A stretch of DNA of 64,000 bases from Corynebacterium sp. P4-C1. GTDB taxonomy: Bacteria > Actinomycetota > Actinomycetes > Mycobacteriales > Mycobacteriaceae. Below the pieces are notes generated by a model, which worked only from the letters and a program-made list of their open reading frames with translations, was not told where the DNA came from and did not search any database. Made by a program: the position numbers and the translations under genes. The DNA is taken from NCBI RefSeq assembly GCF_030503595.1, contig NZ_CP129966.1, forward strand, positions 868,001 through 932,000, in the 5' to 3' direction. Shown in pieces: positions 1 through 64,000 of the stretch (its first letter is position 1; the number at the start of each line of letters is the position of its first letter).

Positions 1-2262
1 TCAGGGCGGGTGGAGCGCAAGCTCAACAAGCTCGATGGCGTGGAGGCCACCGTCAACTTCGCCACCGAATCCGCCTCCGTCAGTTACGACCCCACCAAAG
101 TCGACGCCGATCGGCTGATCGAAACCGTGCGGGGTGCCGGGTACGACGCGTTCACCATGGGGGATCAACACGCCTCCGCCGTGGACAGCGGCCCGGAGGA
201 GTACACCGAGGTGGTCGGTGACCGCCACGAACAGGCCCGCGAGGCCGAGGCCACAGACCTGAAGTCGCGTCTGATCGGGTCGACGATCCTCTCCGTTCCG
301 GTGGTCGCGATCTCGATGATCCCGTCCCTGCAGTTCATCAATTGGCAGTGGGCCCTGCTCGTCATGTCCACCCTGATCTACTTCTACGGTGGCGCCCCGT
401 TCCACCGGGCGACCTTAACCAACCTGCGTCACCGCTCGACCACGATGGACACGCTCGTGTCTCTGGGCACTACCGCTGCGTATCTGTGGTCACTGTGGGC
501 CTTGTTTTTCGGCAACGCCGGGCACCCCGGCATGGTCATGGAGATGAGCCTGCTGCCCCGCCATGACGGCATGGACCACATCTACCTCGAGACCATCGCC
601 GTAGTCATCACCTTCCTGTTGCTTGGCCGGTGGTTTGAGGTCCGCGCCAAGGGCCAGTCCTCTGCGGCGCTGAAGTCCCTGCTGGACATGGGTGCGAAAG
701 ACGCCGCGGTGATCCGCGACGGTGAGGAAGTCCGCGTCCCGGTCTCCCAGCTGACAGTCGGTGACGTCTTCGTCGTCCGCCCGGGTGAGAAGATCGCCAC
801 CGACGGTCGTGTCATCGAGGGCACCTCGGCCATCGATGAGTCGATGCTGACCGGCGAGTCCGTTCCCGTCGAGGCCGCCCCCGGCACCCCGGTCACGGGC
901 GCGACGATCAACACCTCCGGTCGACTGCTGGTCGAAGTCACCCGCACAGGTTCGGAGACCACGCTGTCCCAGATGGCCAAGCTGGTCACTGACGCCCAGG
1001 CGAAAAAAGCCCCGGTCCAGCGCCTGGTGGATAAGATTTCCTCGGTCTTCGTCCCGACGGTCATTGTCGTCTCCATCATCACCCTGATCGTCCACCTCGC
1101 CCTCGGCAGCGGGGCGAACTGGGCCTTTTCCGCCGCAGTCGCGGTGCTGATCATCGCTTGCCCATGCGCCCTGGGACTGGCCACCCCGACCGCCCTGCTG
1201 GTGGGCACCTCCCGGGGCGCGCAGCTGGGCTTGTTGATCAAGGGCCCGGAGGTCCTCGAATCCACCCGCCAGGTCGACACCATCGTCATGGACAAGACCG
1301 GCACCGTCACCTCCGGGGTCATGTCGGTCACCGGTGTCCACGCCGCCGACGGCTACACCAACAACGAGGTCCTCGCCTTGTCGGCGGCCGTCGAAGCAGG
1401 CTCCGAGCACCCCATCGCCAAGGCGATTGTCACCGAGGCCGAGCGCTCCGAGAACATCCAGGAGGCCACCGACTTCGACAGCACCGCCGGCCGGGGCGTC
1501 ACGGCCACCGTCAAGGGTCACGTCGTCACCGTCGGCCGTCCCGCCGGCCAGCTGCCCCGTGACCTCACCACCGCCTTCGACCACGCACAGTCGCAGGGTG
1601 CAACCCCGGTGGCCGTCTACGTCGATGACCAGCCCGCCGGTGTGGTCGTGGTGCGCGATGCCATCAAGGACTCCTCAGCGGAAGCGGTCGCTCAGTTCCG
1701 CAGGCTGGGGTTGAGTCCGTACCTGCTCACCGGCGATAACGCGAAGGCCGCGGCCGCCGTCGCCCAAGAGGTGGGCATCGATGCGGCCAACGTGAGTGCC
1801 GAGGTCATGCCGCAGGACAAGGTCGCGGTCATCGAGAAGCTGCAACATGAGGGCAAGAAGGTCGCCATGGTCGGCGACGGCGTCAATGACGCGGCCGCCC
1901 TGGCCCAGGCCGATCTGGGTCTGGCCATGGGGGCGGGCACGGATGTGGCCATCGAGGCCTCCGATATCACCTTAATGAACAACGACCTGCGCTCCGCGGG
2001 CGATGCCATCCGTCTGTCACGTCGCACGCTGGGCACCATCAAGGGCAACCTGTTCTGGGCGTTCGCCTACAACGTCGTGCTGATCCCCGTCGCCGCGATC
2101 GGTTTCCTCAACCCGGGGTTGGCGGGCATTGCGATGGGCTTCTCCTCGGTGTTCGTGGTCTCCCACTCCCTCACGCTGCGTAGATTCAAGCTCTCCCACG
2201 ACAACATCAGTTCCTCACCGCAGCCCGCTCGCCCCTCCGTGCGGCAGCCTGTCACCGCCTAA
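1..2262 (+). CDS. copA: copper-translocating P-type ATPase (CPC type), 5' end outside window
   Basis: Exports Cu(I) across the cytoplasmic membrane using ATP. The frame is open from base 1 (Ser-Gly-Arg-Val-Glu), which matches the residues just after the CxxC of an HMA metal-binding domain, so the true start and the Cys pair lie left of the window; the GTG at 10 is not the real start. In order: HMA remainder, membrane helices with a Met/His-rich external loop near base 545, actuator loop with TGES (about 850), transmembrane CPC motif in ACPCALG (about 1159), phosphorylation motif DKTGT (Asp codon at 1291), SEHPIAKAI nucleotide-binding loop, and hinge [10 protein letters not shown] (about 1874). 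It is followed by csoR on the same strand, as in many actinobacterial copper operons. The CPC motif makes monovalent copper (possibly silver) the expected substrate. Confidence 0.95.
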
Positions 2263-2552
2263 TCCGCATCCTTTTCTAGCGATAAGGAACCCCGTGTCCT
2301 CCTCCTGCGGCTGTGTCCCTACAATAACACTCAGACCTCCGTCCCCAAGTACCTGCTCCTGACCTCTCCCCCGGCCCACCCGGCAGGCCCCTCCGGGCCG
2401 ACAATCTGCCGACTACTTATCCGAATAATGCCACAGGGCGTGGGGACCATGAGGTCCTCACGCCTCATTCCATACCCTCGGGCTTTCCATCCTGATCTAC
2501 CCGCAACTGACTCAGGACATACCTGCCCCCTTTTTTCAGCAAGGAGACCATT
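2263..2552 (+). other. copA-csoR intergenic region with an imperfect inverted repeat
   Basis: A 290-base gap that contains no convincing gene. An inverted repeat lies at 2438-2463 (left arm GCGTGGGGACC, spacer ATGA, right arm GGTCCTCACGC, 10 of 11 pairs). It sits downstream of an AT-rich stretch around 2415-2430 that could hold a -10 element, so it could be an operator for csoR or a weak transcript-processing hairpin. No T-tract follows it. The function is inferred only from position. Confidence 0.4.
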
Positions 2553-2894
2553 GTGGATACTCGCACCCCTGGTCAGGCCGTTTCCTCCTCGGGTAGGGCC
2601 GACACCTGTCACACCACCCATGGCTACATCAACGACAAGGATCGCTATCTCGCCCGCCTCAAGCGCATCGAGGGCCAGGCCCGGGGCCTGCACAGCATGG
2701 TCGACGAGGAACAGTACTGCATCGACATCCTTACCCAGATCTCCGCGGTCAATGCTGCCCTACGCAGCGTTGCCCTGGGACTACTCGATGACCACATGAA
2801 ACACTGCGTCCGTGAAGCCGCCCAGTTAGGAGGAGAGGAGGCCGACGCGAAGTTCCAGGAAGTCACCGACGCTATCGCCCGTTTCGCCCGGTGA
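2553..2894 (+). CDS. csoR: CsoR-family copper-sensing transcriptional repressor
   Basis: A small all-helical repressor (113 aa) that releases DNA on binding Cu(I). The metal site is visible: Cys in QYCID (helix 2), then His and Cys in DDHMKHCV, the C-H-C ligand set of CsoR. The first 30 residues, including an extra Cys-His pair, are a non-conserved extension. The GTG start at 2553 is chosen because AAGGAG (2541-2546) lies six bases upstream. A CsoR-type palindrome is present at 9080-9100 in front of copZ, a probable target. The stop codon overlaps the GTG of the following VKOR fragment, so the two were probably translationally coupled. Other DUF156 members sense nickel or persulfide, but the ligand set and neighbours favour copper. 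Confidence 0.93.
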   Translation: MDTRTPGQAVSSSGRADTCHTTHGYINDKDRYLARLKRIEGQARGLHSMVDEEQYCIDILTQISAVNAALRSVALGLLDDHMKHCVREAAQLGGEEADAKFQEVTDAIARFAR

Positions 2895-3089
2895 CAGGCC
2901 GGGACCCGACCACCACACCCCGTCGAGAACGGCGGCCAGGCCACTCTGACCGCCCCTGTTGCCGGCTGAAGGCTGGGAGTCCTGCTGCTGGCGGCGGCAT
3001 GATCGGGTTGATGGCCACTGTGGTGCTGCTGGTCGAAAAGATCGCGCCACTGAACAACCTCGACCACATCCCCACCTGCAACATCAACC
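2891..3089 (+). pseudogene. vitamin K epoxide reductase (VKOR) family protein, N-terminal fragment cut by IS
   Basis: The frame starting at GTG 2891 overlaps the csoR stop. After about 36 poorly conserved residues it gives a hydrophobic helix with MIGLMATVVLLVEKI and then IPTCNIN, which resembles the first membrane helix and first conserved Cys of bacterial VKOR homologues, where a CSINPVLSCGS-like stretch follows. Here the frame runs into the left end of the IS6 element at 3090. VKOR proteins reoxidise DsbA-like partners during disulfide formation outside the membrane. Only the beginning remains, so no function is expected. The identification rests on a short stretch and is moderately secure. 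Confidence 0.6.
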
Positions 3090-3932
3090 GGTGCTGTTGC
3101 AAAGTTGGGGGGAGAGCCGCAAAAACTCAGTTTCTCATTCCCTGATGGCCGCTGCGTGTGGGCGTTCTCAGGCCGTCTCGACGACCCGGTTGACGATCAC
3201 CGCGTCCGGGTTCGGTTGCCCGTAAGCAAACATCGTGCCTTGCCCTTTCCGCAATGAGTGCATCGCCTCCATCCCTTTCAACGTCCGATATGCAGATGTC
3301 CGGTTCTTAAACGCGCCTTTCGGCCCGAGGATCCGCTTCAGCCGACCATGGTCGCCTTCCAGGATGTTGTTGAGGTATTTCACCTGCCGGTGTTCCACTG
3401 TTGGCGGGCAGATTCCCTCTGACTTCAACTCGGCGATTGCCCTGGCTAGTGAGGGTGCTTTATCGGTGTTGATCACTCTGGGATACCCGGCTGACGCATT
3501 GGATCTGAGGGCCTTGGCCAGGAAACGCTTCGCTGCGGCCACGTTCCGCTTCGGAGAGAGGTAAAAGTCCAGGGTCTGGCCACCGGCGGTGATCGCCCGA
3601 TAGAAATAACACCACTTTCCCCCGACCCGGATAAAGGTCTCATCCACCCGCCAGGAACTGGCCTGCCAGTCAGGTACCTGCCGGTACCACCGTGTTTGCT
3701 TGTCCAGCTCAGGGGCGTATTTTTGGACCCAGCGGTAGATCGTGGTGTGATCGACCGGCACGCCCCGCTCGGTCATCATTTCCTCCAGATCGCGGTAGCT
3801 CACCCCGTAGCGGCAGTACCACCGCACTGCCCACAGAATGATGTCACGGGGAAAATGACGACCGGAGAAGATACCCATGGCTGTGATTATTTCGCGTCGC
3901 TCTTCCTACTGCCCCACCTTTGCAACAGCACC
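3090..3932. mobile_element. IS6-family insertion sequence (IS1628-like), 843 bp, no target-site duplication
   Basis: The ends are inverted repeats: left begins GGTGCTGTTGCAAAGTTGGG at 3090, right ends with the complement of GGTGCTGTTGCAAAGGTGGG at 3932. Only one of the first twenty positions differs. GGNNCTGTTGCAAA is the hallmark of IS6/IS26-type ends. One transposase gene fills the element. The eight bases left (CATCAACC) and right (TCCTGATC) differ, so there is no 8-bp duplication. The left flank is VKOR coding sequence and the right flank is class I aldolase coding sequence, so the element sits on a deletion or recombination junction. Assignment to IS1628 is from memory of that 236-residue corynebacterial transposase. 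Confidence 0.92.
3168..3878 (-). CDS. IS6-family transposase
   Basis: A DDE transposase of 236 aa, the usual length for IS6 enzymes. An N-terminal zinc-binding/HTH-like segment (RHFPRDIILWAVRWYCRYG, YRDLEEMMTERGV) precedes the catalytic core. The DDE residues are in WRVDETFIRV, INTDKAPSL and LEGDHGRLKR, and RILGPKGAFKNRTSAYRTLKG is the typical IS6 C-terminal block. It appears intact and could be active. The start codon lies about 55 bases inside the right inverted end. It reads against copA-csoR, so transcription from the IS would enter the VKOR remnant antisense. Confidence 0.95.
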   Translation of the reverse strand: MGIFSGRHFPRDIILWAVRWYCRYGVSYRDLEEMMTERGVPVDHTTIYRWVQKYAPELDKQTRWYRQVPDWQASSWRVDETFIRVGGKWCYFYRAITAGGQTLDFYLSPKRNVAAAKRFLAKALRSNASAGYPRVINTDKAPSLARAIAELKSEGICPPTVEHRQVKYLNNILEGDHGRLKRILGPKGAFKNRTSAYRTLKGMEAMHSLRKGQGTMFAYGQPNPDAVIVNRVVETA

Positions 3933-4458
3933 TCCTGATCTGGACAACCTGCTCGAGCGTGCGGTAAGCAAGCACATGTTCGGCACCAAAATGCGCTCGT
4001 TCATCAGGCTTCCCGGGGAGGGGGTGGACGCTGTCGTTGCGCAGCAGTTCGCGATTGCTCAGCAGATCCTCCGGTTCGGGCTGGTACCCATTGTCGAGCC
4101 TGAGGTCGACATCCACAGCCCCCGGAAGATCGAGGTAGAAGACCAGCTCCGGGTGACCCTGCGCAAAGAGCTCGACCAGCTGAAGGAGGACCAGGCGGTC
4201 ATCCTCAAACTGACGCTTCCCGAAACTGATGATTTCTACCGCGAGCTCGTGGAACATCGGCGGGTGATCCGGGTGCTGGCACTATCAGGCGGCTACTCCC
4301 GCGCGGAAGCTAACGCTCGCCTGGCACGCAACCCCGGAATAGTCGCCAGTTTCTCCCGCGCCCTGACCGAAGGGCTCACCGTCACCCAGGACGACCGCGA
4401 ATTCGACGCTGTCCTGGATGAAACAATCGGCACTATCGCGGAAGCCTCACGCACCTGA
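3933..4458 (+). pseudogene. fda: class I fructose-bisphosphate aldolase, 3' fragment truncated by IS
   Basis: Class I aldolase (Schiff-base, metal-free) splits fructose-1,6-bisphosphate into two trioses. The surviving part has FGTKMRSFI, GLVPIVEPEVDIHSP, LKLTLPETDDFY, LALSGGYSRAEANARL and IVASFSRALTEGL, blocks typical of the C-terminal 60% of bacterial class I FBA. Roughly the first 110-120 residues are missing. The frame continues upstream into the IS to an ATG at 3877, giving a 193-residue chimera that lacks the N-terminal barrel strands, so activity is unlikely. It converges on a type II GAPDH gene, the enzyme of the next glycolytic step. Corynebacteria usually use a class II zinc aldolase, so this copy is likely an accessory one. 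Confidence 0.88.
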
Positions 4459-4505
4459 CTGCGCCTTCCGAGAAGGCGCGGTGCGCCTGATCAACTGCTT
4501 ACACA

Positions 4506-4548
4506 GCGGTGCCCGACCCGGACATGAGCGATCTGGGTCGGGCACCGC
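4506..4548. terminator. strong hairpin between convergent fda and GAPDH genes
   Basis: A perfect 14-bp stem (4506-4519 paired with 4535-4548; arms contain GGTGCCCGACCC and its complement) with a 15-base loop. It lies between the stop codons of the two convergent genes, where a bidirectional terminator is expected. No clear T-run follows on either side, so it is either a T-poor actinobacterial terminator or an RNA-stabilising structure. Confidence 0.65.
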
Positions 4549-4569
4549 CGTGGGTGTCTCCTGCTGGAA

Positions 4570-5622
4570 TCAGCCGTTGGGCAGAGGTGAGAAAAAGTCC
4601 GCGCGCACCCCCAGGGCACGGTCGGTGCGCTGGATGGACTCATCACCGTCTTTCACGGTGCCAGCCAGGGCACGGATTGCGTCGATGTTCTCGGGGACGA
4701 CGATGGCCTGGTTGTCGACCGTGTACGTCCAGAACAACTCATTGCCCTGCACGGTCAGGATATCTTCCCAGATGGCGACCTCATACATATCGCCCCGTGG
4801 CCGGCCTAGATCTCGCATCAATTCGACGGTGCTGTTGACCGCCACGATTCCATCGGAGCGCCGCACGAATGCGATCCGCGGCACTGCCTTCAACGCTTCG
4901 AGAACCTCTTCTGTGCCTGCCGGGCGGGTTAGCTCGATGGTCCAAAAATGCAGGTGGTTGTGGGTGTGCGCTCCCTTGGCCGCCATGGTCACCACATCCA
5001 GGTCGGGGACCACCGACTGGGCGTCTGGGCCTTGATGGCTGGGAATACGACCTTCGGGAACTATGGTGTTCATGATCCCCGAGTGGTCGGATTCCCACGG
5101 ATCGGTGGCCCGGCGGACAAGCACCCCCCGCGCTTTGGACAGCAATCCAGCGTCCTGGAGTGCGATAAGGGTGCGGACAGTGCCGGTGGTGTTGCAGGAG
5201 ACCACGCGGGTGGTGTCGCGTCCAAGCGTGGAACTGTAGTTGGCGTGGGCAACGAAGGAGTGGCCGGTGAGACTGTGCTTCTCCCCGCCCTGGAACACGG
5301 ACTTGACTCCATGGGTGCGATAAAGGTCGAGGTTGCCGGCCCCGATGGTGGACGGGGTGCAGTCCACCACGACATCCGCGTTGTCGAGCAGGTCCGGTAG
5401 TTTCCCGGCGATGGGATATCCGGCAGCGCTCATCTCTTGGTGGGCTTCTTCGGTGGAGGCATAGACCGGGATGCCCTGCGTGATGGCGGTGGCGACCCGG
5501 TAATCGGTGGTGACGTCGCTGACCCCGAGGAGTTCCATGTCCTCCTGGGCTCTCACCGCGTCGGCTACACGTTTACCGATGACACCGTACCCGTTTACTA
5601 CAACCTTGATTTTATTCGGCAT
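4570..5622 (-). CDS. type II (archaeal-type) glyceraldehyde-3-phosphate dehydrogenase
   Basis: Oxidises glyceraldehyde-3-phosphate to 1,3-bisphosphoglycerate with NAD(P)+. The sequence is of the archaeal GAPDH-II family, not bacterial GapA: NGYGVIGKRVADAV Rossmann motif at residues 9-22, catalytic Cys in VSCNTTGTVRTL (about residue 140), and a His-rich AHTHNHLHFW stretch (about 220) near the expected catalytic base. Its 350 aa fit the family. The ATG start is preceded by GGAAGGA. It is the last gene of the copZ-copB-DUF305 operon, 87 bases after the DUF305 gene. Known for the family: phosphorylating, usually with dual coenzyme use. Inferred: a replacement for housekeeping GapA, whose active-site Cys is a documented copper target. 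Such genes are uncommon in bacteria. Confidence 0.9.
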   Translation of the reverse strand: MPNKIKVVVNGYGVIGKRVADAVRAQEDMELLGVSDVTTDYRVATAITQGIPVYASTEEAHQEMSAAGYPIAGKLPDLLDNADVVVDCTPSTIGAGNLDLYRTHGVKSVFQGGEKHSLTGHSFVAHANYSSTLGRDTTRVVSCNTTGTVRTLIALQDAGLLSKARGVLVRRATDPWESDHSGIMNTIVPEGRIPSHQGPDAQSVVPDLDVVTMAAKGAHTHNHLHFWTIELTRPAGTEEVLEALKAVPRIAFVRRSDGIVAVNSTVELMRDLGRPRGDMYEVAIWEDILTVQGNELFWTYTVDNQAIVVPENIDAIRALAGTVKDGDESIQRTDRALGVRADFFSPLPNG

Positions 5623-5709
5623 GCTGATTGTCCTTCCTGGAAATCCTGGTTTGGCCCGATGGCCGTATGGTCGTGTTTCTCATCTGGGGTGGTCGGGGAA
5701 TGTCCTTGT

Positions 5710-6372
5710 TCAGAGCTCGTTGAGCATCTGCTGCATCTGGGCGATCTCGGCCTCCTGATCTTCAATGACCTGCTCAGCCAGAGCGATGGCCTGCGGGTTC
5801 TGGCCATCAGTGACCTCATCGCGGGCCATGTCGACCGCGCCCTCATGGTGGGCGGTCATCCGCTCAAGGTAGAGCCGGGCAGCCTCGGTGCCCTGGGCGT
5901 CCTCGAGGGCTGTCATGTCCTCCTCGCTCATCATTCCACTCATCCCGCCATGGTCCATCTCACCCATATCACCGGTGACCGGATCTTCTTCCCAGGTCTC
6001 GAGCATGGCGTTCATCCGGTCGATCTCCGGGCCCTGGGCATCGATAACACCCTGGGCGAACTCCAGGACCTTGGCGGGGATATCGTCCTTGTCCAGGAGG
6101 ATTTCACTCATCTCCACGGCCTGTTGGTGATGCGGGATCATCATCTGCGCGAACATGATGTCCGCGTCGTTGTGATCGGCGGAGACCTCTCCGGCCGCCC
6201 CCGTCTCTGTCTCAGGATCCGTGGTGGCCCCGGTCGTTTCGGTGGTGTCGGGGGCGGACGTAGTGGCGATGGTCGTGGTGTCGGTGTTTTCTCCCTCAGT
6301 GTTATCTGCGCAGGCGGACAAAACCAGGGTGGAGGTCAAGGCGAGAGCGGCGATGGTGATGGTGCGCTTCAT
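5710..6372 (-). CDS. DUF305 lipoprotein
   Basis: A predicted cell-surface lipoprotein of 220 aa. The signal peptide ends in lipobox LSAC (Cys about residue 21), followed by a 45-residue Thr/Glu-rich linker. The mature part has the two DUF305 helical repeats, each with an HH motif: MIPHHQQAVEMS and MTAHHEGAVDMA. A Met/His-rich insert between them (MGEMDHGGMSGMM) could bind copper. DUF305 proteins resemble ferritin-like bundles and are common in copper loci, but their biochemical role is unsettled. RBS AAAGGGA precedes the ATG. It lies 52 bases downstream of copB in the same operon, so co-regulation by CsoR is likely. Confidence 0.9.
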   Translation of the reverse strand: MKRTITIAALALTSTLVLSACADNTEGENTDTTTIATTSAPDTTETTGATTDPETETGAAGEVSADHNDADIMFAQMMIPHHQQAVEMSEILLDKDDIPAKVLEFAQGVIDAQGPEIDRMNAMLETWEEDPVTGDMGEMDHGGMSGMMSEEDMTALEDAQGTEAARLYLERMTAHHEGAVDMARDEVTDGQNPQAIALAEQVIEDQEAEIAQMQQMLNEL

Positions 6373-6424
6373 GGGGGTTCCCTTTCGGAGGTTGTGTATG
6401 GGGGAGTCGATGAAGGATTGAAAG

Positions 6425-8656
6425 TCAGCGGACGGGGGCTGCAGAGCTCACAGCAGCCTTCTCCTCCTTCCCGTCGGTCGGAGCCAGGTGAGCCGGATCC
6501 AGATCAATGCGGCGCAAAAGCTGGGCGTTCAGGGCGACCACGATGGTCGAGGCAGACATCAAGATCGCGCCCACGGCCGGGGACAGCACCAACCCGATCG
6601 GGGCGAGCACGCCGGCGGCCAGCGGCACGGCGAGGATGTTGTAGCCAGAGGCCCAGATGAGGTTCTGGATCATCTTGCGGTAGCTGGCCTGCGAGAGCTC
6701 AATCATCGACAGCACTGCCCGCGGGTCATCACTGGCCAGGACCACTCCGGCGGATTCCATGGCCACATCCGTGCCGGCCCCGATGGCGATACCGACCTCC
6801 GCGCGGGTCAGAGCGGGGGCGTCGTTGACACCGTCACCGACCATGGCCACGCTCAGGCCACGCTCCTGTAACTGGGTGACCTTGGTGTCCTTGTCCTGGG
6901 GCAGGACCTCGGCGAAGACCTCATCGATCCCCAGGTCCTGGCCAACCGCCTGGGCCACCTGCTGCGCGTCACCGGTGATCATCGCGACCTTCACTCCGCG
7001 GTCCTGCAGGGCTTTCACGGCGGCGTGGGATTCGGGGCGGATCTTGTCCTCGACGGCCACCGCACCGATGATCTGACCGTCGCGGACAATATGGAGCACA
7101 CCGGCCCCACGCCCGGTCCAGGCGCTGGTGGTGTCGGTGAGCTCGGCCGGGGTGGTGAGGTTGAGCTCGCGCAGCATGTTCGGCCCGCCCACGAGGATCT
7201 CAGCGCCATCGACAGTGGCCCGGACCCCCCGGCCGGAGGCGGCGCTGAAACCAGTTGCACGGATTTGCCGACGGGAGGCCTCAGGATGGGCGGCCGCGGC
7301 CGCCACGATGGCGCGGGCCACGGGGTGCTCGCTGTCGGCCTCCGCGGCGGCGGCCAGGGCCAGCAGCTCGCCCTCGGTGACGCCGACAGTTGCCGCGACA
7401 CCGGTGACCGCGTGCGCCCCCTCGGTCAGGGTGCCGGTTTTGTCGAAGAGCATCACGTCGATGGTGCGCATCCGCTCGAGCGCCATCCGGTCCTTGATGA
7501 GCACCCCGGATTTCGCGGCCCGCTCGGTGGAGATCGCAATGACCAGCGGAATCGCCAGGCCCAGGGCGTGCGGGCAGGCGATGACCAGCACCGTGACAGT
7601 GCGCGCCACGGCATCGTCCGGGCTGCCGATGATGGTCCACACCACCGCGGTGATCAGAGCGGAGATCAGCGCGAACCAGAACAACAACGCCGCCGCCCGA
7701 TCCGCCAGGGCCTGGGCCCGGGAGGAGGACTCCTGGGCGTCGACAACCAAGCGTTGGATCCCGGCCAGGGCGGTGTCCCCGCCGGTAGCCTCCACCCGGA
7801 TACGGACGGTGTTGTCGGTGGCCACAGTACCGGCGACCACCTTGTCACCGGTGTCGCGGAAGACGGGACGGGATTCGCCGGTGATCATCGCCTCATCGAA
7901 TTCGGCGGCTCCGTCGAGGATGGTTCCGTCGGCCGGCACCCGGGCACCGGCCCTCACCAGCACGACGTCGTCGACGACCAGCTCGGAGATGGCCACGGTG
8001 CGGGTGGTCCCGTCGATGACTTTCTCGGCCTCATCCGGCAGCAGGGCAGCCAGCGCGTCAAGCGCGGAGGACGCGGCCCCGAGAGCACGCATCTCCAGCC
8101 AGTGGCCCAGCAGCATGATGGTCACCAGCAGGGCCAGCTCCCACCAGAAGTCCAGGTCAAAACCGCCCAGCCCCAGAGTGGTGACCCAGGAGGCGACAAA
8201 CGCCACGGTGATGGCCATGGCGATCAGGAGCATCATCCCGGGTTGGCGGGATTTCAGTTCGTTCCATCCGCCCTTGAGGAAAGGCGTTCCGCCGTAGACG
8301 AAGATGATCGTGCCCAGCACCGGGGGGATCCAGGTGGATCCGGGGAATGCCGGGAGGTGGTAGCCGAGCAGCTGGGCGACCATGGGGCTGAAAATAACGA
8401 CGGGAATGGACAGAATCAGCGACCACCAGAAGCGTTCCCGAAACATTGCGGTGCTGTGTCCGGCGTGTTCGCCGTGACTATGAACGTGGTGGTCTTCGTC
8501 CAGGGCGGAGTGCGGGTGATCGTGGGGCATCGCCTGGCCGTGGGTGTCGGCATCTGCGTGGTGTTCGTGGCTGGCATGATCCGGGTGGTGGGTGTGGTCT
8601 GTTTCCGGAGCGGGGTGATCACCATGGTGATCACCGGAATGGTGGGGAGTGTTCAT
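6425..8656 (-). CDS. copB: copper-translocating P-type ATPase (CPH type)
   Basis: A P1B-3 type heavy-metal ATPase of 743 aa. Instead of HMA domains, the first 65 residues are a His-rich tail (about a quarter His, e.g. HHSGDHHGDH, HVHSHGEHAGH). The transmembrane motif is CPH (ACPHALGLAIP). TGES is in AMITGESRPV, the phosphorylated Asp in FDKTGTLTEG, followed by DSEHPVARAI and GDGVNDAPALTRA. CPH ATPases export copper or silver. The ATG at 8656 is preferred over an in-frame GTG at 8674 because GGAAGGA lies just before it, between the two. It starts 51 bases after the copZ stop. copA (CPC) and copB (CPH) give the island two exporters of different class. Confidence 0.95.
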   Translation of the reverse strand: MNTPHHSGDHHGDHPAPETDHTHHPDHASHEHHADADTHGQAMPHDHPHSALDEDHHVHSHGEHAGHSTAMFRERFWWSLILSIPVVIFSPMVAQLLGYHLPAFPGSTWIPPVLGTIIFVYGGTPFLKGGWNELKSRQPGMMLLIAMAITVAFVASWVTTLGLGGFDLDFWWELALLVTIMLLGHWLEMRALGAASSALDALAALLPDEAEKVIDGTTRTVAISELVVDDVVLVRAGARVPADGTILDGAAEFDEAMITGESRPVFRDTGDKVVAGTVATDNTVRIRVEATGGDTALAGIQRLVVDAQESSSRAQALADRAAALLFWFALISALITAVVWTIIGSPDDAVARTVTVLVIACPHALGLAIPLVIAISTERAAKSGVLIKDRMALERMRTIDVMLFDKTGTLTEGAHAVTGVAATVGVTEGELLALAAAAEADSEHPVARAIVAAAAAHPEASRRQIRATGFSAASGRGVRATVDGAEILVGGPNMLRELNLTTPAELTDTTSAWTGRGAGVLHIVRDGQIIGAVAVEDKIRPESHAAVKALQDRGVKVAMITGDAQQVAQAVGQDLGIDEVFAEVLPQDKDTKVTQLQERGLSVAMVGDGVNDAPALTRAEVGIAIGAGTDVAMESAGVVLASDDPRAVLSMIELSQASYRKMIQNLIWASGYNILAVPLAAGVLAPIGLVLSPAVGAILMSASTIVVALNAQLLRRIDLDPAHLAPTDGKEEKAAVSSAAPVR

Positions 8657-8707
8657 GACGTTCCTTCCGCTCAACCCGGTCGGGGTCGAGATGATGGGTA
8701 AAACTGA

Positions 8708-9034
8708 TCAGGATAAGACGGTGTAGCCGGCCTCTTCGATGGCCCGGCGAACCATCTCCGGAGGTACGGCACCGGTGACCGTGACGGTGGAAACACCACC
8801 AGCAGCGAGATCAATCTGGACGTCGTCGACCTGGGGGAGGGCCTGAAGGGCCTGGGTCACGCTTTTCGCGCAGTGCCCGCAGGTCAGGCCGGTGACCTGG
8901 TAGCTAGGGGAGGATCCTCCTGTTGACGAGTCGCTGGCGGCAGGGATGGAGGCGGTGTCGGCACGTGAGGCAGGTCCGCAACAGCTGCAGCCGTGGGAGG
9001 CCATCGGCAAGAGGTTGGGCGGGGAGGTGATCAT
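8708..9034 (-). CDS. copZ: heavy-metal-associated domain protein (CopZ-like)
   Basis: Probably a cytosolic copper chaperone of 108 aa. The C-terminal 65 residues form one HMA domain with CxxC in GLTCGHCAKSV, followed by VQIDLAAGGVSTVTVTG and EEAGYTVLS. The first 40 residues add a Cys-rich stretch (HGCSCCGPAS), unusual for plain CopZ and a possible second metal site. The ATG at 9034 has AGGAG seven bases upstream, and the region before it carries the promoter and CsoR box. First gene of the operon copZ-copB-DUF305-GAPDH. The family passes Cu(I) to ATPases and to CsoR. Confidence 0.88.
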   Translation of the reverse strand: MITSPPNLLPMASHGCSCCGPASRADTASIPAASDSSTGGSSPSYQVTGLTCGHCAKSVTQALQALPQVDDVQIDLAAGGVSTVTVTGAVPPEMVRRAIEEAGYTVLS

Positions 9035-9076
9035 GGGAAAGCTCCTATGGGTCGGTGGGATGCGATAACGCTCGCT

Positions 9077-9106
9077 AGTATATACCCCTCGGGGGTATAT
9101 TTTCAA
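9077..9106 (-). promoter_or_regulatory. copZ operon promoter with CsoR operator in the spacer
   Basis: On the minus strand: -35 TTGAAA (9101-9106), an 18-base spacer, and -10 TATACT (9077-9082). A 21-base palindrome ATATACCCC-TC-GGGGGTATAT at 9080-9100 fills the spacer and overlaps the -10. It matches the known CsoR box pattern of TATACCCC facing GGGGTATA. Repressor bound here would block RNA polymerase, so the operon should be off until Cu(I) loads CsoR. Confidence 0.85.
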
Positions 9107-9145
9107 GGGGTGGAGGGCACGGCCCTCACGCGGGGCAGGGTGCGG

Positions 9146-10273
9146 TCACCGAGCAGCCTCCTCACTGTCGGGAGGGGACAGCGGGAGGCGGAGGGCAAAC
9201 ACCGCTCCGCGACCGGGTCCGGGGGAGGTGGCGGTGAGAGTGCCGCCGTGGGCCTCGACCAATGCCTTGGAGATGGTCAGACCGATACCGGCCCCGCCGT
9301 CGTCCCGGCTGCGGGCGGCATCCCCCCGGTAGAAGCGTTCGAAGATGTGTCCGATCTGGCCAGGTGGGATGCCCTCGCCGTCATCGGCGACGTGGATGAG
9401 CGCGGTGGACGCCCCCTGTCGGTGGACGCTGATCCGGACCTGCCCGCCGGCCGGGGTGTGCCGTAGCGCGTTCGACAGGAGATTACTCATCACCTGGCCG
9501 AAGCGTTGCCGGTCCACGAGCACCCGGGCGGTGTCTGTAATGGTCTCGACCTGTAAATCGACGCCTTTGTCAGCATAAGCTTCCCCCGCGGCAGCAGCGG
9601 CGGTATGGAGCAGATCCCCGAGCCTTTCCTCCGCCAGGTCCAAATCGATCCGGTGTTCCTGGGCCCGGGAGACATCGTCGATGTCTTCCATCAACCGGGT
9701 CAGGCGGGTGAGTTGGTCAGCCATGATCGTGTGGGTGGCATTATTCCAGTCCACGGCCCCGTCCTGGAGACCATCGAGGTAGACCGTGAGCACCGATAAG
9801 GGGGTGCCCATTTCGTGGGCCAGATCAGAGAGCATCTGGCGGCGGACCTGTTCGGTGTGTTCCAGCCGGTCGGCCATGGTGTTGAAGGCATGCGCCAGGG
9901 TGGTGACTTCGGGGCCTGCTTCTCCGGCGGGCACACGGATACGATAGTTGCCGGCCGTCAGGCTGGTAGCGGCGCGGGTGAGATCCTGCAGGGGGGTGCG
10001 CAGGCGACGCGATAACCACAGGCTGGCCAGCAGGGCGCTGATCAAGGCGGCGGGCAGGGCGACGGCCAGGGTGATCAGGTTGGCATCCCCGTAGGCCTGC
10101 TCGGCATGGAACAGCTCCAGCGAGGGGTTCTCCTGGCCGGTCATCAACATATGATCATGGAACAGGGTCGGGCCCACCATCGTGGCCACGGTCGCGGCCA
10201 CCAGCAGGCTAATCACCACGACCAACACCTGGGCGGCCAGGAAGCGGAAGGTCAGGCCGGGTCCGTGATTCAT
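9146..10273 (-). CDS. copS: copper-responsive sensor histidine kinase
   Basis: A membrane sensor kinase of 375 aa. An N-terminal helix (residues 9-34) and a second one (about 66-88) bracket a short outer loop that carries HDHMLM and another His, plausible copper ligands. Then HAMP, HisKA with DLAHEMGTPL (phospho-acceptor His about residue 152), and HATPase with N box SNLLSNALRHTPAGG, DDGEGIP and GGAGIGLTISK. It overlaps the response regulator by four bases (ATGA). The gene order copR-copS divergent from a lipoprotein and a multicopper oxidase matches the CopRS locus of Corynebacterium glutamicum, which senses excess copper. Confidence 0.9.
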   Translation of the reverse strand: MNHGPGLTFRFLAAQVLVVVISLLVAATVATMVGPTLFHDHMLMTGQENPSLELFHAEQAYGDANLITLAVALPAALISALLASLWLSRRLRTPLQDLTRAATSLTAGNYRIRVPAGEAGPEVTTLAHAFNTMADRLEHTEQVRRQMLSDLAHEMGTPLSVLTVYLDGLQDGAVDWNNATHTIMADQLTRLTRLMEDIDDVSRAQEHRIDLDLAEERLGDLLHTAAAAAGEAYADKGVDLQVETITDTARVLVDRQRFGQVMSNLLSNALRHTPAGGQVRISVHRQGASTALIHVADDGEGIPPGQIGHIFERFYRGDAARSRDDGGAGIGLTISKALVEAHGGTLTATSPGPGRGAVFALRLPLSPPDSEEAAR

Positions 10274-10992
10274 GGCTGCCCCACCCGGTAGCCCACGCCA
10301 CGCACGGTGTCGATAAACCCCCGGCCCCGGGTGTCGGTGCCGAGCTTGCGACGCAAGTTGCCGATGTGGACATCGACGATGCGTTCATCACCGACCCAGG
10401 TGGTGTCCCAGACCTCGGTGACCAGGTCGTGGCGGGTCAGCACTTGGCCGGGGCGCAGGGCCAGGGCAACCAGCAGCTCGAACTCCGTGCGGGTGAGCTC
10501 CACGGTCGTCTCCCCCACCCGCACCTGATGGGCGACGGGGTCAAGGATGAGGTCACCAACGATCAAGGGGGTGGTCACCTGCGGTGGGGTGGTGCTGGTG
10601 CGCGGGCGGCGCAGCACCGCATGCACCCGGGTCACCAGTTCCCGGATGCTAAAAGGTTTGGTGATGTAGTCATCCGCCCCCAGGGTCAAACCGCTGATCT
10701 TGTCGTCCTCGCTGCCACGCGCGGTGAGCATGAGGATGTAGCAGTCCGAGAAGGTGCGGATCCGTCGGCACACCTCCAGGCCGTCGAGTTCGGGCAGCCC
10801 CAGATCCAGCACCACAACATCGGGGGAGAAGCGACGGGCCTCGTCCACGGCCTGGGTGCCGGTGTGCGCCTGGCGGGTATCGAAGCCGGCCCGGATGAGG
10901 TAGAAGGCCACCATCTGAGCCAAAGGTTGTTCATCATCGACGACCAGCACCCGCCCCGGGGGCGTGGCGGTGGTCGGTGTGCGGTCAGCCAT
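10270..10992 (-). CDS. copR: OmpR-family response regulator
   Basis: A DNA-binding response regulator of about 240 aa, partner of copS. The receiver domain has VVDDEQ, phospho-acceptor Asp in VVVLDLGLPE, Thr in LMLTARGS and Lys in DDYITKPF. The C-terminal winged helix has LTRTEFELLVALALRPGQVLTR in two parts and ends with FIDTVRGVGYRVGQP. The ATG at 10992 is preferred; an in-frame GTG at 11028 has no RBS. A -10-like GATACT (complement of 11000-11005) lies just before the ATG. The CopR box at 11051-11070 points to autoregulation. Confidence 0.9.
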   Translation of the reverse strand: MADRTPTTATPPGRVLVVDDEQPLAQMVAFYLIRAGFDTRQAHTGTQAVDEARRFSPDVVVLDLGLPELDGLEVCRRIRTFSDCYILMLTARGSEDDKISGLTLGADDYITKPFSIRELVTRVHAVLRRPRTSTTPPQVTTPLIVGDLILDPVAHQVRVGETTVELTRTEFELLVALALRPGQVLTRHDLVTEVWDTTWVGDERIVDVHIGNLRRKLGTDTRGRGFIDTVRGVGYRVGQP

Positions 10993-11395
10993 AGACCCCA
11001 GTATCACTCCGGCCAAGGGGAATACCACCCTCGCTCAGTGCCCGGCGGGGAAAACTTCATCAAATCTTCAAACATCACCCTTCGACCGCCGTCACCCCTG
11101 TGCCCCACCCCGGGCCGGCGACATCGCCTCCCCTCGTCGGTTCAGCAGGCGCCACCAGGGAATTCACCGCCTGCACCGCATACCCGGGGCGGGTAGAAGG
11201 ACATCGCCCACGGCTGTGGGGTGGTGCCCCGGTTGTGACCCAGCCCACCGAATTCACCCCCTTTTTCCCCTGCTATAAGGCTATGAGCAGGGTTTTTGAT
11301 TTCTAGTCCGTCAGGCACCCGTGCTAGATAAAGGTATGGCATCGACCTTGAGGCGGTGTCTTCTCACGGTCCTACCACGATCCAAGGAGATTGAC
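10993..11395. other. divergent control region between copR and cueP
   Basis: A 403-base non-coding stretch. It contains the CopR box (11051-11070) and a 15-base palindrome TACCCGGGGCGGGTA at 11181-11195 that resembles a CsoR half-site pair. It also holds an AT-rich stretch near 11285-11335 (around GATTTCTAG and GCTAGATAAAG) where a promoter for cueP may lie. No open frame in it shows recognisable homology. Confidence 0.5.
11051..11070 (-). promoter_or_regulatory. CopR-binding direct repeat
   Basis: Read on the minus strand this is TGAAGATTTGATGAAGTTTT. The motif reported for C. glutamicum CopR is TGAAGATTTnnTGAAGATTT, so only one non-N position differs. It lies 58-78 bases upstream of the copR start, and about 325 bases from the cueP start on the other side. 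Known consensus plus direct sequence match; binding itself is inferred. Confidence 0.8.
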
Positions 11396-11965
11396 GTGAA
11401 ACGAGCAGCGATCGCAGCCTCCGCCCTCGCCCTCACGGGGTGTTCGGCCGCCGACCCGGAACCCACCGCCGACGGGACGGAGTCCCAGGACACATTCCTG
11501 ACTACCCATGGCCTGGCCGCCATGGACGCGGTGGAGATCATTGATCACCTCGACCGGCAGAAGGTCACTGAGCGTCCCACGGATCTGATCGCCTCCGTGC
11601 GTGCCAATGAACTGCTGCTCTCCAGCGAAGACCAGGAAGTCGTGGTCGATCTTCCCGACAATCAGACGTATGTCTCGATCGCACCCTATCTCACCTCCAC
11701 CCACGACTGCTTCTACCACAGCCTCACGACCTGCCTGGGGGAACTCGACAATGAGGATATCCACGTCACGATCACCGATGAGGCGACCGGTGAGGTGCTG
11801 GTGGACGAGGCAACAACCACCTTCGACAACGGATTTATTGGCTTCTGGCTTCCCGATGATGCCACCGGCCTGATTGAGGTCAGCTACCAGGGGCGTACCG
11901 GCACCACCGAGTTTTCCACCACCGACGACGGTGCCACCTGTGTCACAAACCTGCACCTGACGTGA
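11396..11965 (+). CDS. CueP-family metal-binding lipoprotein
   Basis: A predicted surface lipoprotein of 189 aa, lipobox LTGC (Cys about residue 16). The mature part has the CueP hallmark block VSIAPYL, THDCFYHSLTTC and LGEL, with Cys/His residues suited to Cu(I)/Cu(II), plus a final Cys near the C-terminus. CueP of Salmonella stores periplasmic copper and can supply superoxide dismutase. The GTG start at 11396 is supported by AAGGAGA at 11384-11390. It precedes copO by 70 bases in the same direction, corresponding to the secreted-protein gene next to copO in C. glutamicum. CopR control is likely. Confidence 0.85.
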   Translation: MKRAAIAASALALTGCSAADPEPTADGTESQDTFLTTHGLAAMDAVEIIDHLDRQKVTERPTDLIASVRANELLLSSEDQEVVVDLPDNQTYVSIAPYLTSTHDCFYHSLTTCLGELDNEDIHVTITDEATGEVLVDEATTTFDNGFIGFWLPDDATGLIEVSYQGRTGTTEFSTTDDGATCVTNLHLT

Positions 11966-12035
11966 TGACTCAGCAGGATCCTCACCTGCGCCTGTCTCCC
12001 GCATCACTGAAATCTTGCACCAAGGAAGGTAAATC

Positions 12036-13516
12036 ATGACAAACGCGTTTTCCCGACGACAGTTGCTGCTCGGCGGGCTCGTCCTCGCCGGCACCGGCGC
12101 CGTGGCCGCCTGCACCAGCGACCCTGGACCCGCTGCCTCGGCACCAGGTCCCTCCCTTCGCCCCACTCCCACCCCCACTGCGCTCGGTGAGCCGACGGTG
12201 CGCCGGACATTGACCGCCCGGCCCCTGTCTCTGGATATCGGCGGCATCGAAGCCAAGACGTGGGGATACGTCTCTGACACCGGGGATGCGGCCATTGAGG
12301 CCACCGCCGGCGACGTCCTCCAGGTCGATATCACCAATGAACTGCCTGAGAGCACCTCCATCCACTGGCATGGCATCGCACTCCACAACGCAGCCGACGG
12401 TGTGCCCGGCATGACCCAGGACCCCATTGAACCTGGCGAATCTTTCTCCTATGTTTTTGAAGTCCCCCACGGTGGCACCTACTTCTACCATTCCCACTCC
12501 GGCCTGCAGCTTGATCGCGGCCTCCACGCCCCTCTGATCGTCCGTGACCCGCAAGACGCTGAGGACCAGGACGTCGAGTGGACCATCGTGCTCGACGACT
12601 GGGTCGATGGCATTCAGGGCACTCCCGACGATGAGCTCGACAAGCTCACCGGAATGGGTTCGGGCGACCATAACGGGAAGAAGGGGATGGGAGGTCACGG
12701 CCAGATGACGCACGGCACCCCGGACCGGGTACTGGGCGGGGATGCCGGCGATGTGATGTATCCGCACTACCTCATCAACGGACGTATCCCCCGTGCTCAC
12801 CGGACCTTCGAGGCTCGCCCGGGCGACAAGGCCCGCCTGCGGTTTATCAACTCCGGCGGTGACACCATCTTCAAGGTGGCCCTCGGTGGTCACCGCATGA
12901 CCGTCACCCACACCGACGGCTTCCCCGTCCAGCCCTGGGAGACCGAATCGATCTACCTGTCGATGGGCGAGCGTGTCGACGTCGAGGTCATCCTCGGCGA
13001 CGGCATCTTCCCGCTCACGGCTTTGGCGGTGGGTAAGGACGACCGCGCCTTCGCCGTCATCCGCACCGCCGGCGGCCAGGCCCCCGCCCCGATGTCGACT
13101 TCCCCGAGTTGTCGTCCACCGGACTGCTTCTGTCCTCCCTGAAGCCAGCAGACCGTGCACTCCTGCCCGAGGGCACACCAGACCGAGAAGTCAGCATCGA
13201 CCTGGGCGGGCAGATGATGCCGTATGAATGGAGCATTCTCACCGACGGTCAATCCTCCTCCGCGACCGTCCAGGAGAGCCAGCGCCTGCGGATGGTCATG
13301 CGCAACAGGACCATGATGCCCCATCCCATGCACATCCACGGCCACACGTGGGCGCTGCCCGGCAGCGGCGGGCTACGCAAGGACACCGTCCTTCTCCGCC
13401 ACGGTGAAACCATGATCGCCGACCTGATCGCTGACAACCCCGGTGAGTGGGCATTTCACTGCCATAACGCCTATCACATGGCAACCGGGATGCTCACCTC
13501 GCTTCGCTACGAGTAA
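12036..13516 (+). pseudogene. copO: multicopper oxidase CopO, single-base frameshift
   Basis: A periplasmic cuprous/phenol oxidase. It starts with a Tat motif (SRRQLLLGG) leading to a lipobox-like AVAAC. The first 350 residues carry HWHGIALH and FYHSHSGLQ copper ligands, a Met/His-rich loop (MGGHGQMTHG), and the second cupredoxin domain. The frame then needs a one-base correction inside CCCGCCCCGAT at 13083-13093. After that the second part runs from about 13094 to the TAA at 13516 with HPMHIHGHTW and the type-1 site HCHNAYHMATGM. Both halves are otherwise well preserved, so this is a very recent mutation or an assembly error. As written, the product would lose all C-terminal ligands. Confidence 0.87.
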
Positions 13517-13666
13517 CCCCCACAGCAGGGTTGAGTGCCGAGGTGGGCAGAGTCGCTGCAGACCACCCACCGCGCAGCACGATGATCTTCCTCGGTGTTG
13601 TGGTCTTCCGAGACAACCAGAACACCGTCTTCTTCCCCACCGCCCCGGAATATGGAAATCTAATCC

Positions 13667-13879
13667 ATGCCGAGCACACCCTCGCAGAGCCGCCCATCGC
13701 GGTTGCCGCGGTGCTCACCGCCGTGACCCTGGTGGCCTGTTCCTCAGGCGACGGCGAAACGCCGTCGCCGTCGGGGGCACCTTCCAGTTCCACTCACTAG
13801 GAGGCCAAACCGAGATTATCTACGCAGAGGAGGAACGTGTCCCGCTGCCGGACTTCTCCGACCCGTCGCTGATGGAGGA
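13667..13879 (+). pseudogene. TlpA-like thiol-disulfide lipoprotein, N-terminal remnant
   Basis: From ATG 13667 the three frames together give MPSTPSQSRP, then PIAVAAVLTAVTLVACSS (signal with lipobox), then NAVAVGGTFQFHS, GGQTEIIYAEEE and LPDFSDPSLM. Joined, this matches the start of actinobacterial TlpA/ResA-type lipoproteins (the stretch before the thioredoxin fold). Two frame changes are needed and the thioredoxin domain with its CxxC is absent, replaced by transposase sequence at about 13880. In C. glutamicum a thioredoxin-like gene lies near copO, which supports the reading. Not functional. Confidence 0.6.
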
Positions 13880-14034
13880 GGGTCTACCTGTCACCGGTGA
13901 TGGACCTGTTCGACCGTTCAATCGTTGCCCACACCGTGGCTACATCGCCGACGATAGCGTTGACCGCCGAATCCTTAGCTCAGGCGATTAAAACGTGTGC
14001 GCCTGAACCTGGGTGGATGATGCACACCGATCAA
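13880..14034 (+). mobile_element. IS3-family transposase fragment
   Basis: Translation in the frame of ATG 13894/13897 gives VYLSPVMDLFDRSIVAHTV, then TAESLAQAI and PGWMMHTDQ. This is an internal part of an IS3-type OrfB integrase core, including one catalytic Asp region (HTDQ). Similarity stops abruptly at 14034, where a serine recombinase remnant on the other strand begins. No inverted ends are visible, so only an internal scrap is left. Confidence 0.72.
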
Positions 14035-14451
14035 CCTAGCCTCTTTACACTCGACTTCACTGCGTGCTACGGCCGCCTTGATGCGCGCGAACATCCGGCC
14101 TCCGTCAGTACGGAGGTCCCCATCACCATTCGCGGTAACAAGCTTCAACCCGTGCTCTTCCGCTCTGTCGATCCACTCGATCTGCGCCGGCTGTCGTGTT
14201 AGACGATCCAAGTCCTAGAAAATAATCGCGCCTAGCTCGCCTCGCTTAAGACCAGCGACCATCGCGTCGTAGTCGGGACGTTCCACGTCTTTCTTAGAGG
14301 CCGAGATCGACTGATTCCCATAGGTGTGTACGACCGTCCAGCCACGCTGCTTTGCAATGGCTTTACAGTCTTCTCACTGACGCTCGATGGCAAGACCGTC
14401 CATGGCAGCATCGAGCGAGATGCGAAGGTAAATGGCAGCACGTGTTGTCAC
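14035..14451 (-). pseudogene. serine recombinase (phage/ICE integrase type), decayed N-terminal domain
   Basis: Reading left from 14451 the frame gives TRAAIYLRISLDA (catalytic Ser in the RIS block), GLAIERQ, a TGA stop, EDCKAIAKQRGWTVV, DYDAMVAGLKRGELGAIIF, a TAG stop where W is usual, DLDRLTRQPAQIEWIDRAE, and GGRMFARIKAAVARSEVE. This is the resolvase catalytic domain of a large serine recombinase with two in-frame stops. It ends at the junction with the IS3 scrap, so the DNA-binding half is gone. It stands directly beside ychF, the first backbone gene, and probably comes from the element that brought in the island. Confidence 0.8.
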
Positions 14452-14471
14452 ACGACTAGCACTTGCTCGCC

Positions 14472-15560
14472 TTAGGTTACGTTGAACTTGAACTCGACGA
14501 CATCACCATCAGCCATGACGTAGTCCTTGCCCTCCTGGCGGACCTTGCCGTTCGCGCGGGCTTCGGCCATTGAGCCGAGCTCGTCGAGGTCGTCGAAGGC
14601 GACGACTTCGGCCTTGATGAAACCCTTCTCAAAGTCGGTGTGGATGACACCGGCAGCCTTGGGTGCGGTGTCGCCCTTGTGAATGGTCCAGGCGCGGGAC
14701 TCCTTGGGGCCGGCGGTGAGGTAGGTCTGGAGGCCGAGGGTTTCGAAGCCGGCGCGGGCGAGCGTCGATAAGCCGGGCTCGTCTTGGCCCACAGCGGCGA
14801 GGAGCTCTGCGGCGTCCTCTTCCTCGAGCTCGAGAAGCTCGGTCTCCGTCTGGGCATCGAGGAAGACGGCCTCGGCGGGAGCGACGAGCTCACGCAGCTC
14901 CGCTTTCTTGGCGTCGTCGGTGAGGACGCCCTCGTCGGAGTTGAACACGTAGAGGAAGGGCTTCGCCGTCATCAGGTGCAGGTCGCGCAGCAGGGAGAGG
15001 TCGATCTCACCGGCCTTGGACGCTGCGAAGAGAGTTGTGTCGTTCTCCAGCACCTCCTGCGCCTTCTTGGCCTCCTCAGCCTGCGCGGCGGTGTCCTTGT
15101 CCTTGCGGCCGTCCTTCTCCAAGCGCGGCAGGGCCTTCTCAATGGTCTGGAGGTCGGCGAGGATCAGCTCGGTGTTGATGACCGAAATGTCGTTGGCCGG
15201 GTCGACCTTGCCATCGACGTGAATGACATTGTCGTCGGAGAATGCGCGCACAACCTGGCAGATCGCGTCAGCCTCGCGGATATTGGCGAGGAAGGCGTTG
15301 CCCATGCCCTCGCCCTCGGAAGCACCTTTCACGATGCCGGCGATGTCCACGAACGACACCGTCGCAGGAAGGATCTCGGCGGACCCGAAAATCTCCGCGA
15401 GGCGGTCGAGGCGCTTGTCCGGCAGCGGCACCAGGCCGACATTCGGCTCGATGGTGGCGAACGGGTAGTTGGCCGCCAGGACCTCGTTACGGGTCAACGC
15501 GTTGAACAAGGTGGATTTGCCCACGTTGGGCAGACCGACGATTCCAAGAGTAAGGCTCAC
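14472..15560 (-). CDS. ychF: redox-regulated ATPase YchF (Obg-like)
   Basis: An Obg-family P-loop protein of 362 aa that binds ATP rather than GTP and associates with ribosomes. P-loop GLPNVGKSTLF at residues 8-18, switch region VDIAGIVKGASEGEGMGN, an altered NKxD position (FNSDE), a helical coiled-coil insert, and a C-terminal TGS domain ending VVEFKFNV. GTG at 15560 gives the usual MSLTLGIVG start; a TTG three codons upstream is possible. No strong RBS is seen. The length matches the family (about 361). It marks the return to conserved backbone synteny. Confidence 0.95.
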   Translation of the reverse strand: MSLTLGIVGLPNVGKSTLFNALTRNEVLAANYPFATIEPNVGLVPLPDKRLDRLAEIFGSAEILPATVSFVDIAGIVKGASEGEGMGNAFLANIREADAICQVVRAFSDDNVIHVDGKVDPANDISVINTELILADLQTIEKALPRLEKDGRKDKDTAAQAEEAKKAQEVLENDTTLFAASKAGEIDLSLLRDLHLMTAKPFLYVFNSDEGVLTDDAKKAELRELVAPAEAVFLDAQTETELLELEEEDAAELLAAVGQDEPGLSTLARAGFETLGLQTYLTAGPKESRAWTIHKGDTAPKAAGVIHTDFEKGFIKAEVVAFDDLDELGSMAEARANGKVRQEGKDYVMADGDVVEFKFNVT

Positions 15561-15646
15561 GGTGGCCAATGATAACGCACGCCCTGGCCACCCAGAGCGA
15601 GGGGCGGACGGGGCGTGGGAGTCGGGCTGTGTTCAGTCTTCGCGTT

Positions 15647-17131
15647 CTACAGCTGAATACCGAACTGCGCCGCGAGATCGCGCAGCTGCGGCACCTGTGC
15701 GGCAGCGTTGCGCAGCTGCGGCACCTGTGCGGCAGCGTTGCGCAGCTGCGGCGCAGCCAACGCCGCACCGCCGATCAGGCCGAGCAGCACTGCAACACCG
15801 ATGCCGATGCCGATGGCAGTTCCGTTGGTCGAGGACGCCTTGTTGGCACCGGCACTGCCGTTGTCGCTCGAGGAGCTGCCGGACGAAGCGGGGTCATCCC
15901 CCGCGCCCGGCTTGACGGTGCCCGGCTTGGGGCGGTCGGTGTTGGTCTTGTCGAGGGGTGAATTCGTCGACAAGCGAATTATCCGCGACGTTGAACGTGC
16001 TCATGGTCAGCTTGTCCTTGGTCACGTCGACGACGGCATAGTCCGGGGTCTTGTCCTGGCGCCAGATCGCGATCTCCTTGGCCTGCAGGTCCGTCCCCTC
16101 GGTCTGGGAGCGGTCGGTGTACTCGGGGTGCTTGGTGCCGTCTGCGCTGTGGAAGTCGTAGTACTTGCCGCCGCCGGCAGTCGTGATGGTGTCATACATG
16201 ACCTCCCCCGCCTTCGGCTTCAGCACGTCGCCCGGCTCGGGGCGCGCCTCCGGGACGGTCGGTGTCAGGCCGTTGATGAGGTGCGTGCGGTTGTACATAT
16301 GGTCGTGGCCAGACATGACCATATCCACGCCCGCATCCGAGAACACCGGCGCGAGGCCCTCGCGGAGCTTCTTCACATCCGCGTCCGTCGTGCCGTGCGA
16401 GCCCTGCGTGTACGGCGCGTGGTGCATGACGGCGATGATCCAATCCTTGCCGCCGCCGTGCTGTGCGACAGTGTTGCGTACGAAGTCGGCGTGGTTGCGG
16501 ATATCGGCGCTGCTGCTCTGATTGGAGTCGAGCACGACGAACAGCGCGTTATTGCGCTCGAAGAAGTAGTTGGCGCTGGCGCCCTGCTGGTTCGGGAAGT
16601 TGCGGTGCTCGTCGAAGTGCTTATCCGGTGCGTAGGTCTCGTGGTTGCCCTTGGACATCGCGACCGGGTAGCGCTTCGGTTCGTCGGCGGAGAAGAAGGC
16701 TTCCCACTGTGTGACCGGATCGCCCCAGCCTTCGACCTGGTCGCCAGAGTGCAGGACGAAGGATGAATCGGGGCGGGCGCAGTGGTGGCCTTCACTGCGG
16801 AGCGCCGCGCCTCTGCCTGGTCGCTCACGCGCAGATCGACGCCGATCTGGGCGTCGGAAAAATCGAGGAAGGACCAGTTATCACCGGTGGTCTGCACACG
16901 GAAGGTCTGCGCGCTTTCCGGCTGGCCCGCCGGGTAGTACTTCACGTACTCCGCGCCGCGGAAATCGGTGCGCCAGGAGAAATTCATGTCCGTGGAGGTG
17001 GCACCGACACCGATGTGGCTGACGGCACCAGGGCCGGCGACGAAGGAGGACTGCGCGGCGGCATCTGGGACAGCAGCGGCGGAGAAGGCCACCGCCAGCG
17101 TTGTGGTCGCGGTGGTGCAGCGGAAAGTCAT
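15647..17131 (-). pseudogene. secreted metallophosphoesterase with C-terminal anchor, two offsetting frameshifts
   Basis: A purple-acid-phosphatase-like surface enzyme. Signal peptide in residues 1-26, then a fibronectin-like N domain (NFSWRTD, VKYYPAG). The frame shifts at CCCGCCCCGAT (complement of 16767-16777). The catalytic core follows with SGDQVEGWGD, GNHETY, VVLDSNQ, MHHAPYTQG and SGHDHMYNRTH, the metal-binding motifs of this superfamily. A second shift in a G-run at 15955-15958 restores the original frame, giving a Ser/Gly-rich linker, a membrane helix (IGIGIGVAVLLGLIGGA) and a repeat tail. One lost and one gained base would restore an intact gene of about 494 aa, so it may be whole in the organism. 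Confidence 0.78.
15681..15753 (-). repeat. 30-bp tandem repeat encoding a 10-residue repeat
   Basis: The 30-base unit beginning CGCAGCTGCGGCACCTGTGC occurs at 15681-15710 and identically at 15711-15740, with a 13-base partial third copy to 15753. It encodes QLRNAAAQVP-type repeats in the tail behind the membrane helix of the metallophosphoesterase. Identity at DNA level indicates recent expansion. Confidence 0.9.
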
Positions 17132-17386
17132 TCGTAGTCTTCTAGCTGTTCTAAATGCGGAAATTGGAAATCATGTCGCGGATCTGCGGTTGGAAATGAA
17201 CCGCGCCAGCAGCAGATTCCAGTCGCATCTCATGCTTCGTTTCCAAGGGGTTCAGGAAGCTTTGGAAGGGAAAAGACAGGGGCCACTGCGTCCGAGCGCA
17301 AGAATGTAATACGGGTCACGTTGGGTCGCTCGTCGAAAAGCGATGCGCGAACCCGTGGCTCCTGGCAAGCGTATTAAGGCACAATA
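17132..17386. other. divergent intergenic region
   Basis: 255 bases between the metallophosphoesterase start and the AI-2E family gene. A CACAAT -10-like box at 17380-17385 sits directly before the GTG codons of the right-hand gene and would suit a leaderless transcript. No other gene or repeat is evident. Confidence 0.35.
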
Positions 17387-18889
17387 GTGCGCGTGAGTTC
17401 TGCACTGAATGGCCCGGATTCGGGCAAGGATCCCGCCGCCGACGGCAGTGCGCGCGATGCGCAGGCGCTGGCCGAGGAAGTCAAAGCGTCGGACGCGAAG
17501 TCCGCCGGGTCCCGCGCCGTGCACGAGTACGGCAACCGCGTCGACCGCTCCGTGATCGTGAACTCGTGGCTGAAGAACATGGCGCAGTTCTCCCTGCGCA
17601 TGCTCATCATCGTGGTGCTGCTCGGCGCGGCGTTCTACTTGGTGGGCAAATTCTGGGCGGGCGTGCTGCCCGTTGTTCTGGCGTTGATCGTGTGCACGGT
17701 GCTGTCCCCCATCACGAATTTCATGCGCCGGCACAAAGTCCCCAGCGGGCTGGCGGCGATGATGTCGCTGCTCGTGTTCTTCGGCGTGCTGGTCTTCTTC
17801 GTGGCCATCATCCTTCCGGACATCCTGCGCAATTCGCGCGTCCTTGTCATTCAGGCCGGGCAGGGTGTGCAGGGGTTGCAGTTGTGGCTCCAGAACCAGG
17901 AGTCGCTGCCGTTCGACGTGGACGCGGAGCAGGTGGACAGCATCGTCCAGGACATCGCGACATGGATGCAGAACAAGGCCGGGGCGATCGCCGGCGGCAT
18001 CTTCAGCGGCATCAGCACGGCCACATCGATGTCGATCACGCTCGTCGTGGTCGTGGTCCTGACCTTCTTCTTCCTCAAGGACGGCCCGAAATTCCTGCCG
18101 TGGGTCCGCAGCGCCACCGGCGGCCGCGCGGGCCTGCACGCGACGGAGCTGCTCACGCGCACATGGGACACGCTCGGCGGGTACGTCCGGGCACAAGCGC
18201 TCGTTTCGCTTATCGACGCCGTCTGCATCGGCTTCGGCATCTACCTCGTCGGAGTCCCGATGGCGTTCACCCTGGCCGTGATCACGTTCATGGCCGGGTT
18301 CATTCCCCTCGTGGGTGCGATAGTCGCCGGCGCACTCGCAGTGCTGATCGCGCTCGTCTCCCTCGGCTTTACCAAGGCACTGATTGTCCTAGCTATCGTC
18401 ATCGGCGTGCAGCAGTTGGAGGGCAACATTCTCTCCCCGCTGCTCCAGTCCCGCGCGATGAACCTGCACCCAGTGATCGTGCTGGTCTCCGTCACTGTCG
18501 GCGGCGGTCTCTTCGGCCTCGTCGGCGCGTTCTTGGCAGTCCCCGTCGCTGCCACCGTGGCCGTGGTCTTCCGTTACGCCCAGGACATCTTGCGCCTCCA
18601 CGCCGGCGAAGTCAGCGCCAGCGACCTGACTTTCTCCACCGATGTCGGTCGCGCACTCGCCGAAGCCGAAGAGCGCGAGAGCAACGACGCCCGCGACGAA
18701 CTCATGTCCCAGCACCCGTGGACTCCGCCCGCCGTCGAGGAGGAGACGAACGTCGCCCCTGAACCGCGCACGGCCCCCGGCTCGACCCTGGTCAAGCAGG
18801 TACGCGCGATCAATCTCCGGCCGCGCAAGGAATGGAAGATCGAAAATTTGTTCGGCTCGCGCAAGGATGGCGGGGACGACGTGTCCTAG
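17387..18889 (+). CDS. AI-2E family transporter (TqsA/PerM-like)
   Basis: A polytopic membrane protein of 500 aa with the AI-2E transporter architecture: about 60 hydrophilic N-terminal residues, helices at roughly 65-95 and 115-140, a soluble loop, then a helical block with the conserved GxxxPxxGPxxG-like MAFTLAVITFMAGFIPLVGA and VQQLEGNILSPLL. The last 100 residues are charged and cytosolic. Family members range from autoinducer exporters to Na+/H+ antiporters, so the substrate cannot be given. GTG 17387 is used; GTG 17393 two codons on is equally likely if the transcript is leaderless. Confidence 0.88.
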   Translation: MRVSSALNGPDSGKDPAADGSARDAQALAEEVKASDAKSAGSRAVHEYGNRVDRSVIVNSWLKNMAQFSLRMLIIVVLLGAAFYLVGKFWAGVLPVVLALIVCTVLSPITNFMRRHKVPSGLAAMMSLLVFFGVLVFFVAIILPDILRNSRVLVIQAGQGVQGLQLWLQNQESLPFDVDAEQVDSIVQDIATWMQNKAGAIAGGIFSGISTATSMSITLVVVVVLTFFFLKDGPKFLPWVRSATGGRAGLHATELLTRTWDTLGGYVRAQALVSLIDAVCIGFGIYLVGVPMAFTLAVITFMAGFIPLVGAIVAGALAVLIALVSLGFTKALIVLAIVIGVQQLEGNILSPLLQSRAMNLHPVIVLVSVTVGGGLFGLVGAFLAVPVAATVAVVFRYAQDILRLHAGEVSASDLTFSTDVGRALAEAEERESNDARDELMSQHPWTPPAVEEETNVAPEPRTAPGSTLVKQVRAINLRPRKEWKIENLFGSRKDGGDDVS

Positions 18890-18910
18890 GCGTGTGCAAA
18901 GGTGAGGGGC

Positions 18911-20032
18911 ATGAGCACCCCCACTGCTATCGCCCTCTTCGTTGTCGTCGCAATCCTCGCTTTTCTGGCCGGGGCATTCGTCGGTGCCGCCTACCAGTCG
19001 GTCAGGCAGGAGCAGCGCCGCCCCGCCCAACCCCCGGCGGCCCCCGATACCGGGCAGCAGCGGGAACTGGACCGCCTCGGCCACACCATGGAGCAGCTCT
19101 CCGCCCAGCTGCGGGAAATGGACGAGGACCGTGCCGTGGCCTATTCAGCGCTGGCAGGGCAGGTGCAGGCAGTCACGAGAGCATCGGCACGCCTCGGCGA
19201 CCGGACCGACCAACTCGTCGCCGCGCTGCGCTCCCCCAACACCCGCGGACGATGGGGCGAGATGCAGCTCGAGCGCGTCGTGGAACTCGGCGGAATGACC
19301 CGGTACTGCGATTTCGATGTCCAAGCCACCGCGTCAATCGACGGGCAGATGGTGCGCCCCGACATGGTGATCCGGCTCAGCCGCGGCCGCAACATCGTCG
19401 TCGACGCGAAAGTCCCCTTCGGCGCCTACCTCGACGCGCTCAGCACCGAGGACCCGGAGGAGAAACAGGGCTACCTGCGCCGGCACAGCCACCTGGTGCG
19501 GAGCCATGTGGCGACGTTGGCGTCGAAAAGCTATGTGGAGGCGTTCTCCCCCACCCCGGAATTCGTCGTGATGTTCATGCCCGCGGACCCGTTCCTCGAC
19601 GCCGCGCTCGAGCAGGACCCGGAGCTGCTCGACTTCGCCTTCGACCGCGGGGTTGTGCTGGCAACGCCCACCACACTCTTCGCGCTGCTGCGCACCGTCG
19701 GCCTCGGCTGGCAGCAGGAAACCGCCGCCGAAAAAGCCCACGAAGTCCAGCGCCTCGGCGCGCAGCTGTACACGCGGCTGGGCACGATGGCCGAGCATTA
19801 CAACCGTCTCGGCACCTCCCTCGACAAAGCGGTGGAGGCGTTCAACGCCACCCTTGGGTCCATGGACTCGCGTGTCATGGTCACAGCGCGTCGGTTAAAG
19901 GACCTGGATGTTCCCGCGCATTCCTCCTCCGCACCCACGACTTTGAACCCGGTGTCCACGCGCACACGCACCGCCGTCCCCGGCCCCGAGCACGATTCGG
20001 CTGGCGCACTCCCCGAAGAAAAATGGGGGTAG
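18911..20032 (+). CDS. rmuC: RmuC family DNA recombination protein
   Basis: About 373 aa. An N-terminal membrane helix (residues 4-26), then a Gln/Arg-rich coiled coil (about 35-110) and the RmuC nuclease-like domain with GRWGEMQLERVVELGGM, IVVDAKVPF, EFVVMFMPADPFL and LFALLRTVGLGWQQE. RmuC proteins limit recombination at inverted repeats in E. coli; the enzymology is poorly known. ATG 18911 follows an AGGTGAGGGG stretch; a GTG three codons upstream is an alternative. It stands 21 bases after the AI-2E gene and may be co-transcribed. Confidence 0.88.
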   Translation: MSTPTAIALFVVVAILAFLAGAFVGAAYQSVRQEQRRPAQPPAAPDTGQQRELDRLGHTMEQLSAQLREMDEDRAVAYSALAGQVQAVTRASARLGDRTDQLVAALRSPNTRGRWGEMQLERVVELGGMTRYCDFDVQATASIDGQMVRPDMVIRLSRGRNIVVDAKVPFGAYLDALSTEDPEEKQGYLRRHSHLVRSHVATLASKSYVEAFSPTPEFVVMFMPADPFLDAALEQDPELLDFAFDRGVVLATPTTLFALLRTVGLGWQQETAAEKAHEVQRLGAQLYTRLGTMAEHYNRLGTSLDKAVEAFNATLGSMDSRVMVTARRLKDLDVPAHSSSAPTTLNPVSTRTRTAVPGPEHDSAGALPEEKWG

Positions 20033-20084
20033 ACCCGCCGAGTGAAAGCAAAGCGGGCAATGCTGGCGGGTAATATATTTCACC

Positions 20085-20771
20085 GTGTCTCATGCTTCCC
20101 CCCGCTCGTCGTCCACGTCTGCATCGACGCTGACCGGCTTCTCCACGGGTTCCAGCATCGGCATCATCATCGCCGCTCTCGTGACCGGCGGGCTGATCAG
20201 CCTGTACAACGAAGCAGTCGGCTTGCCGTTCCTCGTGCTCTTCGCGCTGGCGGCCATCGTCGTGGCCACCTTCGTCAACCCGAAGGGCCTGTTCGTCACA
20301 GTGGCGTCGATCCCGCTGCTGTTCACTTTTTTCCTGCTGGTGACTGGCACGCTGATCGCGTACTTCCAGCTGCCTGACGGGCAGTCGTCGCTGAGCAAGG
20401 CGTCGGCACTGCTGATCTTGTACCCGCTGACCCAGTATTTCCCGGTGCTGCTCTTCGTCGCGTTGGGCACTCTGCTCATCGCCCTGTTGCGGTACCGACT
20501 GCTAAAGAAACAGAACGAGGACATTCTCGCCCGTGAGGAACGCCAGCGCCGCAGCGTCAGCGCCACCAACCGGCGCACCCACCGCGAAGCGTCCCGTTCA
20601 CGGAGGCGCAGTACTTCCGGCTCCGGCACGGGCGCCCGCGCCGGCGATGACACCGACACGAAAGTCACTGTCCAAGAGCTCCTCGCCCGCCGCGCGGAGC
20701 GCCAAAAGGCTGCCAGCGAGAGCCAGCGCGGAACGAGCCGCAAGCTCAGCGACGACCTCTACGAGTCCTGA
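20085..20771 (+). CDS. DUF6542-type membrane protein
   Basis: A protein of 228 aa with four predicted membrane helices between residues 22 and 145 (for example IGIIIAALVTGGLISLY, FLVLFALAAIVVATFV, LLFTFFLLVTGTLIAYF, VLLFVALGTLLIALL) and an Arg/Ser-rich cytosolic tail. It resembles actinobacterial DUF6542 proteins, which lie next to ispH in this group. A TAATAT box about ten bases before the GTG start suggests a leaderless message. No function is known. Confidence 0.75.
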   Translation: MSHASPRSSSTSASTLTGFSTGSSIGIIIAALVTGGLISLYNEAVGLPFLVLFALAAIVVATFVNPKGLFVTVASIPLLFTFFLLVTGTLIAYFQLPDGQSSLSKASALLILYPLTQYFPVLLFVALGTLLIALLRYRLLKKQNEDILAREERQRRSVSATNRRTHREASRSRRRSTSGSGTGARAGDDTDTKVTVQELLARRAERQKAASESQRGTSRKLSDDLYES

Positions 20772-20787
20772 GACACCGCCCTGAGCC

Positions 20788-21747
20788 TTAGGCCTTGGTA
20801 CGCGGCGCACGCAGGTCGCGCGGCAGGGCGAACGTGATCGTCTCCGTGGTAGTGGTCACCTGCTCGACATTGCTGAAGCCGCGCTCGTCTAGGTACTCGA
20901 CGACCTCGCGCACGAGGATCTCCGGGACGGACGCGCCGGAGGTGACACCGACGGTGGTGACGCCCTCGAGCCAGGACTCCTCGATCTGGTTGGCGTAGTC
21001 GACGAGGTAGGCGGCATCGGCGCCGTTCTGCAGCGCGACCTCGACGAGGCGCTTGGAGTTCGACGAGTTCTGGGAACCGACCACGATCATCAACTCGACG
21101 CGCTCGGCGATCGCCTTCACGGCGACCTGGCGGTTCTGGGTGGCGTAGCAGATGTCGTCGCTCGGCGGGTTCTCCAAGTTCGGGTACTTCTCGCGCAGGC
21201 GGGTGACGATCTCCATAGTCTCGTCGACCGACAGCGTGGTCTGCGACAGCCACACGAGCTTCTGGTCCGCCGGGAAGTCCGGCGCGGACTCGACACCTTC
21301 GACGCCGTCGACGAGGTGGACCACATCCGGGGCCTCGCCCGCGGTTCCCTCGACCTCCTCGTGGCCCTCGTGGCCGACGAGCAGGATGTGGTAGCCGTCG
21401 CGGGCGAAACGCTTGACCTCGTTGTGCACCTTGGTCACAAGGGGGCACGACGCGTCGAGAGCCATGAGGTTGCGCTGCTGCGCGGATTCGCGCACGGCCG
21501 GGGAAACGCCGTGGGCGGAGAACACCACATGCGCGCCCTCAGGCACCTCGTCGGTCTCCTCGACGAAGATCACGCCGCGCTTCGACAAGGTCTCGACAAC
21601 GTATTTGTTGTGGACGATTTCCTTGCGGACGTAGATGGGAGCGCCGTATTTCTCCAGCGCCTTCTCTACAGTCTCGACTGCGCGGTCAACGCCGGCACAG
21701 TATCCGCGGGGTGCTGCGAGGAGGAGGTTTTTCACAGTGGTGGACAT
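20788..21747 (-). CDS. ispH: 4-hydroxy-3-methylbut-2-enyl diphosphate reductase
   Basis: The last step of the MEP isoprenoid pathway, making IPP and DMAPP with a [4Fe-4S] cluster. The three cluster Cys are in [21 protein letters not shown] and [10 protein letters not shown]. The substrate-binding residues [16 protein letters not shown] and SQNSSNS are all present. ATG 21747 gives the conserved [13 protein letters not shown] start and 319 aa; the open frame extends further upstream without homology. It supplies precursors to uppS at 35.3 kb. Convergent with the DUF6542 gene, with only 16 bases between. Confidence 0.96.
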
Positions 21748-21824
21748 GGAACCAAGGGTAATGGAAACGCAGTCTAAAAGGTAAGCTGGCTTGCTCGAGC
21801 GAGTTGAGAAAGGGGGCGCTAGCT

Positions 21825-23072
21825 TTGTCAGGACAACCACCGAAGAGCACACCGGAAACTCCGTGGTCGGTCTCGCAGGTCAACCAGACAGTCAAGCAAT
21901 GGATCGAAAGGCTGGGCTGGCTGTGGATCGAGGGGCAGCTCACGCAGGTCAACATCAAGCCGACGTGGAAGCTGTCGTATTTGACGTTGCGCGACACCCA
22001 GGAGCAGATGAGCCTGCAGCTCACCGCGTCGACGGAGTTGCTCCGCAGCATGCCGACGCAGCTGAAAGACGGCGACCATGTAGTGGTGCGCGGCAAGCCC
22101 GCGTTCTACGCTGGCCGCGGATCGTTCTCGATGTGGGTCACGGAAATCCGCCACGTGGGCGAAGGCGAGCTGCTAGCCAAGATTGAACAGTTGCGGAAGA
22201 TGCTCGCGGCGGAAGGGCTTTTCGACGTCTCCCGCAAGCGACCCCTGCCCTACCTGCCCACCAAGGTCGGCCTGATCACCGGCCGCGGTTCCGCCGCCGA
22301 GCGGGATGTCCTCTCCGTGGCTAAAGACCGCTGGCCGGCGGTCGACTTCCGCGTCATCAACACCGCCGTCCAGGGGGCCAACGCCGTCCCGGAAGTCATC
22401 GATGCGCTCAAGCTTCTCGACGCCGACCCAGACGTCGACGTCATCATCATTGCCCGCGGCGGCGGCTCGGTGGAGGACCTCCTGCCCTTCTCCGAGGAAG
22501 CCCTCCAGCGCGCCGTGTCCGCCGCACAGACCCCTGTGGTCTCCGCGATCGGCCACGAACCCGATAACCCCGTGCTGGACAATGTCGCCGACCTGCGCGC
22601 CGCCACCCCGACGGATGCCGCCAAGCGCGTCGTCCCCGATGTCGCCGCCGAGCTCGAACTCCTCTCCGAGGCCCGCTCTCGCATGGCCGCCGCCTTGCGC
22701 GGGTGGGTGCACCGCGAGCGTGAAGGCTTGCGCCAAGTGCGTTCCCGGCCTGTGATGGCGAATCCGCTCACCCCGATCGAGCAGCGCCGAGAGGAACTCG
22801 ACCGCGCACGGGCGTCCATCCGCCGCGACATCACCCGGCTCGTGGCCGTCGAACAGTCCGAGGTCCGCGGTCTCCGCGCCCAGGTCTCCGCCCTTGGCCC
22901 GTCCGCGACTCTCGCCCGCGGCTACGCCGTCGTCCAGGTCCAGCCCCGCGACGGCACCGAGGCCCAGGTGGTCACCAGCATCGAGCAGGCGCCACCGGGA
23001 TCCCAACTGCGTATCCGCGTCGGCGACGGCTCCATCACCGCCGCCGGAATGTCCACCACACCCGCCGAATAA
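21825..23072 (+). CDS. xseA: exodeoxyribonuclease VII large subunit
   Basis: The catalytic subunit of ExoVII, which degrades single-stranded DNA. The N-terminal OB fold (residues 20-120) includes WIEGQLTQ and [11 protein letters not shown]. The catalytic domain has [33 protein letters not shown] and [27 protein letters not shown], followed by a long coiled coil and [16 protein letters not shown] 21825 is chosen because AAGGGGG (21810-21816) lies nine bases upstream; a TTG at 21804 is the alternative. It is divergent from ispH with about 77 bases between. xseB follows after 35 bases. Confidence 0.94.
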
Positions 23073-23107
23073 CCACCAGCAAGAACCGAAACACCAGGAG
23101 AAACACC

Positions 23108-23374
23108 ATGGCAGAGAACACCTACGGACAAGGCACTCCCAACGACGACGCATTCCCCGACCCCGAAACCCTCACCTACGAGCAAGCGCGCGACGAGCTC
23201 GTCGAGACGGTCAAGATTCTCGAGCTCGGCCAAATGAGCCTCGACGAATCCCTCAAATACTGGGAGCGCGGCGAAGCCCTCGCCAAGCGCTGCGAAGTGC
23301 TTCTCGACGGCGCCCAGAAGCGCGTCGAGACCGCACTCGGCGCCGGTGAGGCCAGTGGCGGTGAGGAAGAATAG
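23108..23374 (+). CDS. xseB: exodeoxyribonuclease VII small subunit
   Basis: An 88-aa helical hairpin subunit of ExoVII that coats the XseA coiled coil. Family features: [38 protein letters not shown] in two parts and a C-terminal acidic tail. RBS AGGAG precedes the ATG. Same operon as xseA. Confidence 0.94.
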
Positions 23375-23400
23375 CCCGACCCTCACGGCTCCCCGCCTCA

Positions 23401-23456
23401 CGCTTGGCGTTTCACGCCTAACGCCTGCTGCTTGACGCCTGGCGTTTCACGCCTAA
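23401..23456. repeat. direct repeats with hairpins between xseB and DUF4245 gene
   Basis: GGCGTTTCACGCCTAA occurs at 23406-23421 and 23441-23456, 35 bases apart, with extra ACGCCTG words between. Each copy can fold as GGCGT-TTC-ACGCC. The array lies between two convergent genes and the second copy overlaps the DUF4245 stop, so it probably acts as a bidirectional terminator or is a small repeat family. Confidence 0.7.
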
Positions 23457-24031
23457 GTCGCCGGCAGCGGCTCCGTGGCGACCGTCGTCGCGAGCAGCTC
23501 GCGGAACTCGTCCTCCCTTGCTTCGCCCTTCACCAGAAGGCGCACATCCCCCAGATCGACGACCCACACATCGCGGACATCGGCTTCAGGCGACGAGTAG
23601 ATGGTGGCCTCGAGGCTCTGGGCATCGTCGATAAGCGCGGTGCCCGTCTTCTCGCGGGGCGAGGAATCGACGCGTTCGACGGCAGTCTCGACATCCGCGC
23701 CGGTCTGCGTGAGCTGCAGGTAGCCCTCCTTTGGGGTCACCCACCCCACGACGGGTGCCGGGTCCTCGCCGACCGTCGTGCGGCGCGCCGAGTTGTTCAC
23801 CCAGCCCTCCGGCATCCGCGGGAAACGCACCGGGAATTTCACCGCGCGCGCCTCCATTCCCATGAACGTGGCACCGTCCACCTCTTGGACTGGGCCGTTT
23901 TCCGGGCGCCCCGGATTGAAACTGCACATGCCAGTGAAGCCGACTGCGCCGACCATCAGCAGGACAATGACGATGACGTTGATGGTCATGTCCTTGCCGT
24001 CCTGGAAAATCCGGGGTTTCTCCTTAGCCAC
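23453..24031 (-). CDS. DUF4245 domain protein
   Basis: A membrane-anchored protein of 192 aa. Residues 1-15 are cytosolic, one helix spans about 17-36, and the rest is an external domain with VRFPRMPEGWVNNSARR, GWVTPKEGYLQLTQT and LLVKGEAREDEFREL. This is the DUF4245 pattern, which precedes glpX in corynebacteria and mycobacteria. Function unknown. Divergent from glpX. Confidence 0.85.
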   Translation of the reverse strand: MAKEKPRIFQDGKDMTINVIVIVLLMVGAVGFTGMCSFNPGRPENGPVQEVDGATFMGMEARAVKFPVRFPRMPEGWVNNSARRTTVGEDPAPVVGWVTPKEGYLQLTQTGADVETAVERVDSSPREKTGTALIDDAQSLEATIYSSPEADVRDVWVVDLGDVRLLVKGEAREDEFRELLATTVATEPLPAT

Positions 24032-24195
24032 GCCTGCCAGTATGGCATGCCGCGCCCCCGGCCCAGAAATACGCCCAACGCCCCCGAACAGGTGAGAAAC
24101 CAGGCATGCCCTCCCCCTGAAGGTGCCAGAATGGGTGGGAAGGTGTCATGATTTTCACCGACGTACCACCCCCACCACTGCCCCAGGAGGCGCAC

Positions 24196-25203
24196 ATGTC
24201 CAACTCCGTTGAAGCTCCGGACCGCAATCTCGCGATGGAACTCGTTCGCGTGACGGAGGCCGCGGCGCTCGCGTCCGGCCGCTGGGTCGGCCGCGGCAAG
24301 AAGAACGAGGGCGACGGCGCCGCGGTCGACGCAATGCGCAAGATGATCAACTCCGTCACCATGGACGGCGTCATCGTCATCGGCGAAGGCGAGAAAGACG
24401 AAGCGCCGATGCTCTTCAACGGCGAGCAGGTCGGCAACGGCCAAGGCGCCGCACTCGACCTCGCGGTCGACCCGGTCGACGGCACACGCCTGATGGCTGA
24501 GGGCCGCCCCAACTCCATCTCCGTCATCGCCGCTGCCGAGCGCGGCACGATGTTCGACCCGAGAGACGCCTTCTACATGAACAAGATCGCCGTGGGCCCC
24601 GAGTCCGCGGGCAAGATCGACATCACCGCCCCTGTCGCCCACAACATCCAGGCCGTGGCGAAGGCAAAGGGCGTCGACACGCGCGATGTCACCGTCGTCG
24701 TCCTCGACCGCCCCCGCCACTCCCAGCTTGTCTCCGAGATCCGCGAGGCCGGCGCGAAAGTCCGCTTCATCATGGACGGCGATGTCGCCGGCGCCATCGC
24801 GGCCGCCCGCAACAACAACTCCATTGACTTGGCGATGGGCGTCGGCGGCACCCCCGAAGGCGTCATCACGGCCTGCGCCCTGAAGTGCCTCGAGGGCGAA
24901 ATCCAGGGCATGCTCGCCCCACAGTCCGACGAGGAGCGCGAGAAGGTCCTGGCCGCCGGTCACGACCTCGACCGAGTGCTCGGCATTAACGACCTGGTCA
25001 GCTCCGACAACTGCTTTTTCGCCGCCACCGGCGTGACCAACGGCGACATGCTCCGCGGCGTGTCCTACCGCGCCAGCGGCGCCACCACTCGATCGCTGGC
25101 CATGCGTTCCAAGTCGGGCACGGTGCGTCTCGTCGAGTCGCAGCACCAGCTGTCCAAGCTGCGAGAATACTCGGTCATCGACTACTCCTCCCCGATCGAC
25201 TAA
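24196..25203 (+). CDS. glpX: fructose-1,6-bisphosphatase, class II
   Basis: Gluconeogenic enzyme, 335 aa. Class II motifs: [36 protein letters not shown] (the metal-binding DPxDGT), MDGDVAGAI and [13 protein letters not shown] 24196 gives [11 protein letters not shown] and has AGGAGG at 24184-24189; the in-frame ATG at 24148 is rejected. It acts opposite to the glycolytic direction of the island aldolase. Followed after 107 bases by fumC. Confidence 0.96.
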
Positions 25204-25216
25204 ACGCACCACCTCA

Positions 25217-25263
25217 AACCGGGGGCATCATCCGGTCATCCCCGCACTCCACGACCCCCGGTT
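25217..25263 (+). terminator. possible hairpin after glpX
   Basis: A nine-base stem AACCGGGGG (25217-25225) pairs with CCCCCGGTT (25255-25263) around a 29-base loop. No T-run follows, and a CATAAT box (25267-25272) for fumC comes directly after. It could end glpX transcripts. Confidence 0.4.
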
Positions 25264-25310
25264 GGGGCATAATCGCGGGTGGATAAGCACGATCAAAGCA
25301 AAGGAAGATA

Positions 25311-26708
25311 ATGGCTGATCAGGAATACCGCATCGAGCACGACACCATGGGTGAAGTGAAGGTCCCGGCACAGGCGCTGTGGCGCGCGCAGACCCAGCGC
25401 GCAGTGGAGAACTTCCCCATCTCCGGCCGTGGACTCGAGGCACAGCAGATCCGAGCGCTCGGCCTGCTCAAGGCCGCCTGCGCGACGGTGAACAAGGAAT
25501 CCGGCGCCCTCGACGCGACTAAAGCCGACGCCATCATCGCCGCCGCGAAGGAAATCGCCGACGGCAAGCACAACAACGAGTTCCCGATCGACGTTTTCCA
25601 GACCGGTTCCGGCACCTCATCGAACATGAACACCAACGAGGTCATCGCGTCCATCGCGAAGAATAACGGCGTCGAGGTCCACCCGAACGACGACGTCAAC
25701 ATGGGCCAGTCCTCCAACGACACCTTCCCGACCGCGACGCACGTCGCCGCCACCGAGGCCGCCGTCAACGACCTCATCCCGGGCCTGAAGGTCCTGCAGG
25801 AGTCCCTGGAGAAGAAGGCGGACGAGTGGAAGGACGTGGTCAAGTCCGGCCGCACCCACCTCATGGACGCCGTCCCGGTGACACTGGGCCAGGAGTTCTC
25901 CGGCTACGCACGCCAGATCGAGCTCGGCATCGCCCGCGCCGAGTCCTCACTGCCCCGCCTGGGTGAGCTGCCGATCGGCGGCACGGCCGTGGGCACCGGC
26001 CTCAACACCCCGGCCGACTTCGGTGCCAAGGTCACCGAGGAGCTCAAGAAGCTCACCGGCGTCAACGAACTCACCGAGGCAGGCAACCACTTCGAGGCCC
26101 AGGCCAACCGCGACGGCCTCGTCGAGTTCTCCGGCGCAATGCGCACGGTAGCCGTCTCCCTATACAAGATCGCCAACGACATTCGTCTCATGGGTTCCGG
26201 CCCGCTGACCGGCTTCGCCGAGATCCACCTCCCGGATCTCCAGCCGGGCTCGTCCATCATGCCGGGCAAGGTCAACCCGGTCCTGTGCGAGACCGCAACG
26301 CAGGTCTCCGCCCAGGTCATCGGTAACGATGCCGCCGTCGCGTTCTCCGGCACGCAGGGCCAGTTCGAGCTCAACGTGTTCATCCCGGTCATGGCCCGCA
26401 ATGTTCTCGAGTCTTCGCGTCTGCTCGCGAACACGGCACGCCAGTTCGCCACCAAACTTGTCGACGGCATCGAGCCCAACGTCGAGCGCATGAAGACCCT
26501 CGCCGAGTCCTCCCCCTCGATCGTGACCCCGCTGAACTCCGCGATCGGTTACGAGAACGCCGCCAAGGTCGCCAAGACGGCCCTGAAGGAAGGCAAGACC
26601 ATCCGCCAGACCGTCATCGATCTCGGCTTCATCGGCGACGACCTGACCGAGGAAGAGCTGGACCGCCGCCTCAACGTCCTCGACATGGCCAACACCGACC
26701 GCAACTAG
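25311..26708 (+). CDS. fumC: fumarate hydratase, class II
   Basis: TCA-cycle enzyme interconverting fumarate and malate, 465 aa, iron-independent. Motifs: [50 protein letters not shown] in parts, [10 protein letters not shown], and signature [12 protein letters not shown] (about residues 316-327). RBS AAAGGAAG before the ATG; a CATAAT -10-like box lies 40 bases upstream. Confidence 0.97.
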
Positions 26709-26776
26709 AGCGGTGACCTGAGCTAGCAAAGCCGGCACGGCAGGCACAGCGAGCTCGCCGCACTAGCTCCACCCGG

Positions 26777-26808
26777 GACCCTGGCAGGCCTTCTGCCAGG
26801 GTCTTTTT
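26777..26808 (+). terminator. rho-independent terminator of fumC
   Basis: Perfect 11-bp stem GACCCTGGCAG (26777-26787) with CTGCCAGGGTC (26793-26803), loop GCCTT, followed by TTTTT (26804-26808). A textbook intrinsic terminator 69 bases after the fumC stop. Confidence 0.93.
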
Positions 26809-26838
26809 GGTGCGCGGCGAACGTCGATAAGCGCGATC

Positions 26839-26866
26839 TTGCGAATTCTTGCACTGGGTGTAATCT
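26839..26866 (+). promoter_or_regulatory. promoter of the tetR-MFS pair
   Basis: -35 TTGCGA (26839-26844), 16-base spacer, -10 TAATCT (26861-26866). The expected start of transcription falls on or next to GTG 26875, so the message is probably leaderless. Confidence 0.6.
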
Positions 26867-26874
26867 TGCTGCTC

Positions 26875-27486
26875 GTGGAACGCGAGAAAAAGCGGAGGGA
26901 AACCCGCGCAAGGATCGTGGAAAGCGCGACGGAACTCGTCGAAAAGCACGGCTTCGACAACGTCACCGTCGAGGACATCTGCGCACAAGCCGGAATCTCC
27001 CGGCGGACATTCTTCAACTACATGGACAGCAAAGACGAGGCAGTCCTCGGGCCCGCGCCTCTGACTGTCACCGACGACGCGCTGCGGCGCATCGCCGTGA
27101 CGCAAGCCGACAACCTCGTCGAGCTGATCATCTCGGAGACCAGCTTGCCCGACGCAGAGAACTTCGACTTCGCCGGCATTGAACGCCGCCGCGCCATTTT
27201 CGCCACCAACTCATCCTTGGCAAGCCTCGCTCTCGCGCGCCGCCGCACCACCCTGACCGCTATCGGCGGGGCACTGGAAGAACACTTCGAGCGCTTCCCC
27301 TCCGACCGTCTCGCCCCCGACCACCCCGCCCACGCCGAAATTCAGGCGATCATCGAAATCGTCCAGAGCGCCGTGAGCACCACCGCTTTCAACCCCGAAT
27401 TTTCCGATCCCGACCGCGACGCGCGTGACAACGTGCGCGGCGCCGCAGTCTTCATCACCGACATCGCAAGGAGACTCGAATGGTAG
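26875..27486 (+). CDS. TetR family transcriptional regulator
   Basis: A protein of 203 aa with an N-terminal TetR HTH: RARIVESATELVEKHGFDNVTVEDICAQAGISRRTFFNYM in sections (about residues 10-50). The C-terminal ligand domain is not closely recognisable. The start GTG 26875 is chosen from the promoter position; an upstream in-frame ATG/ATT region lacks an RBS. Its stop overlaps the start of the MFS gene by seven bases, so it almost certainly controls this efflux pump. The ligand is unknown. Confidence 0.88.
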   Translation: MEREKKRRETRARIVESATELVEKHGFDNVTVEDICAQAGISRRTFFNYMDSKDEAVLGPAPLTVTDDALRRIAVTQADNLVELIISETSLPDAENFDFAGIERRRAIFATNSSLASLALARRRTTLTAIGGALEEHFERFPSDRLAPDHPAHAEIQAIIEIVQSAVSTTAFNPEFSDPDRDARDNVRGAAVFITDIARRLEW

Positions 27487-29027
27487 ATACCCCACGGCAA
27501 CAACACACAGCCCCCAACGTCGGGCTCGTCTTCACGGCGCTGCTCATCACCATGCTGATGAGCTCGCTCGGCCAGATGATCTTCTCCTCGGCGTTGCCAA
27601 CCATCGTCGGCGAACTCGGCGGCGTTGAGCACATGAGCTGGGTGATTTCCGCGTTCATGGTCACCATGACCATCGCTCTTCCCATTTACGGCAAGCTTGG
27701 CGACGGCCTCGGCCGCAAGTGGTTCTACGTCTCCGGCATCGTCTTCTTCGTCATCGGCTCCGCTCTCGGCGGCTTCGCACAGACCATGACGATGCTCATC
27801 ATCGGCCGCGCTGTCCAGGGCTTCGGTGCCGGCGCCATGATGATCAACTCCCAGGCAATCATCGCCGAGGTCGTTCCCGCCCGCGAGCGCGGCAAATACA
27901 TGGGCGTGATGGGAGCCGTCTTCGGCATCTCCTCCGTCCTCGGCCCCGTCCTAGGCGGCTGGTTCACCGACGGCCCGGGCTGGCGTTGGGGGCTGTGGAT
28001 GAATATCCCGCTGGGCATCCTCGCCATGACGGTAGCGTCGATCGTGCTCGACCTGTCCAAGGGCGACCGCGGCAATTTCCGCTTCGACTGGCCCGGTGCC
28101 GCTCTCATTGCGGTCGCGACCTCCACGCTCATCCTCGCCACCACATGGGGCGGCCTGCAGTACCCGTGGGGCTCGCCGCGCATCATCGGGCTGCTGGTCA
28201 CGTCGGCAGTCGCCGCGGTCGTCTTCGTCGTCGTGGAGCTGCGCGCGAAGGATCCGCTCGTGCCGATGCACCTGTTCCGCAACCGCAACATGCTGCTGAC
28301 CACGATCGCCAGCGTCGTCCTCGGAATTTCCATGACCGGCGTTATGGCCTACCTACCCACCTACCTGCAGATGGTCCACTCGATGACCCCGACCGAAGCC
28401 GGCTTGATGATGATCCCGATGGTCGGTGGCATGATCATCACCTCCATCGGCATCGGTGCCTTGATCAGCCGCACGGGTAGCTACAAGATCTTCCCCATTA
28501 TCGGTCTCGGCATCGTCGCCGTCGGCTGCTACCTGCTCTCGCGCCTGACCGTCGACACCGACCTGTGGACGCTCGGCATCTACATCTTCGTCTACGGCTT
28601 CGGCCTCGGCATGGTGATGCAGGTGCTGGTCCTCATCGTCCAGAACTCGTTCCCGATCTCGGTCGTGGGCACCGCCACCGCCGCGAACAACTTCTTCCGC
28701 CAGATCGGCATGTCCGTCGGCGCATCCATTGTGGGCACCGTGTTCATCCACAACATGCAGAACAACATGGAAGAGCGTCTCCCGGTCGCGCTGGCGAAGC
28801 TCGGCCCGGAAGCCGCGAAATACGCGGAAGCCTTCAAAGAAGGCGCGTCCCAGTCAATGACACCAGGGTCGGTCAGCCAGTTGCCGCAGCCGCTTCACGA
28901 CGCCATCGCCACCAGCTACAACGACGGTTTGACCCCCATCTTCCTGCTGCTCATCCCGCTCGTGATCATCTCTGCGCTGGTCTTGCTGCCCGTGCGCGAA
29001 GACACCTTGAAGGAAACGATCGAGTAG
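27480..29027 (+). CDS. MFS multidrug efflux transporter, DHA2 (14-helix) family
   Basis: 515 aa, 14 predicted helices. DHA2 features: motif A in YGKLGDGLGRKWFY, the helix 5 block SSVLGPVLGGWFTDGPGWRW, and WMNIPLG after it; a second motif-like FRQIGMSVGASIVGTV near residue 410. It resembles EmrB/QacA-type proton-drug antiporters. Translationally coupled to the TetR gene. Substrates cannot be predicted. Confidence 0.92.
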   Translation: MVDTPRQQHTAPNVGLVFTALLITMLMSSLGQMIFSSALPTIVGELGGVEHMSWVISAFMVTMTIALPIYGKLGDGLGRKWFYVSGIVFFVIGSALGGFAQTMTMLIIGRAVQGFGAGAMMINSQAIIAEVVPARERGKYMGVMGAVFGISSVLGPVLGGWFTDGPGWRWGLWMNIPLGILAMTVASIVLDLSKGDRGNFRFDWPGAALIAVATSTLILATTWGGLQYPWGSPRIIGLLVTSAVAAVVFVVVELRAKDPLVPMHLFRNRNMLLTTIASVVLGISMTGVMAYLPTYLQMVHSMTPTEAGLMMIPMVGGMIITSIGIGALISRTGSYKIFPIIGLGIVAVGCYLLSRLTVDTDLWTLGIYIFVYGFGLGMVMQVLVLIVQNSFPISVVGTATAANNFFRQIGMSVGASIVGTVFIHNMQNNMEERLPVALAKLGPEAAKYAEAFKEGASQSMTPGSVSQLPQPLHDAIATSYNDGLTPIFLLLIPLVIISALVLLPVREDTLKETIE

Positions 29028-29061
29028 GCGGGATAGGTCGAGCAGGTGGAGCAGGCGGAGC

Positions 29062-29083
29062 GCCGGTGCTTCTAAGCGCCGGC
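29062..29083. terminator. hairpin between convergent MFS and GNAT genes
   Basis: GCCGGTGCTT (29062-29071) faces AAGCGCCGGC (29074-29083); nine pairs including one G-U with a four-base loop. It overlaps the end of the GNAT gene. A short T-pair only on the plus side, so efficiency is uncertain. Confidence 0.5.
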
Positions 29084-29680
29084 TTCCCCGTCTGTGTCTG
29101 TGCCTGTGCCTATGACTGCGCCGCCGTCGCTTTCTTCGTCTGCCGCCACGGGCTTCTTGCCCGGCTTCGGCAGCAGCAGCTCGTAGATGTCTGTGTCACG
29201 CCACGTACCTGCGAGCTCGCCGTAGGTCATCTTGGCCATGTGGTGGTAGGTGCCCACCTTCACGAAGCCACGGGAGACGTGCAAGCCCGCCGAACCCTCG
29301 TTCTCCGGGAAGATCCACGAGTGGATGGACCACTTGTTCAAGTCCTTGCACGTCTCGATCAGTTTGTCCAGCAGCGCACCGGACACTCCGCGGCCGCGCG
29401 CATCCTCATGGATGTAGATCGAGTCCTCCACCACGCCGTGGAACACGGAACGGGTGGATGCCTGGGCGGCGGCGACCCAGCCGAGAACCTTGTCGTCGTC
29501 ATCTGGCTCGACGGCGACGAACACGGTCTCGATGATCTTGTTGGTGGAAAAGTTCGCCCACGTCGGCCCTTCCGTCTCGTACGAGGCGTGGCCGGTTCCC
29601 AGCCCAGACTCGTAGATCGCGCGGACCTGCGGGTAGTCCTCAGGGCGGATCGGGCGGATCGTGAAATCGCGATTCGACAT
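29072..29680 (-). CDS. GNAT family N-acetyltransferase (Pat/Bar-like)
   Basis: About 202 aa. The GNAT fold has RPIRPEDYPQVRAIYESGL, SYETEGPTWANF, GWVAAAQASTRSVFHG, the acetyl-CoA loop ARGRGVSGALLDKLI (Q/RxxGxG/A) and ISRGFVKVGTYHHMAKM-like C-terminal strand. The pattern is that of phosphinothricin/amino-acid N-acetyltransferases. The last 25 residues are acidic, Gly/Thr-rich and unlike the family. ATG 29680 is chosen over ATG 29689 because a TACGAT box overlaps the latter. Substrate unknown. Confidence 0.85.
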   Translation of the reverse strand: MSNRDFTIRPIRPEDYPQVRAIYESGLGTGHASYETEGPTWANFSTNKIIETVFVAVEPDDDDKVLGWVAAAQASTRSVFHGVVEDSIYIHEDARGRGVSGALLDKLIETCKDLNKWSIHSWIFPENEGSAGLHVSRGFVKVGTYHHMAKMTYGELAGTWRDTDIYELLLPKPGKKPVAADEESDGGAVIGTGTDTDGEAGA

Positions 29681-29725
29681 GGCGACCATCGTACAACCGC
29701 CCTCTCTTCCCTGTGAATTAGCTGC

Positions 29726-31099
29726 TTAGGCGTGGTCCTCGAGCAGATCCGTGACCAGCTCGGCGATCGGCGAACGCTCCGAGCGCGTCAGGGTGACATG
29801 CGCGAACAGGTCCTGCCCCTTCAGCTTCTCAATCACGGCCTGCACACCATCATGGCGGCCGACGCGCAGATTGTCGCGCTGGGCGACATCGTGGGTGAGT
29901 ACCACGCGGGAACCGCGTCCCAGACGCGACAGAACTGTCAGCAGCACATTGCGCTCCAGCGACTGCGCCTCGTCGACGATGACGAAGGCGTCGTGGAGGC
30001 TGCGGCCGCGGATGTGCGTCAGCGGCAGCACTTCGAGCAGGTCCCGGGCTGCGACTTCCTCAAGAACGTTGTCGGAGACAACGCCCTCCAAGGTGTCGTA
30101 GACGGCCTGCGACCAGGGATTCATCTTCTCCATCTCATCGCCCGGAAGGTAGCCCAAGTTCTGCCCTCCCACCGCATACAGCGGGCGGAAGACGATGATG
30201 CGCTTGTGCTCCCCGCGCTCCAGCACGGACTCCAGGCCCGCGCAGAGTGCCAACGCCGACTTGCCGGTGCCGGCGCGGCCGCCGATAGACACGATGCCGA
30301 CCTTGTCGTCGAGAAGCAGGTCGAGCGCGACCCGCTGCTCCGCGCTCCGGCCCGAGAGACCGAACGCGTCGGCATCGCCGCGGACGAGCTTCACCCCGCC
30401 ACTCGGCGCAACACGCGCCAAAGCCGACTGCGAACCCGCATTGAGCGTCAACCCGCAATGCACCGGCAAATCGCCCGTGTCGACCGCCGCAAAGCCGGTG
30501 GCGTACAGCTCGTCGATCTCTTCCCCGGAGACCTCCAGCTCAGCCATTCCCGTGTAACCGGTCAGCACAACGTCCTGCGCACGGTACTCCTGTGCGGCCA
30601 GCCCCACAGCGCCCGCTTTCACACGCAGCGGCACATCCTTGGTCACCAGAACAGTGTCTTTGCCCTCCTGCATGAAGTTGTACGCGCAGGCGAGAATGCG
30701 GTTGTCGTTCTCCGGGCCGCGCAGGGCCACCGGCAGATTCGACTGGTCCTGGTGGTTGAGCTCCACGCGGACGGTGCCGCCGTCGACGTTGACCGGCATC
30801 GGTTCATCCAGCCGGTCGTAGTCGGAGCGCAGGTCTTCCAAAAAACGAAGAGCTTGGCGGGCGAACCAGCCAAGCTCTGGGTGATGACGTTTCTGCTCGA
30901 GTTCCGTGATGACCACGAGCGGGAGGATGACGTTGTGTTCCGCGAACTTCCTTAACGCCCACGGGTCGGACAACAGGACCGACGTGTCCAGCACATATGT
31001 CTTCAGTGCAGTTGGCGAGGTGAGTTGTTCGGGATTGCTTCCGGTGCTTTCCATTCGAGCGCCGGCAGTGTCAAGTTGGCTAACAGAAGGGTCAAACAT
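29726..31099 (-). CDS. phoH: PIN-PhoH fusion protein (PhoH2-type RNA helicase/ribonuclease)
   Basis: 457 aa. N-terminal PIN nuclease domain ([19 protein letters not shown] at about 34-52, [12 protein letters not shown], further acidic residues) joined to a C-terminal PhoH ATPase with Walker [34 protein letters not shown], Walker [14 protein letters not shown] and [12 protein letters not shown]. Mycobacterial PhoH2 of this layout unwinds and cuts RNA in an ATP-dependent way. ATG 31099 is preceded by AGGGGAG. The neighbours fit the conserved fumC-phoH-glyA order. Confidence 0.93.
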
Positions 31100-31188
31100 G
31101 AACTTGCTCCCCTAGTGCGGTTGGTGGTAGCCAAGACCGTTCTTCGCGGTGCCTGGCACCCGCTACACTAAGGGAGCAAGGTTTAAAT

Positions 31189-31202
31189 TACATCGATGTA
31201 AG
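31189..31202. promoter_or_regulatory. 14-bp perfect palindrome upstream of phoH
   Basis: TTACATCGATGTAA is a perfect palindrome, 90 bases before the phoH start. It is followed by GGTTAAC-TTCC-GTTAAACC, a second weak inverted repeat, and ACATCGAT occurs again near 31225. Probably an operator; the regulator is not identified. Confidence 0.5.
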
Positions 31203-31255
31203 GTTAACTTCCGTTAAACCCCATTCACATCGATCACTGCTGTTCACAGCGGTTC

Positions 31256-31801
31256 TTAGCTGATCTTGGCGCCGAACTCGCCGTTCTCCTCGAGCCACTC
31301 GATGGTGCCGTTCTCGAACTCCTGGATCCAGCCGTTGTCGTCGGAGCGCTTATCCTCGGCCTTCTTCGGCAGGCCGATCTCGTTCTTCAGTCCGCCGTCC
31401 TTCTTCCAGGTGTTGGCGATCTCGCCGACCAGCGGTACAGCACCCGCATCCTCGGAGTAGACAATGTTCTTGTCGGCGTCGTACTCGATGAGGGTCTTGC
31501 CGTCCTCGGTGGTCTCGACGTTGTACGGGTCGCCCCAGTTGCCCAGGCCGAGCTCCTCCGGAGCGTTAGCGGCGGCCGCCGGAACGACGACCTTCTCGCC
31601 GTCCTGGGTGGTCAGTTCGACGGTGTCGCCCTCTGCGCCAGCGGACTCGGAGCCCGAAGCGTCGGCGGTCTCGGAGGTGACGGTCTCGACGTTGGTTTCG
31701 GTGGCTTCGACCTCGGTGGTGTCGCCTTCGTCACTGGAGCAAGCGACCAGACCGGTGGTCAGTGCGAGTGCGGCAATGGATGCGCCAATCTTGCGGTTCA
31801 T
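31256..31801 (-). CDS. LGFP-repeat lipoprotein
   Basis: 181 aa. Lipobox LVAC (Cys about residue 21), then an acidic Thr/Glu/Ser linker to about residue 65. The mature domain has LGNWGDPYNVE, GEIANTWKKDGGLKNEIGLP and GWIQEFENGTIEW, a pattern of the LGFP repeat found in actinobacterial cell-envelope proteins thought to bind the mycolyl-arabinogalactan layer. Function inferred from the repeat only. Confidence 0.78.
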   Translation of the reverse strand: MNRKIGASIAALALTTGLVACSSDEGDTTEVEATETNVETVTSETADASGSESAGAEGDTVELTTQDGEKVVVPAAAANAPEELGLGNWGDPYNVETTEDGKTLIEYDADKNIVYSEDAGAVPLVGEIANTWKKDGGLKNEIGLPKKAEDKRSDDNGWIQEFENGTIEWLEENGEFGAKIS

Positions 31802-31865
31802 GAATTAATTAACCTTTCGATACACGTTCTTGAACTTGCAGGCCCCCCATTATGCAAACTTTGCG

Positions 31866-32597
31866 TCATTTATAACGATTGCGCACCCCTTTTTTGGGGT
31901 GCTTCCTCGCGGACCCCTTTCGCTGCGCACAGCTTTTGCCGTTTACTTTACGGTTCACTTTCGCGCGGCTCCGTTCTCTTCTCGGTTCGCTTTTCGACGC
32001 CTCCCCGCTCCCCCGCGACGAATTCCTCGTCCTCCCTTTCGCCACCCCGACGAAGTCCTGGACCGCCTCGGAGTCGTCCGCAACGGCCCACACCAACGCG
32101 ATCTCGGTTTCGGCATCTGCGGCTGGGTCGACGAGTTCGAGCACTCTGACCTGTTTTTTCGCCAGCACTTTCAAAAGGGGTGCGGGCGCATAGGCGACGC
32201 CGACATTCGCGGCGACAACTTGGAGGGCAGTGCGCAGGTCATCGATCGAACCGGACCCTCCCTCATGGGCTTCCCCGGCGGCGCTGAACCGGAAGTTCAC
32301 GATCTCGTCGACGAGATCGCCGGTGCGCACGGGCTCCCCCACTTCGGCGTACACCGAATCTTTGGGCACAGCCACTCCGGGCTTCTCGGAGTACAGCTTC
32401 ACCTGGTGGTACCTCTGCCCGGGCTCACCGATGCGGGAATCGGGAAGGCGGGTGAGAGCGAGGGTGGCGGTGCCGTCGATAAGCAATGCGACGGGGTCGT
32501 CACTGGGGATGTCCTCGAGCCCGCTACCGGTAGTGTCGCGGTAGCGGGCGAACCACTTTCCAGGTTCGGTTCCGGTGACGAAGGCGAGGCGAAGCAT
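31866..32597 (-). CDS. LysR-type substrate-binding domain protein lacking the HTH
   Basis: 243 aa. The protein opens at once with LRLAFVTGTEPGKWFARY, the first strand of a LysR effector-binding domain. It continues with LPDSRIGEPGQRYHQVKLYSEKPGVAVPKDS in the usual order, AANVGVAYAPAPL and ALVWAVADDSEAVQDFVG. No winged helix precedes it; only 22 bases separate its ATG from the divergent DUF5997 start. A Lys/Arg-rich tail of about 45 residues might contact nucleic acid. Possibly a ligand sensor that works through another protein. Confidence 0.75.
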   Translation of the reverse strand: MLRLAFVTGTEPGKWFARYRDTTGSGLEDIPSDDPVALLIDGTATLALTRLPDSRIGEPGQRYHQVKLYSEKPGVAVPKDSVYAEVGEPVRTGDLVDEIVNFRFSAAGEAHEGGSGSIDDLRTALQVVAANVGVAYAPAPLLKVLAKKQVRVLELVDPAADAETEIALVWAVADDSEAVQDFVGVAKGRTRNSSRGSGEASKSEPRRERSRAKVNRKVNGKSCAQRKGSARKHPKKGVRNRYK

Positions 32598-32619
32598 ACC
32601 CCGATGCTACCGTTTGAGC

Positions 32620-32979
32620 ATGAGCGAACAGCCGTCAAGCACAGCGATGAAGCCCGCCACCGCCGCGAAGAAACTCGGGATCTACCTCCCAGCGACCCCG
32701 CAGGAATTCCAGGACGGGTCCGTCACCCATGCGCAGCTGCGCGAGCTGCAGGACACCCCGCCGGAATGGCTGGCGAAACTGCGCGCTGAGGGGCCGCACC
32801 CCCGCCCCGAGGTGGCGCGCAAGCTGGGCATCAGCATCACGGCGTTGAAGAACAATGACATGGACAAGCCACTGACCACCCAGGAGATCAAAGAGCTACT
32901 AGAGGATCAGCCGGCCTGGCTGTCAGAGGCGCGCCGCGTCCACGCCGAGGAGCGCGGCACCGGCGTACGGGAAGATTAG
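32620..32979 (+). CDS. DUF5997 family protein
   Basis: 119 aa, soluble. Contains [26 protein letters not shown]-like [17 protein letters not shown] and [17 protein letters not shown], the latter resembling a small HTH segment. It fits the actinobacterial DUF5997 family, regularly divergent from the LysR-domain gene. Partnership of the two, one offering a DNA-binding-like part and one a ligand domain, is speculation. Convergent with glyA, overlapping by four bases. Confidence 0.75.
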
Positions 32980-34265
32980 AGCATCTTCCAGTCTTCGAGG
33001 CCCGGGTAGAGCGGGAAGTCCTCGGCGAGCTTATCGACGCGCGCCCGCAGCGCCTCCACATCCGCACTCTTACCCTGCGCGAGTGCGGTGCCGATGATGT
33101 CCGCAGTCTCCGTGAAAGCGGCCAGGTCGAAACCGCGGGTCGCCAGAGCCGAGGTACCGATACGCAGACCGGAGGTGACCATCGGCGGACGCGGGTCGTT
33201 CGGCACGGCGTTGCGGTTGACCGTGATGCCGACGGAGTGCAACAGGTCTTCCGCCTGCTGGCCGTCGAGTTCGGAGTTGCGCAGATCCGCGAGGACGAGG
33301 TGGACATCGGTGCCGCCGGTGAGCACGTCGACGCCGGCCTGCTTGCAGTCCCCCGCCGTCAGGCGCTCAGCCAGAATGCGGGCGCCCTCCAGGGTGCGCT
33401 CCTGACGGTTCTTGAACTCGGGCGTGCCCGCGATCTTCAGTGCGGTGGCCTTCGCCGCCACGACATGCATCAGCGGACCGCCCTGCTGGCCGGGAAAAAC
33501 GGCGGAGTTGAGTGCCTTAGCGTGGTCCTGTTTGGCCAGGATCATGCCGGAGCGCGGGCCGCCGAGAGTCTTGTGGATCGTGGTGGACACGACATCCGAG
33601 TGCGGCACCGGCGACGGGTGCAGGCCCGCGGCCACCAGGCCGGCGAAGTGAGCCATATCGGTCCACAGGTACGCGCCCACCTCGTCGGCGATCGCGCGGA
33701 AGGCGGCGAAGTCCACGGTGCGCGGGTAGGCGGACCAGCCAGCGATGATCACCTGCGGGCGGTGCTCCAAAGCGAGCTCCCGCACCTTATCCATGTCGAT
33801 GAGCATCGTTTCCGGGTCCACCTCGTAGGCCACCACGTTGTACAGGCGGCCGGAGAAGTTGATCTTCATGCCGTGGGTCAGGTGGCCGCCGTGCGCCAGC
33901 GACAGACCCATGATGGTGTCGCCCGGCTTGATCAGGGCGTGGAGGACGGCGGCGTTCGCCTGGGCGCCGGAGTGGGGCTGGACGTTGGCGTACTCGGCGT
34001 CGAAAAGCGAGGTGGCACGGTCGCGCGCGATGTTCTCGATGACGTCGACGTTCTCGCAGCCGCCGTAGTAGCGGCGGCCCGGATAACCCTCCGCGTACTT
34101 GTTGGTCAGCACGGAGCCCTGCGCCTGCAGCACCGCGCGCGGAACGAAGTTCTCCGACGCGATCATCTCGAGCGTGTTGCGCTGGCGGGCCACCTCCCCG
34201 AGGATCTGCTCGTGCACTTCCGGGTCGAGCGACGCGAGGTCTTGGTAGCGGAGATCTTCAGTCAT
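32976..34265 (-). CDS. glyA: serine hydroxymethyltransferase
   Basis: PLP enzyme converting serine and tetrahydrofolate into glycine and methylene-THF; 429 aa, usual length. Motifs: [44 protein letters not shown], and the PLP-lysine block [14 protein letters not shown] (Lys about residue 230). RBS GAAAGGAAC-type before the ATG. Divergent from coaA across 108 bases. Confidence 0.97.
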
Positions 34266-34373
34266 GTTCCGGGTTCCTTTCCGTACGGCAGTTATGCGCC
34301 AGTATGCACCACTTCACTCTAGACACACCCCTTAAGGCCGAGTTTCGTGCCTGCAAGTGCAACAATGGTGCCC

Positions 34374-35300
34374 ATGCCGCGACCCGCAGACCCGAGCCCG
34401 TACCTGGATTTCCCGCGCGAGGCGTGGCGCGAGCGACGCGCCACCATGCCGCAGGTAATCGACGAAGCCGACCTCGAGCAGCTGCTCGGCATCGGCGAGA
34501 GCATGGACTTGCAGGAAGTCGCTGACATTTATCTGCCTTTGTCGCGTCTGATCCACTTGCAGATCCGCGCGCGCCAGAAGCTCACAGCGGTGACGGAGAC
34601 ATTCCTCGGGGAGAATCCGGGTCACGTGCCGTTCATCATCGGGATCGCGGGGTCCGTCGCGGTGGGCAAGTCGACGACAGCGCGTGTGCTCCAGGCGCTG
34701 CTCCAACGGTGGGATTCCCATCCGCGCGTCGACCTCGTGACCACAGACGGTTTTCTCCTTCCCGCCGCGGAGCTGCGCGAGCGCAACCTAATGACGCGCA
34801 AGGGGTTCCCGGAGTCCTATAACCGCCGCGACCTGCTGCGTTTCGTCACTGAGGTCAAAGCTGGGCGCGACAACGTCAAGGCGCCGCTGTACTCGCACGA
34901 CGCGTACGACATCATTCCGGGCGAATACCAGGTCGTCGACCACCCCGACATTCTCATCCTCGAGGGCCTCAACGTGCTCCAGACGGGTCCGACACTGATG
35001 GTGTCCGACTTGTTCGACTTCTCGGTGTACGTCGACGCGAAGACGCAGGACATCGAGAAGTGGTACATCGACCGCTTCATCAAGCTGAAGAACACCGCGT
35101 TCCGCCGTCCGGGGGCGCACTTCGCGCGGTTCGCGGACCTCACCGACGAGGCTGCCGCGGCGGAGGCCCGCAGAATTTGGCAGACAATCAACCTGCCCAA
35201 CCTAGTGGAGAATATTCAGCCGACGCGTGTGCGCGCATCGCTCGTGCTCTCCAAAGCGGCCGACCATTCGGTTCAGAGGGTGCGCATGCGCAAGATGTGA
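34374..35300 (+). CDS. coaA: pantothenate kinase, type I
   Basis: First step of CoA synthesis. 308 aa. P-loop [17 protein letters not shown] (about residues 92-108), [25 protein letters not shown], and [11 protein letters not shown] are typical of bacterial CoaA. The ATG at 34374 gives [11 protein letters not shown]; a GTG nine codons upstream is possible. An ACAAT box just before suggests a leaderless message. Confidence 0.96.
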
Positions 35301-35322
35301 TGCGCGTGCTTATCGACGCCCC

Positions 35323-36099
35323 CTACTTACCGAACCTCCTCGACCTCTGCGAGTAGTCGCGCAGCGCGCGCAGGAAATCGATCTTGCGGAAGGCCGGCCA
35401 GTACGTGTCGGTGAACCAGATCTCCGAATAGGCCGACTGCCACAGCAGGAAGCCTGAGAGGCGCTGCTCGCCGGAGGTGCGGATCACCAGGTCCGGGTCG
35501 GGTTGGCCGGATGTGTAGAGGTGCTGGGATAGGGATTCGACGGAGACTTCGTCGGCAAGCTTCTCTGCCGGGACCCCCTCCGCGACCTTGGCCCTGAGGA
35601 AGTTCTGGACAGCGTCGACAATCTCCTGGCGCCCGCCGTAGCCCACGGCGATATTGACCACGATGCCGTCTTTGTCCTCGGTGGCCGCGGCCGCGGACCG
35701 CATGCGGTTCGCCACTTTTTCGGGCAGCAGGTTCAGGTGCCCGACAAGGCGGATGCGTGCCTCGTAATCGTCACCGGAGAGCTCGTCCACAACACCGGAA
35801 ATGATGTCGTAGAGCAGCTGCACTTCCTCCGCTGTGCGCGAGAGGTTCTCCGTGGACAGCAGGTAGATGGTCACGACTTCGACGTTCATTTCCGCCGACC
35901 ACTGCACCAGCTCCCCGATTTTGGCTGCACCGACGCGGTGGCCGTGGGAGATGTCCTCGAACCCGGCTTCACGCGCCCACCGACGGTTGCCGTCGGCCAT
36001 GACCGCGATGTGCTTCGGACGGCTCACGCCTTGGAGTTCACGCTTCAACCGTTTCTCGTAGAGCGGGTACAGAAGTCGGTCGAGCTGAGTCACGTGCAC
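35323..36099 (-). CDS. uppS: cis-prenyltransferase (Z-farnesyl/polyprenyl diphosphate synthase)
   Basis: Condenses isoprenyl diphosphates in Z configuration for carrier lipids. 258 aa. HIAVMADGNRRWARE (catalytic Asp), HGHRVGAAKIGELV, TIYLLSTENLSR, VNIAVGYGGRQEI, and RTSGEQRLSGFLLWQSAYSEIWF (in two stretches) are all present. By synteny (coaA, mca, greA) it corresponds to the mycobacterial Rv1086 type, which makes short Z,E-farnesyl diphosphate, rather than the decaprenyl enzyme. Product length cannot be read with certainty. Confidence 0.94.
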   Translation of the reverse strand: MHVTQLDRLLYPLYEKRLKRELQGVSRPKHIAVMADGNRRWAREAGFEDISHGHRVGAAKIGELVQWSAEMNVEVVTIYLLSTENLSRTAEEVQLLYDIISGVVDELSGDDYEARIRLVGHLNLLPEKVANRMRSAAAATEDKDGIVVNIAVGYGGRQEIVDAVQNFLRAKVAEGVPAEKLADEVSVESLSQHLYTSGQPDPDLVIRTSGEQRLSGFLLWQSAYSEIWFTDTYWPAFRKIDFLRALRDYSQRSRRFGK

Positions 36100-36188
36100 A
36101 ACCTTACTCTGCTTGGAGCGTCCTGCTCGACTGCTCGGCGTATCAAGCGCCGGTTCTGGTGCCGGTTCAGGTTCCCGAGACAGGGCCG

Positions 36189-36500
36189 CTAGAAGAAAGT
36201 CTTCTTGCGGCGGTCCAACAGGCCCTCGGCCGCCATCGCTTCATCGACAGCCTTCTCATCGAAGACGTCGAGCCCGTGCTCCTCCGCGAAACGCTTGCGG
36301 CGGTTGAAACGCGAATAGCGGCGGTGGAAAGCCCAGCCGATCAGCAAAATGACCGCCATCATGCACACGACGATGAGCGCGCCGATGGGCTCCGCCTTGC
36401 CGAACTCCGGCCCGACGGGCGCGTCCTTGTTCATCTGCTGGGCCAGCACCGTCACTGTGCCCGCGAGATTGTCAATCCCCGTGTCGATCCGCACTGTCAT
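36189..36500 (-). CDS. small single-pass membrane protein downstream of mca
   Basis: 103 aa. A short external N-terminus, one helix (PIGALIVVCMMAVILLIGWAF in two parts, about residues 38-58), then a basic and acidic cytosolic tail ending LLDRRKKTFF. Start ATG overlaps the mca stop by four bases, so it is translationally coupled. The position matches the small membrane gene after mca in mycobacteria. Function unknown. Confidence 0.75.
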   Translation of the reverse strand: MTVRIDTGIDNLAGTVTVLAQQMNKDAPVGPEFGKAEPIGALIVVCMMAVILLIGWAFHRRYSRFNRRKRFAEEHGLDVFDEKAVDEAMAAEGLLDRRKKTFF

Positions 36501-37390
36501 TCTCCTTCGTTCCCTGCTTCAGCGCCGAGGTCAATTCCAGCGAACAGGTCTGTTTCCGGCAGGGAGGTCTGCACGCGGGTCTGCGCCAGCTCGAATTCCT
36601 CGGTCGGCCACACTTCCTTCTGCACCTCGACAGGGCTAGCCAGGAAGGCGCCCGCCGGATCGATTTGCGTCGCGTGCGCCGTGAGGGCCTCGGCGCGGTG
36701 GCCGAAGTAATCGCCGCACTCCACCTGGGTGGTCACGCGCTGCATGATGTCGGAGGCGTTCTCCTCCCAGCGCTTCAGCATGGGCTCGTAGGGGCTGGGC
36801 TTGCCCTCCGCGGCGAGGCGGTCGTGCAGCAGGCGCATGCGCTGGGCGACGAAGCCGTGGCTGTAGTACAGCTTCAACGGCGTCCACGGCTCCCCCATCT
36901 CGGGCGCGAAGTCCGGGTTGCCGGCTTCCTCCCACGCGATCATGGAGATCTTGTGCACCATGATGTGGTCCGGGTGCGGGTAGCCACCGTTCTCGTCGTA
37001 GGTGATAATCACGTGCGGGCGGAATTCGCGGATCTTGCCAACCACGACTTTGGCCACCTCGACAGGGTCCTCCAACGCGAAGCAGCCCTCGGGCAGAGGC
37101 GGCAACGGGTCGCCTTCCGGCAAGCCGGAGTCCTCGTAGCCCAGCCACTCGTGCTCCACGCCTAGGGCGGCGGCCGCCGCGGCCATCTCGCCGCGGCGGA
37201 TCTCCGTCATGCGCTCGATGATCCCCGGCTTGTCCATCGCCGGGTTGAGGATGTCGCCCCGCTGCCCGCCCGTGCAGGTGAGCACCTTCACGCGGTCGCC
37301 CTCGTGGGAGTACTTCGCCATCGTCGCAGCGCCCTTGCTCGACTCGTCGTCTGGGTGCGCGTGAATGGCCAGCAAACGGTATCCCGTCAC
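36497..37390 (-). CDS. mca: mycothiol S-conjugate amidase
   Basis: Zinc hydrolase that cleaves mycothiol adducts of toxic electrophiles into a mercapturic acid and GlcN-Ins. 297 aa. Zinc motifs AHPDDES (residues 11-17) and YPHPDHIMVH; LTCTGGQRGDILNP and LYYSHGF also typical of the MshB/Mca family. The C-terminal extension and synteny favour Mca over MshB. Shows that the host makes mycothiol. Confidence 0.95.
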   Translation of the reverse strand: MTGYRLLAIHAHPDDESSKGAATMAKYSHEGDRVKVLTCTGGQRGDILNPAMDKPGIIERMTEIRRGEMAAAAAALGVEHEWLGYEDSGLPEGDPLPPLPEGCFALEDPVEVAKVVVGKIREFRPHVIITYDENGGYPHPDHIMVHKISMIAWEEAGNPDFAPEMGEPWTPLKLYYSHGFVAQRMRLLHDRLAAEGKPSPYEPMLKRWEENASDIMQRVTTQVECGDYFGHRAEALTAHATQIDPAGAFLASPVEVQKEVWPTEEFELAQTRVQTSLPETDLFAGIDLGAEAGNEGE

Positions 37391-37470
37391 TTAGTGTTCC
37401 ACCTCTACTTGGGGTTATGGTTAATCGCGAGACAAGTTTAGTACCTCCCCCGATTAGGAAGAGAACCCAC

Positions 37471-37953
37471 GTGGCAGAGCACGATTCTTCGGCGGACGAG
37501 CACACCGGACGCACCCGCGCCCGCTACGGCACCACGGCCGCCAAGGCCGCACCTTCCCGCACCGCTGGAAAGATCGTCGCCGTGATCTCCGTGCTGTTCA
37601 TCGTGCTCATTGTGGCGTTCGCGGGGCGCTACATCATGCAGCGCCGCGCCGAACCCATCACGGCGGAACTCGTCGCACACGAGCGCATCGACGACACCAC
37701 CTCCCGCGTCTGGTTCGACGTTTCCCGGAACGATCCGTCTGTCCCCGGCTACTGCATCATCACCTCCCTGAACTACGAGCACGCCGAGATCGGCCGCCGC
37801 GACGTTGTGCTCCCCGCCGGCGGTGAGGAGCACACCCGCATGCACGTGGACATCCCCGTCCGCGATGTCCCCGTCTCGGGAGGCGTGTACGGCTGCTCCA
37901 CGACGATTCCGTCTTTCCTTGACGCGGATGAGGAGTTCGTGGAGGCGAGGTAG
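37471..37953 (+). CDS. DUF4307 domain protein
   Basis: 160 aa. A charged N-terminus with RARYGTTA, one membrane helix (KIVAVISVLFIVLIVAFAG), and an external domain with RIDDTTSRVWFDVSRND and PGYCIITSLNYEHAEIGRRD. This is the DUF4307 pattern found between mca and greA in actinobacteria. GTG 37471 has AGGAAGAG upstream. Function unknown. Confidence 0.85.
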   Translation: MAEHDSSADEHTGRTRARYGTTAAKAAPSRTAGKIVAVISVLFIVLIVAFAGRYIMQRRAEPITAELVAHERIDDTTSRVWFDVSRNDPSVPGYCIITSLNYEHAEIGRRDVVLPAGGEEHTRMHVDIPVRDVPVSGGVYGCSTTIPSFLDADEEFVEAR

Positions 37954-38032
37954 GAAGCGTCGATAAGCGGTGCTCATGTTAATATCCGAACGAATAAGCA
38001 ACCCAACATGAGGAAACGAGGGTCCGAACTCC

Positions 38033-38554
38033 ATGGCTGAAAAGCAGCAGCAGTACATCACCCCTGAAATGAAGGCCAAGCTCGAGGCCGAGCTGCAGCA
38101 GCTCATTGACAACCGCCCGGTCATCGCCGCCGAGATCAACGAGCGCCGCGAAGAAGGTGACCTCAAGGAGAACGCCGGTTACGACGCCGCGCGTGAGCAG
38201 CAGGACCAGGAAGAGGCCCGCATCAAGCAGATCTCCGAGCTGCTGGCCAACTCCACCACCGAGCGCGCGGGTGTCGTCGACGGCATGGCTGTCGTCGGTT
38301 CCGTCGTGCACGTCTACTACAACGGGGACAAGGACGATAAGGAGACCTTCCTCATCGGCACCCGCGCCGCCTCGACCGACAACAAGGACTTGGAGACCTA
38401 CTCCGAGCAGTCCCCTCTCGGTGCCGCCGTCCTCGGCGCGACTGAGGGTGAGACCCGCACCTACACCGCTCCGAACGGCCGCGAGATTTCCGTCACCATT
38501 GAATCCGCGAAGCCGTATGATTCGGTTAAGGCCAAGACCCCGCGCGCGAAATAA
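38033..38554 (+). CDS. greA: transcription elongation factor GreA
   Basis: Rescues backtracked RNA polymerase by stimulating transcript cleavage. 173 aa, actinobacterial length. N-terminal coiled coil (residues 8-80) with acidic tip and LKENAGYDAAREQQ; C-terminal FKBP-like domain with VVGSVVHVYYNGDKDDKETF and SPLGAAVLGATEGETRTY. ATG start. Confidence 0.95.
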   Translation: MAEKQQQYITPEMKAKLEAELQQLIDNRPVIAAEINERREEGDLKENAGYDAAREQQDQEEARIKQISELLANSTTERAGVVDGMAVVGSVVHVYYNGDKDDKETFLIGTRAASTDNKDLETYSEQSPLGAAVLGATEGETRTYTAPNGREISVTIESAKPYDSVKAKTPRAK

Positions 38555-38636
38555 AACACCCGCGCAAAAGCACGTGACTGCTTTTCGACGCATACCCCCA
38601 AAGCACTTTCCAAGCACCAAGGATAAGGACACTGCA

Positions 38637-38972
38637 GTGACTACCCGCACTTCCCGCAAGGTTGCCGCCCTCGCTCTCGTCGCCGCCACCGCTTTCGGCG
38701 TGACAGCGTGCTCCCCGCCGCATCAGAAGGATTCCGCCGAGAAGGTCGACACCGCCACGAGCCAGAACCCTGACTCCCTGAAGGGAGCAGGCGAGAGCTC
38801 CTCCGCGTCCACCACCACCTCGACGTCCACGTCTACCAAAACGTCCACTGTGGCTGCCACCGACGCGAACCTCGGCGAGACCAGCGGCACCACCGATGGT
38901 GCGACCACCATCGAGCCCGAGACTGCCACCACGGACGAAGCTGGCGTGGCTGAGCAGGCACCGCTGAACTAG
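38637..38972 (+). CDS. small Thr/Ser-rich lipoprotein
   Basis: 111 aa. Signal peptide TSRKVAALALVAATAFGV with lipobox VTAC, then a low-complexity Ser/Thr/Asp/Glu tail without a recognisable domain. GTG 38637 has AAGGAC about six bases upstream; a much longer open frame starting inside greA is not used. Likely a surface lipoprotein of unknown role. Confidence 0.7.
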   Translation: MTTRTSRKVAALALVAATAFGVTACSPPHQKDSAEKVDTATSQNPDSLKGAGESSSASTTTSTSTSTKTSTVAATDANLGETSGTTDGATTIEPETATTDEAGVAEQAPLN

Positions 38973-39055
38973 CTGCGGCACCTTCTCGCCTTCGTTCTAC
39001 GCACGCCGATCCACCCCTGCTCTTACCGTTCGACACGGTCGGAGCGGGGGTTTGT

Positions 39056-40228
39056 TTATGTTCCTGCTTGTGTTCCGAAGAGCTGTTTCATGGCTCCGTA
39101 GGGGTGGCGGTTATTCGCCACTGGTGTGCCCCTGGGCGATACCCAGGTCGGTGTTCCGGCCCTGATCTCAATCCGGCCCCTGTTCTTTTTGGCCGGGTCA
39201 TCATCGTTGGTGCGGTTGTGGTACCTGCACAGCACCGACAGGTTATCCATATTCGTCAACCCACCCCGCGACCAGGCTGTGACATGGTGGACCTCGCAGT
39301 TATCCGCCGCGTGCCGGCAGCCTGGTACCGGGCAGGTGGTGAGCACCATCCGGGCTAAATCCCGCTGCTTGGCATTCGCCAAACGCTTGGTGTCATACAG
39401 GTTCACCGCACCAGCCTGCGGGTGGAACACCGCGACTTCCAAGGTGGTGCCGTGAAACCGCGCTAAATACTGCGCCCCGGTCATCGTGGTGCCATCGGAT
39501 AACCCCAGCACCACATCATCACCGTCACCGGCAAGGATCCTGGTGTACTCATCGAGCGGGATGAGCACCACCGGGCGTGGCACCGCCGCGGCCACACCAC
39601 CACCAGCACCAGAACCACCAGCACCGGCACCGGCACGGTCGCCGTTGTTGTTGGTGGTGTGGATCAGGTTGACGAACGCGTCATACATCTGGCCTGCCAC
39701 CGGCCTATCTGGGCGCAGATCACGCCGCAAGGCGAATTCCACCGCTGCTATAACGTGTTCATCCCCGGTCACCGTCATCGTGCGGGTGCCTTTGAAAGAC
39801 CCGGTGAACCGCACACCCAGTGCAGGGGCACCACGCCCACCATCACCATCACCGCCCCCATCACTGTCACTGTCGCCGTGGTTGGGGAGGATGTCGGCGG
39901 CTTTGCGCTTCAACGTGTCGTAGGTGCCACGCACCGACAACAACGCCAGGCGCAACCCCCACTTACCGGCATCATCAGACACGCCACGCACACAGGACTC
40001 GATGAAGACCAACTGGTCCAACGACTTCGATGTTTCACGTGCCAGGCGCACTGCGTGGCGTTGTTTGCGGGTAAACCGTGTCGGGCCGAAATACACCTTC
40101 GCCAAACCGGACCACTTGCGTACCGTGAGCGGGTTGATGCCGGCACGCACCGCCACCTGACGGTCAAACCCCGCCAAGATCCCCATCGGGGAGGACACCG
40201 AAGCGATGAAAGCGTCGAAATCGTTCAT
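39056..40228 (-). CDS. HNH endonuclease / DUF222 domain protein
   Basis: 390 aa. N-terminal DUF222-like helical region, a Gly-rich low-complexity insert (about 110-120 and 185-205), and a C-terminal HNH nuclease motif CPVPGCRHAADN, CEVHHVTAWSRGG and LSVLCRYHNR. Such 13E12-like proteins are often multicopy in Corynebacterineae. The target is unknown; a defence or mobile-element role is possible. ATG 40228 is used because a GTTTATGGT box sits just upstream. Confidence 0.85.
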   Translation of the reverse strand: MNDFDAFIASVSSPMGILAGFDRQVAVRAGINPLTVRKWSGLAKVYFGPTRFTRKQRHAVRLARETSKSLDQLVFIESCVRGVSDDAGKWGLRLALLSVRGTYDTLKRKAADILPNHGDSDSDGGGDGDGGRGAPALGVRFTGSFKGTRTMTVTGDEHVIAAVEFALRRDLRPDRPVAGQMYDAFVNLIHTTNNNGDRAGAGAGGSGAGGGVAAAVPRPVVLIPLDEYTRILAGDGDDVVLGLSDGTTMTGAQYLARFHGTTLEVAVFHPQAGAVNLYDTKRLANAKQRDLARMVLTTCPVPGCRHAADNCEVHHVTAWSRGGLTNMDNLSVLCRYHNRTNDDDPAKKNRGRIEIRAGTPTWVSPRGTPVANNRHPYGAMKQLFGTQAGT

Positions 40229-40472
40229 GCCCCAAACCATAAACCCCCACCCCACCCACCAACAGACCCCCAACCCACACCTGTGGATAACCCAAGAACC
40301 ACAAGGTCAACGGCATGTGGAAAAACGAAAAAGAAGGCCTCGGTACCGACAAACTGTGCAAGTACCAGGCCGAGGGAATGTGGAAACCAGCGTTGGAAGC
40401 GTCGATAAGCATGCAAAAGGCCCGCACGAGACGTACGGGCCTTGTGTACCGCTTGGACGCGGGTGGTGAAGA
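40229..40472. other. intergenic region with DnaA-box-like site
   Basis: A 244-base gap. It contains a perfect TGTGGATAA (DnaA-box consensus, 40282-40290), a bulged hairpin around 40338-40375, one copy of the GCGTCGATAAGC word (40399-40410) and the terminator of the next gene. A single DnaA box is not an origin. Confidence 0.5.
40417..40443 (-). terminator. rho-independent terminator of the Bax-inhibitor-like gene
   Basis: On the minus strand AAGGCCCG (complement of 40436-40443) pairs with CGGGCCTT (complement of 40417-40424), loop 11 bases, followed by TT to make a T-run of four. It lies 30 bases after the stop of the gene at 40473. Confidence 0.8.
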
Positions 40473-41324
40473 CTAGTCCCTGAAGTAGGACAGCAGGCGG
40501 AGGATCTCGGTGTAGAGCCAGACCAGGGTCACAGCCAGGCCGAGAGCCACGCCCCATGCCATCTTGGCGGGTGCGCCGGTGCGGACGAGCTTGTCAGCGG
40601 TGTCGAAGTCGCTGAGGAAGCTCAGGGCACCGAGGACGATGCAGACAAGGGAGAAGATGATGGCGATGGGTCCGCCATCGCGAAGCGGGGACATGCCCGT
40701 GAAGATGAACAGCAACAGGTTGCCCAGCGCGAGGACAGCGATGCCGATGATGCAGCCGGTGATGATGCGGGTGAACTTCGGGGTGACGCGGATGGCGCCG
40801 GTCTTGTACACGAAGAGCATGCCGGCGAAGACACCGATGGTGCCCAGGATCGCCTGGAAGATGATGGCACCGGCGTTCTCGCCGCCGACCATGAAACCTG
40901 AGAGGACCAGCGAGAATCCGCCCACGAACAGGCCCTCAAACACCGCGTAGATCAAGGTGACGGCAGCGGATCCGTATTTGCGGCCGAAGGAGTGAACCAG
41001 CACGGTAATGAAGCCGCCGATCGCGCCGACAAAGGTCAGGAACATGGCAATTCCCGGGTTCACCATCCCGATGCCGAAGGTGACCACGGCGAACGCGACG
41101 ATCACGGCGAGGGTAATGCCGGTCTTGGTCACGATGTCGTCGACCGTGATGGGGCGCTCAGCACCCTGGCTGTAAGCCTGGCCCGGCTGCTGAAAATTCG
41201 GCTGCTGTCCGTACTGCGTCTGGCCGTACGGCGACTGCTGCGGGTAGCCGGCCTGCGGGTTGGCGTATCCTGTGTTCTGCTGGGCCTGCGGGAGGCGCGT
41301 CAGCACGGGGTTGTTTGATTTCAC
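40473..41324 (-). CDS. Bax inhibitor-1/YccA family membrane protein
   Basis: 283 aa. The first 60 residues are Gln/Tyr/Gly/Pro-rich and cytosolic; seven helices follow, with GYANPQAGYPQQ-type repeats before them. The Asp pair typical of BI-1 proteins is in LSDFDTADKLVRTGAP, and EGLFVGGFSLVLSG is conserved in actinobacterial YccA. The family includes calcium-leak channels and protease modulators; the role here is open. Confidence 0.88.
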   Translation of the reverse strand: MKSNNPVLTRLPQAQQNTGYANPQAGYPQQSPYGQTQYGQQPNFQQPGQAYSQGAERPITVDDIVTKTGITLAVIVAFAVVTFGIGMVNPGIAMFLTFVGAIGGFITVLVHSFGRKYGSAAVTLIYAVFEGLFVGGFSLVLSGFMVGGENAGAIIFQAILGTIGVFAGMLFVYKTGAIRVTPKFTRIITGCIIGIAVLALGNLLLFIFTGMSPLRDGGPIAIIFSLVCIVLGALSFLSDFDTADKLVRTGAPAKMAWGVALGLAVTLVWLYTEILRLLSYFRD

Positions 41325-41454
41325 GCTTCTCGGGTTCCTTTCTCTGTTCCGCTTTCTACTTTCTCCAAGCGGCGGTCAAACTGATCATCGATCATACTGT
41401 TCAACGCATCACCTCGCTGTTTCGTTCCCGCGCGGTGCGAAATAGTATGGGGGC

Positions 41455-42447
41455 ATGGCTTGGAGGTGGGGTTTCTTCAGTCGCGCAGCGCAGCAGACGG
41501 GCGGCGATTTCTTGCTCGCCCACCTCGGCCAGGTAGCGGGGGCTGAGCCTCTGGCGGTGCACGGGGAATTGAGGTTCTCGGAGGAGATCGCGGTGGTCGT
41601 CTACCGTTTCCGTGAGCTTGTCCCCCATCTTCTCTACGTCACCTACGGGTTGTCGCGCACGCGTTCCTCGGCGCCAACGGCGGGCACTCAGGATGAGATG
41701 ACGCTGCGTGTCCCGGATACCGCCGAACCGCCGATGTGGCCCGTGCACCGTTTGCGCCGCCTCGCCCGCTACCGCCGTAATTCCGGCAATCCGATCGAGC
41801 CCGGCCATTACATGGATCTGCGTGCGCCGGTGTGTGAAGGCGCGACACTTTCAGGTTTCATCTTCGTCAACGACCCGGTCGTCCCGCTGCTGACCGCACG
41901 CACGGGCCGCGTCTGCTTCCTCAACGCAGTGCCTGTGACCGCCGACGAACTCGACGCAGCGCTGTGCTGGGATCCGCTGAAATTCGCGGGTGTGCTCGGC
42001 GACACGCTGCCACTGGGCGTCGGCGATCCCGCGCGCGCATCATTGCTTATCGATGCCGCGTTCTCCCGCCCTCTCACCTCCCTCACTGAGAGGGACGGCT
42101 CCTCCATCGCGGCGGTGTCTTCCGGCTATTTCGCTGTCGACGAATCGGGCCGCATTGATCTGACAACCCATGCCTCGGAGCACGTGCTGCGGGCGATGAA
42201 ATGGCGTCTCGGTTACGGGCGGCCGTTCGCTGTCGTGGGTGAAGGCGATGCCGGTTGGGTGCGCTTCGTGCCCGCTGAGGAGCCGGCGGTGGCCTTCGGG
42301 GAAGACGAACATTCCAGCTCCCACCTGACGGTGGCCGTCGACCGCGCGCTGCGCCACGAGATTCTCGCGGTGCTTGACAATGCGCCAGGGATCTACCGTC
42401 TGAGTACGGCGCCGCTGGCCATCAGTGTCATCGACCCGGCGCGGTGA
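41455..42447 (+). CDS. suppressor-of-fused (SUFU) domain protein
   Basis: 330 aa. Middle part resembles bacterial SUFU-fold proteins: LYVTYGLS, MTLRVPDT, WPVHRLRRLARY, PIEPGHYMDLR and GATLSGFIFVNDP. The C-terminal 120 residues are not recognised. SUFU domains in bacteria are often immunity proteins or phage-related, but no toxin gene is adjacent. The ATG follows a weak GTATGGGGGC sequence. Divergent from the BI-1 gene. Confidence 0.65.
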   Translation: MAWRWGFFSRAAQQTGGDFLLAHLGQVAGAEPLAVHGELRFSEEIAVVVYRFRELVPHLLYVTYGLSRTRSSAPTAGTQDEMTLRVPDTAEPPMWPVHRLRRLARYRRNSGNPIEPGHYMDLRAPVCEGATLSGFIFVNDPVVPLLTARTGRVCFLNAVPVTADELDAALCWDPLKFAGVLGDTLPLGVGDPARASLLIDAAFSRPLTSLTERDGSSIAAVSSGYFAVDESGRIDLTTHASEHVLRAMKWRLGYGRPFAVVGEGDAGWVRFVPAEEPAVAFGEDEHSSSHLTVAVDRALRHEILAVLDNAPGIYRLSTAPLAISVIDPAR

Positions 42448-42467
42448 CGCGCCGTCGGATCTGAAAG

Positions 42468-42541
42468 TGCCCCCACAGGGACTCGAACCCTGACTGAATC
42501 GATTTTAAGTCGACTGCCTCTGCCAATTGGGCTATAGGGGC
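42468..42541 (-). tRNA. tRNA with UAA anticodon (Leu by anticodon), short variable arm
   Basis: 74 nt. Acceptor GCCCCTA/TGGGGGC, D arm GCC/GGC, anticodon stem GTCGA/TCGAT with loop CTTAAAA (anticodon TAA), variable loop TCAGT of only five bases, T arm CAGGG-TTCGAGT-CCCTG, discriminator A73. UAA reads UUA leucine codons and A73 suits leucine, but leucine tRNAs normally have a long variable arm. Confidence 0.88.
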
Positions 42542-42619
42542 CGGCCGGGCACGCATATGAGCCAAGCCTGGTGAATGAGTGTACGGCACGCCGGTGCGCG
42601 CTCCTATACTTGCTCCATC

Positions 42620-43249
42620 ATGACGTCGCGTGCTGTTCATCCTTGGTTGGTCCTCGTGCCCTGTGTACTCGGAGCGCTGGGGCTTTTCTTCGCGCGGCAG
42701 GCTGGCGACGGCACGGCGGGGTTCTACGCGCTGACCGTTGTCACGGCCGTGGTGTATGCGGCAGCGTGGTGGATCTGGGGCGACCGGTACGCGTGGGCAA
42801 ACCTGAAAGGTGCGGATCTGGCACGCGGTATCGGGATCGGTGCGGCTTTGGCCGTCGTCTTCCTGGTTGGGGCGGTCGTGGTCCGGCGGATCCCGTTCTT
42901 GGCGGAACCGGTCAGCGCCTTGCTGAGCATGCCCGCCGCCGGGGGCTGGGTGCCGACGTTGGCGGTGCTCGTCATCAACGGCATCGGCGAGGAGCTGGTG
43001 TACCGAGATGCGGTGCCGCGGCAGTTGCGCAGGCGCTTCTCGGAACTCGGCACGGGCGTGGCCTCGACACTGATTTACTGCATCGTCACCGTGGCGATGG
43101 GGGTGCCGCTGCTCGTCTTCGCGGCGGGAGTGCTCGGCGCAGTGTGCTTCGTCGAAGCCTCGCGCACAGGAAAAGTGGTTTCCCCCATCGCGGCCCACCT
43201 GACGTGGAGTATCACGATGTTGGCGGCGATGCCGCTGGTCCTTCAGTGA
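42620..43249 (+). CDS. CPBP family intramembrane metalloprotease
   Basis: 209 aa, about six helices. Abi/CPBP motifs: GIGEELVYRDAVPRQL (EE and R residues, motif 1) and PIAAHLTWSITM (His, motif 2); the FxxxH-type middle motif is weak. Family proteases process prenylated or membrane substrates and some act in bacteriocin immunity. ATG 42620 lies just behind a TATACT box (42604-42609), so the message is likely leaderless. Confidence 0.8.
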   Translation: MTSRAVHPWLVLVPCVLGALGLFFARQAGDGTAGFYALTVVTAVVYAAAWWIWGDRYAWANLKGADLARGIGIGAALAVVFLVGAVVVRRIPFLAEPVSALLSMPAAGGWVPTLAVLVINGIGEELVYRDAVPRQLRRRFSELGTGVASTLIYCIVTVAMGVPLLVFAAGVLGAVCFVEASRTGKVVSPIAAHLTWSITMLAAMPLVLQ

Positions 43250-43314
43250 CGCACTGGGGCACGGACTGAAAGAATCACGACCGGCATCGCCATCCGCGCA
43301 GTACGCTGATTACG

Positions 43315-44121
43315 GTGATCGAATTCCGCAACGTCTCCAAGACTTACCCCGGCTCCACACGACCGGCGGTGAAGGATTTCAGCCTCACGGTCGAAGAAGG
43401 CGCGACGACGGCATTCGTCGGTCCATCCGGTTGCGGGAAGACGACGCTGCTGCGGATGGTGAACCGTATGGTCGACCCGGATGAAGGCACCGTCTTGGTC
43501 CGCGGCGACGACGTGTCTCAGGCTGATCCGGTGCAGCTGCGCCGCAGCATCGGCTACGTCATGCAGCATTCGGGCCTCATGCCGCACCGGACGGTGCGAG
43601 ACAATATCGCGGACGTGGCGCGGCTGGGCGGGGCGAGCAAAGCCGACGCGCGCGACAAGGCGGAGGGAATGTTGGAGTTGGTGGGGCTGGATGCGTCGTT
43701 AAGCAAGCGTTATCCAGCGGAACTCTCCGGCGGCCAGGCGCAACGCGTCGGCGTTGCCCGCGGGCTGGTCAACGAACCGGACGTGCTCATTATGGACGAG
43801 CCCTTCGGCGCCGTCGATCCCGTGGTGCGGCGTGGTCTGCAACGCGAGATCATCGAACTGCGGGAGAAGCTGACCACCACTGTTTTGCTCGTCAGCCACG
43901 ACATCGACGAGGCGTTCTTCCTCGGTGACACCGTGGTCGTTCTCGGCGAGCAGGCCCGGATCGAACAGGCGGACACCCCGGAGAAGGTTCTGGCGGAGCC
44001 GGAAAATGGGGCGGTGAGGGAGTTCGTCGATACGCAATCACGCAGGTTGCGTACACAGCGACGCGGCGGGCAAACCGTCGTCGTGGATGCCTCGGGCCAC
44101 ATGAAAGGCGTCCTCGAATGA
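43315..44121 (+). CDS. osmoprotectant ABC transporter, ATP-binding protein
   Basis: 268 aa. Walker A GPSGCGKTTLL, Q-loop YVMQHSGLM, signature LSGGQAQRVGVARGL, Walker B VLIMDEPFGAVDP, switch His SHDIDEAFFLGD. It resembles OpuBA/OpuCA/ProV of quaternary-amine uptake systems but ends without CBS domains, so ionic-strength sensing as in OpuCA is missing. GTG 43315 lies right after a TACGCT box. First gene of four; overlaps the next by four bases. Confidence 0.9.
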   Translation: MIEFRNVSKTYPGSTRPAVKDFSLTVEEGATTAFVGPSGCGKTTLLRMVNRMVDPDEGTVLVRGDDVSQADPVQLRRSIGYVMQHSGLMPHRTVRDNIADVARLGGASKADARDKAEGMLELVGLDASLSKRYPAELSGGQAQRVGVARGLVNEPDVLIMDEPFGAVDPVVRRGLQREIIELREKLTTTVLLVSHDIDEAFFLGDTVVVLGEQARIEQADTPEKVLAEPENGAVREFVDTQSRRLRTQRRGGQTVVVDASGHMKGVLE

Positions 44122-44753
44122 ACTGGGACTGGCTCGCGGATAACGCGGGAATGATCGGTGGGTTGGCGTGGCGGCATGTCCTCATCGCGCTTCCGGCGAT
44201 CGTGCTGACATTCGTGTTGGCTGTGCCCCTCGGCTGGGCCGCGCACCGTTCGGGGCGCTTCCGTGAGGTGATCGTCGCTGCGACGAGCCTGGTCTACGTG
44301 GTGCCGGGGCTGGCGATGTTCATTGTGATGCCGCTGGTTCTAGGCACATCGATTCTCTCGCCGCTGAATGTGGTGGCGGCGATGACGCTGTACGGTCTCG
44401 CATTGATGGTGCGCAGCTCCGCCGACGCGTTCGATGCGGTCCCCGTCGATGTCAAACAGTCCGCTGTCGCCGCCGGATACTCCCCACTCGGACGCATTCT
44501 GCGCGTCGAGCTTCCGCTGGCGGGCCCCGGCCTGGTCACCGGCATGCGCGTCGTGGCGGCTTCGACGGTGAGTCTGATCTCGGTCGGTGCGCTAATAGGT
44601 GTGGAATCGCTGGGCACTCTGTTCACTGAAGGTTTCCAGCGTGCGTTCCCCACCGAGATCATCGCGGGCATCGTCGGCACCGTCGTTCTCGCATTGCTTT
44701 TCGACGCCGCCTTGAACCTGCTTGCCCGCCTCACCATGCCGTGGAGGTCCTGA
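44118..44753 (+). CDS. osmoprotectant ABC transporter, permease 1
   Basis: 211 aa, five to six helices. BPD-type permease loop AVAAGYSPLGRILRVELPLAGPGLVTG (in sections, EAA-like) and VSVGALIGV-type end LISVGALIGVESLG as in OpuBB/OpuCB. ATG overlaps the ATPase stop (ATGA). It is paired with a similar permease after one base. Confidence 0.88.
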   Translation: MNWDWLADNAGMIGGLAWRHVLIALPAIVLTFVLAVPLGWAAHRSGRFREVIVAATSLVYVVPGLAMFIVMPLVLGTSILSPLNVVAAMTLYGLALMVRSSADAFDAVPVDVKQSAVAAGYSPLGRILRVELPLAGPGLVTGMRVVAASTVSLISVGALIGVESLGTLFTEGFQRAFPTEIIAGIVGTVVLALLFDAALNLLARLTMPWRS

Positions 44754-44754
44754 C

Positions 44755-45441
44755 ATGCAGCCGCTGATCGACGCCTTCGCGTACCTCACCACCTCCTCGC
44801 ATTGGACCGGCGCCACCGGATTCGCGGTGCGCATCGCTGAACACCTCGGCTACACCGTTTTGGCGGTGCTCGCCGCTGCGCTCATCGCCGTTCCCGTGGG
44901 CGTGGCTGTCGGGCATACCGGTAAAGGGGCGAATGCCGTGATCGCCATCTCCGGTGCTTTGCGTGCACTGCCGGAGTTGGGTCTGCTGACCTGGTTGGCT
45001 ATCACCCTGCCGCGCGGGATCAGCTGGCCGATCATTCCGTCGCTCATCGTGCTCGTGCTTTTGGCTGTCGCACCGCTTTTAGCTGGAATCGTCGCCGGTT
45101 TCGAGTCCGTCGAGCGGGACGTGGTGTTATCCGCCCGGGCCGCCGGGTTCAGCGAAAAGCAGATCCTCCGTGATGTGGAGCTGCCGTTGGCCGCGCCGGT
45201 GATGCTCGGCGGGCTGCGTTCGTGCGTGGTACAAGTGCTGGCTACAGCGACTGTCGTCGCCTATATCGGTCTCGGCGGGCTGGGACGCTATCTCATCGAC
45301 GGGCTGGCCATGCAGGATTATGCGCGGATGGTGGCAGGGGCGATCGTCGTCACGCTTCTCGCCTTGGTCGTGGATGTGCTGCTCGCGGGTGTGCAGCGCT
45401 GGGCGACCCCAAATGGCCTAAATGTGAAGGAGAATGCGTGA
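44755..45441 (+). CDS. osmoprotectant ABC transporter, permease 2
   Basis: 228 aa. EAA loop LSARAAGFSEKQILRDVELPLAAPVMLGGL (in sections), and TATVVAYIGLGGLGRYLIDGL, typical of OpuBD/OpuCD. ATG 44755 follows the previous stop by one base; its own stop overlaps the next ATG (TGATG). Forms a heterodimer with permease 1. Confidence 0.88.
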   Translation: MQPLIDAFAYLTTSSHWTGATGFAVRIAEHLGYTVLAVLAAALIAVPVGVAVGHTGKGANAVIAISGALRALPELGLLTWLAITLPRGISWPIIPSLIVLVLLAVAPLLAGIVAGFESVERDVVLSARAAGFSEKQILRDVELPLAAPVMLGGLRSCVVQVLATATVVAYIGLGGLGRYLIDGLAMQDYARMVAGAIVVTLLALVVDVLLAGVQRWATPNGLNVKENA

Positions 45442-46373
45442 TGCGTGCCCGCTATCTGGTTGTACTTCTCCCCTTCCTGCTCGCCGCGTGCGCTCAGGGT
45501 GACCCGCTGGACACCTCGGGCTCAGATGAGGCCCCGACGGTGGAGGCGGATGCCGGGACGATCGTCATCGGCACCGCTAATTTCCCTGAGGCACAGATCA
45601 TCGGGCACATTTGGGCCGCAGCTCTCGACGATGCCGGCTTCGAGGCCTCCGTCGCCCCCGGGATCGGCTCGCGCGAGGTGTACCTGACGGCTGTCGAGGA
45701 CGGCACCATCGATATCGTCCCGGAATACGCCGGAAATCTGGCGTCCTTCTACGCCGAGCTGCCCGAGCGTGCCGACGAAACCGCGGTGCGCGACACCCTT
45801 TCTGCTTCCCTGCCGGAATCGCTCGAGCTTGGCGAGTTCAGCCCTGCTCAATCCGCCGACGCCTACCGCGTCACCACCGCCACAGCCGACCGTGGCATCC
45901 GCAGCATCGGGGACTTAGACAAACTCGATCACATCACCATCGCCGCCCCACCGGAATTCGCGGAGCGGCGCTACGGACCACCCGGCCTGACATCGGTGTA
46001 CGGAATCGATCTCGGCAAAATCACGGTCCGCCCGATTTCCGACGGCGGCGGCCCGCTCACCGTCCAGGCGCTCGAGGAAGGCGCGGTCGACGCCGCGAAT
46101 ATCTTCACTACCTCGCCAGCCGTGACGGGGAAGGGAGACAAGCCCGACCTAGTGATTCTCGAGGACCCCCTCCACCTCATCCCGCCGCAGAATGTCGTGC
46201 CCGTGATCCGCGCCGGAGCGCTGCCGCCCGGCGCGCTCGATGTGGTCAACAACGTCAATGCTCAGCTGACCACCGACGATCTGGTGGAGATGAATCTGCG
46301 CAATGTCGGCGACGAGCGCGCGGAGCCCGCCGTGATTGCGCGAGACTGGATCAGCGACCGCGCTACTCGCTGA
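45441..46373 (+). CDS. osmoprotectant ABC transporter, substrate-binding lipoprotein
   Basis: 310 aa. Signal with lipobox LAAC (Cys about residue 17). OpuAC-type solute-binding domain: IVIGTANFPEAQIIGHIWAAALDDAGF, VYLTAVEDGTIDIVPEYAGNL, and DAANIFTTSPAV. The Tyr-Ala-Gly of PEYAGNL is the typical ligand-binding stretch. Likely ligand: glycine betaine, choline or carnitine. AAGGAG before the ATG. The end overlaps mfd by eleven bases, tail to tail. Confidence 0.9.
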   Translation: MRARYLVVLLPFLLAACAQGDPLDTSGSDEAPTVEADAGTIVIGTANFPEAQIIGHIWAAALDDAGFEASVAPGIGSREVYLTAVEDGTIDIVPEYAGNLASFYAELPERADETAVRDTLSASLPESLELGEFSPAQSADAYRVTTATADRGIRSIGDLDKLDHITIAAPPEFAERRYGPPGLTSVYGIDLGKITVRPISDGGGPLTVQALEEGAVDAANIFTTSPAVTGKGDKPDLVILEDPLHLIPPQNVVPVIRAGALPPGALDVVNNVNAQLTTDDLVEMNLRNVGDERAEPAVIARDWISDRATR

Positions 46374-49300
46374 CGGAGACCACGCGCTTTTTCGCGGGTT
46401 TGTCGATGCCTGCGCCCCTCACCGAGACCTTCTCCACGTCGAACATCTCGCTCAGGAAGTCGGCAATCCACTGCAGCAGCTCCTCGTCGCGGAGATTCGG
46501 GGCGTTGAGGGCCTTCTTCGCCCCACCTTCGCGCGGGAACGGCACCTGGACTGCCTTTGCCGCGGCGCGGTAATTCGAGCCTGGGTACAGGCGTTTGAGG
46601 CGCACCTGCTTCGAGTCGGGCATGTCCACCGGGTGGACTTTCAGGCGCGTGCCCTGCATGGTGATGTCGGCTACCCCGGCGCGGCGGGCCTGGTGGCGCA
46701 AACGTGCGACGGCGAAGAGGCGCTCGACTTCCTCGGGCATCTCGCCGAAGCGGTCGACCAATTCCTCGGCCACATGGGAAAGTTCCGCGTCGTCGCGGGC
46801 GGCGGCGAGCTTGCGGTAGCTCTCCAAGCGGAGGCGCTCGGAATTGATGTAGGTCTCGGGGATGTGTGCGTCGACAGGCAGGTCGATGCGGATCTCCTTG
46901 GGGCCTTGGTCGGTGGCGTCGACGACGTCGCCGGACATGAGGGCCTTGTAGGTCTCCACGGCCTCACCCACGAGGCGCACGTACATGTCGAAGCCGACGC
47001 CGGCGATGTGGCCGGACTGCTCCGCGCCGAGCACGTTGCCGGCGCCGCGCATCTCCAAGTCCTTCTGGGCGACCGCAATTCCGGCGCCGAGGTCGTTGTT
47101 CTGAGCGATGGTGGCCAGGCGGTCGTACGAGGTCTCGGTGAGCACCTTGTCCTTGGGGTACAGGAAGTAGGCGTAGCCGCGCTCGCGGGAGCGGCCGACG
47201 CGGCCGCGCAGCTGGTGCAGCTGGCTCAGCCCCATGTTCTGGGCGTTCTCGACAATCAGGGTGTTGGCGTTGGCGATGTCCAGGCCAGTCTCCACAATGG
47301 TGGTGCACACGAGGACGTCGAAGTCGCGGTTCCAGAAGCCCTGCACCGTCTGCTCGAGCAGCTGCTCCCCCATTTGCCCGTGGGCGACGACGATGCGCGC
47401 TTCCGGCACGAGGGTGCGCAGGTGCCGGGCGGTCTTCTCGATGTCGGAGACCTTGTTGTGGATGTAGAAGACCTGGCCGTCGCGAAGCAGCTCGCGCCTG
47501 ATGGCGGCGGCGACCTGCTTGTCTTCCTGCGGACCCACATACGTCAGCACCGGGTGGCGGTCTTCCGGCGGGGTCGTGATCGATGTCATCTCGCGGATGC
47601 CGGTCAGCGACATCTCGAGAGTGCGCGGAATCGGGGTCGCGGTCATGGTGAGGACATCGACGTGCGACTTGAGCGCCTTGATGTGCTCCTTGTGCTCCAC
47701 GCCGAAGCGCTGCTCCTCGTCCACGATGATGAGGCCGAGGTTCTTCCACTGCACGCCCGTCTGCAGGAGGCGGTGGGTGCCGATGACGATGTCGACGGAG
47801 CCGTCGGCAAGCCCCGCCATGATCTTCTTCGCGTCCGCGCCGGTGGTGAAGCGCGACAGCTCCTTCACGTCCACACCAAAGCCGTCCATGCGTTGGCTGA
47901 ACGTCGAGAAATGCTGTTGCGCAAGCAGCGTCGTGGGCACGAGCACGGCGACCTGCTTGCCGTCCTGCACCGCCTTGAACGCGGCGCGCACCGCGACCTC
48001 GGTCTTGCCGAAGCCGACGTCGCCGACGATGACGCGGTCCATCGGCGTGGGCTTTTCCATGTCCGCCTTCACCGCTTCAATCGCGGCCATCTGGTCTTCA
48101 GTCTCGACGAAGGGGAAATTGTCCTCCATCTCGATCTGCCAGGGCGAATCCGGAGCGAATGCGTGCCCAGGGGCGGACGCGCGCTTGGCGTAGAGCTGCA
48201 CGAGCTCTCCCGCGATTTCGCGCACCGCCGCACGGGCCTTCTTCTTCGTGTTCTTCCAGTCGGAGCCGCCCATCTTGCTTAACGACGGCTGCTCCCCGCC
48301 CGAGTATTTGCTCAGCAAGTCCAGGGACTCCATGGGCACCCACAACTGGTCGGCGGGCTGGCCGCGCTTGGCCGGCTGGTACTCCAGCACGATGTACTCG
48401 CGACGCGAAGAATCCTCGCCGGTGCCGATCGTGCGCTCGGCCATTTTCACGAACCGGCCGATGCCGTGGGTGTCGTGCACGACGTAGTCGCCAGGTTTGA
48501 GCGCCAGCGGGTCGACCCGGTTGCGGCGGCGCGGGGCACGACGCTTGGCACCGGCGATATCGCCGACACGGTTGCCGGTCACGTCGGTCTCGGTGAACAC
48601 GACCAATCCGGGGCCTGGGAAGGTCAAACCTGCGTGCGACAGCGCCTGGTAGAGCGTGACCTGGCCGTCGACGGGCTCGAGGCCGGCAGTGGCCACGCGC
48701 GCGGAAATGCCGTTTTCGCGCAGGCGCTCCGCCATGCGGTCCACGGTCCCCTTCGCCGGCGCGGTGAATGCGGCGCGGCCGCCGTTTTTCAGGTGCATCT
48801 TCACCTGGCCGTACAGCGCCTCGATCTGCTTCGGGTCGCCCTTCGGTGCTGGCGCGGCCTCGAATTCGAGGGGCAGGGTGGCTTCGTCGTCCTCGCCCGC
48901 GGCGAACATGCCGGGAGGCGCGAAGGTCCACCACGCGTTGCCGGCCTCGCGGGCCGAGACCTCCAGGGATTCGAAGGATCGGTAAGAGCTCGCCGACACA
49001 TCCAGGCCTTCTGCCGCGACGGGTCCGTCGGCGCCCATCGCGGCGGCCTCCCAACCTGCCTCGAGGAATTCCTGGTCGGTCGCCTGCAAATCGGAGATGC
49101 GGGTGCGCACCTTCTCCGGCGATGTCACCAGCACCACGGAGCCTTCCGGCATGAGCTCGGGCAGCACCGCGTACGGCGCACCGGTCAGCGCGGGGATGAG
49201 CGCCTCCATGCCGTCGGCGTGCGTGCCGTCGGAAATGCGGGTGAGCAGCTCCACCAGGGTCCGGTTGCCGGGGTGGGCCTCGGCGAGGGAGGCGGCGGAC

Positions 49301-50007
49301 GCTTTGACGGCATCGTCGATAAGCAATTGGCGCGCGGGATGCAGCTCGACGCGCGCGATGTCTTCGATGGTGCGCTGGTCCGCAACCGCGAATGTGCGCA
49401 GGTCAGTAACCTCGTCGCCCCAGAACTCGATGCGCACCGGGTGCTCGGCCGTCGTCGGGAACACATCGATGATGCCGCCGCGGGTGGCGAATTCCCCGCG
49501 GCCGGAGACCATGTCGACGTGCTCGTACGCGAAACTCGTCAATGATGCGGCGAGCTCCTCGAAGTCGTATTCCTCGCCGTGTGCAACCTCAATCGGCGCC
49601 ACCGCCGGCAGCACCGGCTGGCACATAGCGCGCGCGGAAGCCACCACGACCGACGTCTCCGCGAGCCCGTGCAGCACCTGATTCCGCTTGCCGACGATGT
49701 CCGCGGCGGGCGACAGACGCTCGTGCGGCAACGTCTCGAACGCCGGCATCAACGCCACCCGCTCATCACCGAGCAACGCCGAGAGTTCGGCGGCGAGATC
49801 CTCGGCCTCGTGCCCAGTCGCAGTGACGAGCAGCACCGGCACGGTGCGCGCGATCGTCGCCGCCGCCCACGGACGCACCTGGTCAATGCCGGTGACGTGC
49901 AGCGACGGCTCCCCCACCCGTTTGCTCAGACCCTTCAACTTCGGATCCGTCATCGCCTGGGTCAGCACCCCGGCGAGCATCGGCACATTCTGCGGCTGGT
50001 CAGCCAT
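46363..50007 (-). CDS. mfd: transcription-repair coupling factor
   Basis: Removes stalled RNA polymerase and recruits UvrA. 1214 aa. N-terminal UvrB-like region (LMPAFETLPHERLSP, VASARAMCQPVLP), RNA-polymerase interaction domain (LKPGDYVVHDTHGIGRF), then the translocase with GDVGFGKTEVAVRAAFKA, LVPTTLLAQQHFSTF, VDEEQRFGVEHK, MTATPIPRTLEMSLTG and GRVGRSRERGYAYFLYP, and the C-terminal TRCF domain. ATG 50007 has AGGGGG upstream and gives MADQPQN; the longer frame through the tRNA is not used. Confidence 0.97.
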   Translation of the reverse strand: MADQPQNVPMLAGVLTQAMTDPKLKGLSKRVGEPSLHVTGIDQVRPWAAATIARTVPVLLVTATGHEAEDLAAELSALLGDERVALMPAFETLPHERLSPAADIVGKRNQVLHGLAETSVVVASARAMCQPVLPAVAPIEVAHGEEYDFEELAASLTSFAYEHVDMVSGRGEFATRGGIIDVFPTTAEHPVRIEFWGDEVTDLRTFAVADQRTIEDIARVELHPARQLLIDDAVKASAASLAEAHPGNRTLVELLTRISDGTHADGMEALIPALTGAPYAVLPELMPEGSVVLVTSPEKVRTRISDLQATDQEFLEAGWEAAAMGADGPVAAEGLDVSASSYRSFESLEVSAREAGNAWWTFAPPGMFAAGEDDEATLPLEFEAAPAPKGDPKQIEALYGQVKMHLKNGGRAAFTAPAKGTVDRMAERLRENGISARVATAGLEPVDGQVTLYQALSHAGLTFPGPGLVVFTETDVTGNRVGDIAGAKRRAPRRRNRVDPLALKPGDYVVHDTHGIGRFVKMAERTIGTGEDSSRREYIVLEYQPAKRGQPADQLWVPMESLDLLSKYSGGEQPSLSKMGGSDWKNTKKKARAAVREIAGELVQLYAKRASAPGHAFAPDSPWQIEMEDNFPFVETEDQMAAIEAVKADMEKPTPMDRVIVGDVGFGKTEVAVRAAFKAVQDGKQVAVLVPTTLLAQQHFSTFSQRMDGFGVDVKELSRFTTGADAKKIMAGLADGSVDIVIGTHRLLQTGVQWKNLGLIIVDEEQRFGVEHKEHIKALKSHVDVLTMTATPIPRTLEMSLTGIREMTSITTPPEDRHPVLTYVGPQEDKQVAAAIRRELLRDGQVFYIHNKVSDIEKTARHLRTLVPEARIVVAHGQMGEQLLEQTVQGFWNRDFDVLVCTTIVETGLDIANANTLIVENAQNMGLSQLHQLRGRVGRSRERGYAYFLYPKDKVLTETSYDRLATIAQNNDLGAGIAVAQKDLEMRGAGNVLGAEQSGHIAGVGFDMYVRLVGEAVETYKALMSGDVVDATDQGPKEIRIDLPVDAHIPETYINSERLRLESYRKLAAARDDAELSHVAEELVDRFGEMPEEVERLFAVARLRHQARRAGVADITMQGTRLKVHPVDMPDSKQVRLKRLYPGSNYRAAAKAVQVPFPREGGAKKALNAPNLRDEELLQWIADFLSEMFDVEKVSVRGAGIDKPAKKRVVSVSE

Positions 50008-50048
50008 CGAACCCCCTGGTTGAAGCTTAAGTCCGGGCGATAAAAAAG

Positions 50049-50120
50049 CTTCCCCACCAGGACTCGAACCTAGAATGACGGTACCAAAAACCGCAGTGTT
50101 GCCAATTACACCATGGGGAA
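50049..50120 (-). tRNA. tRNA-Gln (UUG)
   Basis: 72 nt. Acceptor TTCCCCA/TGGGGAA, D stem GTGT/ACAC, anticodon stem GCGGT/ACCGT with loop TTTTGGT (anticodon TTG), T arm CTAGG-TTCGAGT-CCTGG, discriminator G73. It lies 41 bases before mfd on the same strand and may share its transcript. Confidence 0.95.
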
Positions 50121-50210
50121 AGACGGTCAAGAGCTTACCGCATTGCTCATGCGAACAGAATTCCCCTCCACTTCAATGTGCGGAAGGTGTGAGCCAGCTA
50201 CCCTGAACCT

Positions 50211-51623
50211 GTGACGAAGACCAACAAGATCCTTCTCGCTGTCCTTGGCGTGCTGCTGCTCATCGCGGCGGTCATGGGTGGAGCCATCGCCGCGCGCAGC
50301 GGTCTTTTCGGCTCCGGCGACGACATCGCGCAGCCCTACAACGAGACGCGCTACAGCGGAACGATCGAGAACGCGGAAGGGCTTATCGAGGCCGCGGACC
50401 CCGTCCCCGTCGTACTCGTCGTCCGCTTCCACGACAACGGCGAGACAGGTGAGTTGACCTCCCCCACCTTGAAGCGCCACTCCACGCTGACCCGGACCGA
50501 CGAGCACACCTACCGCGAAGAGATTCTTCACGGCGAGGATGTCGACGCTGGCGACAGCGGTGTCGAGTGGACCTTCGAACCTGGCGAGAACGATGCCATG
50601 GACGTCTCCTATACCACCTCCGACGGCGCCTCCGCCTCTGCCGAGCTGCCTCAGACTGACCCGGGGAACACCTCCGGCGAGGTCGGCATTAACCCCGAGG
50701 TAGCCGGCGCCGAACCCGACGGGATCGAATTCCCCGAGCACTCCTACCGCTCCACCGGCACCATCGAATTGGTCCACGCCGACGACCCGTCGAAGAATAT
50801 TTCCGATGAGGTCATCTTCCGCATCTCCCAAGACGCCACCACCCACACCGTCGCCTACCCCGGACGCGGCTGCTACGGCACTGTCGATAGCACCGATCCC
50901 AATATCCGAGTAGAAAACATCACCGTCGGCGACTGCGAAAGCGGCGGCACCTGGAAATTCACTGGCGGCGATGCCAGCGGCGGCTCGGCAGAATTCACCT
51001 CCGCCGACGGCAAGCTCACCGGCTCTTTGAACTTCCACGCCGGCGAGTGGGACGACATTGATGGTGAGATCGGCATTGCCCGCTCGGGCCCGGTGCTGGA
51101 CTTCTACGAGGAGTTCACGGCGGAAGACTCCGGCGCCGGCAAGAAGAAGTCGGCTGAGGAGGGCGACAGCTCCCGTCAGGCCCGGGAGGCTGCTTTCATG
51201 ACGCCGTGGGGTTACGGGGAACTGCTCATCGGGATGAGCGAGAAGGAAGCGACCGAGTTGGGGCTCGATTCCGGCTCGGTCGCCCCCGCGGAGAACGGGA
51301 TCGAGGGGTGCACCACAGCAACATATTCCAAGCTTGGCGTCCCCGAGGCGACGGTGTACCTCGAAAACGGTGTAATCAGCGCGATCCGCGCGGAGGGCGG
51401 CAACGGCTATTTCGAGAACGAGCCGATCCATAGCTGGAAACCCGGCGATGATTTCAACATCGTCCCGGGGCATGAGCCAGAAACCGAGAAGTCCGGCGAA
51501 TGGTCAGTCAAGCACTGGTACCTCGAGGGCGGCAACGGCAACATTCTCCATGTCCGCCTCTTCACCGCAGAGTCCCAGACAACTTTCACGGCCTACACCC
51601 CCGACACTTCCTGCAAAGGGTGA
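50211..51623 (+). CDS. secreted/membrane-anchored protein of unknown function
   Basis: 470 aa. One N-terminal helix (ILLAVLGVLLLIAAVMGGAIA) and an external acidic domain. Two sections open alike (RYSGTIENAEGLIEAADPVP and RSTGTIELVHADDP), which suggests an internal duplication of a beta-rich module. A third section (FMTPWGYGELLIGMSEKEATELG) resembles proteins with a weak lipoprotein-like TxxGYGxLxxGMS motif. Cys residues are paired at CYGTV/GDCES and GCTTA/TSCKG, likely disulfides. I do not recognise a family. Confidence 0.65.
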   Translation: MTKTNKILLAVLGVLLLIAAVMGGAIAARSGLFGSGDDIAQPYNETRYSGTIENAEGLIEAADPVPVVLVVRFHDNGETGELTSPTLKRHSTLTRTDEHTYREEILHGEDVDAGDSGVEWTFEPGENDAMDVSYTTSDGASASAELPQTDPGNTSGEVGINPEVAGAEPDGIEFPEHSYRSTGTIELVHADDPSKNISDEVIFRISQDATTHTVAYPGRGCYGTVDSTDPNIRVENITVGDCESGGTWKFTGGDASGGSAEFTSADGKLTGSLNFHAGEWDDIDGEIGIARSGPVLDFYEEFTAEDSGAGKKKSAEEGDSSRQAREAAFMTPWGYGELLIGMSEKEATELGLDSGSVAPAENGIEGCTTATYSKLGVPEATVYLENGVISAIRAEGGNGYFENEPIHSWKPGDDFNIVPGHEPETEKSGEWSVKHWYLEGGNGNILHVRLFTAESQTTFTAYTPDTSCKG

Positions 51624-51663
51624 CAGTGCGGGGGTGCGCCCCCTACTCAGCGCCGCATGGCAG

Positions 51664-53169
51664 CTAGTGCCGCCCGGTGTGCTTCTCCAGCGCGGGCTGC
51701 TGACCGGGTTCGACAATGACGTACTGGCCCATCATTCCCTGGTCTTCGTGGTAGAGCATGTGGCAGTGGTACATGTACGCCAGGGTGGGGTCCGGGTGGT
51801 AGCCGAATTCCACGAGCAAGGTCACCGTCGTTTGTGGAGGCACGAAAATCGTGTCGTGCCAGCCCTGGGTGAACGCAACGGCCCCGCCGTCGACGGACTC
51901 CACCGTGAACCGCGCGTTGTGGATGTGGAAGTTGTGCGGCCAGTCCGCGTTCTCATTGGTCACCCGCCAGATCTCGGGGCCGGAGTGGTCGACGACGACG
52001 TCGACGCGTTCCATGTCCATTGTCTGCCCGTTGATCTCGAATCCACTCAGCGCGAACTCGCGCTCGACTGCGCCGGAAGCGTCAGGCTTATCGACGCCCA
52101 CCAGCGTCCCCGGCACCTCCCCCACCTCCGGGGTGTTCTCATCGGGGCCAGTGATCTTCACTAGGTCGAAGGTATCCCGGAGGCCGAAACCGTTGGCTAC
52201 CTCTTCCTTGGGGAGACCGCCGCCGTCGGGGACGCCGTCGCTACGCAGCATGAGGTCCTCGCCGGGCTCGAGGTCGACGAGGATCTCGGCGCGTTCGCCG
52301 GGGCTGAGCAGGATACTGTCGACCTCCACCGGTTCGCTCAACAGTCCTTGGTCGGTGGCGATGACGTGGAAGGGCTTCCCCACGACAAGGTTGTGGAAGC
52401 GCATCGTCGCACCGTTGACCAAGCGCAGACGGACCCGGCGCGTGGTTGCGGTGAACTGCGGCTTGGTGATGCCGTTGATGAGCGGAGTGGTCCCTAGCAG
52501 CCCGTAGTCGGGGTCGAAAGTCGAGTCCAGGCTGGCGTCCGCGCGGAACTTGGCGTCGGTGATGATGACGGGAATGTCGTCGACGCCATAGTCGTGGGGC
52601 AACTCGAGGGCGTCGGATTCGTCGTCCGCGACGATCAGGCCGCCAGCGAGACCCCGGTAGGCGTGCAGTCCGGAGACATTGTGCGGGTGCGGATGATACC
52701 AGCAGGTCGATGCCGGCTGGTCCATGTCCCAGGACGGTTCCCAGGACGTGCCCGGGTCGAACATGAGCGCGGGTCCGCCGTCGGCGGCCGCCGGCAGGTG
52801 GAGGCCGTGCCAGTGCACGACGGTGGGCTCGGTCACCTCGTTGTTGACCTTCATCTCGATGTGCTCGCCGCGGCGCATGTACAGCGTGGGGCCGAGCCAC
52901 GCACCGTTGAAGCCCCACGTGTCGGTCATCTTGCCCGGCAGGATTTCAGTCTGTCCCGCCTGCGCGGTGAGCTCGAAGCGGCGGGTGCCACCCTCCAGCT
53001 CGCCTTCGTACAGCTCCGGCACCGGCAGGTCGCGGTACTCCTCTTTCGCACCCTCGGGCGCGGTCTGACGGAAACGGACACCACCCGGTCCTGCGCAGGC
53101 GGTCGCCGTCGCCGCCGTGGCGAGCAGCATGCCCTTGAAGAACGTGCGCCGTCCGAATTCCCGTTTCAT
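51664..53169 (-). CDS. multicopper oxidase family protein, Tat-exported
   Basis: 501 aa. Tat motif FGRRTFFKG with TATAC lipobox-like end (about residue 25). Three cupredoxin domains; copper ligands HWHGLHLP, CWYHPHPH, WPHNFHIHN and HCHMLYHEDQGMM are complete, so it should be active. CotA/CueO-type enzymes oxidise Cu(I), metals or phenols. It follows its paralogue by 52 bases on the same strand with AGGAGAAC before the ATG. The pair lies in backbone DNA, separate from the copper island. Confidence 0.92.
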   Translation of the reverse strand: MKREFGRRTFFKGMLLATAATATACAGPGGVRFRQTAPEGAKEEYRDLPVPELYEGELEGGTRRFELTAQAGQTEILPGKMTDTWGFNGAWLGPTLYMRRGEHIEMKVNNEVTEPTVVHWHGLHLPAAADGGPALMFDPGTSWEPSWDMDQPASTCWYHPHPHNVSGLHAYRGLAGGLIVADDESDALELPHDYGVDDIPVIITDAKFRADASLDSTFDPDYGLLGTTPLINGITKPQFTATTRRVRLRLVNGATMRFHNLVVGKPFHVIATDQGLLSEPVEVDSILLSPGERAEILVDLEPGEDLMLRSDGVPDGGGLPKEEVANGFGLRDTFDLVKITGPDENTPEVGEVPGTLVGVDKPDASGAVEREFALSGFEINGQTMDMERVDVVVDHSGPEIWRVTNENADWPHNFHIHNARFTVESVDGGAVAFTQGWHDTIFVPPQTTVTLLVEFGYHPDPTLAYMYHCHMLYHEDQGMMGQYVIVEPGQQPALEKHTGRH

Positions 53170-53221
53170 GGTTCTCCTTTTCTGTGTCTTGCTCTGACTT
53201 GATTAGCGGATTAACCAGCGT

Positions 53222-54601
53222 CTAGTGCGAATGGCTCTGGAGTTCCGGCTTCTGCCCCGGTTCGACGATGACGAACTGCCCCATCATTCCGTGGTCCTCG
53301 TGGTTGAGCATGTGGCAGTGGTACATGTACGCCAAGGTCGGGTCCGGGTAGTAGCCGAAGTCGACGTGCAGGGTGACCGTCGCGAGCGGCGGAACATTGA
53401 TCGTGTCGTGCCAGCCCGCACTGAAGTCGATGCGGCCGTTCTCGACGTCGGTGACCAGAAAGCGCGCGTCGTGCACGTGGAAATTGTGCAGCTTGGCGGC
53501 ATTCTCGTTCGTGACTTTCCAGATCTCAGGACCGCGGTGGTCCACCACCTCGTCTACACGCGACATGTCCATCTGCTTGCCGTTGATCTCCATGTCCTTC
53601 AAACGGAATTCACGCTGGACGGTGGCCTTCTCGGGCTCCTCAAATTCGATGAGTGTCTCCGGTAGCGGCGGGAACGCGGGCGCTTCTTCCGGCGGCGCAC
53701 CGATCGCGAGCACGTCGAAGAGGTCGGTGACACCGAAGGTCTGCGCGGTTTCTTCGTCGGGCAGGTCGGCGAAGCGCGGCAGACCGTCACTGCGCAACGC
53801 GAGATCCTTTCCGGGCTCGAGATCCACGACGATCTCCACACGCTCGCCGGAAGTGAGCAAGATCGATTCCGCTTCCACCGGAGTTTCCAGCAGTCCTTGA
53901 TCGGTGGCGACGATCTGGAAGGGAACCCCGAGCGTGAGATTCAAAAATCGCATCGTCGACCCATTGAGGATGCGCAGGCGTAATCGCCGGGTCGTCGCCT
54001 CAAAGCGCGGACTGGTGATCCCGTTGACGATCAAGGTGTCGCCGAGCCAACCGTCGTCGGCGTTGAGCTGGCCGTCGTCGTCGAAATTCGCGTCTCTAAT
54101 CAACACCGGGATGTCGTCCACCCCGTAACGGGAGGGCAAGCCGGGGATGCCGGCGGTGGTGGTGTCGTCGTCAAGCACGATGGCGCCGACGAGCCCGCGG
54201 TACGCCTGGATCGCGGATTCGCCGTGGGGGTGCGGGTGGTACCAGCACGTCGACGCAGGCTGTTCGACGGTCCACGACGGCGACCACGACTCGCCCGGAT
54301 CGAACATGAGCGCCGGTCCCCCGTCTGCCGTGACCGGCAGGTGGAGACCGTGCCAGTGGACAACAGTAGGATCGGGCAGCTCATTGTGCACCGTCATGTC
54401 GATCTGTTCCTCGCGCCGCATGTACAGCGTCGGACCGAGGAACGGCCCATTGAAACCCCACGTCTTCGTCGTCGTGCCCGGCAGGATTTCGTATTCGCCT
54501 TCCTGCGCGGTCAGCTCGAAGCGGCGGACATTGCCGTCGAGTGTCCCTTCATACAGCGGCGGGATCGGCAGCGATCGTGTCGAATCTGTTGCGCCGGTCA
54601 T
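53222..54601 (-). CDS. multicopper oxidase family protein without signal peptide
   Basis: 459 aa. Paralogue of the next gene: shared PPLYEGTLDGNVRRFELTAQ, TWGFNGPFLGPTLYMRR, VVHWHGLHLP, CWYHPHPHGES, KLHNFHVHD and HCHMLNHEDHGMM. All copper ligands are intact. ATG 54601 is the only start close to homology; residues 1-12 contain no Tat or Sec signal, and the sequence upstream belongs to the divergent MFS gene. Unless a start was missed, the product stays in the cytosol, unusual for the family. Confidence 0.88.
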   Translation of the reverse strand: MTGATDSTRSLPIPPLYEGTLDGNVRRFELTAQEGEYEILPGTTTKTWGFNGPFLGPTLYMRREEQIDMTVHNELPDPTVVHWHGLHLPVTADGGPALMFDPGESWSPSWTVEQPASTCWYHPHPHGESAIQAYRGLVGAIVLDDDTTTAGIPGLPSRYGVDDIPVLIRDANFDDDGQLNADDGWLGDTLIVNGITSPRFEATTRRLRLRILNGSTMRFLNLTLGVPFQIVATDQGLLETPVEAESILLTSGERVEIVVDLEPGKDLALRSDGLPRFADLPDEETAQTFGVTDLFDVLAIGAPPEEAPAFPPLPETLIEFEEPEKATVQREFRLKDMEINGKQMDMSRVDEVVDHRGPEIWKVTNENAAKLHNFHVHDARFLVTDVENGRIDFSAGWHDTINVPPLATVTLHVDFGYYPDPTLAYMYHCHMLNHEDHGMMGQFVIVEPGQKPELQSHSH

Positions 54602-54659
54602 TGAGCTCTTACTGCCTCCCAGTTCGCTGGTGTACAGATTCGACCCTACTATCCGAGGT

Positions 54660-55892
54660 GTGTCTTCCCCCATGCCGCATGAAGAGCACAACGCGCGCCG
54701 TTTCATCTGGTCGAACGGCCTACAAAACATCGGTGACCAGGTTGTCGCCCCGAAAACTGTGCTACCGTGGCTGTTCACCGCCGCCGGCGTTCCCGCTGGA
54801 TTCACATCATTTCTGGTGCCGATCCGCGAGTCCGGCTCCATGCTCCCCCAGTTCGCGCTGAGCCCGTGGGTGACATCGGCGGCGTCCCGCAAGCGAGTCT
54901 GGCTGATCGGCTCCTGGGGGCAGTTCATCGCGGCGGCACTGATCGCTGTGGCAGCGATGTTCCTGAACGGCACCGCACTCGGTGTCGCTGTCTTGGTGCT
55001 GCTCGGCATCCAGGCGTGCTTCCGGGCTATCTGCTCGATCGCGGGCAAAGACGTGCAGGGACGCACAATCTCGAAGGGGCATCGCGGCGACATCACCGGG
55101 CGCGCAACGGCGCTCGGCGGCGGATTCACTCTGGCGGTCGGTTTGGCCCTGACATTCCTGCCGAACGACTTGCCGCGCTGGATCCTCGTGCTGCTGCTCG
55201 GCATCGGCGCATCCACCTGGGCGTTTGCCTCGCTCGTCTTCTCCGGAATCAAAGAGCCGGAATCGGAACCGGACGATAACGCCGCCACCCACGGTTTCAA
55301 GGAAATGTGGTCGCTGGTCACGAGTGATAAGGACCTGCAGAAATTCCTCGTCGTGCGCTCGCTGATGCTGGTCACCGCACTGTCGACGCCGTTCATTGTC
55401 GTGCTCGGCCAGGAGCAAGGCTCGGATCTGACGGGGCTTGGTGCCTTCATCATCGCCTCCGGGGGCGCAGCGCTGCTCGGCGGACGCGTGTCCGGCAAAT
55501 GGTCTGATAAATCCTCTAAGAACGCGATGGGCTGGGCGGCCGGCGCAGCCTCGACCGTGCTGGTGCTGCTCGTTCTCAGCGCGCGCTTCGTTCCGGCCGA
55601 CATCAACGCCTGGGTCATGCCCGCGGGATTCTTCCTCGTCAACCTCGCGCACACGACAGTGCGCGTGAGCCGCAAGACCTACCTGGTTGACATGGCCACC
55701 GGTGACAACCGCACCTTGATCACCGGCGTGTCCAACACTGTCATGGGCGTCATGCTGCTCGTGGTGGGCGCTGTGTCCTCAGTCGTCGCCGCCTTCGGCA
55801 CCCAAGCCGCTCTGATATTCCTCGCGGTCATCGGCTTCGTCGGCGTGTTCGGTGCGTCGAATTTGCGTGAAGTCTCTGCGGGAGCAGCCTAA
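54660..55892 (+). CDS. MFS transporter
   Basis: About 410 aa, 12 helices. MFS signs: TAAGVPAGFTSFLVPIRESGSMLPQ in sections, GGGFTLAVGLALTFLPND and LLGGRVSGKWSDKSSK (motif A-like at mid-protein). The substrate is not evident. A TACTAT box (54647-54652) sits right before GTG 54660, so the message is probably leaderless; ATG 54672 is the alternative. Divergent from the cytosolic oxidase gene with 58 bases between. A link to copper is only by position. Confidence 0.8.
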   Translation: MSSPMPHEEHNARRFIWSNGLQNIGDQVVAPKTVLPWLFTAAGVPAGFTSFLVPIRESGSMLPQFALSPWVTSAASRKRVWLIGSWGQFIAAALIAVAAMFLNGTALGVAVLVLLGIQACFRAICSIAGKDVQGRTISKGHRGDITGRATALGGGFTLAVGLALTFLPNDLPRWILVLLLGIGASTWAFASLVFSGIKEPESEPDDNAATHGFKEMWSLVTSDKDLQKFLVVRSLMLVTALSTPFIVVLGQEQGSDLTGLGAFIIASGGAALLGGRVSGKWSDKSSKNAMGWAAGAASTVLVLLVLSARFVPADINAWVMPAGFFLVNLAHTTVRVSRKTYLVDMATGDNRTLITGVSNTVMGVMLLVVGAVSSVVAAFGTQAALIFLAVIGFVGVFGASNLREVSAGAA

Positions 55893-55943
55893 GCGTTAAG
55901 CTAGTCCACGAAATTTCCCAGGAACTGTAAGGAGTACCCCAGC

Positions 55944-57413
55944 GTGCCAACTAATTCCGAGTGCGCCGTCGTCGTTTTGGCGGCCGGTGCCGGAACCCGC
56001 ATGAAGTCGACGACGCAGAAGACCCTCCACGAAATCGGCGGGCGCAGCCTCTTGTCGCATTCGCTGCACGCGGCCGCCGGGATCTCCCCCGCCCACCTCG
56101 TCGCCGTGGTCGGCCACCAGCGCGACCAGGTCTCCCCGGCCGTGGACGGCATCGCCGAGGACATGCAGGTAACCATCCTCCAGGCCGTCCAGGAGGAGCA
56201 GAATGGCACCGGCCACGCCGTGCAGGTCGGCTTGGGCGCCATCCCCGATTTCAACGGAACTGTCGTGGTCACCAATGGCGATGTGCCGCTGCTGCGGACG
56301 GAGACGATCGAGGCGCTCGTCGATAAGCATGAAAGCGCGCAGGCCGCTGTAACTGTGCTGTCCCTGGAATTCGAGGACCCGACGGGCTACGGGCGCATCA
56401 TCCGCGACAGCGACGGCAACGTGCGCGAAATCGTCGAGGAAAAGGACGCGAACGACGAACAGCGCGCGGTCACCGAGGTCAACTCCGGTGTCTTCGCTTT
56501 CGACGGCGCTGTACTGCGTGATGCGCTGACCCGCATCAACTCCGATAACGCGCAGGGTGAGCTGTACATCACCGACGTGCTCGGCATCGCGGTGAACGAC
56601 GGCCGGACCGTCACTGCGTTCACCGCCCCCGACGCGCGGGAGCTCGCCGGCGTCAACGACCGCGTGCAGCTCGCCGCCGCCGGCAAGGAACTCAACCGCC
56701 GCCTCGTCGAGCGCGCCATGCGCGGCGGCGCCACCATCGTCGACCCTGACACCACCTGGATTGGCGTCGACGTGGAAATCGGCCAGGACGTCACCATCCA
56801 CCCGAACACCCAGCTGTGGGGCTCCACCGTGATCGGCGACGGCGCCGTCGTCGGCCCCGACACCACCCTGACCGACTTCGAGGTCGGGACCCGCGCCTCC
56901 GTTGTGCGCACCCACGGCGAACTCGGCGTCGTCGGCGAAGAAGCCGCCGTGGGCCCGTTTACCTACATCCGCCCGGGCACCACCCTCGGCGCACGCGGCA
57001 AGCTCGGCGGCTTCGTCGAGGCCAAGAACGCGCAGATCGGCGACGGCTCGAAGGTGCCCCACCTGACCTACATCGGCGACGCGACCGTAGGCCGTGAATC
57101 GAATATCGGCGCCTCCAGCGTCTTCGTCAACTACGACGGCGTGAACAAGCACCGCACCACCATCGGCGACCACTGCCGCACAGGCTCCGACACCATGTTC
57201 GTCGCTCCCGTCACGGTCGGCGATGGGGCGTACACCGGCGCAGGTACAGTAGTGACTAAAGATGTGCCCGCCGGCGCCCTCGCCGTCAAGGAAGGACACC
57301 AGCGCAACATCGAAGGCTGGGTGGAGAAGAACCGCCCCGGCACGGACGCGGCCGAAGCCTCCCAGCGCGCACGCGAGAGTGAACTGAAAGGTGACACCAC
57401 CAATGACCGGTAA
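55944..57413 (+). CDS. glmU: bifunctional UDP-GlcNAc pyrophosphorylase / GlcN-1-P acetyltransferase
   Basis: Makes UDP-GlcNAc for peptidoglycan. 489 aa. Uridyltransferase domain with [38 protein letters not shown] and [10 protein letters not shown]; left-handed beta-helix acetyltransferase domain from about residue 255 with hexapeptide repeats, [17 protein letters not shown] and [15 protein letters not shown]. Start GTG with AAGGAG upstream. Overlaps prs by eleven bases. Confidence 0.96.
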
Positions 57414-58380
57414 GAAAGTCGAAAGCCACAAGGACCTCAAGGTCTTCTCCGGCCGGGCCCATCCCGAGCTCGCCGAAAAGGTCGCCGAGGAGCTGGGCAT
57501 CGACCTCGTGCCCACCACCGCACGCGACTTCGCCAACGGCGAGATCTTCATCCGCTTCGACGAGTCCGTCCGCGGCGCCGACTGCTTTGTCATGCAGTCC
57601 CACACCCAGCCGCTGAACAAGTGGCTGATGGAGCAGCTCATCATGATCGACGCGCTCAAGCGCGGCTCCGCCAAGCGCATCACCGCGATCCTGCCGTTCT
57701 ACCCGTACGCGCGCCAGGACAAGAAGCACCGCGGCCGCGAGCCGATCTCCGCCCGCCTAGTCGCAGACCTGCTCACCGCTGCCGGAGCGGACCGCATTGT
57801 CTCCGTCGACCTGCACACGGACCAGATCCAAGGCTTTTTCGACGGACCGGTCGACCACATGCACGCGATGCCGATCCTGACCGACTACATCAAGTCAAAG
57901 TATCCGCTGGACAACCTCGTAGTGGTCTCCCCGGATGCGGGCCGCGTGAAAACCGCTGAGAAGTGGGCCAACACGCTCGGCGATGCCCCGATGGCTTTCG
58001 TGCACAAGACCCGCGACATCGATGCCGCGAACAAGGTCGTGTCCAACCGCGTCGTCGGTGATGTTCAGGGCAAGGACTGCGTCCTGCTCGACGACATGAT
58101 CGACACCGGCGGTACCATCGCCGGCGCGGTCGGCGTGCTCAAGGATGCCGGTGCCCGTTCGGTGGTCATCGCCACCACCCACGGCGTCTTCTCCGATCCG
58201 GCACGCGAGCGCCTGTCCACCTGCGGCGCGGAGGAGGTCATCACGACCGACACTCTGCCGCAGTCCACGGAGGGCTGGAGCAACCTCACCGTTCTCTCCA
58301 TCGCCCCGCTTCTCGCGCGCACGATCCACGAGATCTTCGAGAACGGCTCCGTGACCACCCTCTTCGAGGGCCAGGCCTAG
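57403..58380 (+). CDS. prs: ribose-phosphate pyrophosphokinase
   Basis: Makes PRPP from ribose-5-P and ATP. 325 aa. [71 protein letters not shown] and PRPP loop [16 protein letters not shown] are complete. ATG 57403 lies eleven bases behind GAAAGG, inside the glmU end, so the two are coupled. Confidence 0.96.
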
Positions 58381-58395
58381 CACCTTTTCCAGGTA

Positions 58396-58480
58396 CCTAC
58401 TCCAAGGCACCTATTCACCGCCGAGCGCGTAGCCACCCCATCGCGCCGACCTTGTGGATAGGCCTCCTGGAGTAGGTTTT
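58396..58480 (+). terminator. possible long-loop terminator of prs
   Basis: CCTACTCCA (58396-58404) is complementary to TGGAGTAGG (58468-58476), followed by TTTT. The 63-base loop is long, so this is a weak candidate. Confidence 0.35.
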
Positions 58481-58527
58481 CTCGTTTTCGAGCGGTGTGC
58501 GCGCGCCCTCGCATAAACTTCGCAAAC

Positions 58528-59904
58528 ATGGTTTCACCGAAAGTAGCAACCGCACCGCTTATCGACGGCCCCTCCCTCACCTCCGAACGCCGCCGCGTGG
58601 TAGCAGCCACGACGGTGGGCACTGCCATCGAGTGGTACGACTTCTTCCTTTACGCCGCCACCGCCGGCTTGGTGTTCAAAGCCGCGATATTCACCCCGCT
58701 GGGCCCGGCCGGCGGAACTTTATTCGCATTCCTCACCGTCGGACTGTCGTTCCTGTTCCGCCCGCTCGGCGCGTTTTTGGCGGGGCATTTCGCGGACAAG
58801 CTCGGCCGCCGCGCGGTCCTCATGGTGACACTGTTGGCGATGGGCGGCGCCACCACTCTGATCGGCCTGCTCCCCACCTACGAGACGATCGGCGTCCTCT
58901 CCCCTGTCTTGCTCGTCCTGCTGCGCCTGGTGCAGGGCATTTCCGCCGGCGGCGAGTGGGGCTCGGCTGTCCTGCTGGCCGTCGAGCACGCCCCGGACGG
59001 CAAACGCGGACTCTTCGGCGCGAGTCCGCAGATCGGCGCCCCGGCTGGCCTGCTGCTATCGTCCGGGGCGCTGTATCTGATGAATATCATCGCCCCGGGC
59101 GACGCCTTCCTCGAGTGGGGGTGGCGCGTACCGTTCCTCTTCTCCGCCTTGCTGGTCCTGCTCGGCTGGTGGGTGCGTAAGGGAGTGGATGAATCACCGG
59201 TGTACGAGGAAATGGCGGAGATTTCCTCCAACCAGACATCCAATCCAATCGGAACCCTGTTCCGGAACTACACCCCCGTTGTCATCGCTGGCGCTCTACT
59301 CTTCGCCGCGAATAGCGTTCTGGGATATATGACCACCGGCGGGTACATCCAGAACTACACCACCGATCCGGACGGAATGGCCCTCGACCGTGGCCCGATT
59401 CTTTTCGCCGTCACCGTCGCCGGCGCGGTGTGGATGGTCTCCACGTTCTTCACCGGCTGGCTCTCCGACCGGCTCGGGCGAAAGACCACCCTCGTTGGAG
59501 GTTTTGTCGTTCAGATCGTAGCCGCTCTCGTTCTTTTCCCGCTGGTGAACACGGCGGACATGGGAAAGATCTACGTCGCCCTAATCTTCCTCGCTCTCGC
59601 GCTCGGCTTCACTTACGGACAGATTGCAGCACTGTATGCCGAGCTTTTCCCCGCATCGGTCCGCGCGTCAGGCACGTCGATCACCTACGCCATCGGCGCG
59701 ATCCTCGGCGGCGCATTCACTCCGTTCATTGCATCCTGGATCTACGAGGCCACTGGCTCATCGTGGGGCATCACCACCTACCTGGTCGGCGCGAGTGTCA
59801 TCGGACTCGCCGTGGCTGTGTGTCTCCGGGAGCGCGCGGACATTCCGCTCGACCCTAGCAACGAACACGTGCAGCGCACCGGCCATTTCATCTGGCAACG
59901 CTAG
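58528..59904 (+). CDS. MFS transporter, metabolite:H+ symporter (MHS) family
   Basis: 458 aa, 12 helices. MHS family marks: TAIEWYDFFLYAATAGLVF, GHFADKLGRRAVLMVTLL, GISAGGEWGSAVLLAVEHAP and a motif-A repeat GWLSDRLGRKTTLVGG. Relatives such as ShiA, KgtP and ProP import shikimate, 2-oxoglutarate or betaine; the exact substrate is unclear. ATG 58528 follows a TAAACT box by nine bases. Confidence 0.88.
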   Translation: MVSPKVATAPLIDGPSLTSERRRVVAATTVGTAIEWYDFFLYAATAGLVFKAAIFTPLGPAGGTLFAFLTVGLSFLFRPLGAFLAGHFADKLGRRAVLMVTLLAMGGATTLIGLLPTYETIGVLSPVLLVLLRLVQGISAGGEWGSAVLLAVEHAPDGKRGLFGASPQIGAPAGLLLSSGALYLMNIIAPGDAFLEWGWRVPFLFSALLVLLGWWVRKGVDESPVYEEMAEISSNQTSNPIGTLFRNYTPVVIAGALLFAANSVLGYMTTGGYIQNYTTDPDGMALDRGPILFAVTVAGAVWMVSTFFTGWLSDRLGRKTTLVGGFVVQIVAALVLFPLVNTADMGKIYVALIFLALALGFTYGQIAALYAELFPASVRASGTSITYAIGAILGGAFTPFIASWIYEATGSSWGITTYLVGASVIGLAVAVCLRERADIPLDPSNEHVQRTGHFIWQR

Positions 59905-60027
59905 GTTTGGTCCGGCCCAGCCCGGTCTGCTAATCTCGTGACCTGTCTCGGCGAGGGACCCCACTTGCACGGATACGCGCAAGCAGGGCCGTTATCGACG
60001 CGATGAATCATCACAGACTTTTCTCCC

Positions 60028-60074
60028 AAAAAGCCTGCGGTCACTCGACGAGCACACGTGGCCGCAGGCTTTTT
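60028..60074 (+). terminator. intrinsic terminator or attenuator upstream of rplY
   Basis: AAAAAGCCTGCGG (60028-60040) pairs perfectly with CCGCAGGCTTTTT (60062-60074), 13 bp, with a 21-base loop and a T-run inside the 3' arm. It ends 44 bases before the rplY start. A promoter-like pair TTGGTC (59909-59914) and TAATCT (59933-59938 region) lies upstream, so this may close a leader RNA rather than the MHS gene. Confidence 0.75.
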
Positions 60075-60118
60075 CTGTGGCTCATCGAACCTACGCATCA
60101 CTAGAAGGAGAAAGCATC

Positions 60119-60781
60119 ATGGCGAATAAGTTCCCGACTATCCAGGCTGAGAAGCGCGATGAGTTCGGCAAGGGCTCCGCTCGCCGTCTGCGCGCCGCTG
60201 GCCGCGTCCCGGGCGTCCTGTACAGCAACGGCGAGGACAACCTCCACTTCCACGTGGACATCCTCGAGATCACCGCTCTCGTGCGCAACGACGGCACCAA
60301 CGCCATTCTCGAGCTCGAGGTTGACGGCGACAAGAACCTCGCGATGGTTAAGCACGTCGACCAGAACGTCCTGACCCTGAACATCGACCACATCGACCTC
60401 TTCGGCGTCAAGCGCGGCGAGAAGGTCACCGTCGAGGTTCCGGTCATCTACGAGGGCGAGGCCGCCCCGGACGCTGTGATTCTCCAGGAGATCGACGTTG
60501 TCGAGATCGAGGTCGACGCTCTGAACATTCCAGACGAGATCGTCGTGTCCATCGAGGGCAAGGAGATCGGCGACCAGATCTTCGCCAGCGACCTGCCGCT
60601 GCCGGAGGGTTCCGAGCTGATCACCGATCCGGAGCAGCTGGCGATCAACGTCACCTACGAGCAGGTTGACGAGGAGCTCGAGTCTGAGGCTGAGGACGCT
60701 GAGGAAGGCGGAGCCGAGGCTGGCGCCGACTCCGAGGAGGGCGCAGAGGAGGGCGAGTCCGAGGACGACTCCGAGGAGTAA
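60119..60781 (+). CDS. rplY: 50S ribosomal protein L25/general stress protein Ctc
   Basis: Binds 5S rRNA. 220 aa. N-terminal L25 domain (EFGKGSARRLRAAGRVPGVLY in two parts, FHVDILEITALV), C-terminal TL5 domain (VPVIYEGEAAPDAVILQEID, ADLNIP-like ALNIPDEIVVSIEG) and a 40-residue Glu/Asp-rich tail. RBS AGAAGGAG at 60103-60110. Confidence 0.96.
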   Translation: MANKFPTIQAEKRDEFGKGSARRLRAAGRVPGVLYSNGEDNLHFHVDILEITALVRNDGTNAILELEVDGDKNLAMVKHVDQNVLTLNIDHIDLFGVKRGEKVTVEVPVIYEGEAAPDAVILQEIDVVEIEVDALNIPDEIVVSIEGKEIGDQIFASDLPLPEGSELITDPEQLAINVTYEQVDEELESEAEDAEEGGAEAGADSEEGAEEGESEDDSEE

Positions 60782-60866
60782 GCCTTCGCTTATCGACGCC
60801 CGCGTCTTAACGGCCGGCGACCCCACCACGGGGTTACCGGCCGTTTATTCATTTATTCTGGTGTGC

Positions 60867-61433
60867 ATGGCTGCTGATTCCACCGCCCCGGTTCTGGTCG
60901 TCGGCTTGGGAAACCCCGGCACGATCTACTCGCAGACCCGCCATAATGCGGGAGTGATGGTCATCGAGGAACTGCTCGACCGCGCCACCCCGATGCCGGC
61001 ACAGTTGAGCGTGCACAAGAAGACCAACACGGAGGTCGCCGAACTCACGGCCGGCCGTCTCACCGACCGGCGCACGATTCTCGCCCGCACCCGCAGCTTC
61101 ATGAATGTCTCGGGCGGCCCGGTGAAAGCCCTCGCCACCTACTACGGCGTGAACCCAGAAAATATCTACGTTGTCTACGACGAGCTCGACCTCGACTTCG
61201 GCCAGGTCAAGCTCCGGCTCGGCGGCGGCGACCACGGCCACAACGGATTGAAGTCCGTGACCAAGTCACTGGGCACCCCCAACTACAACCGCCTCGCCGT
61301 TGGCATCGGCCGCCCGCCGGGCCGCCAAGCCCCCGCCGACTACGTGCTCAAGCCGTTTGCCAAGCAGGAGGCGGCGGAATTGCCCATCACGCTCGCCGAC
61401 GCCGCCGACGAGCTCATCGCCGCCATCTCGTAG
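60867..61433 (+). CDS. pth: peptidyl-tRNA hydrolase (first copy)
   Basis: Recycles peptidyl-tRNA. About 188 aa. VVGLGNPGTIYSQTRHNAG (catalytic His), RTRSFMNVSGGPVKAL, YDELDLDFGQVKLRLGGGDHGHNGLKS (in parts, catalytic Asp and Asn) and VGIGRPPGRQ are present. ATG 60867 lies behind a TATTCT box. A second pth starts 1.0 kb downstream; the two are related but clearly diverged. Confidence 0.94.
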   Translation: MAADSTAPVLVVGLGNPGTIYSQTRHNAGVMVIEELLDRATPMPAQLSVHKKTNTEVAELTAGRLTDRRTILARTRSFMNVSGGPVKALATYYGVNPENIYVVYDELDLDFGQVKLRLGGGDHGHNGLKSVTKSLGTPNYNRLAVGIGRPPGRQAPADYVLKPFAKQEAAELPITLADAADELIAAIS

Positions 61434-61480
61434 AAAGGGACTGCCATGCGAACTCGAACCGCGCCAGTCGTAACCACCGT

Positions 61481-62431
61481 CTAACGACCCAGCAGCTTCG
61501 CCTCGATCTCCGCGGCGGGGCCCTCCTGGAGTTTCCCGGCGAACTCGTCGCCGACGAGGCAGTAGGAGTAGTCCGGGTTCTCCCGCAGTGGCTTCTGCAT
61601 CGCGTTGAGCTGCGGGTACAGCGGCGGCAGATCGGGGTGCTCGCGAGTAAAGCGGCTTTCCACGCCACGGGCGTAGCGGCCGGAGAAGGCGCGAGTGGAC
61701 ACGGAGGTGCCACCGGCTTTCAGGATGGAGCGGTTGGTCTGGCTGGTGCCGGCTTCGTCGGCAAGCAGGAATGCACTGCCGCAGGCAACGGATACCGCGC
61801 CCCACTCGATGAGCCGCTCGACGTCCTCGGAGGTCCGCGCGCCGCCAGCGGCGATCATGGGAATGTTCACGTGGCGGAAAATGCCGCTGAGCAGCTGCTC
61901 CAGGTCGCGCTCGTCGGGCTCTTCGGTGATCGTCCACGTGGAGCGGTGGCCGCCGGCCTTCGGGCCTTGGACAATCAGTCCGTCGGCACCGAGTTCCGCT
62001 GCCTTGATCGCGTCTACTTCATTGGTCACCGTCACCCACGCCTGAATGCCGGCGTCGTGGATGCGTGCGAATTCCGCCTCCGTGAAGCAGCCGAAGGTGC
62101 AGGAAATAATCGTCGCGCGACCGTCGGCAAGCGCGAGGTCGAGTTTGTCGTGGAAGCCGAATGTGTAATCCGGCTCAGGAATCTCGGCCCCGAGCTCTGC
62201 GGCGGCCGCTTCGAGGTCCTCCCGGCGCGGCTCCTCGCGCTGCGGGTAGAACAGGTTAATGCCGAACGGCTCCTCCACCCGGCTGAGTTCGTCGCGCGCT
62301 TGGTCGAGCGGGCATGTCCCCCACGCGAGGAAGCCGAAGCCGACGGCATTCACGAGTTCGGGGGTACTCGGGCCGCCCGCCATGGGGGCTGCGACGATGC
62401 GGGGCAGGCGTGCGGGAAGATCTGGTGGCAT
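61481..62431 (-). CDS. nitronate monooxygenase family flavoprotein
   Basis: 316 aa, FMN-binding TIM barrel. PRIVAAPMAGGPSTPELVNAV, ATIISCTFGCFTEAEF, GADGLIVQGPKAGGHRSTW (catalytic His) and MIAAGGARTSEDVERLIEWGA fit the 2-nitropropane dioxygenase/NMO family. Converts propionate-3-nitronate or related nitronates. ATG 62431 gives MPPDLPARLP. Sits between two pth genes on the opposite strand. Confidence 0.88.
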   Translation of the reverse strand: MPPDLPARLPRIVAAPMAGGPSTPELVNAVGFGFLAWGTCPLDQARDELSRVEEPFGINLFYPQREEPRREDLEAAAAELGAEIPEPDYTFGFHDKLDLALADGRATIISCTFGCFTEAEFARIHDAGIQAWVTVTNEVDAIKAAELGADGLIVQGPKAGGHRSTWTITEEPDERDLEQLLSGIFRHVNIPMIAAGGARTSEDVERLIEWGAVSVACGSAFLLADEAGTSQTNRSILKAGGTSVSTRAFSGRYARGVESRFTREHPDLPPLYPQLNAMQKPLRENPDYSYCLVGDEFAGKLQEGPAAEIEAKLLGR

Positions 62432-62471
62432 GACGCCCACACTAGCAACATGGCCCCTTAGACTGGGCTGC

Positions 62472-63083
62472 GTGTTCGATAAACTCCGCGCCCTGTTCAC
62501 GTCCCGCCGGCCCACGCACAGTCCCGAGTTTCCCGATGCAGAGTGGCTCATCGTCGGATTGGGCAACCCCGGCGCGAAATACGCCGCTACCCGCCACAAC
62601 GTGGGATACATGGCGCTCAACGAGCTTGTCGGCGCTGCGCTGAACCCCCTTCCCGGCTTCAAAGCGCACACAGCACCAGTTCCGGGCACGTCCGCTCTGG
62701 CAGTGCGTTCGACGACCTTCATGAACAACAGCGGCGAGGGCGTCGCCCCAGTCGCGGAGAAGCTCGGAATCCCGCCAGAGCGGATCATTGTCCTGCACGA
62801 CGAGCTGGACCTGCCCGCGGGCAAGGTGCGCATCAAGCAGGGCGGTAACGAGAACGGCCACAACGGCCTGAAATCCCTGACGGAGCAGTTAGGCACACGG
62901 GACTACATCCGGGTCCGTATGGGCATCGGCCGCCCACCGAAAGGGATGCCAGTTCCAGATTGGATGCTTAGCCCCATCGATGACGAAGGGCTCGATGAGC
63001 AGATAGCCACCGCCGCCGAGGCAGCCCGCCTCGTCGTCGCTGAAGGTCTGCAGCGCACGCAGAACCAGATCCACGCGCGGTGA
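62472..63083 (+). CDS. pth: peptidyl-tRNA hydrolase (second copy)
   Basis: 203 aa. WLIVGLGNPGAKYAATRHNVG, RSTTFMNNSGEGVAPVAEKLG, LHDELDLPAGKVRIKQGGNENGHNGLKS (in parts) and RMGIGRPPKGMPVPD. All catalytic residues are kept. Compared with the first copy it has about 20 extra N-terminal residues. GTG 62472 stands close behind a TAGACT box. Confidence 0.93.
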   Translation: MFDKLRALFTSRRPTHSPEFPDAEWLIVGLGNPGAKYAATRHNVGYMALNELVGAALNPLPGFKAHTAPVPGTSALAVRSTTFMNNSGEGVAPVAEKLGIPPERIIVLHDELDLPAGKVRIKQGGNENGHNGLKSLTEQLGTRDYIRVRMGIGRPPKGMPVPDWMLSPIDDEGLDEQIATAAEAARLVVAEGLQRTQNQIHAR

Positions 63084-63629
63084 CTAGCCGCGCAGCTTGC
63101 CTGCCATTTCCTCGAGGCGATCGCACATCGCGGCGAGCTCCTTGGCGCGGTGCGGCATCGGGTTGAAGCCGTCCTTCATTTCCATCGCCTGAATGAAGCC
63201 GAGCTGCTCGCGGATGTCGTGCATGTGGAAATTCGCGGCGATCTGGCGCCAGTGCTCGATCGCTCGGATAGCGCCGACGCCGCCGTAGCCGACGAACGCG
63301 ATGGGCTTGCCCACCCACTCCGGGCCCAGGGTGTCCACGGCGTTCTTCAGTGCGGCGGGCACGGAGTGGTTGTATTCGGGGGTGATGAAGATGAAGGCGT
63401 CGCACGCATCGATTGCCTGCGACCAGCGGGTCACCTCATCGTTGTCATACTGCTTGTTCATGAGCATGGGTAGCCCGGCGCCGTCGTAAAGCGGAAGCGC
63501 GTAATCCGCGAGGTCGATGAACTCGTAGTCGAACCCCTCCCGCTCGCCGATGCTCTCCTTCATCCAGTCCGCGACCTTCTCCGCAGTGCGTCCCTTACGG
63601 ATGGAACCGACGATCACACCGATCTTCAT
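63084..63629 (-). CDS. NADPH-dependent FMN reductase
   Basis: 181 aa flavodoxin-like fold. GVIVGSIRKGRTAEKVADW (FMN phosphate loop), ADYALPLYDGAGLPM, FITPEYNHSVPAALKNAVDTL and KPIAFVGYGGVGAIRAIEHW. Belongs to NAD(P)H-dependent quinone/FMN reductases. ATG 63629 has GAGGAG upstream. Confidence 0.92.
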   Translation of the reverse strand: MKIGVIVGSIRKGRTAEKVADWMKESIGEREGFDYEFIDLADYALPLYDGAGLPMLMNKQYDNDEVTRWSQAIDACDAFIFITPEYNHSVPAALKNAVDTLGPEWVGKPIAFVGYGGVGAIRAIEHWRQIAANFHMHDIREQLGFIQAMEMKDGFNPMPHRAKELAAMCDRLEEMAGKLRG

Positions 63630-63771
63630 AACGTCTCCTCTCAATTGCGTACAAGTCACCTAACTTCGCTCCCACTCTAACGGAGGCCGTCACGGCCTCC
63701 CGCTATGGAGCCCCAAGCAACTAGTGTGTTCAACGCACAAGACTGGCGGAAGAATTCCAGGGGGCTACAGC

Positions 63772-64000
63772 ATGGACGTCACCATTATCGGCGGAGGCTT
63801 TGCCGGCACGGCGGCCGCGATCAATTTGGCGCGAGCGAATCGTTCGGTTTGTTTGGTTGACGAGGGTAAGCCCCGCAACCGCTTCAGCGAGCACGCCCAC
63901 GGCATCCTTGGCCTAGACTCGATCAATCCCTCGGAGCTTCTTTCTAGAGCTCACGAAGAATTCGTGTCGTTCGGCGGAACGATTCTTCCTCAACGCGCGA
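63772..64000 (+). CDS. NAD(P)/FAD-dependent oxidoreductase, thioredoxin-reductase-like (3' end outside window)
   Basis: Only the first 76 residues are visible. They begin MDVTIIGGGFAGTAAAINLA, an FAD-binding GxGxxG motif, then LVDEGKPRNRFSEHAHGILGLD in two parts, which is the pattern of TrxB-like single proteins. RBS AGGGGG precedes the ATG. The CxxC redox motif, if present, would be beyond the window. Confidence 0.85.
   Translation, partial: MDVTIIGGGFAGTAAAINLARANRSVCLVDEGKPRNRFSEHAHGILGLDSINPSELLSRAHEEFVSFGGTILPQRA

Follow-up and report, generated by a model that had tools for sequence, protein, structure and literature searches.

A dispersed word with a one-sided G-rich tract in Corynebacterium genomes: a candidate DNA uptake sequence

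The window, by which we mean the whole stretch of 64,000 nucleotides of Corynebacterium sp. P4-C1 analysed here, opens with a copper island of 14.4 kb, whose protein content is as expected of a metal island, the nine proteins scanned including two P-type ATPases, of which one has a heavy-metal domain, and both members of a two-component system. Copies of a short word are dispersed over the remainder. An earlier note had reported 14 copies of the 10-mer GTCGATAAGC, eight of them extending to the 12-mer GCGTCGATAAGC, and exact counting returned the same figures, the 14 copies comparing with a mean of 0.08 and a maximum of 1 in 100 dinucleotide shuffles. While this over-representation stands, the unit itself had to be redrawn: conservation covers the 11-mer CGTCGATAAGC, with the G that opens the 12-mer present in 43 of 123 sites, and the two bases at the centre are free to vary (CGTCG-NN-AAGC). 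The degenerate centre had been overlooked, as had the G-rich tract, the spread through the genus and the dialects described below. Hereafter CGTCGATAAGC is termed the perfect core and CGTCGNNAAGC the relaxed core; the window holds 38 relaxed cores in total, and relaxed copies are spaced at about one per 1.6 kb. A likeness to the DnaA box (TTATCGAC) was dismissed, since the two central positions are not fixed.

Each site comprises the core and the tract on its 5' side, and its status with respect to genes follows from simple gene calls made in this analysis. On the forward strand, the perfect core at 14763-14773, with its 36-nt tract (whole site 14727-14773), lies within a reverse-strand gene (14472-15560), and the cores at 23626-23636 (site 23590-23636), 32474-32484 (32438-32484) and 49314-49324 (49278-49324) also lie within genes, the last of them in mfd. 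Intergenic forward copies are those at 26822-26832 (26786-26832, tract modest), 37958-37968 (37922-37968) and 40400-40410 (40364-40410), and at 56318-56328 (56282-56328) the local coding strand is uncertain. On the reverse strand, the core at 18208-18218 (18208-18254, tract weak) lies within a gene, that at 33029-33039 (33029-33075) within the serine hydroxymethyltransferase gene and that at 52086-52096 (52086-52132) within a multicopper oxidase gene; the core at 58557-58567 (58557-58603) is close to the start of a forward-strand gene (58528-59904), and those at 35308-35318 (35308-35354) and 60788-60798 (60788-60834) are intergenic. Thus, the five intergenic copies and the occurrence of both orientations (8 forward, 6 reverse), as previously noted, were both recovered.

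The other relaxed cores differ at the centre. With AA, the tract is seen at 17295-17341 (+), 22217-22263 (-), 31989-32035 (-), 33962-34008 (+), 38580-38626 (-) and 44696-44742 (-), is modest at 19485-19531 (+) and weak at 26901-26947 (+). With GC, it accompanies the sites at 35514-35560 (+), 47766-47812 (+) and 61720-61766 (+), is weak at 62086-62132 (+), and the site at 49686-49732 (-), without G excess, is possibly due to chance. AG centres occur at 22412-22458 (-) with the tract, at 23299-23345 (-) with a weak one and at 30271-30317 (+) without G excess, again possibly by chance. Further tract-bearing sites have the centres TT (43658-43704, +; 48277-48323, -), AC (15929-15975, +), TG (28892-28938, -), CG (47442-47488, +) and TC (54130-54176, +), and the tract is weak beside TA (63446-63492, +) and beside CC (27695-27741, -), the latter possibly a chance match.

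The tract is G-rich and C-poor, about 35 nt long, and immediately 5' of the core on the same strand. Across 610 pooled sites, G averages ~0.45 and C ~0.22 from -33 to -1, against backgrounds of ~0.33 and ~0.32, with 3-base bins spanning 0.39-0.50 for G and 0.19-0.29 for C. It is found at intergenic, sense and antisense sites alike, and variant-core sites carry the same tract as perfect-core sites. An RNA element such as a Rho site, suggested by the C-rich, G-poor strand opposite the tract, was rejected because the tract occurs at both gene orientations and at intergenic sites. Rejected as well was the mobile mini-repeat listed among the earlier note's candidates, as the flanks of 123 sites share a composition bias alone, no column exceeding 0.66 bits, and variant cores have the tract too.

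Genome-wide (2.31 Mb), GTCGATAAGC occurs 501 times (252 + 249 by strand) and its reversed control 5 times (2 + 3), an effect larger than stated when such a count was first proposed; CRTCGNNAAGC, which covers the CGTCG unit and a CATCG variant, has 1399 copies, compared with 98 of the control. Over 464 kb of the genome, with origin and terminus placed by the GC skew of that sample, 61 perfect cores fall on the leading and 62 on the lagging strand (relaxed cores, 136 vs 150), and 21 of the 123 perfect sites lie between genes. KOPS and AIMS are likewise dispersed, G-rich chromosomal words, but they are polar from origin to terminus, and since replication-strand polarity is absent here, a KOPS-like segregation signal is unsupported; of the nucleoid or segregation site suggested in the earlier note, the nucleoid-protein part is retained as a rival. 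Spacing is slightly more even than random (CV 0.92 vs 1.005, with 57 of 1000 shuffles as low), and neighbouring sites closer than 100 bp, whatever their orientation, number fewer than at random (8 vs 17).

Within genes, the word overrides codon choice. Sixty within-gene synonymous shuffles left a mean of 4.25 perfect cores (maximum 7) where 100 are observed, and a mean of 25.7 relaxed cores (maximum 35) where there are 258. Nearly all genic copies fall into the Val-Asp-Lys and Leu-Ile-Asp frames, which account for 87 of the 123 sites: Leu-Ile-Asp is written as CTTATCGAC in 54 of 96 tripeptides, with 4.4 predicted from codon usage, and Val-Asp-Lys as GTCGATAAG in 35 of 57, with 4.7 predicted. 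The element is maintained in this genome by selection on the DNA itself.

The copper island holds none of the 14 exact words, as had been reported, and none of the 38 relaxed cores, with 8.55 expected; the chance of this is ~6e-5, for an island boundary that was taken from the earlier note and drawn with the word positions known. Genes of atypical codon usage showed no depletion, word density being 0.66 per kb in the fifth of genes with the least typical usage and 0.46 per kb in that with the most typical, and depletion from foreign DNA therefore rests on this single island.

A comparison with related species, also proposed earlier, revealed a genus-wide pattern. The word (CATCG variant counted in) reaches at least 3 times the control in 189 of 242 Corynebacterium genomes and stays below that threshold in 53, whereas 0-15 copies were counted per genome in 30 other genera of the family. 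A one-letter dialect, CATCG-NN-AAGC (CATCGNNAAGC), contributes most of the count in 17 of the 189, and on an Mfd tree of 30 chosen genomes, five of them with T, the shift from C to T is a single change. A G-rich stretch precedes the word on the same strand in many word-bearing genomes, and is weak in a deep clade (G155; G 0.36, C 0.29, background 0.30). One genome, G160, has 644 copies of a private word unrelated to CGTCG-NN-AAGC, and no tract was found beside it.

Which machinery might read the word cannot be told from gene content. ComEC was found in 241 of 242 genomes and a Flp-type pilin (DUF4244) in 238, and in the genome studied ComEA adjoins ComEC and a Tad locus is present. An AdnAB-like pair, that is, two adjoining large PDDEXK proteins (1069 and 1098 aa in the genome studied) judged by size and PDDEXK domain only, occurs in all 32 Corynebacterium genomes tested, including 13 of 13 word-less ones. 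Being nearly universal, none of these genes predicts the word, and because both sets, ComEC and pilin as well as the AdnAB-like pair, occur also in word-less species, they do not decide between an uptake sequence and a Chi-like site. Scores for the Tad T2SSF protein are weak or missing in nine of the 13 word-less genomes; this is likely clade divergence, because AdnA-like scores fall in the same nine genomes, as they do in G160 and in the word-bearing G214. Another genome (G315) is without T2SSF and pilin match, yet has 1594 words; its TadA match starts 240 bases from the edge of a contig, and a gap in the assembly is the likely reason for the missing matches. The genome without a ComEC match (G328) and one without a pilin match (G301) have intermediate counts of 284 and 277 words, and such counts also occur in genomes without either gap.

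We consider it likely, at a probability of roughly 45 %, that the word is a DNA uptake sequence, a self-tag preferred by the Tad pilus/ComEA/ComEC machinery. Of the candidates in the earlier note, the uptake-like sequence fits best: there are hundreds to thousands of copies, in equal orientations and without replication polarity, dialects follow the species tree, the island is free of the word, and the host has transformation machinery, although word-less genomes have it too. We hypothesize that cells would take up DNA, that a surface or pilus protein would read the core while the tract may help binding or melting, and that copies would build up if fragments with the tag entered the cell and recombined at a higher rate. 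For Micrococcus luteus, also an actinobacterium, Flp/Tad pili are reported to be needed for transformation (PMC6370729). In a literature search of open papers, no natural transformation of any Corynebacterium was seen. Also counting against uptake are the weakness of the tract in the G155 clade and its absence beside the G160 word, the lack of inverted pairs at terminators, and the undiminished word density in genes of atypical codon usage. The wider proposition, that Corynebacterium is naturally transforming and species-discriminating, and would represent the first sequence-specific uptake in Gram-positive bacteria via a two-part, dialect-forming tag read by Tad/Flp and ComEA/ComEC, is put forward a little more tentatively.

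Two known systems are reminiscent of this arrangement. The DUS of Neisseriaceae, GCCGTCTGAA (PMC6370729), is likewise short, non-palindromic and present in hundreds to thousands of copies, with dialects reported to track phylogeny (PMC3630211), as the variants do here. In contrast, the present word belongs to another phylum, its uptake would involve a Tad/Flp pilus instead of the type IV minor pilin ComP, and it has a free two-base centre and a long one-sided G-rich tract and is not concentrated between genes. The USS of Pasteurellaceae, AAGTGCGGT, is similar in copy number and in its composite build of a core and a flanking composition bias, but that bias consists of A/T tracts, whereas the flank here is G-rich, C-poor, ~35 nt long and 5' of the core. 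Paired USS copies acting as terminators, described as common in H. influenzae, where the USS has ~1300 copies (PMC5217627), have no counterpart: inverted pairs at terminators are no feature here, in line with the rarity of close pairs and of intergenic perfect sites.

The main rival to uptake is a Chi-like site, at which an AdnAB-type helicase-nuclease would read the core as single strand and halt degradation, with RecA loading on the unstructured, G-rich tract 5' of it. Chi of RecBCD/AddAB is likewise an over-represented, oriented word in G-rich surroundings, E. coli Chi lies within G/T-rich islands favoured by RecA, and the tract described here is one-sided and strand-asymmetric, on the 5' side where a 3' tail would form; the presence of the AdnAB-like pair in every Corynebacterium genome tested also speaks for it. 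However, this reading is weakened because strand polarity is absent, for perfect and relaxed cores alike, whereas known Chi sites are polar; nine fixed bases around a degenerate centre, plus a 35-nt tract, are long compared with their 5-8 bases; the word-less genomes tested keep the pair; and an unrelated private word in one genome would be odd for a common enzyme. We regard it as unlikely. Somewhat more doubtful is a genome-wide, non-polar binding site for a protein that organises the chromosome, be it a nucleoid protein, an SMC-like protein or a topoisomerase; such a site would accommodate the even orientation, the copies inside and between genes and their density and slightly regular spacing, but not readily, for a core function, the genomes below threshold and the word-free sampled genera, nor the dialect change, the private word and the empty copper island. 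More improbable still is a self-mark for a defence or plasmid-exclusion system that would attack unmarked DNA: the many backbone copies, their absence from the island and the patchy occurrence among species would agree with it, but nothing here ties the word to a defence gene, and words of restriction systems are usually avoided in genomes rather than enriched. Finally, a by-product of chance or of codon or codon-pair bias, which the earlier note had named as able to overturn its claim, can practically be dismissed despite the near confinement of genic copies to two tripeptide frames, because synonymous shuffles leave ~4 of 100 genic copies, and copies also lie between genes, have the tract in both gene orientations and there, and are scarce in other genera.

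No description of the word was found in the open-access PMC papers searched, and among the matches listed for either word string, none was about genome words, as judged by title and abstract. In the available text of a motif scan of 569 genomes, the Corynebacterium matches are CRISPR repeats (PMC5217627). Should the word prove to be an uptake tag, gene exchange by natural transformation with tagged DNA would extend to the majority of Corynebacterium species, among which are commensals of skin and mucosa as well as pathogens. Dialects would then act as barriers between species, and uptake guided by sequence would have arisen beyond the Gram-negative bacteria, using another kind of pilus. We know of no self-tag for DNA uptake outside Gram-negative bacteria. 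If it is instead the Chi of AdnAB, it would settle whether AdnAB has one. In either case, the element is over-represented in 189 of 242 genomes and, in the one studied closely, dictates the choice among synonymous codons at hundreds of positions; it offers a ready receptor probe, with its dialects as a natural test series.

As for the word-less species, no dispersed word matching the strength of that in the genome studied (24 copies in 80 kb, 0.07 expected) was found in 12 such genomes at 80 kb each. Weaker dispersed words were seen in three word-less genomes, G348 (75% GC), G371 and G381, and a clustered word in a further one, G368.

The high copy number of GTCGATAAGC claimed from the window alone holds, with 14 copies against 0.08 in shuffles, as do the eight window copies of the full 12-mer around it and the placement of five of the 14 between genes. 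Across the genome holding the window (G000, a single contig of 2,313,418 bases), the genome-wide count proposed in the earlier note came to 252 forward and 249 reverse copies, compared with 2 and 3 of the reversed word, and another genome of this species carried 250 and 253. The 12-mer taken as the unit survives only in part, as the 11-mer core CGTCGATAAGC stands, whereas the leading base does not, being G in 43 of 123 sites. These 123 copies were found in 464 kb of G000 (the window and 20 spaced stretches, together roughly one fifth of the genome), against an expectation of 1.9 under an order-4 Markov model. The two central bases are variable, and the relaxed core CGTCG-NN-AAGC occurs with AA, GC, AC, AG, TC and TA each well above expectation. 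Furthermore, the core is preceded on the same strand by a G-rich, C-poor tract, with mean G of about 0.45 and C of about 0.22 from -33 to -1, tailing off by -36, and the 3' flank carries no such tract (610 sites pooled from five genomes, G000 among them, and from 17 named loci). The tract occurs beside sites between genes (21) as well as sense (41) and antisense (61) ones, and variant cores have it too; within genes, it consists of G at free codon positions with an apparent period of three, likely because of the genetic code.

Selection acts on the word at the DNA level. Within genes, the core is read almost always as Val-Asp-Lys (33 of the 123 sites) or Leu-Ile-Asp (54), and CTTATCGAC encodes 54 of 96 Leu-Ile-Asp tripeptides (4.4 expected), GTCGATAAG 35 of 57 Val-Asp-Lys tripeptides (4.7 expected). 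Codon bias, by which the earlier note allowed that the excess might be explained, fails, as synonymous shuffling within genes brings perfect cores down from 100 to a mean of 4.25 and relaxed cores from 258 to 25.7; G and C beside the remaining cores are then 0.37 and 0.30, against 0.47 and 0.21 in the real sequence. Word density is lowest in the most codon-typical fifth of genes (0.46 per kb versus 0.57-0.80 in the other fifths), which would fit a cost of the word in codon quality. In Corynebacterium urinipleomorphum, the closest named relative by Mfd (95 %, best segment) and the basis for assigning the genus, 9 of 13 alignable window sites are kept, compared with 0.23 of random positions, and five more distant species together keep 19 of 50 (random 0.13-0.17), both on few sites. 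Plain identity is higher in the core than in its flanks in three of six comparisons and lower in the other three.

GC skew in the sampled sequence puts the origin near 1.65 Mb and the terminus near 0.46 Mb; on that basis, perfect cores divide 61 to 62 between leading and lagging strand, and relaxed cores 136 to 150. Relaxed genic sites are antisense in 184 cases and sense in 74, likely because the Leu-X-Asp frame is freer. Spacing is a little more regular than random, with fewer near neighbours. The reported absence from the copper island was confirmed, as none of 38 relaxed window sites falls within the first 14.4 kb, which hold metal-type ATPases. About 37 kb from this island, two adjoining genes for CueO/FtsP-like multicopper oxidases lie on the minus strand (window 51664-53169 and 53222-55675), the former containing a perfect word.

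High counts of GTCGATAAGC are limited to Corynebacterium, the maximum elsewhere being 15 (151 family genomes, 31 genera). CRTCGNNAAGC, which joins the C and T dialects, reaches at least 3 times its reversed control in 189 of 242 genus genomes (median 1121 copies) and at least 5 times in 180, while 53 fall short of 3 times; where a genome has over 500 copies, its forward and reverse counts are within 16 % of each other. The T dialect CATCGNNAAGC makes up the majority in 17 of the 189, and also in G301, which at 2.98 times control falls just under the threshold. Among named Corynebacterium loci (each about 24 kb, one 14 kb), 17 of 20 carry 5-19 relaxed cores, and those of C. uropygiale, C. ulceribovis and strain zg-331 carry 0-1; single loci of Rhodococcus, Nocardia and Mycobacterium, from 60 non-Corynebacterium loci, carry 0-2. 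The tract is present beside the T dialect (G 0.41, C 0.22, background 0.29; 97 sites), and the deep clade to which G155 belongs has a weak one (0.36, 0.29, background 0.30; 84 sites). On a quick Mfd tree of 30 genomes hand-picked to cover the word states plus three outgroups, with SH-aLRT support only, the four word states can be explained by 5 changes (13.9 on average after shuffling), presence or absence of the CRTCG word by 3, and C versus T dialect by 1; the deepest split has word-bearing genomes on both sides. The Mfd of G177 forms a very long branch, its N-terminal part being 44 % and its C-terminal part 73 % identical.

Components for both leading mechanisms, DNA uptake and a Chi-like site for an AdnAB-type nuclease, exist, including in word-less genomes, so that gene content does not decide between them. 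Of the 242 genus genomes, 241 have ComEC and 238 the Flp-type pilin DUF4244, and an AdnAB-like pair of two adjoining large PDDEXK proteins is present in all 32 Corynebacterium examined. In G000, ComEA (an SLBB domain just below family cut-off plus helix-hairpin-helix) immediately precedes ComEC, and the Tad locus comprises an ATPase, two T2SSF proteins, the pilin and a weak TadE/G-like protein under cut-off; a helicase with MrfA zinc-binding and HRQ1 winged-helix domains adjoins it on the opposite strand (L095:5694-8069). A self-recognition signal fits the word better than a chromosome-mechanical role, since the word is dispersed, orientation-free, asymmetric, kept against codon choice, split into dialects along the tree and missing from relatives with the same machinery. 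A Chi-like site would account well for the one-sided tract, but it predicts a polarity that is absent and leaves unexplained the genomes possessing the AdnAB-like pair without the word. Where Tad, ComEA and ComEC are retained, as in this genus, a DNA uptake sequence would be the simplest form of self-recognition: copies may accumulate through import and recombination of tagged fragments, and the tract, leaving one strand C-poor and hard to fold, may aid strand opening or binding. A 2019 review (PMC6370729) describes, in the portion available, Flp-pilus transformation in M. luteus and the Neisseria system as unique in having an identified DNA receptor, ComP; that portion contains no mention of an uptake sequence in Actinobacteria. 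The open PMC literature yielded no description of the word, and any claim to a first report is limited to that literature.

Other words occur in the genus. G160 has a private word, ATGACGYCGCG, with 329 + 315 = 644 copies in 2.0 Mb and at most 26 in 62 other genus genomes examined; in G160 (L067-L070, L098, L099) it has no G tract beside it, and its flanks show a preference for T at -2 (33 of 46) and for G at +13 (31 of 46). The G155 samples (L083-L086) hold a repeat of CGTGAGCGGGGATGTTCC-like units, 13 copies in 80 kb, which is probably a CRISPR array. GGCGTCG-containing words are weakly over-represented in samples of the otherwise word-less G371 and G381 (L204-L211), possibly a further faint dialect, and in word-less G368 (L212-L215) the AT-rich word TTTTGCAGAGT occurs in clusters, with 11 copies in 4 bins over 80 kb.
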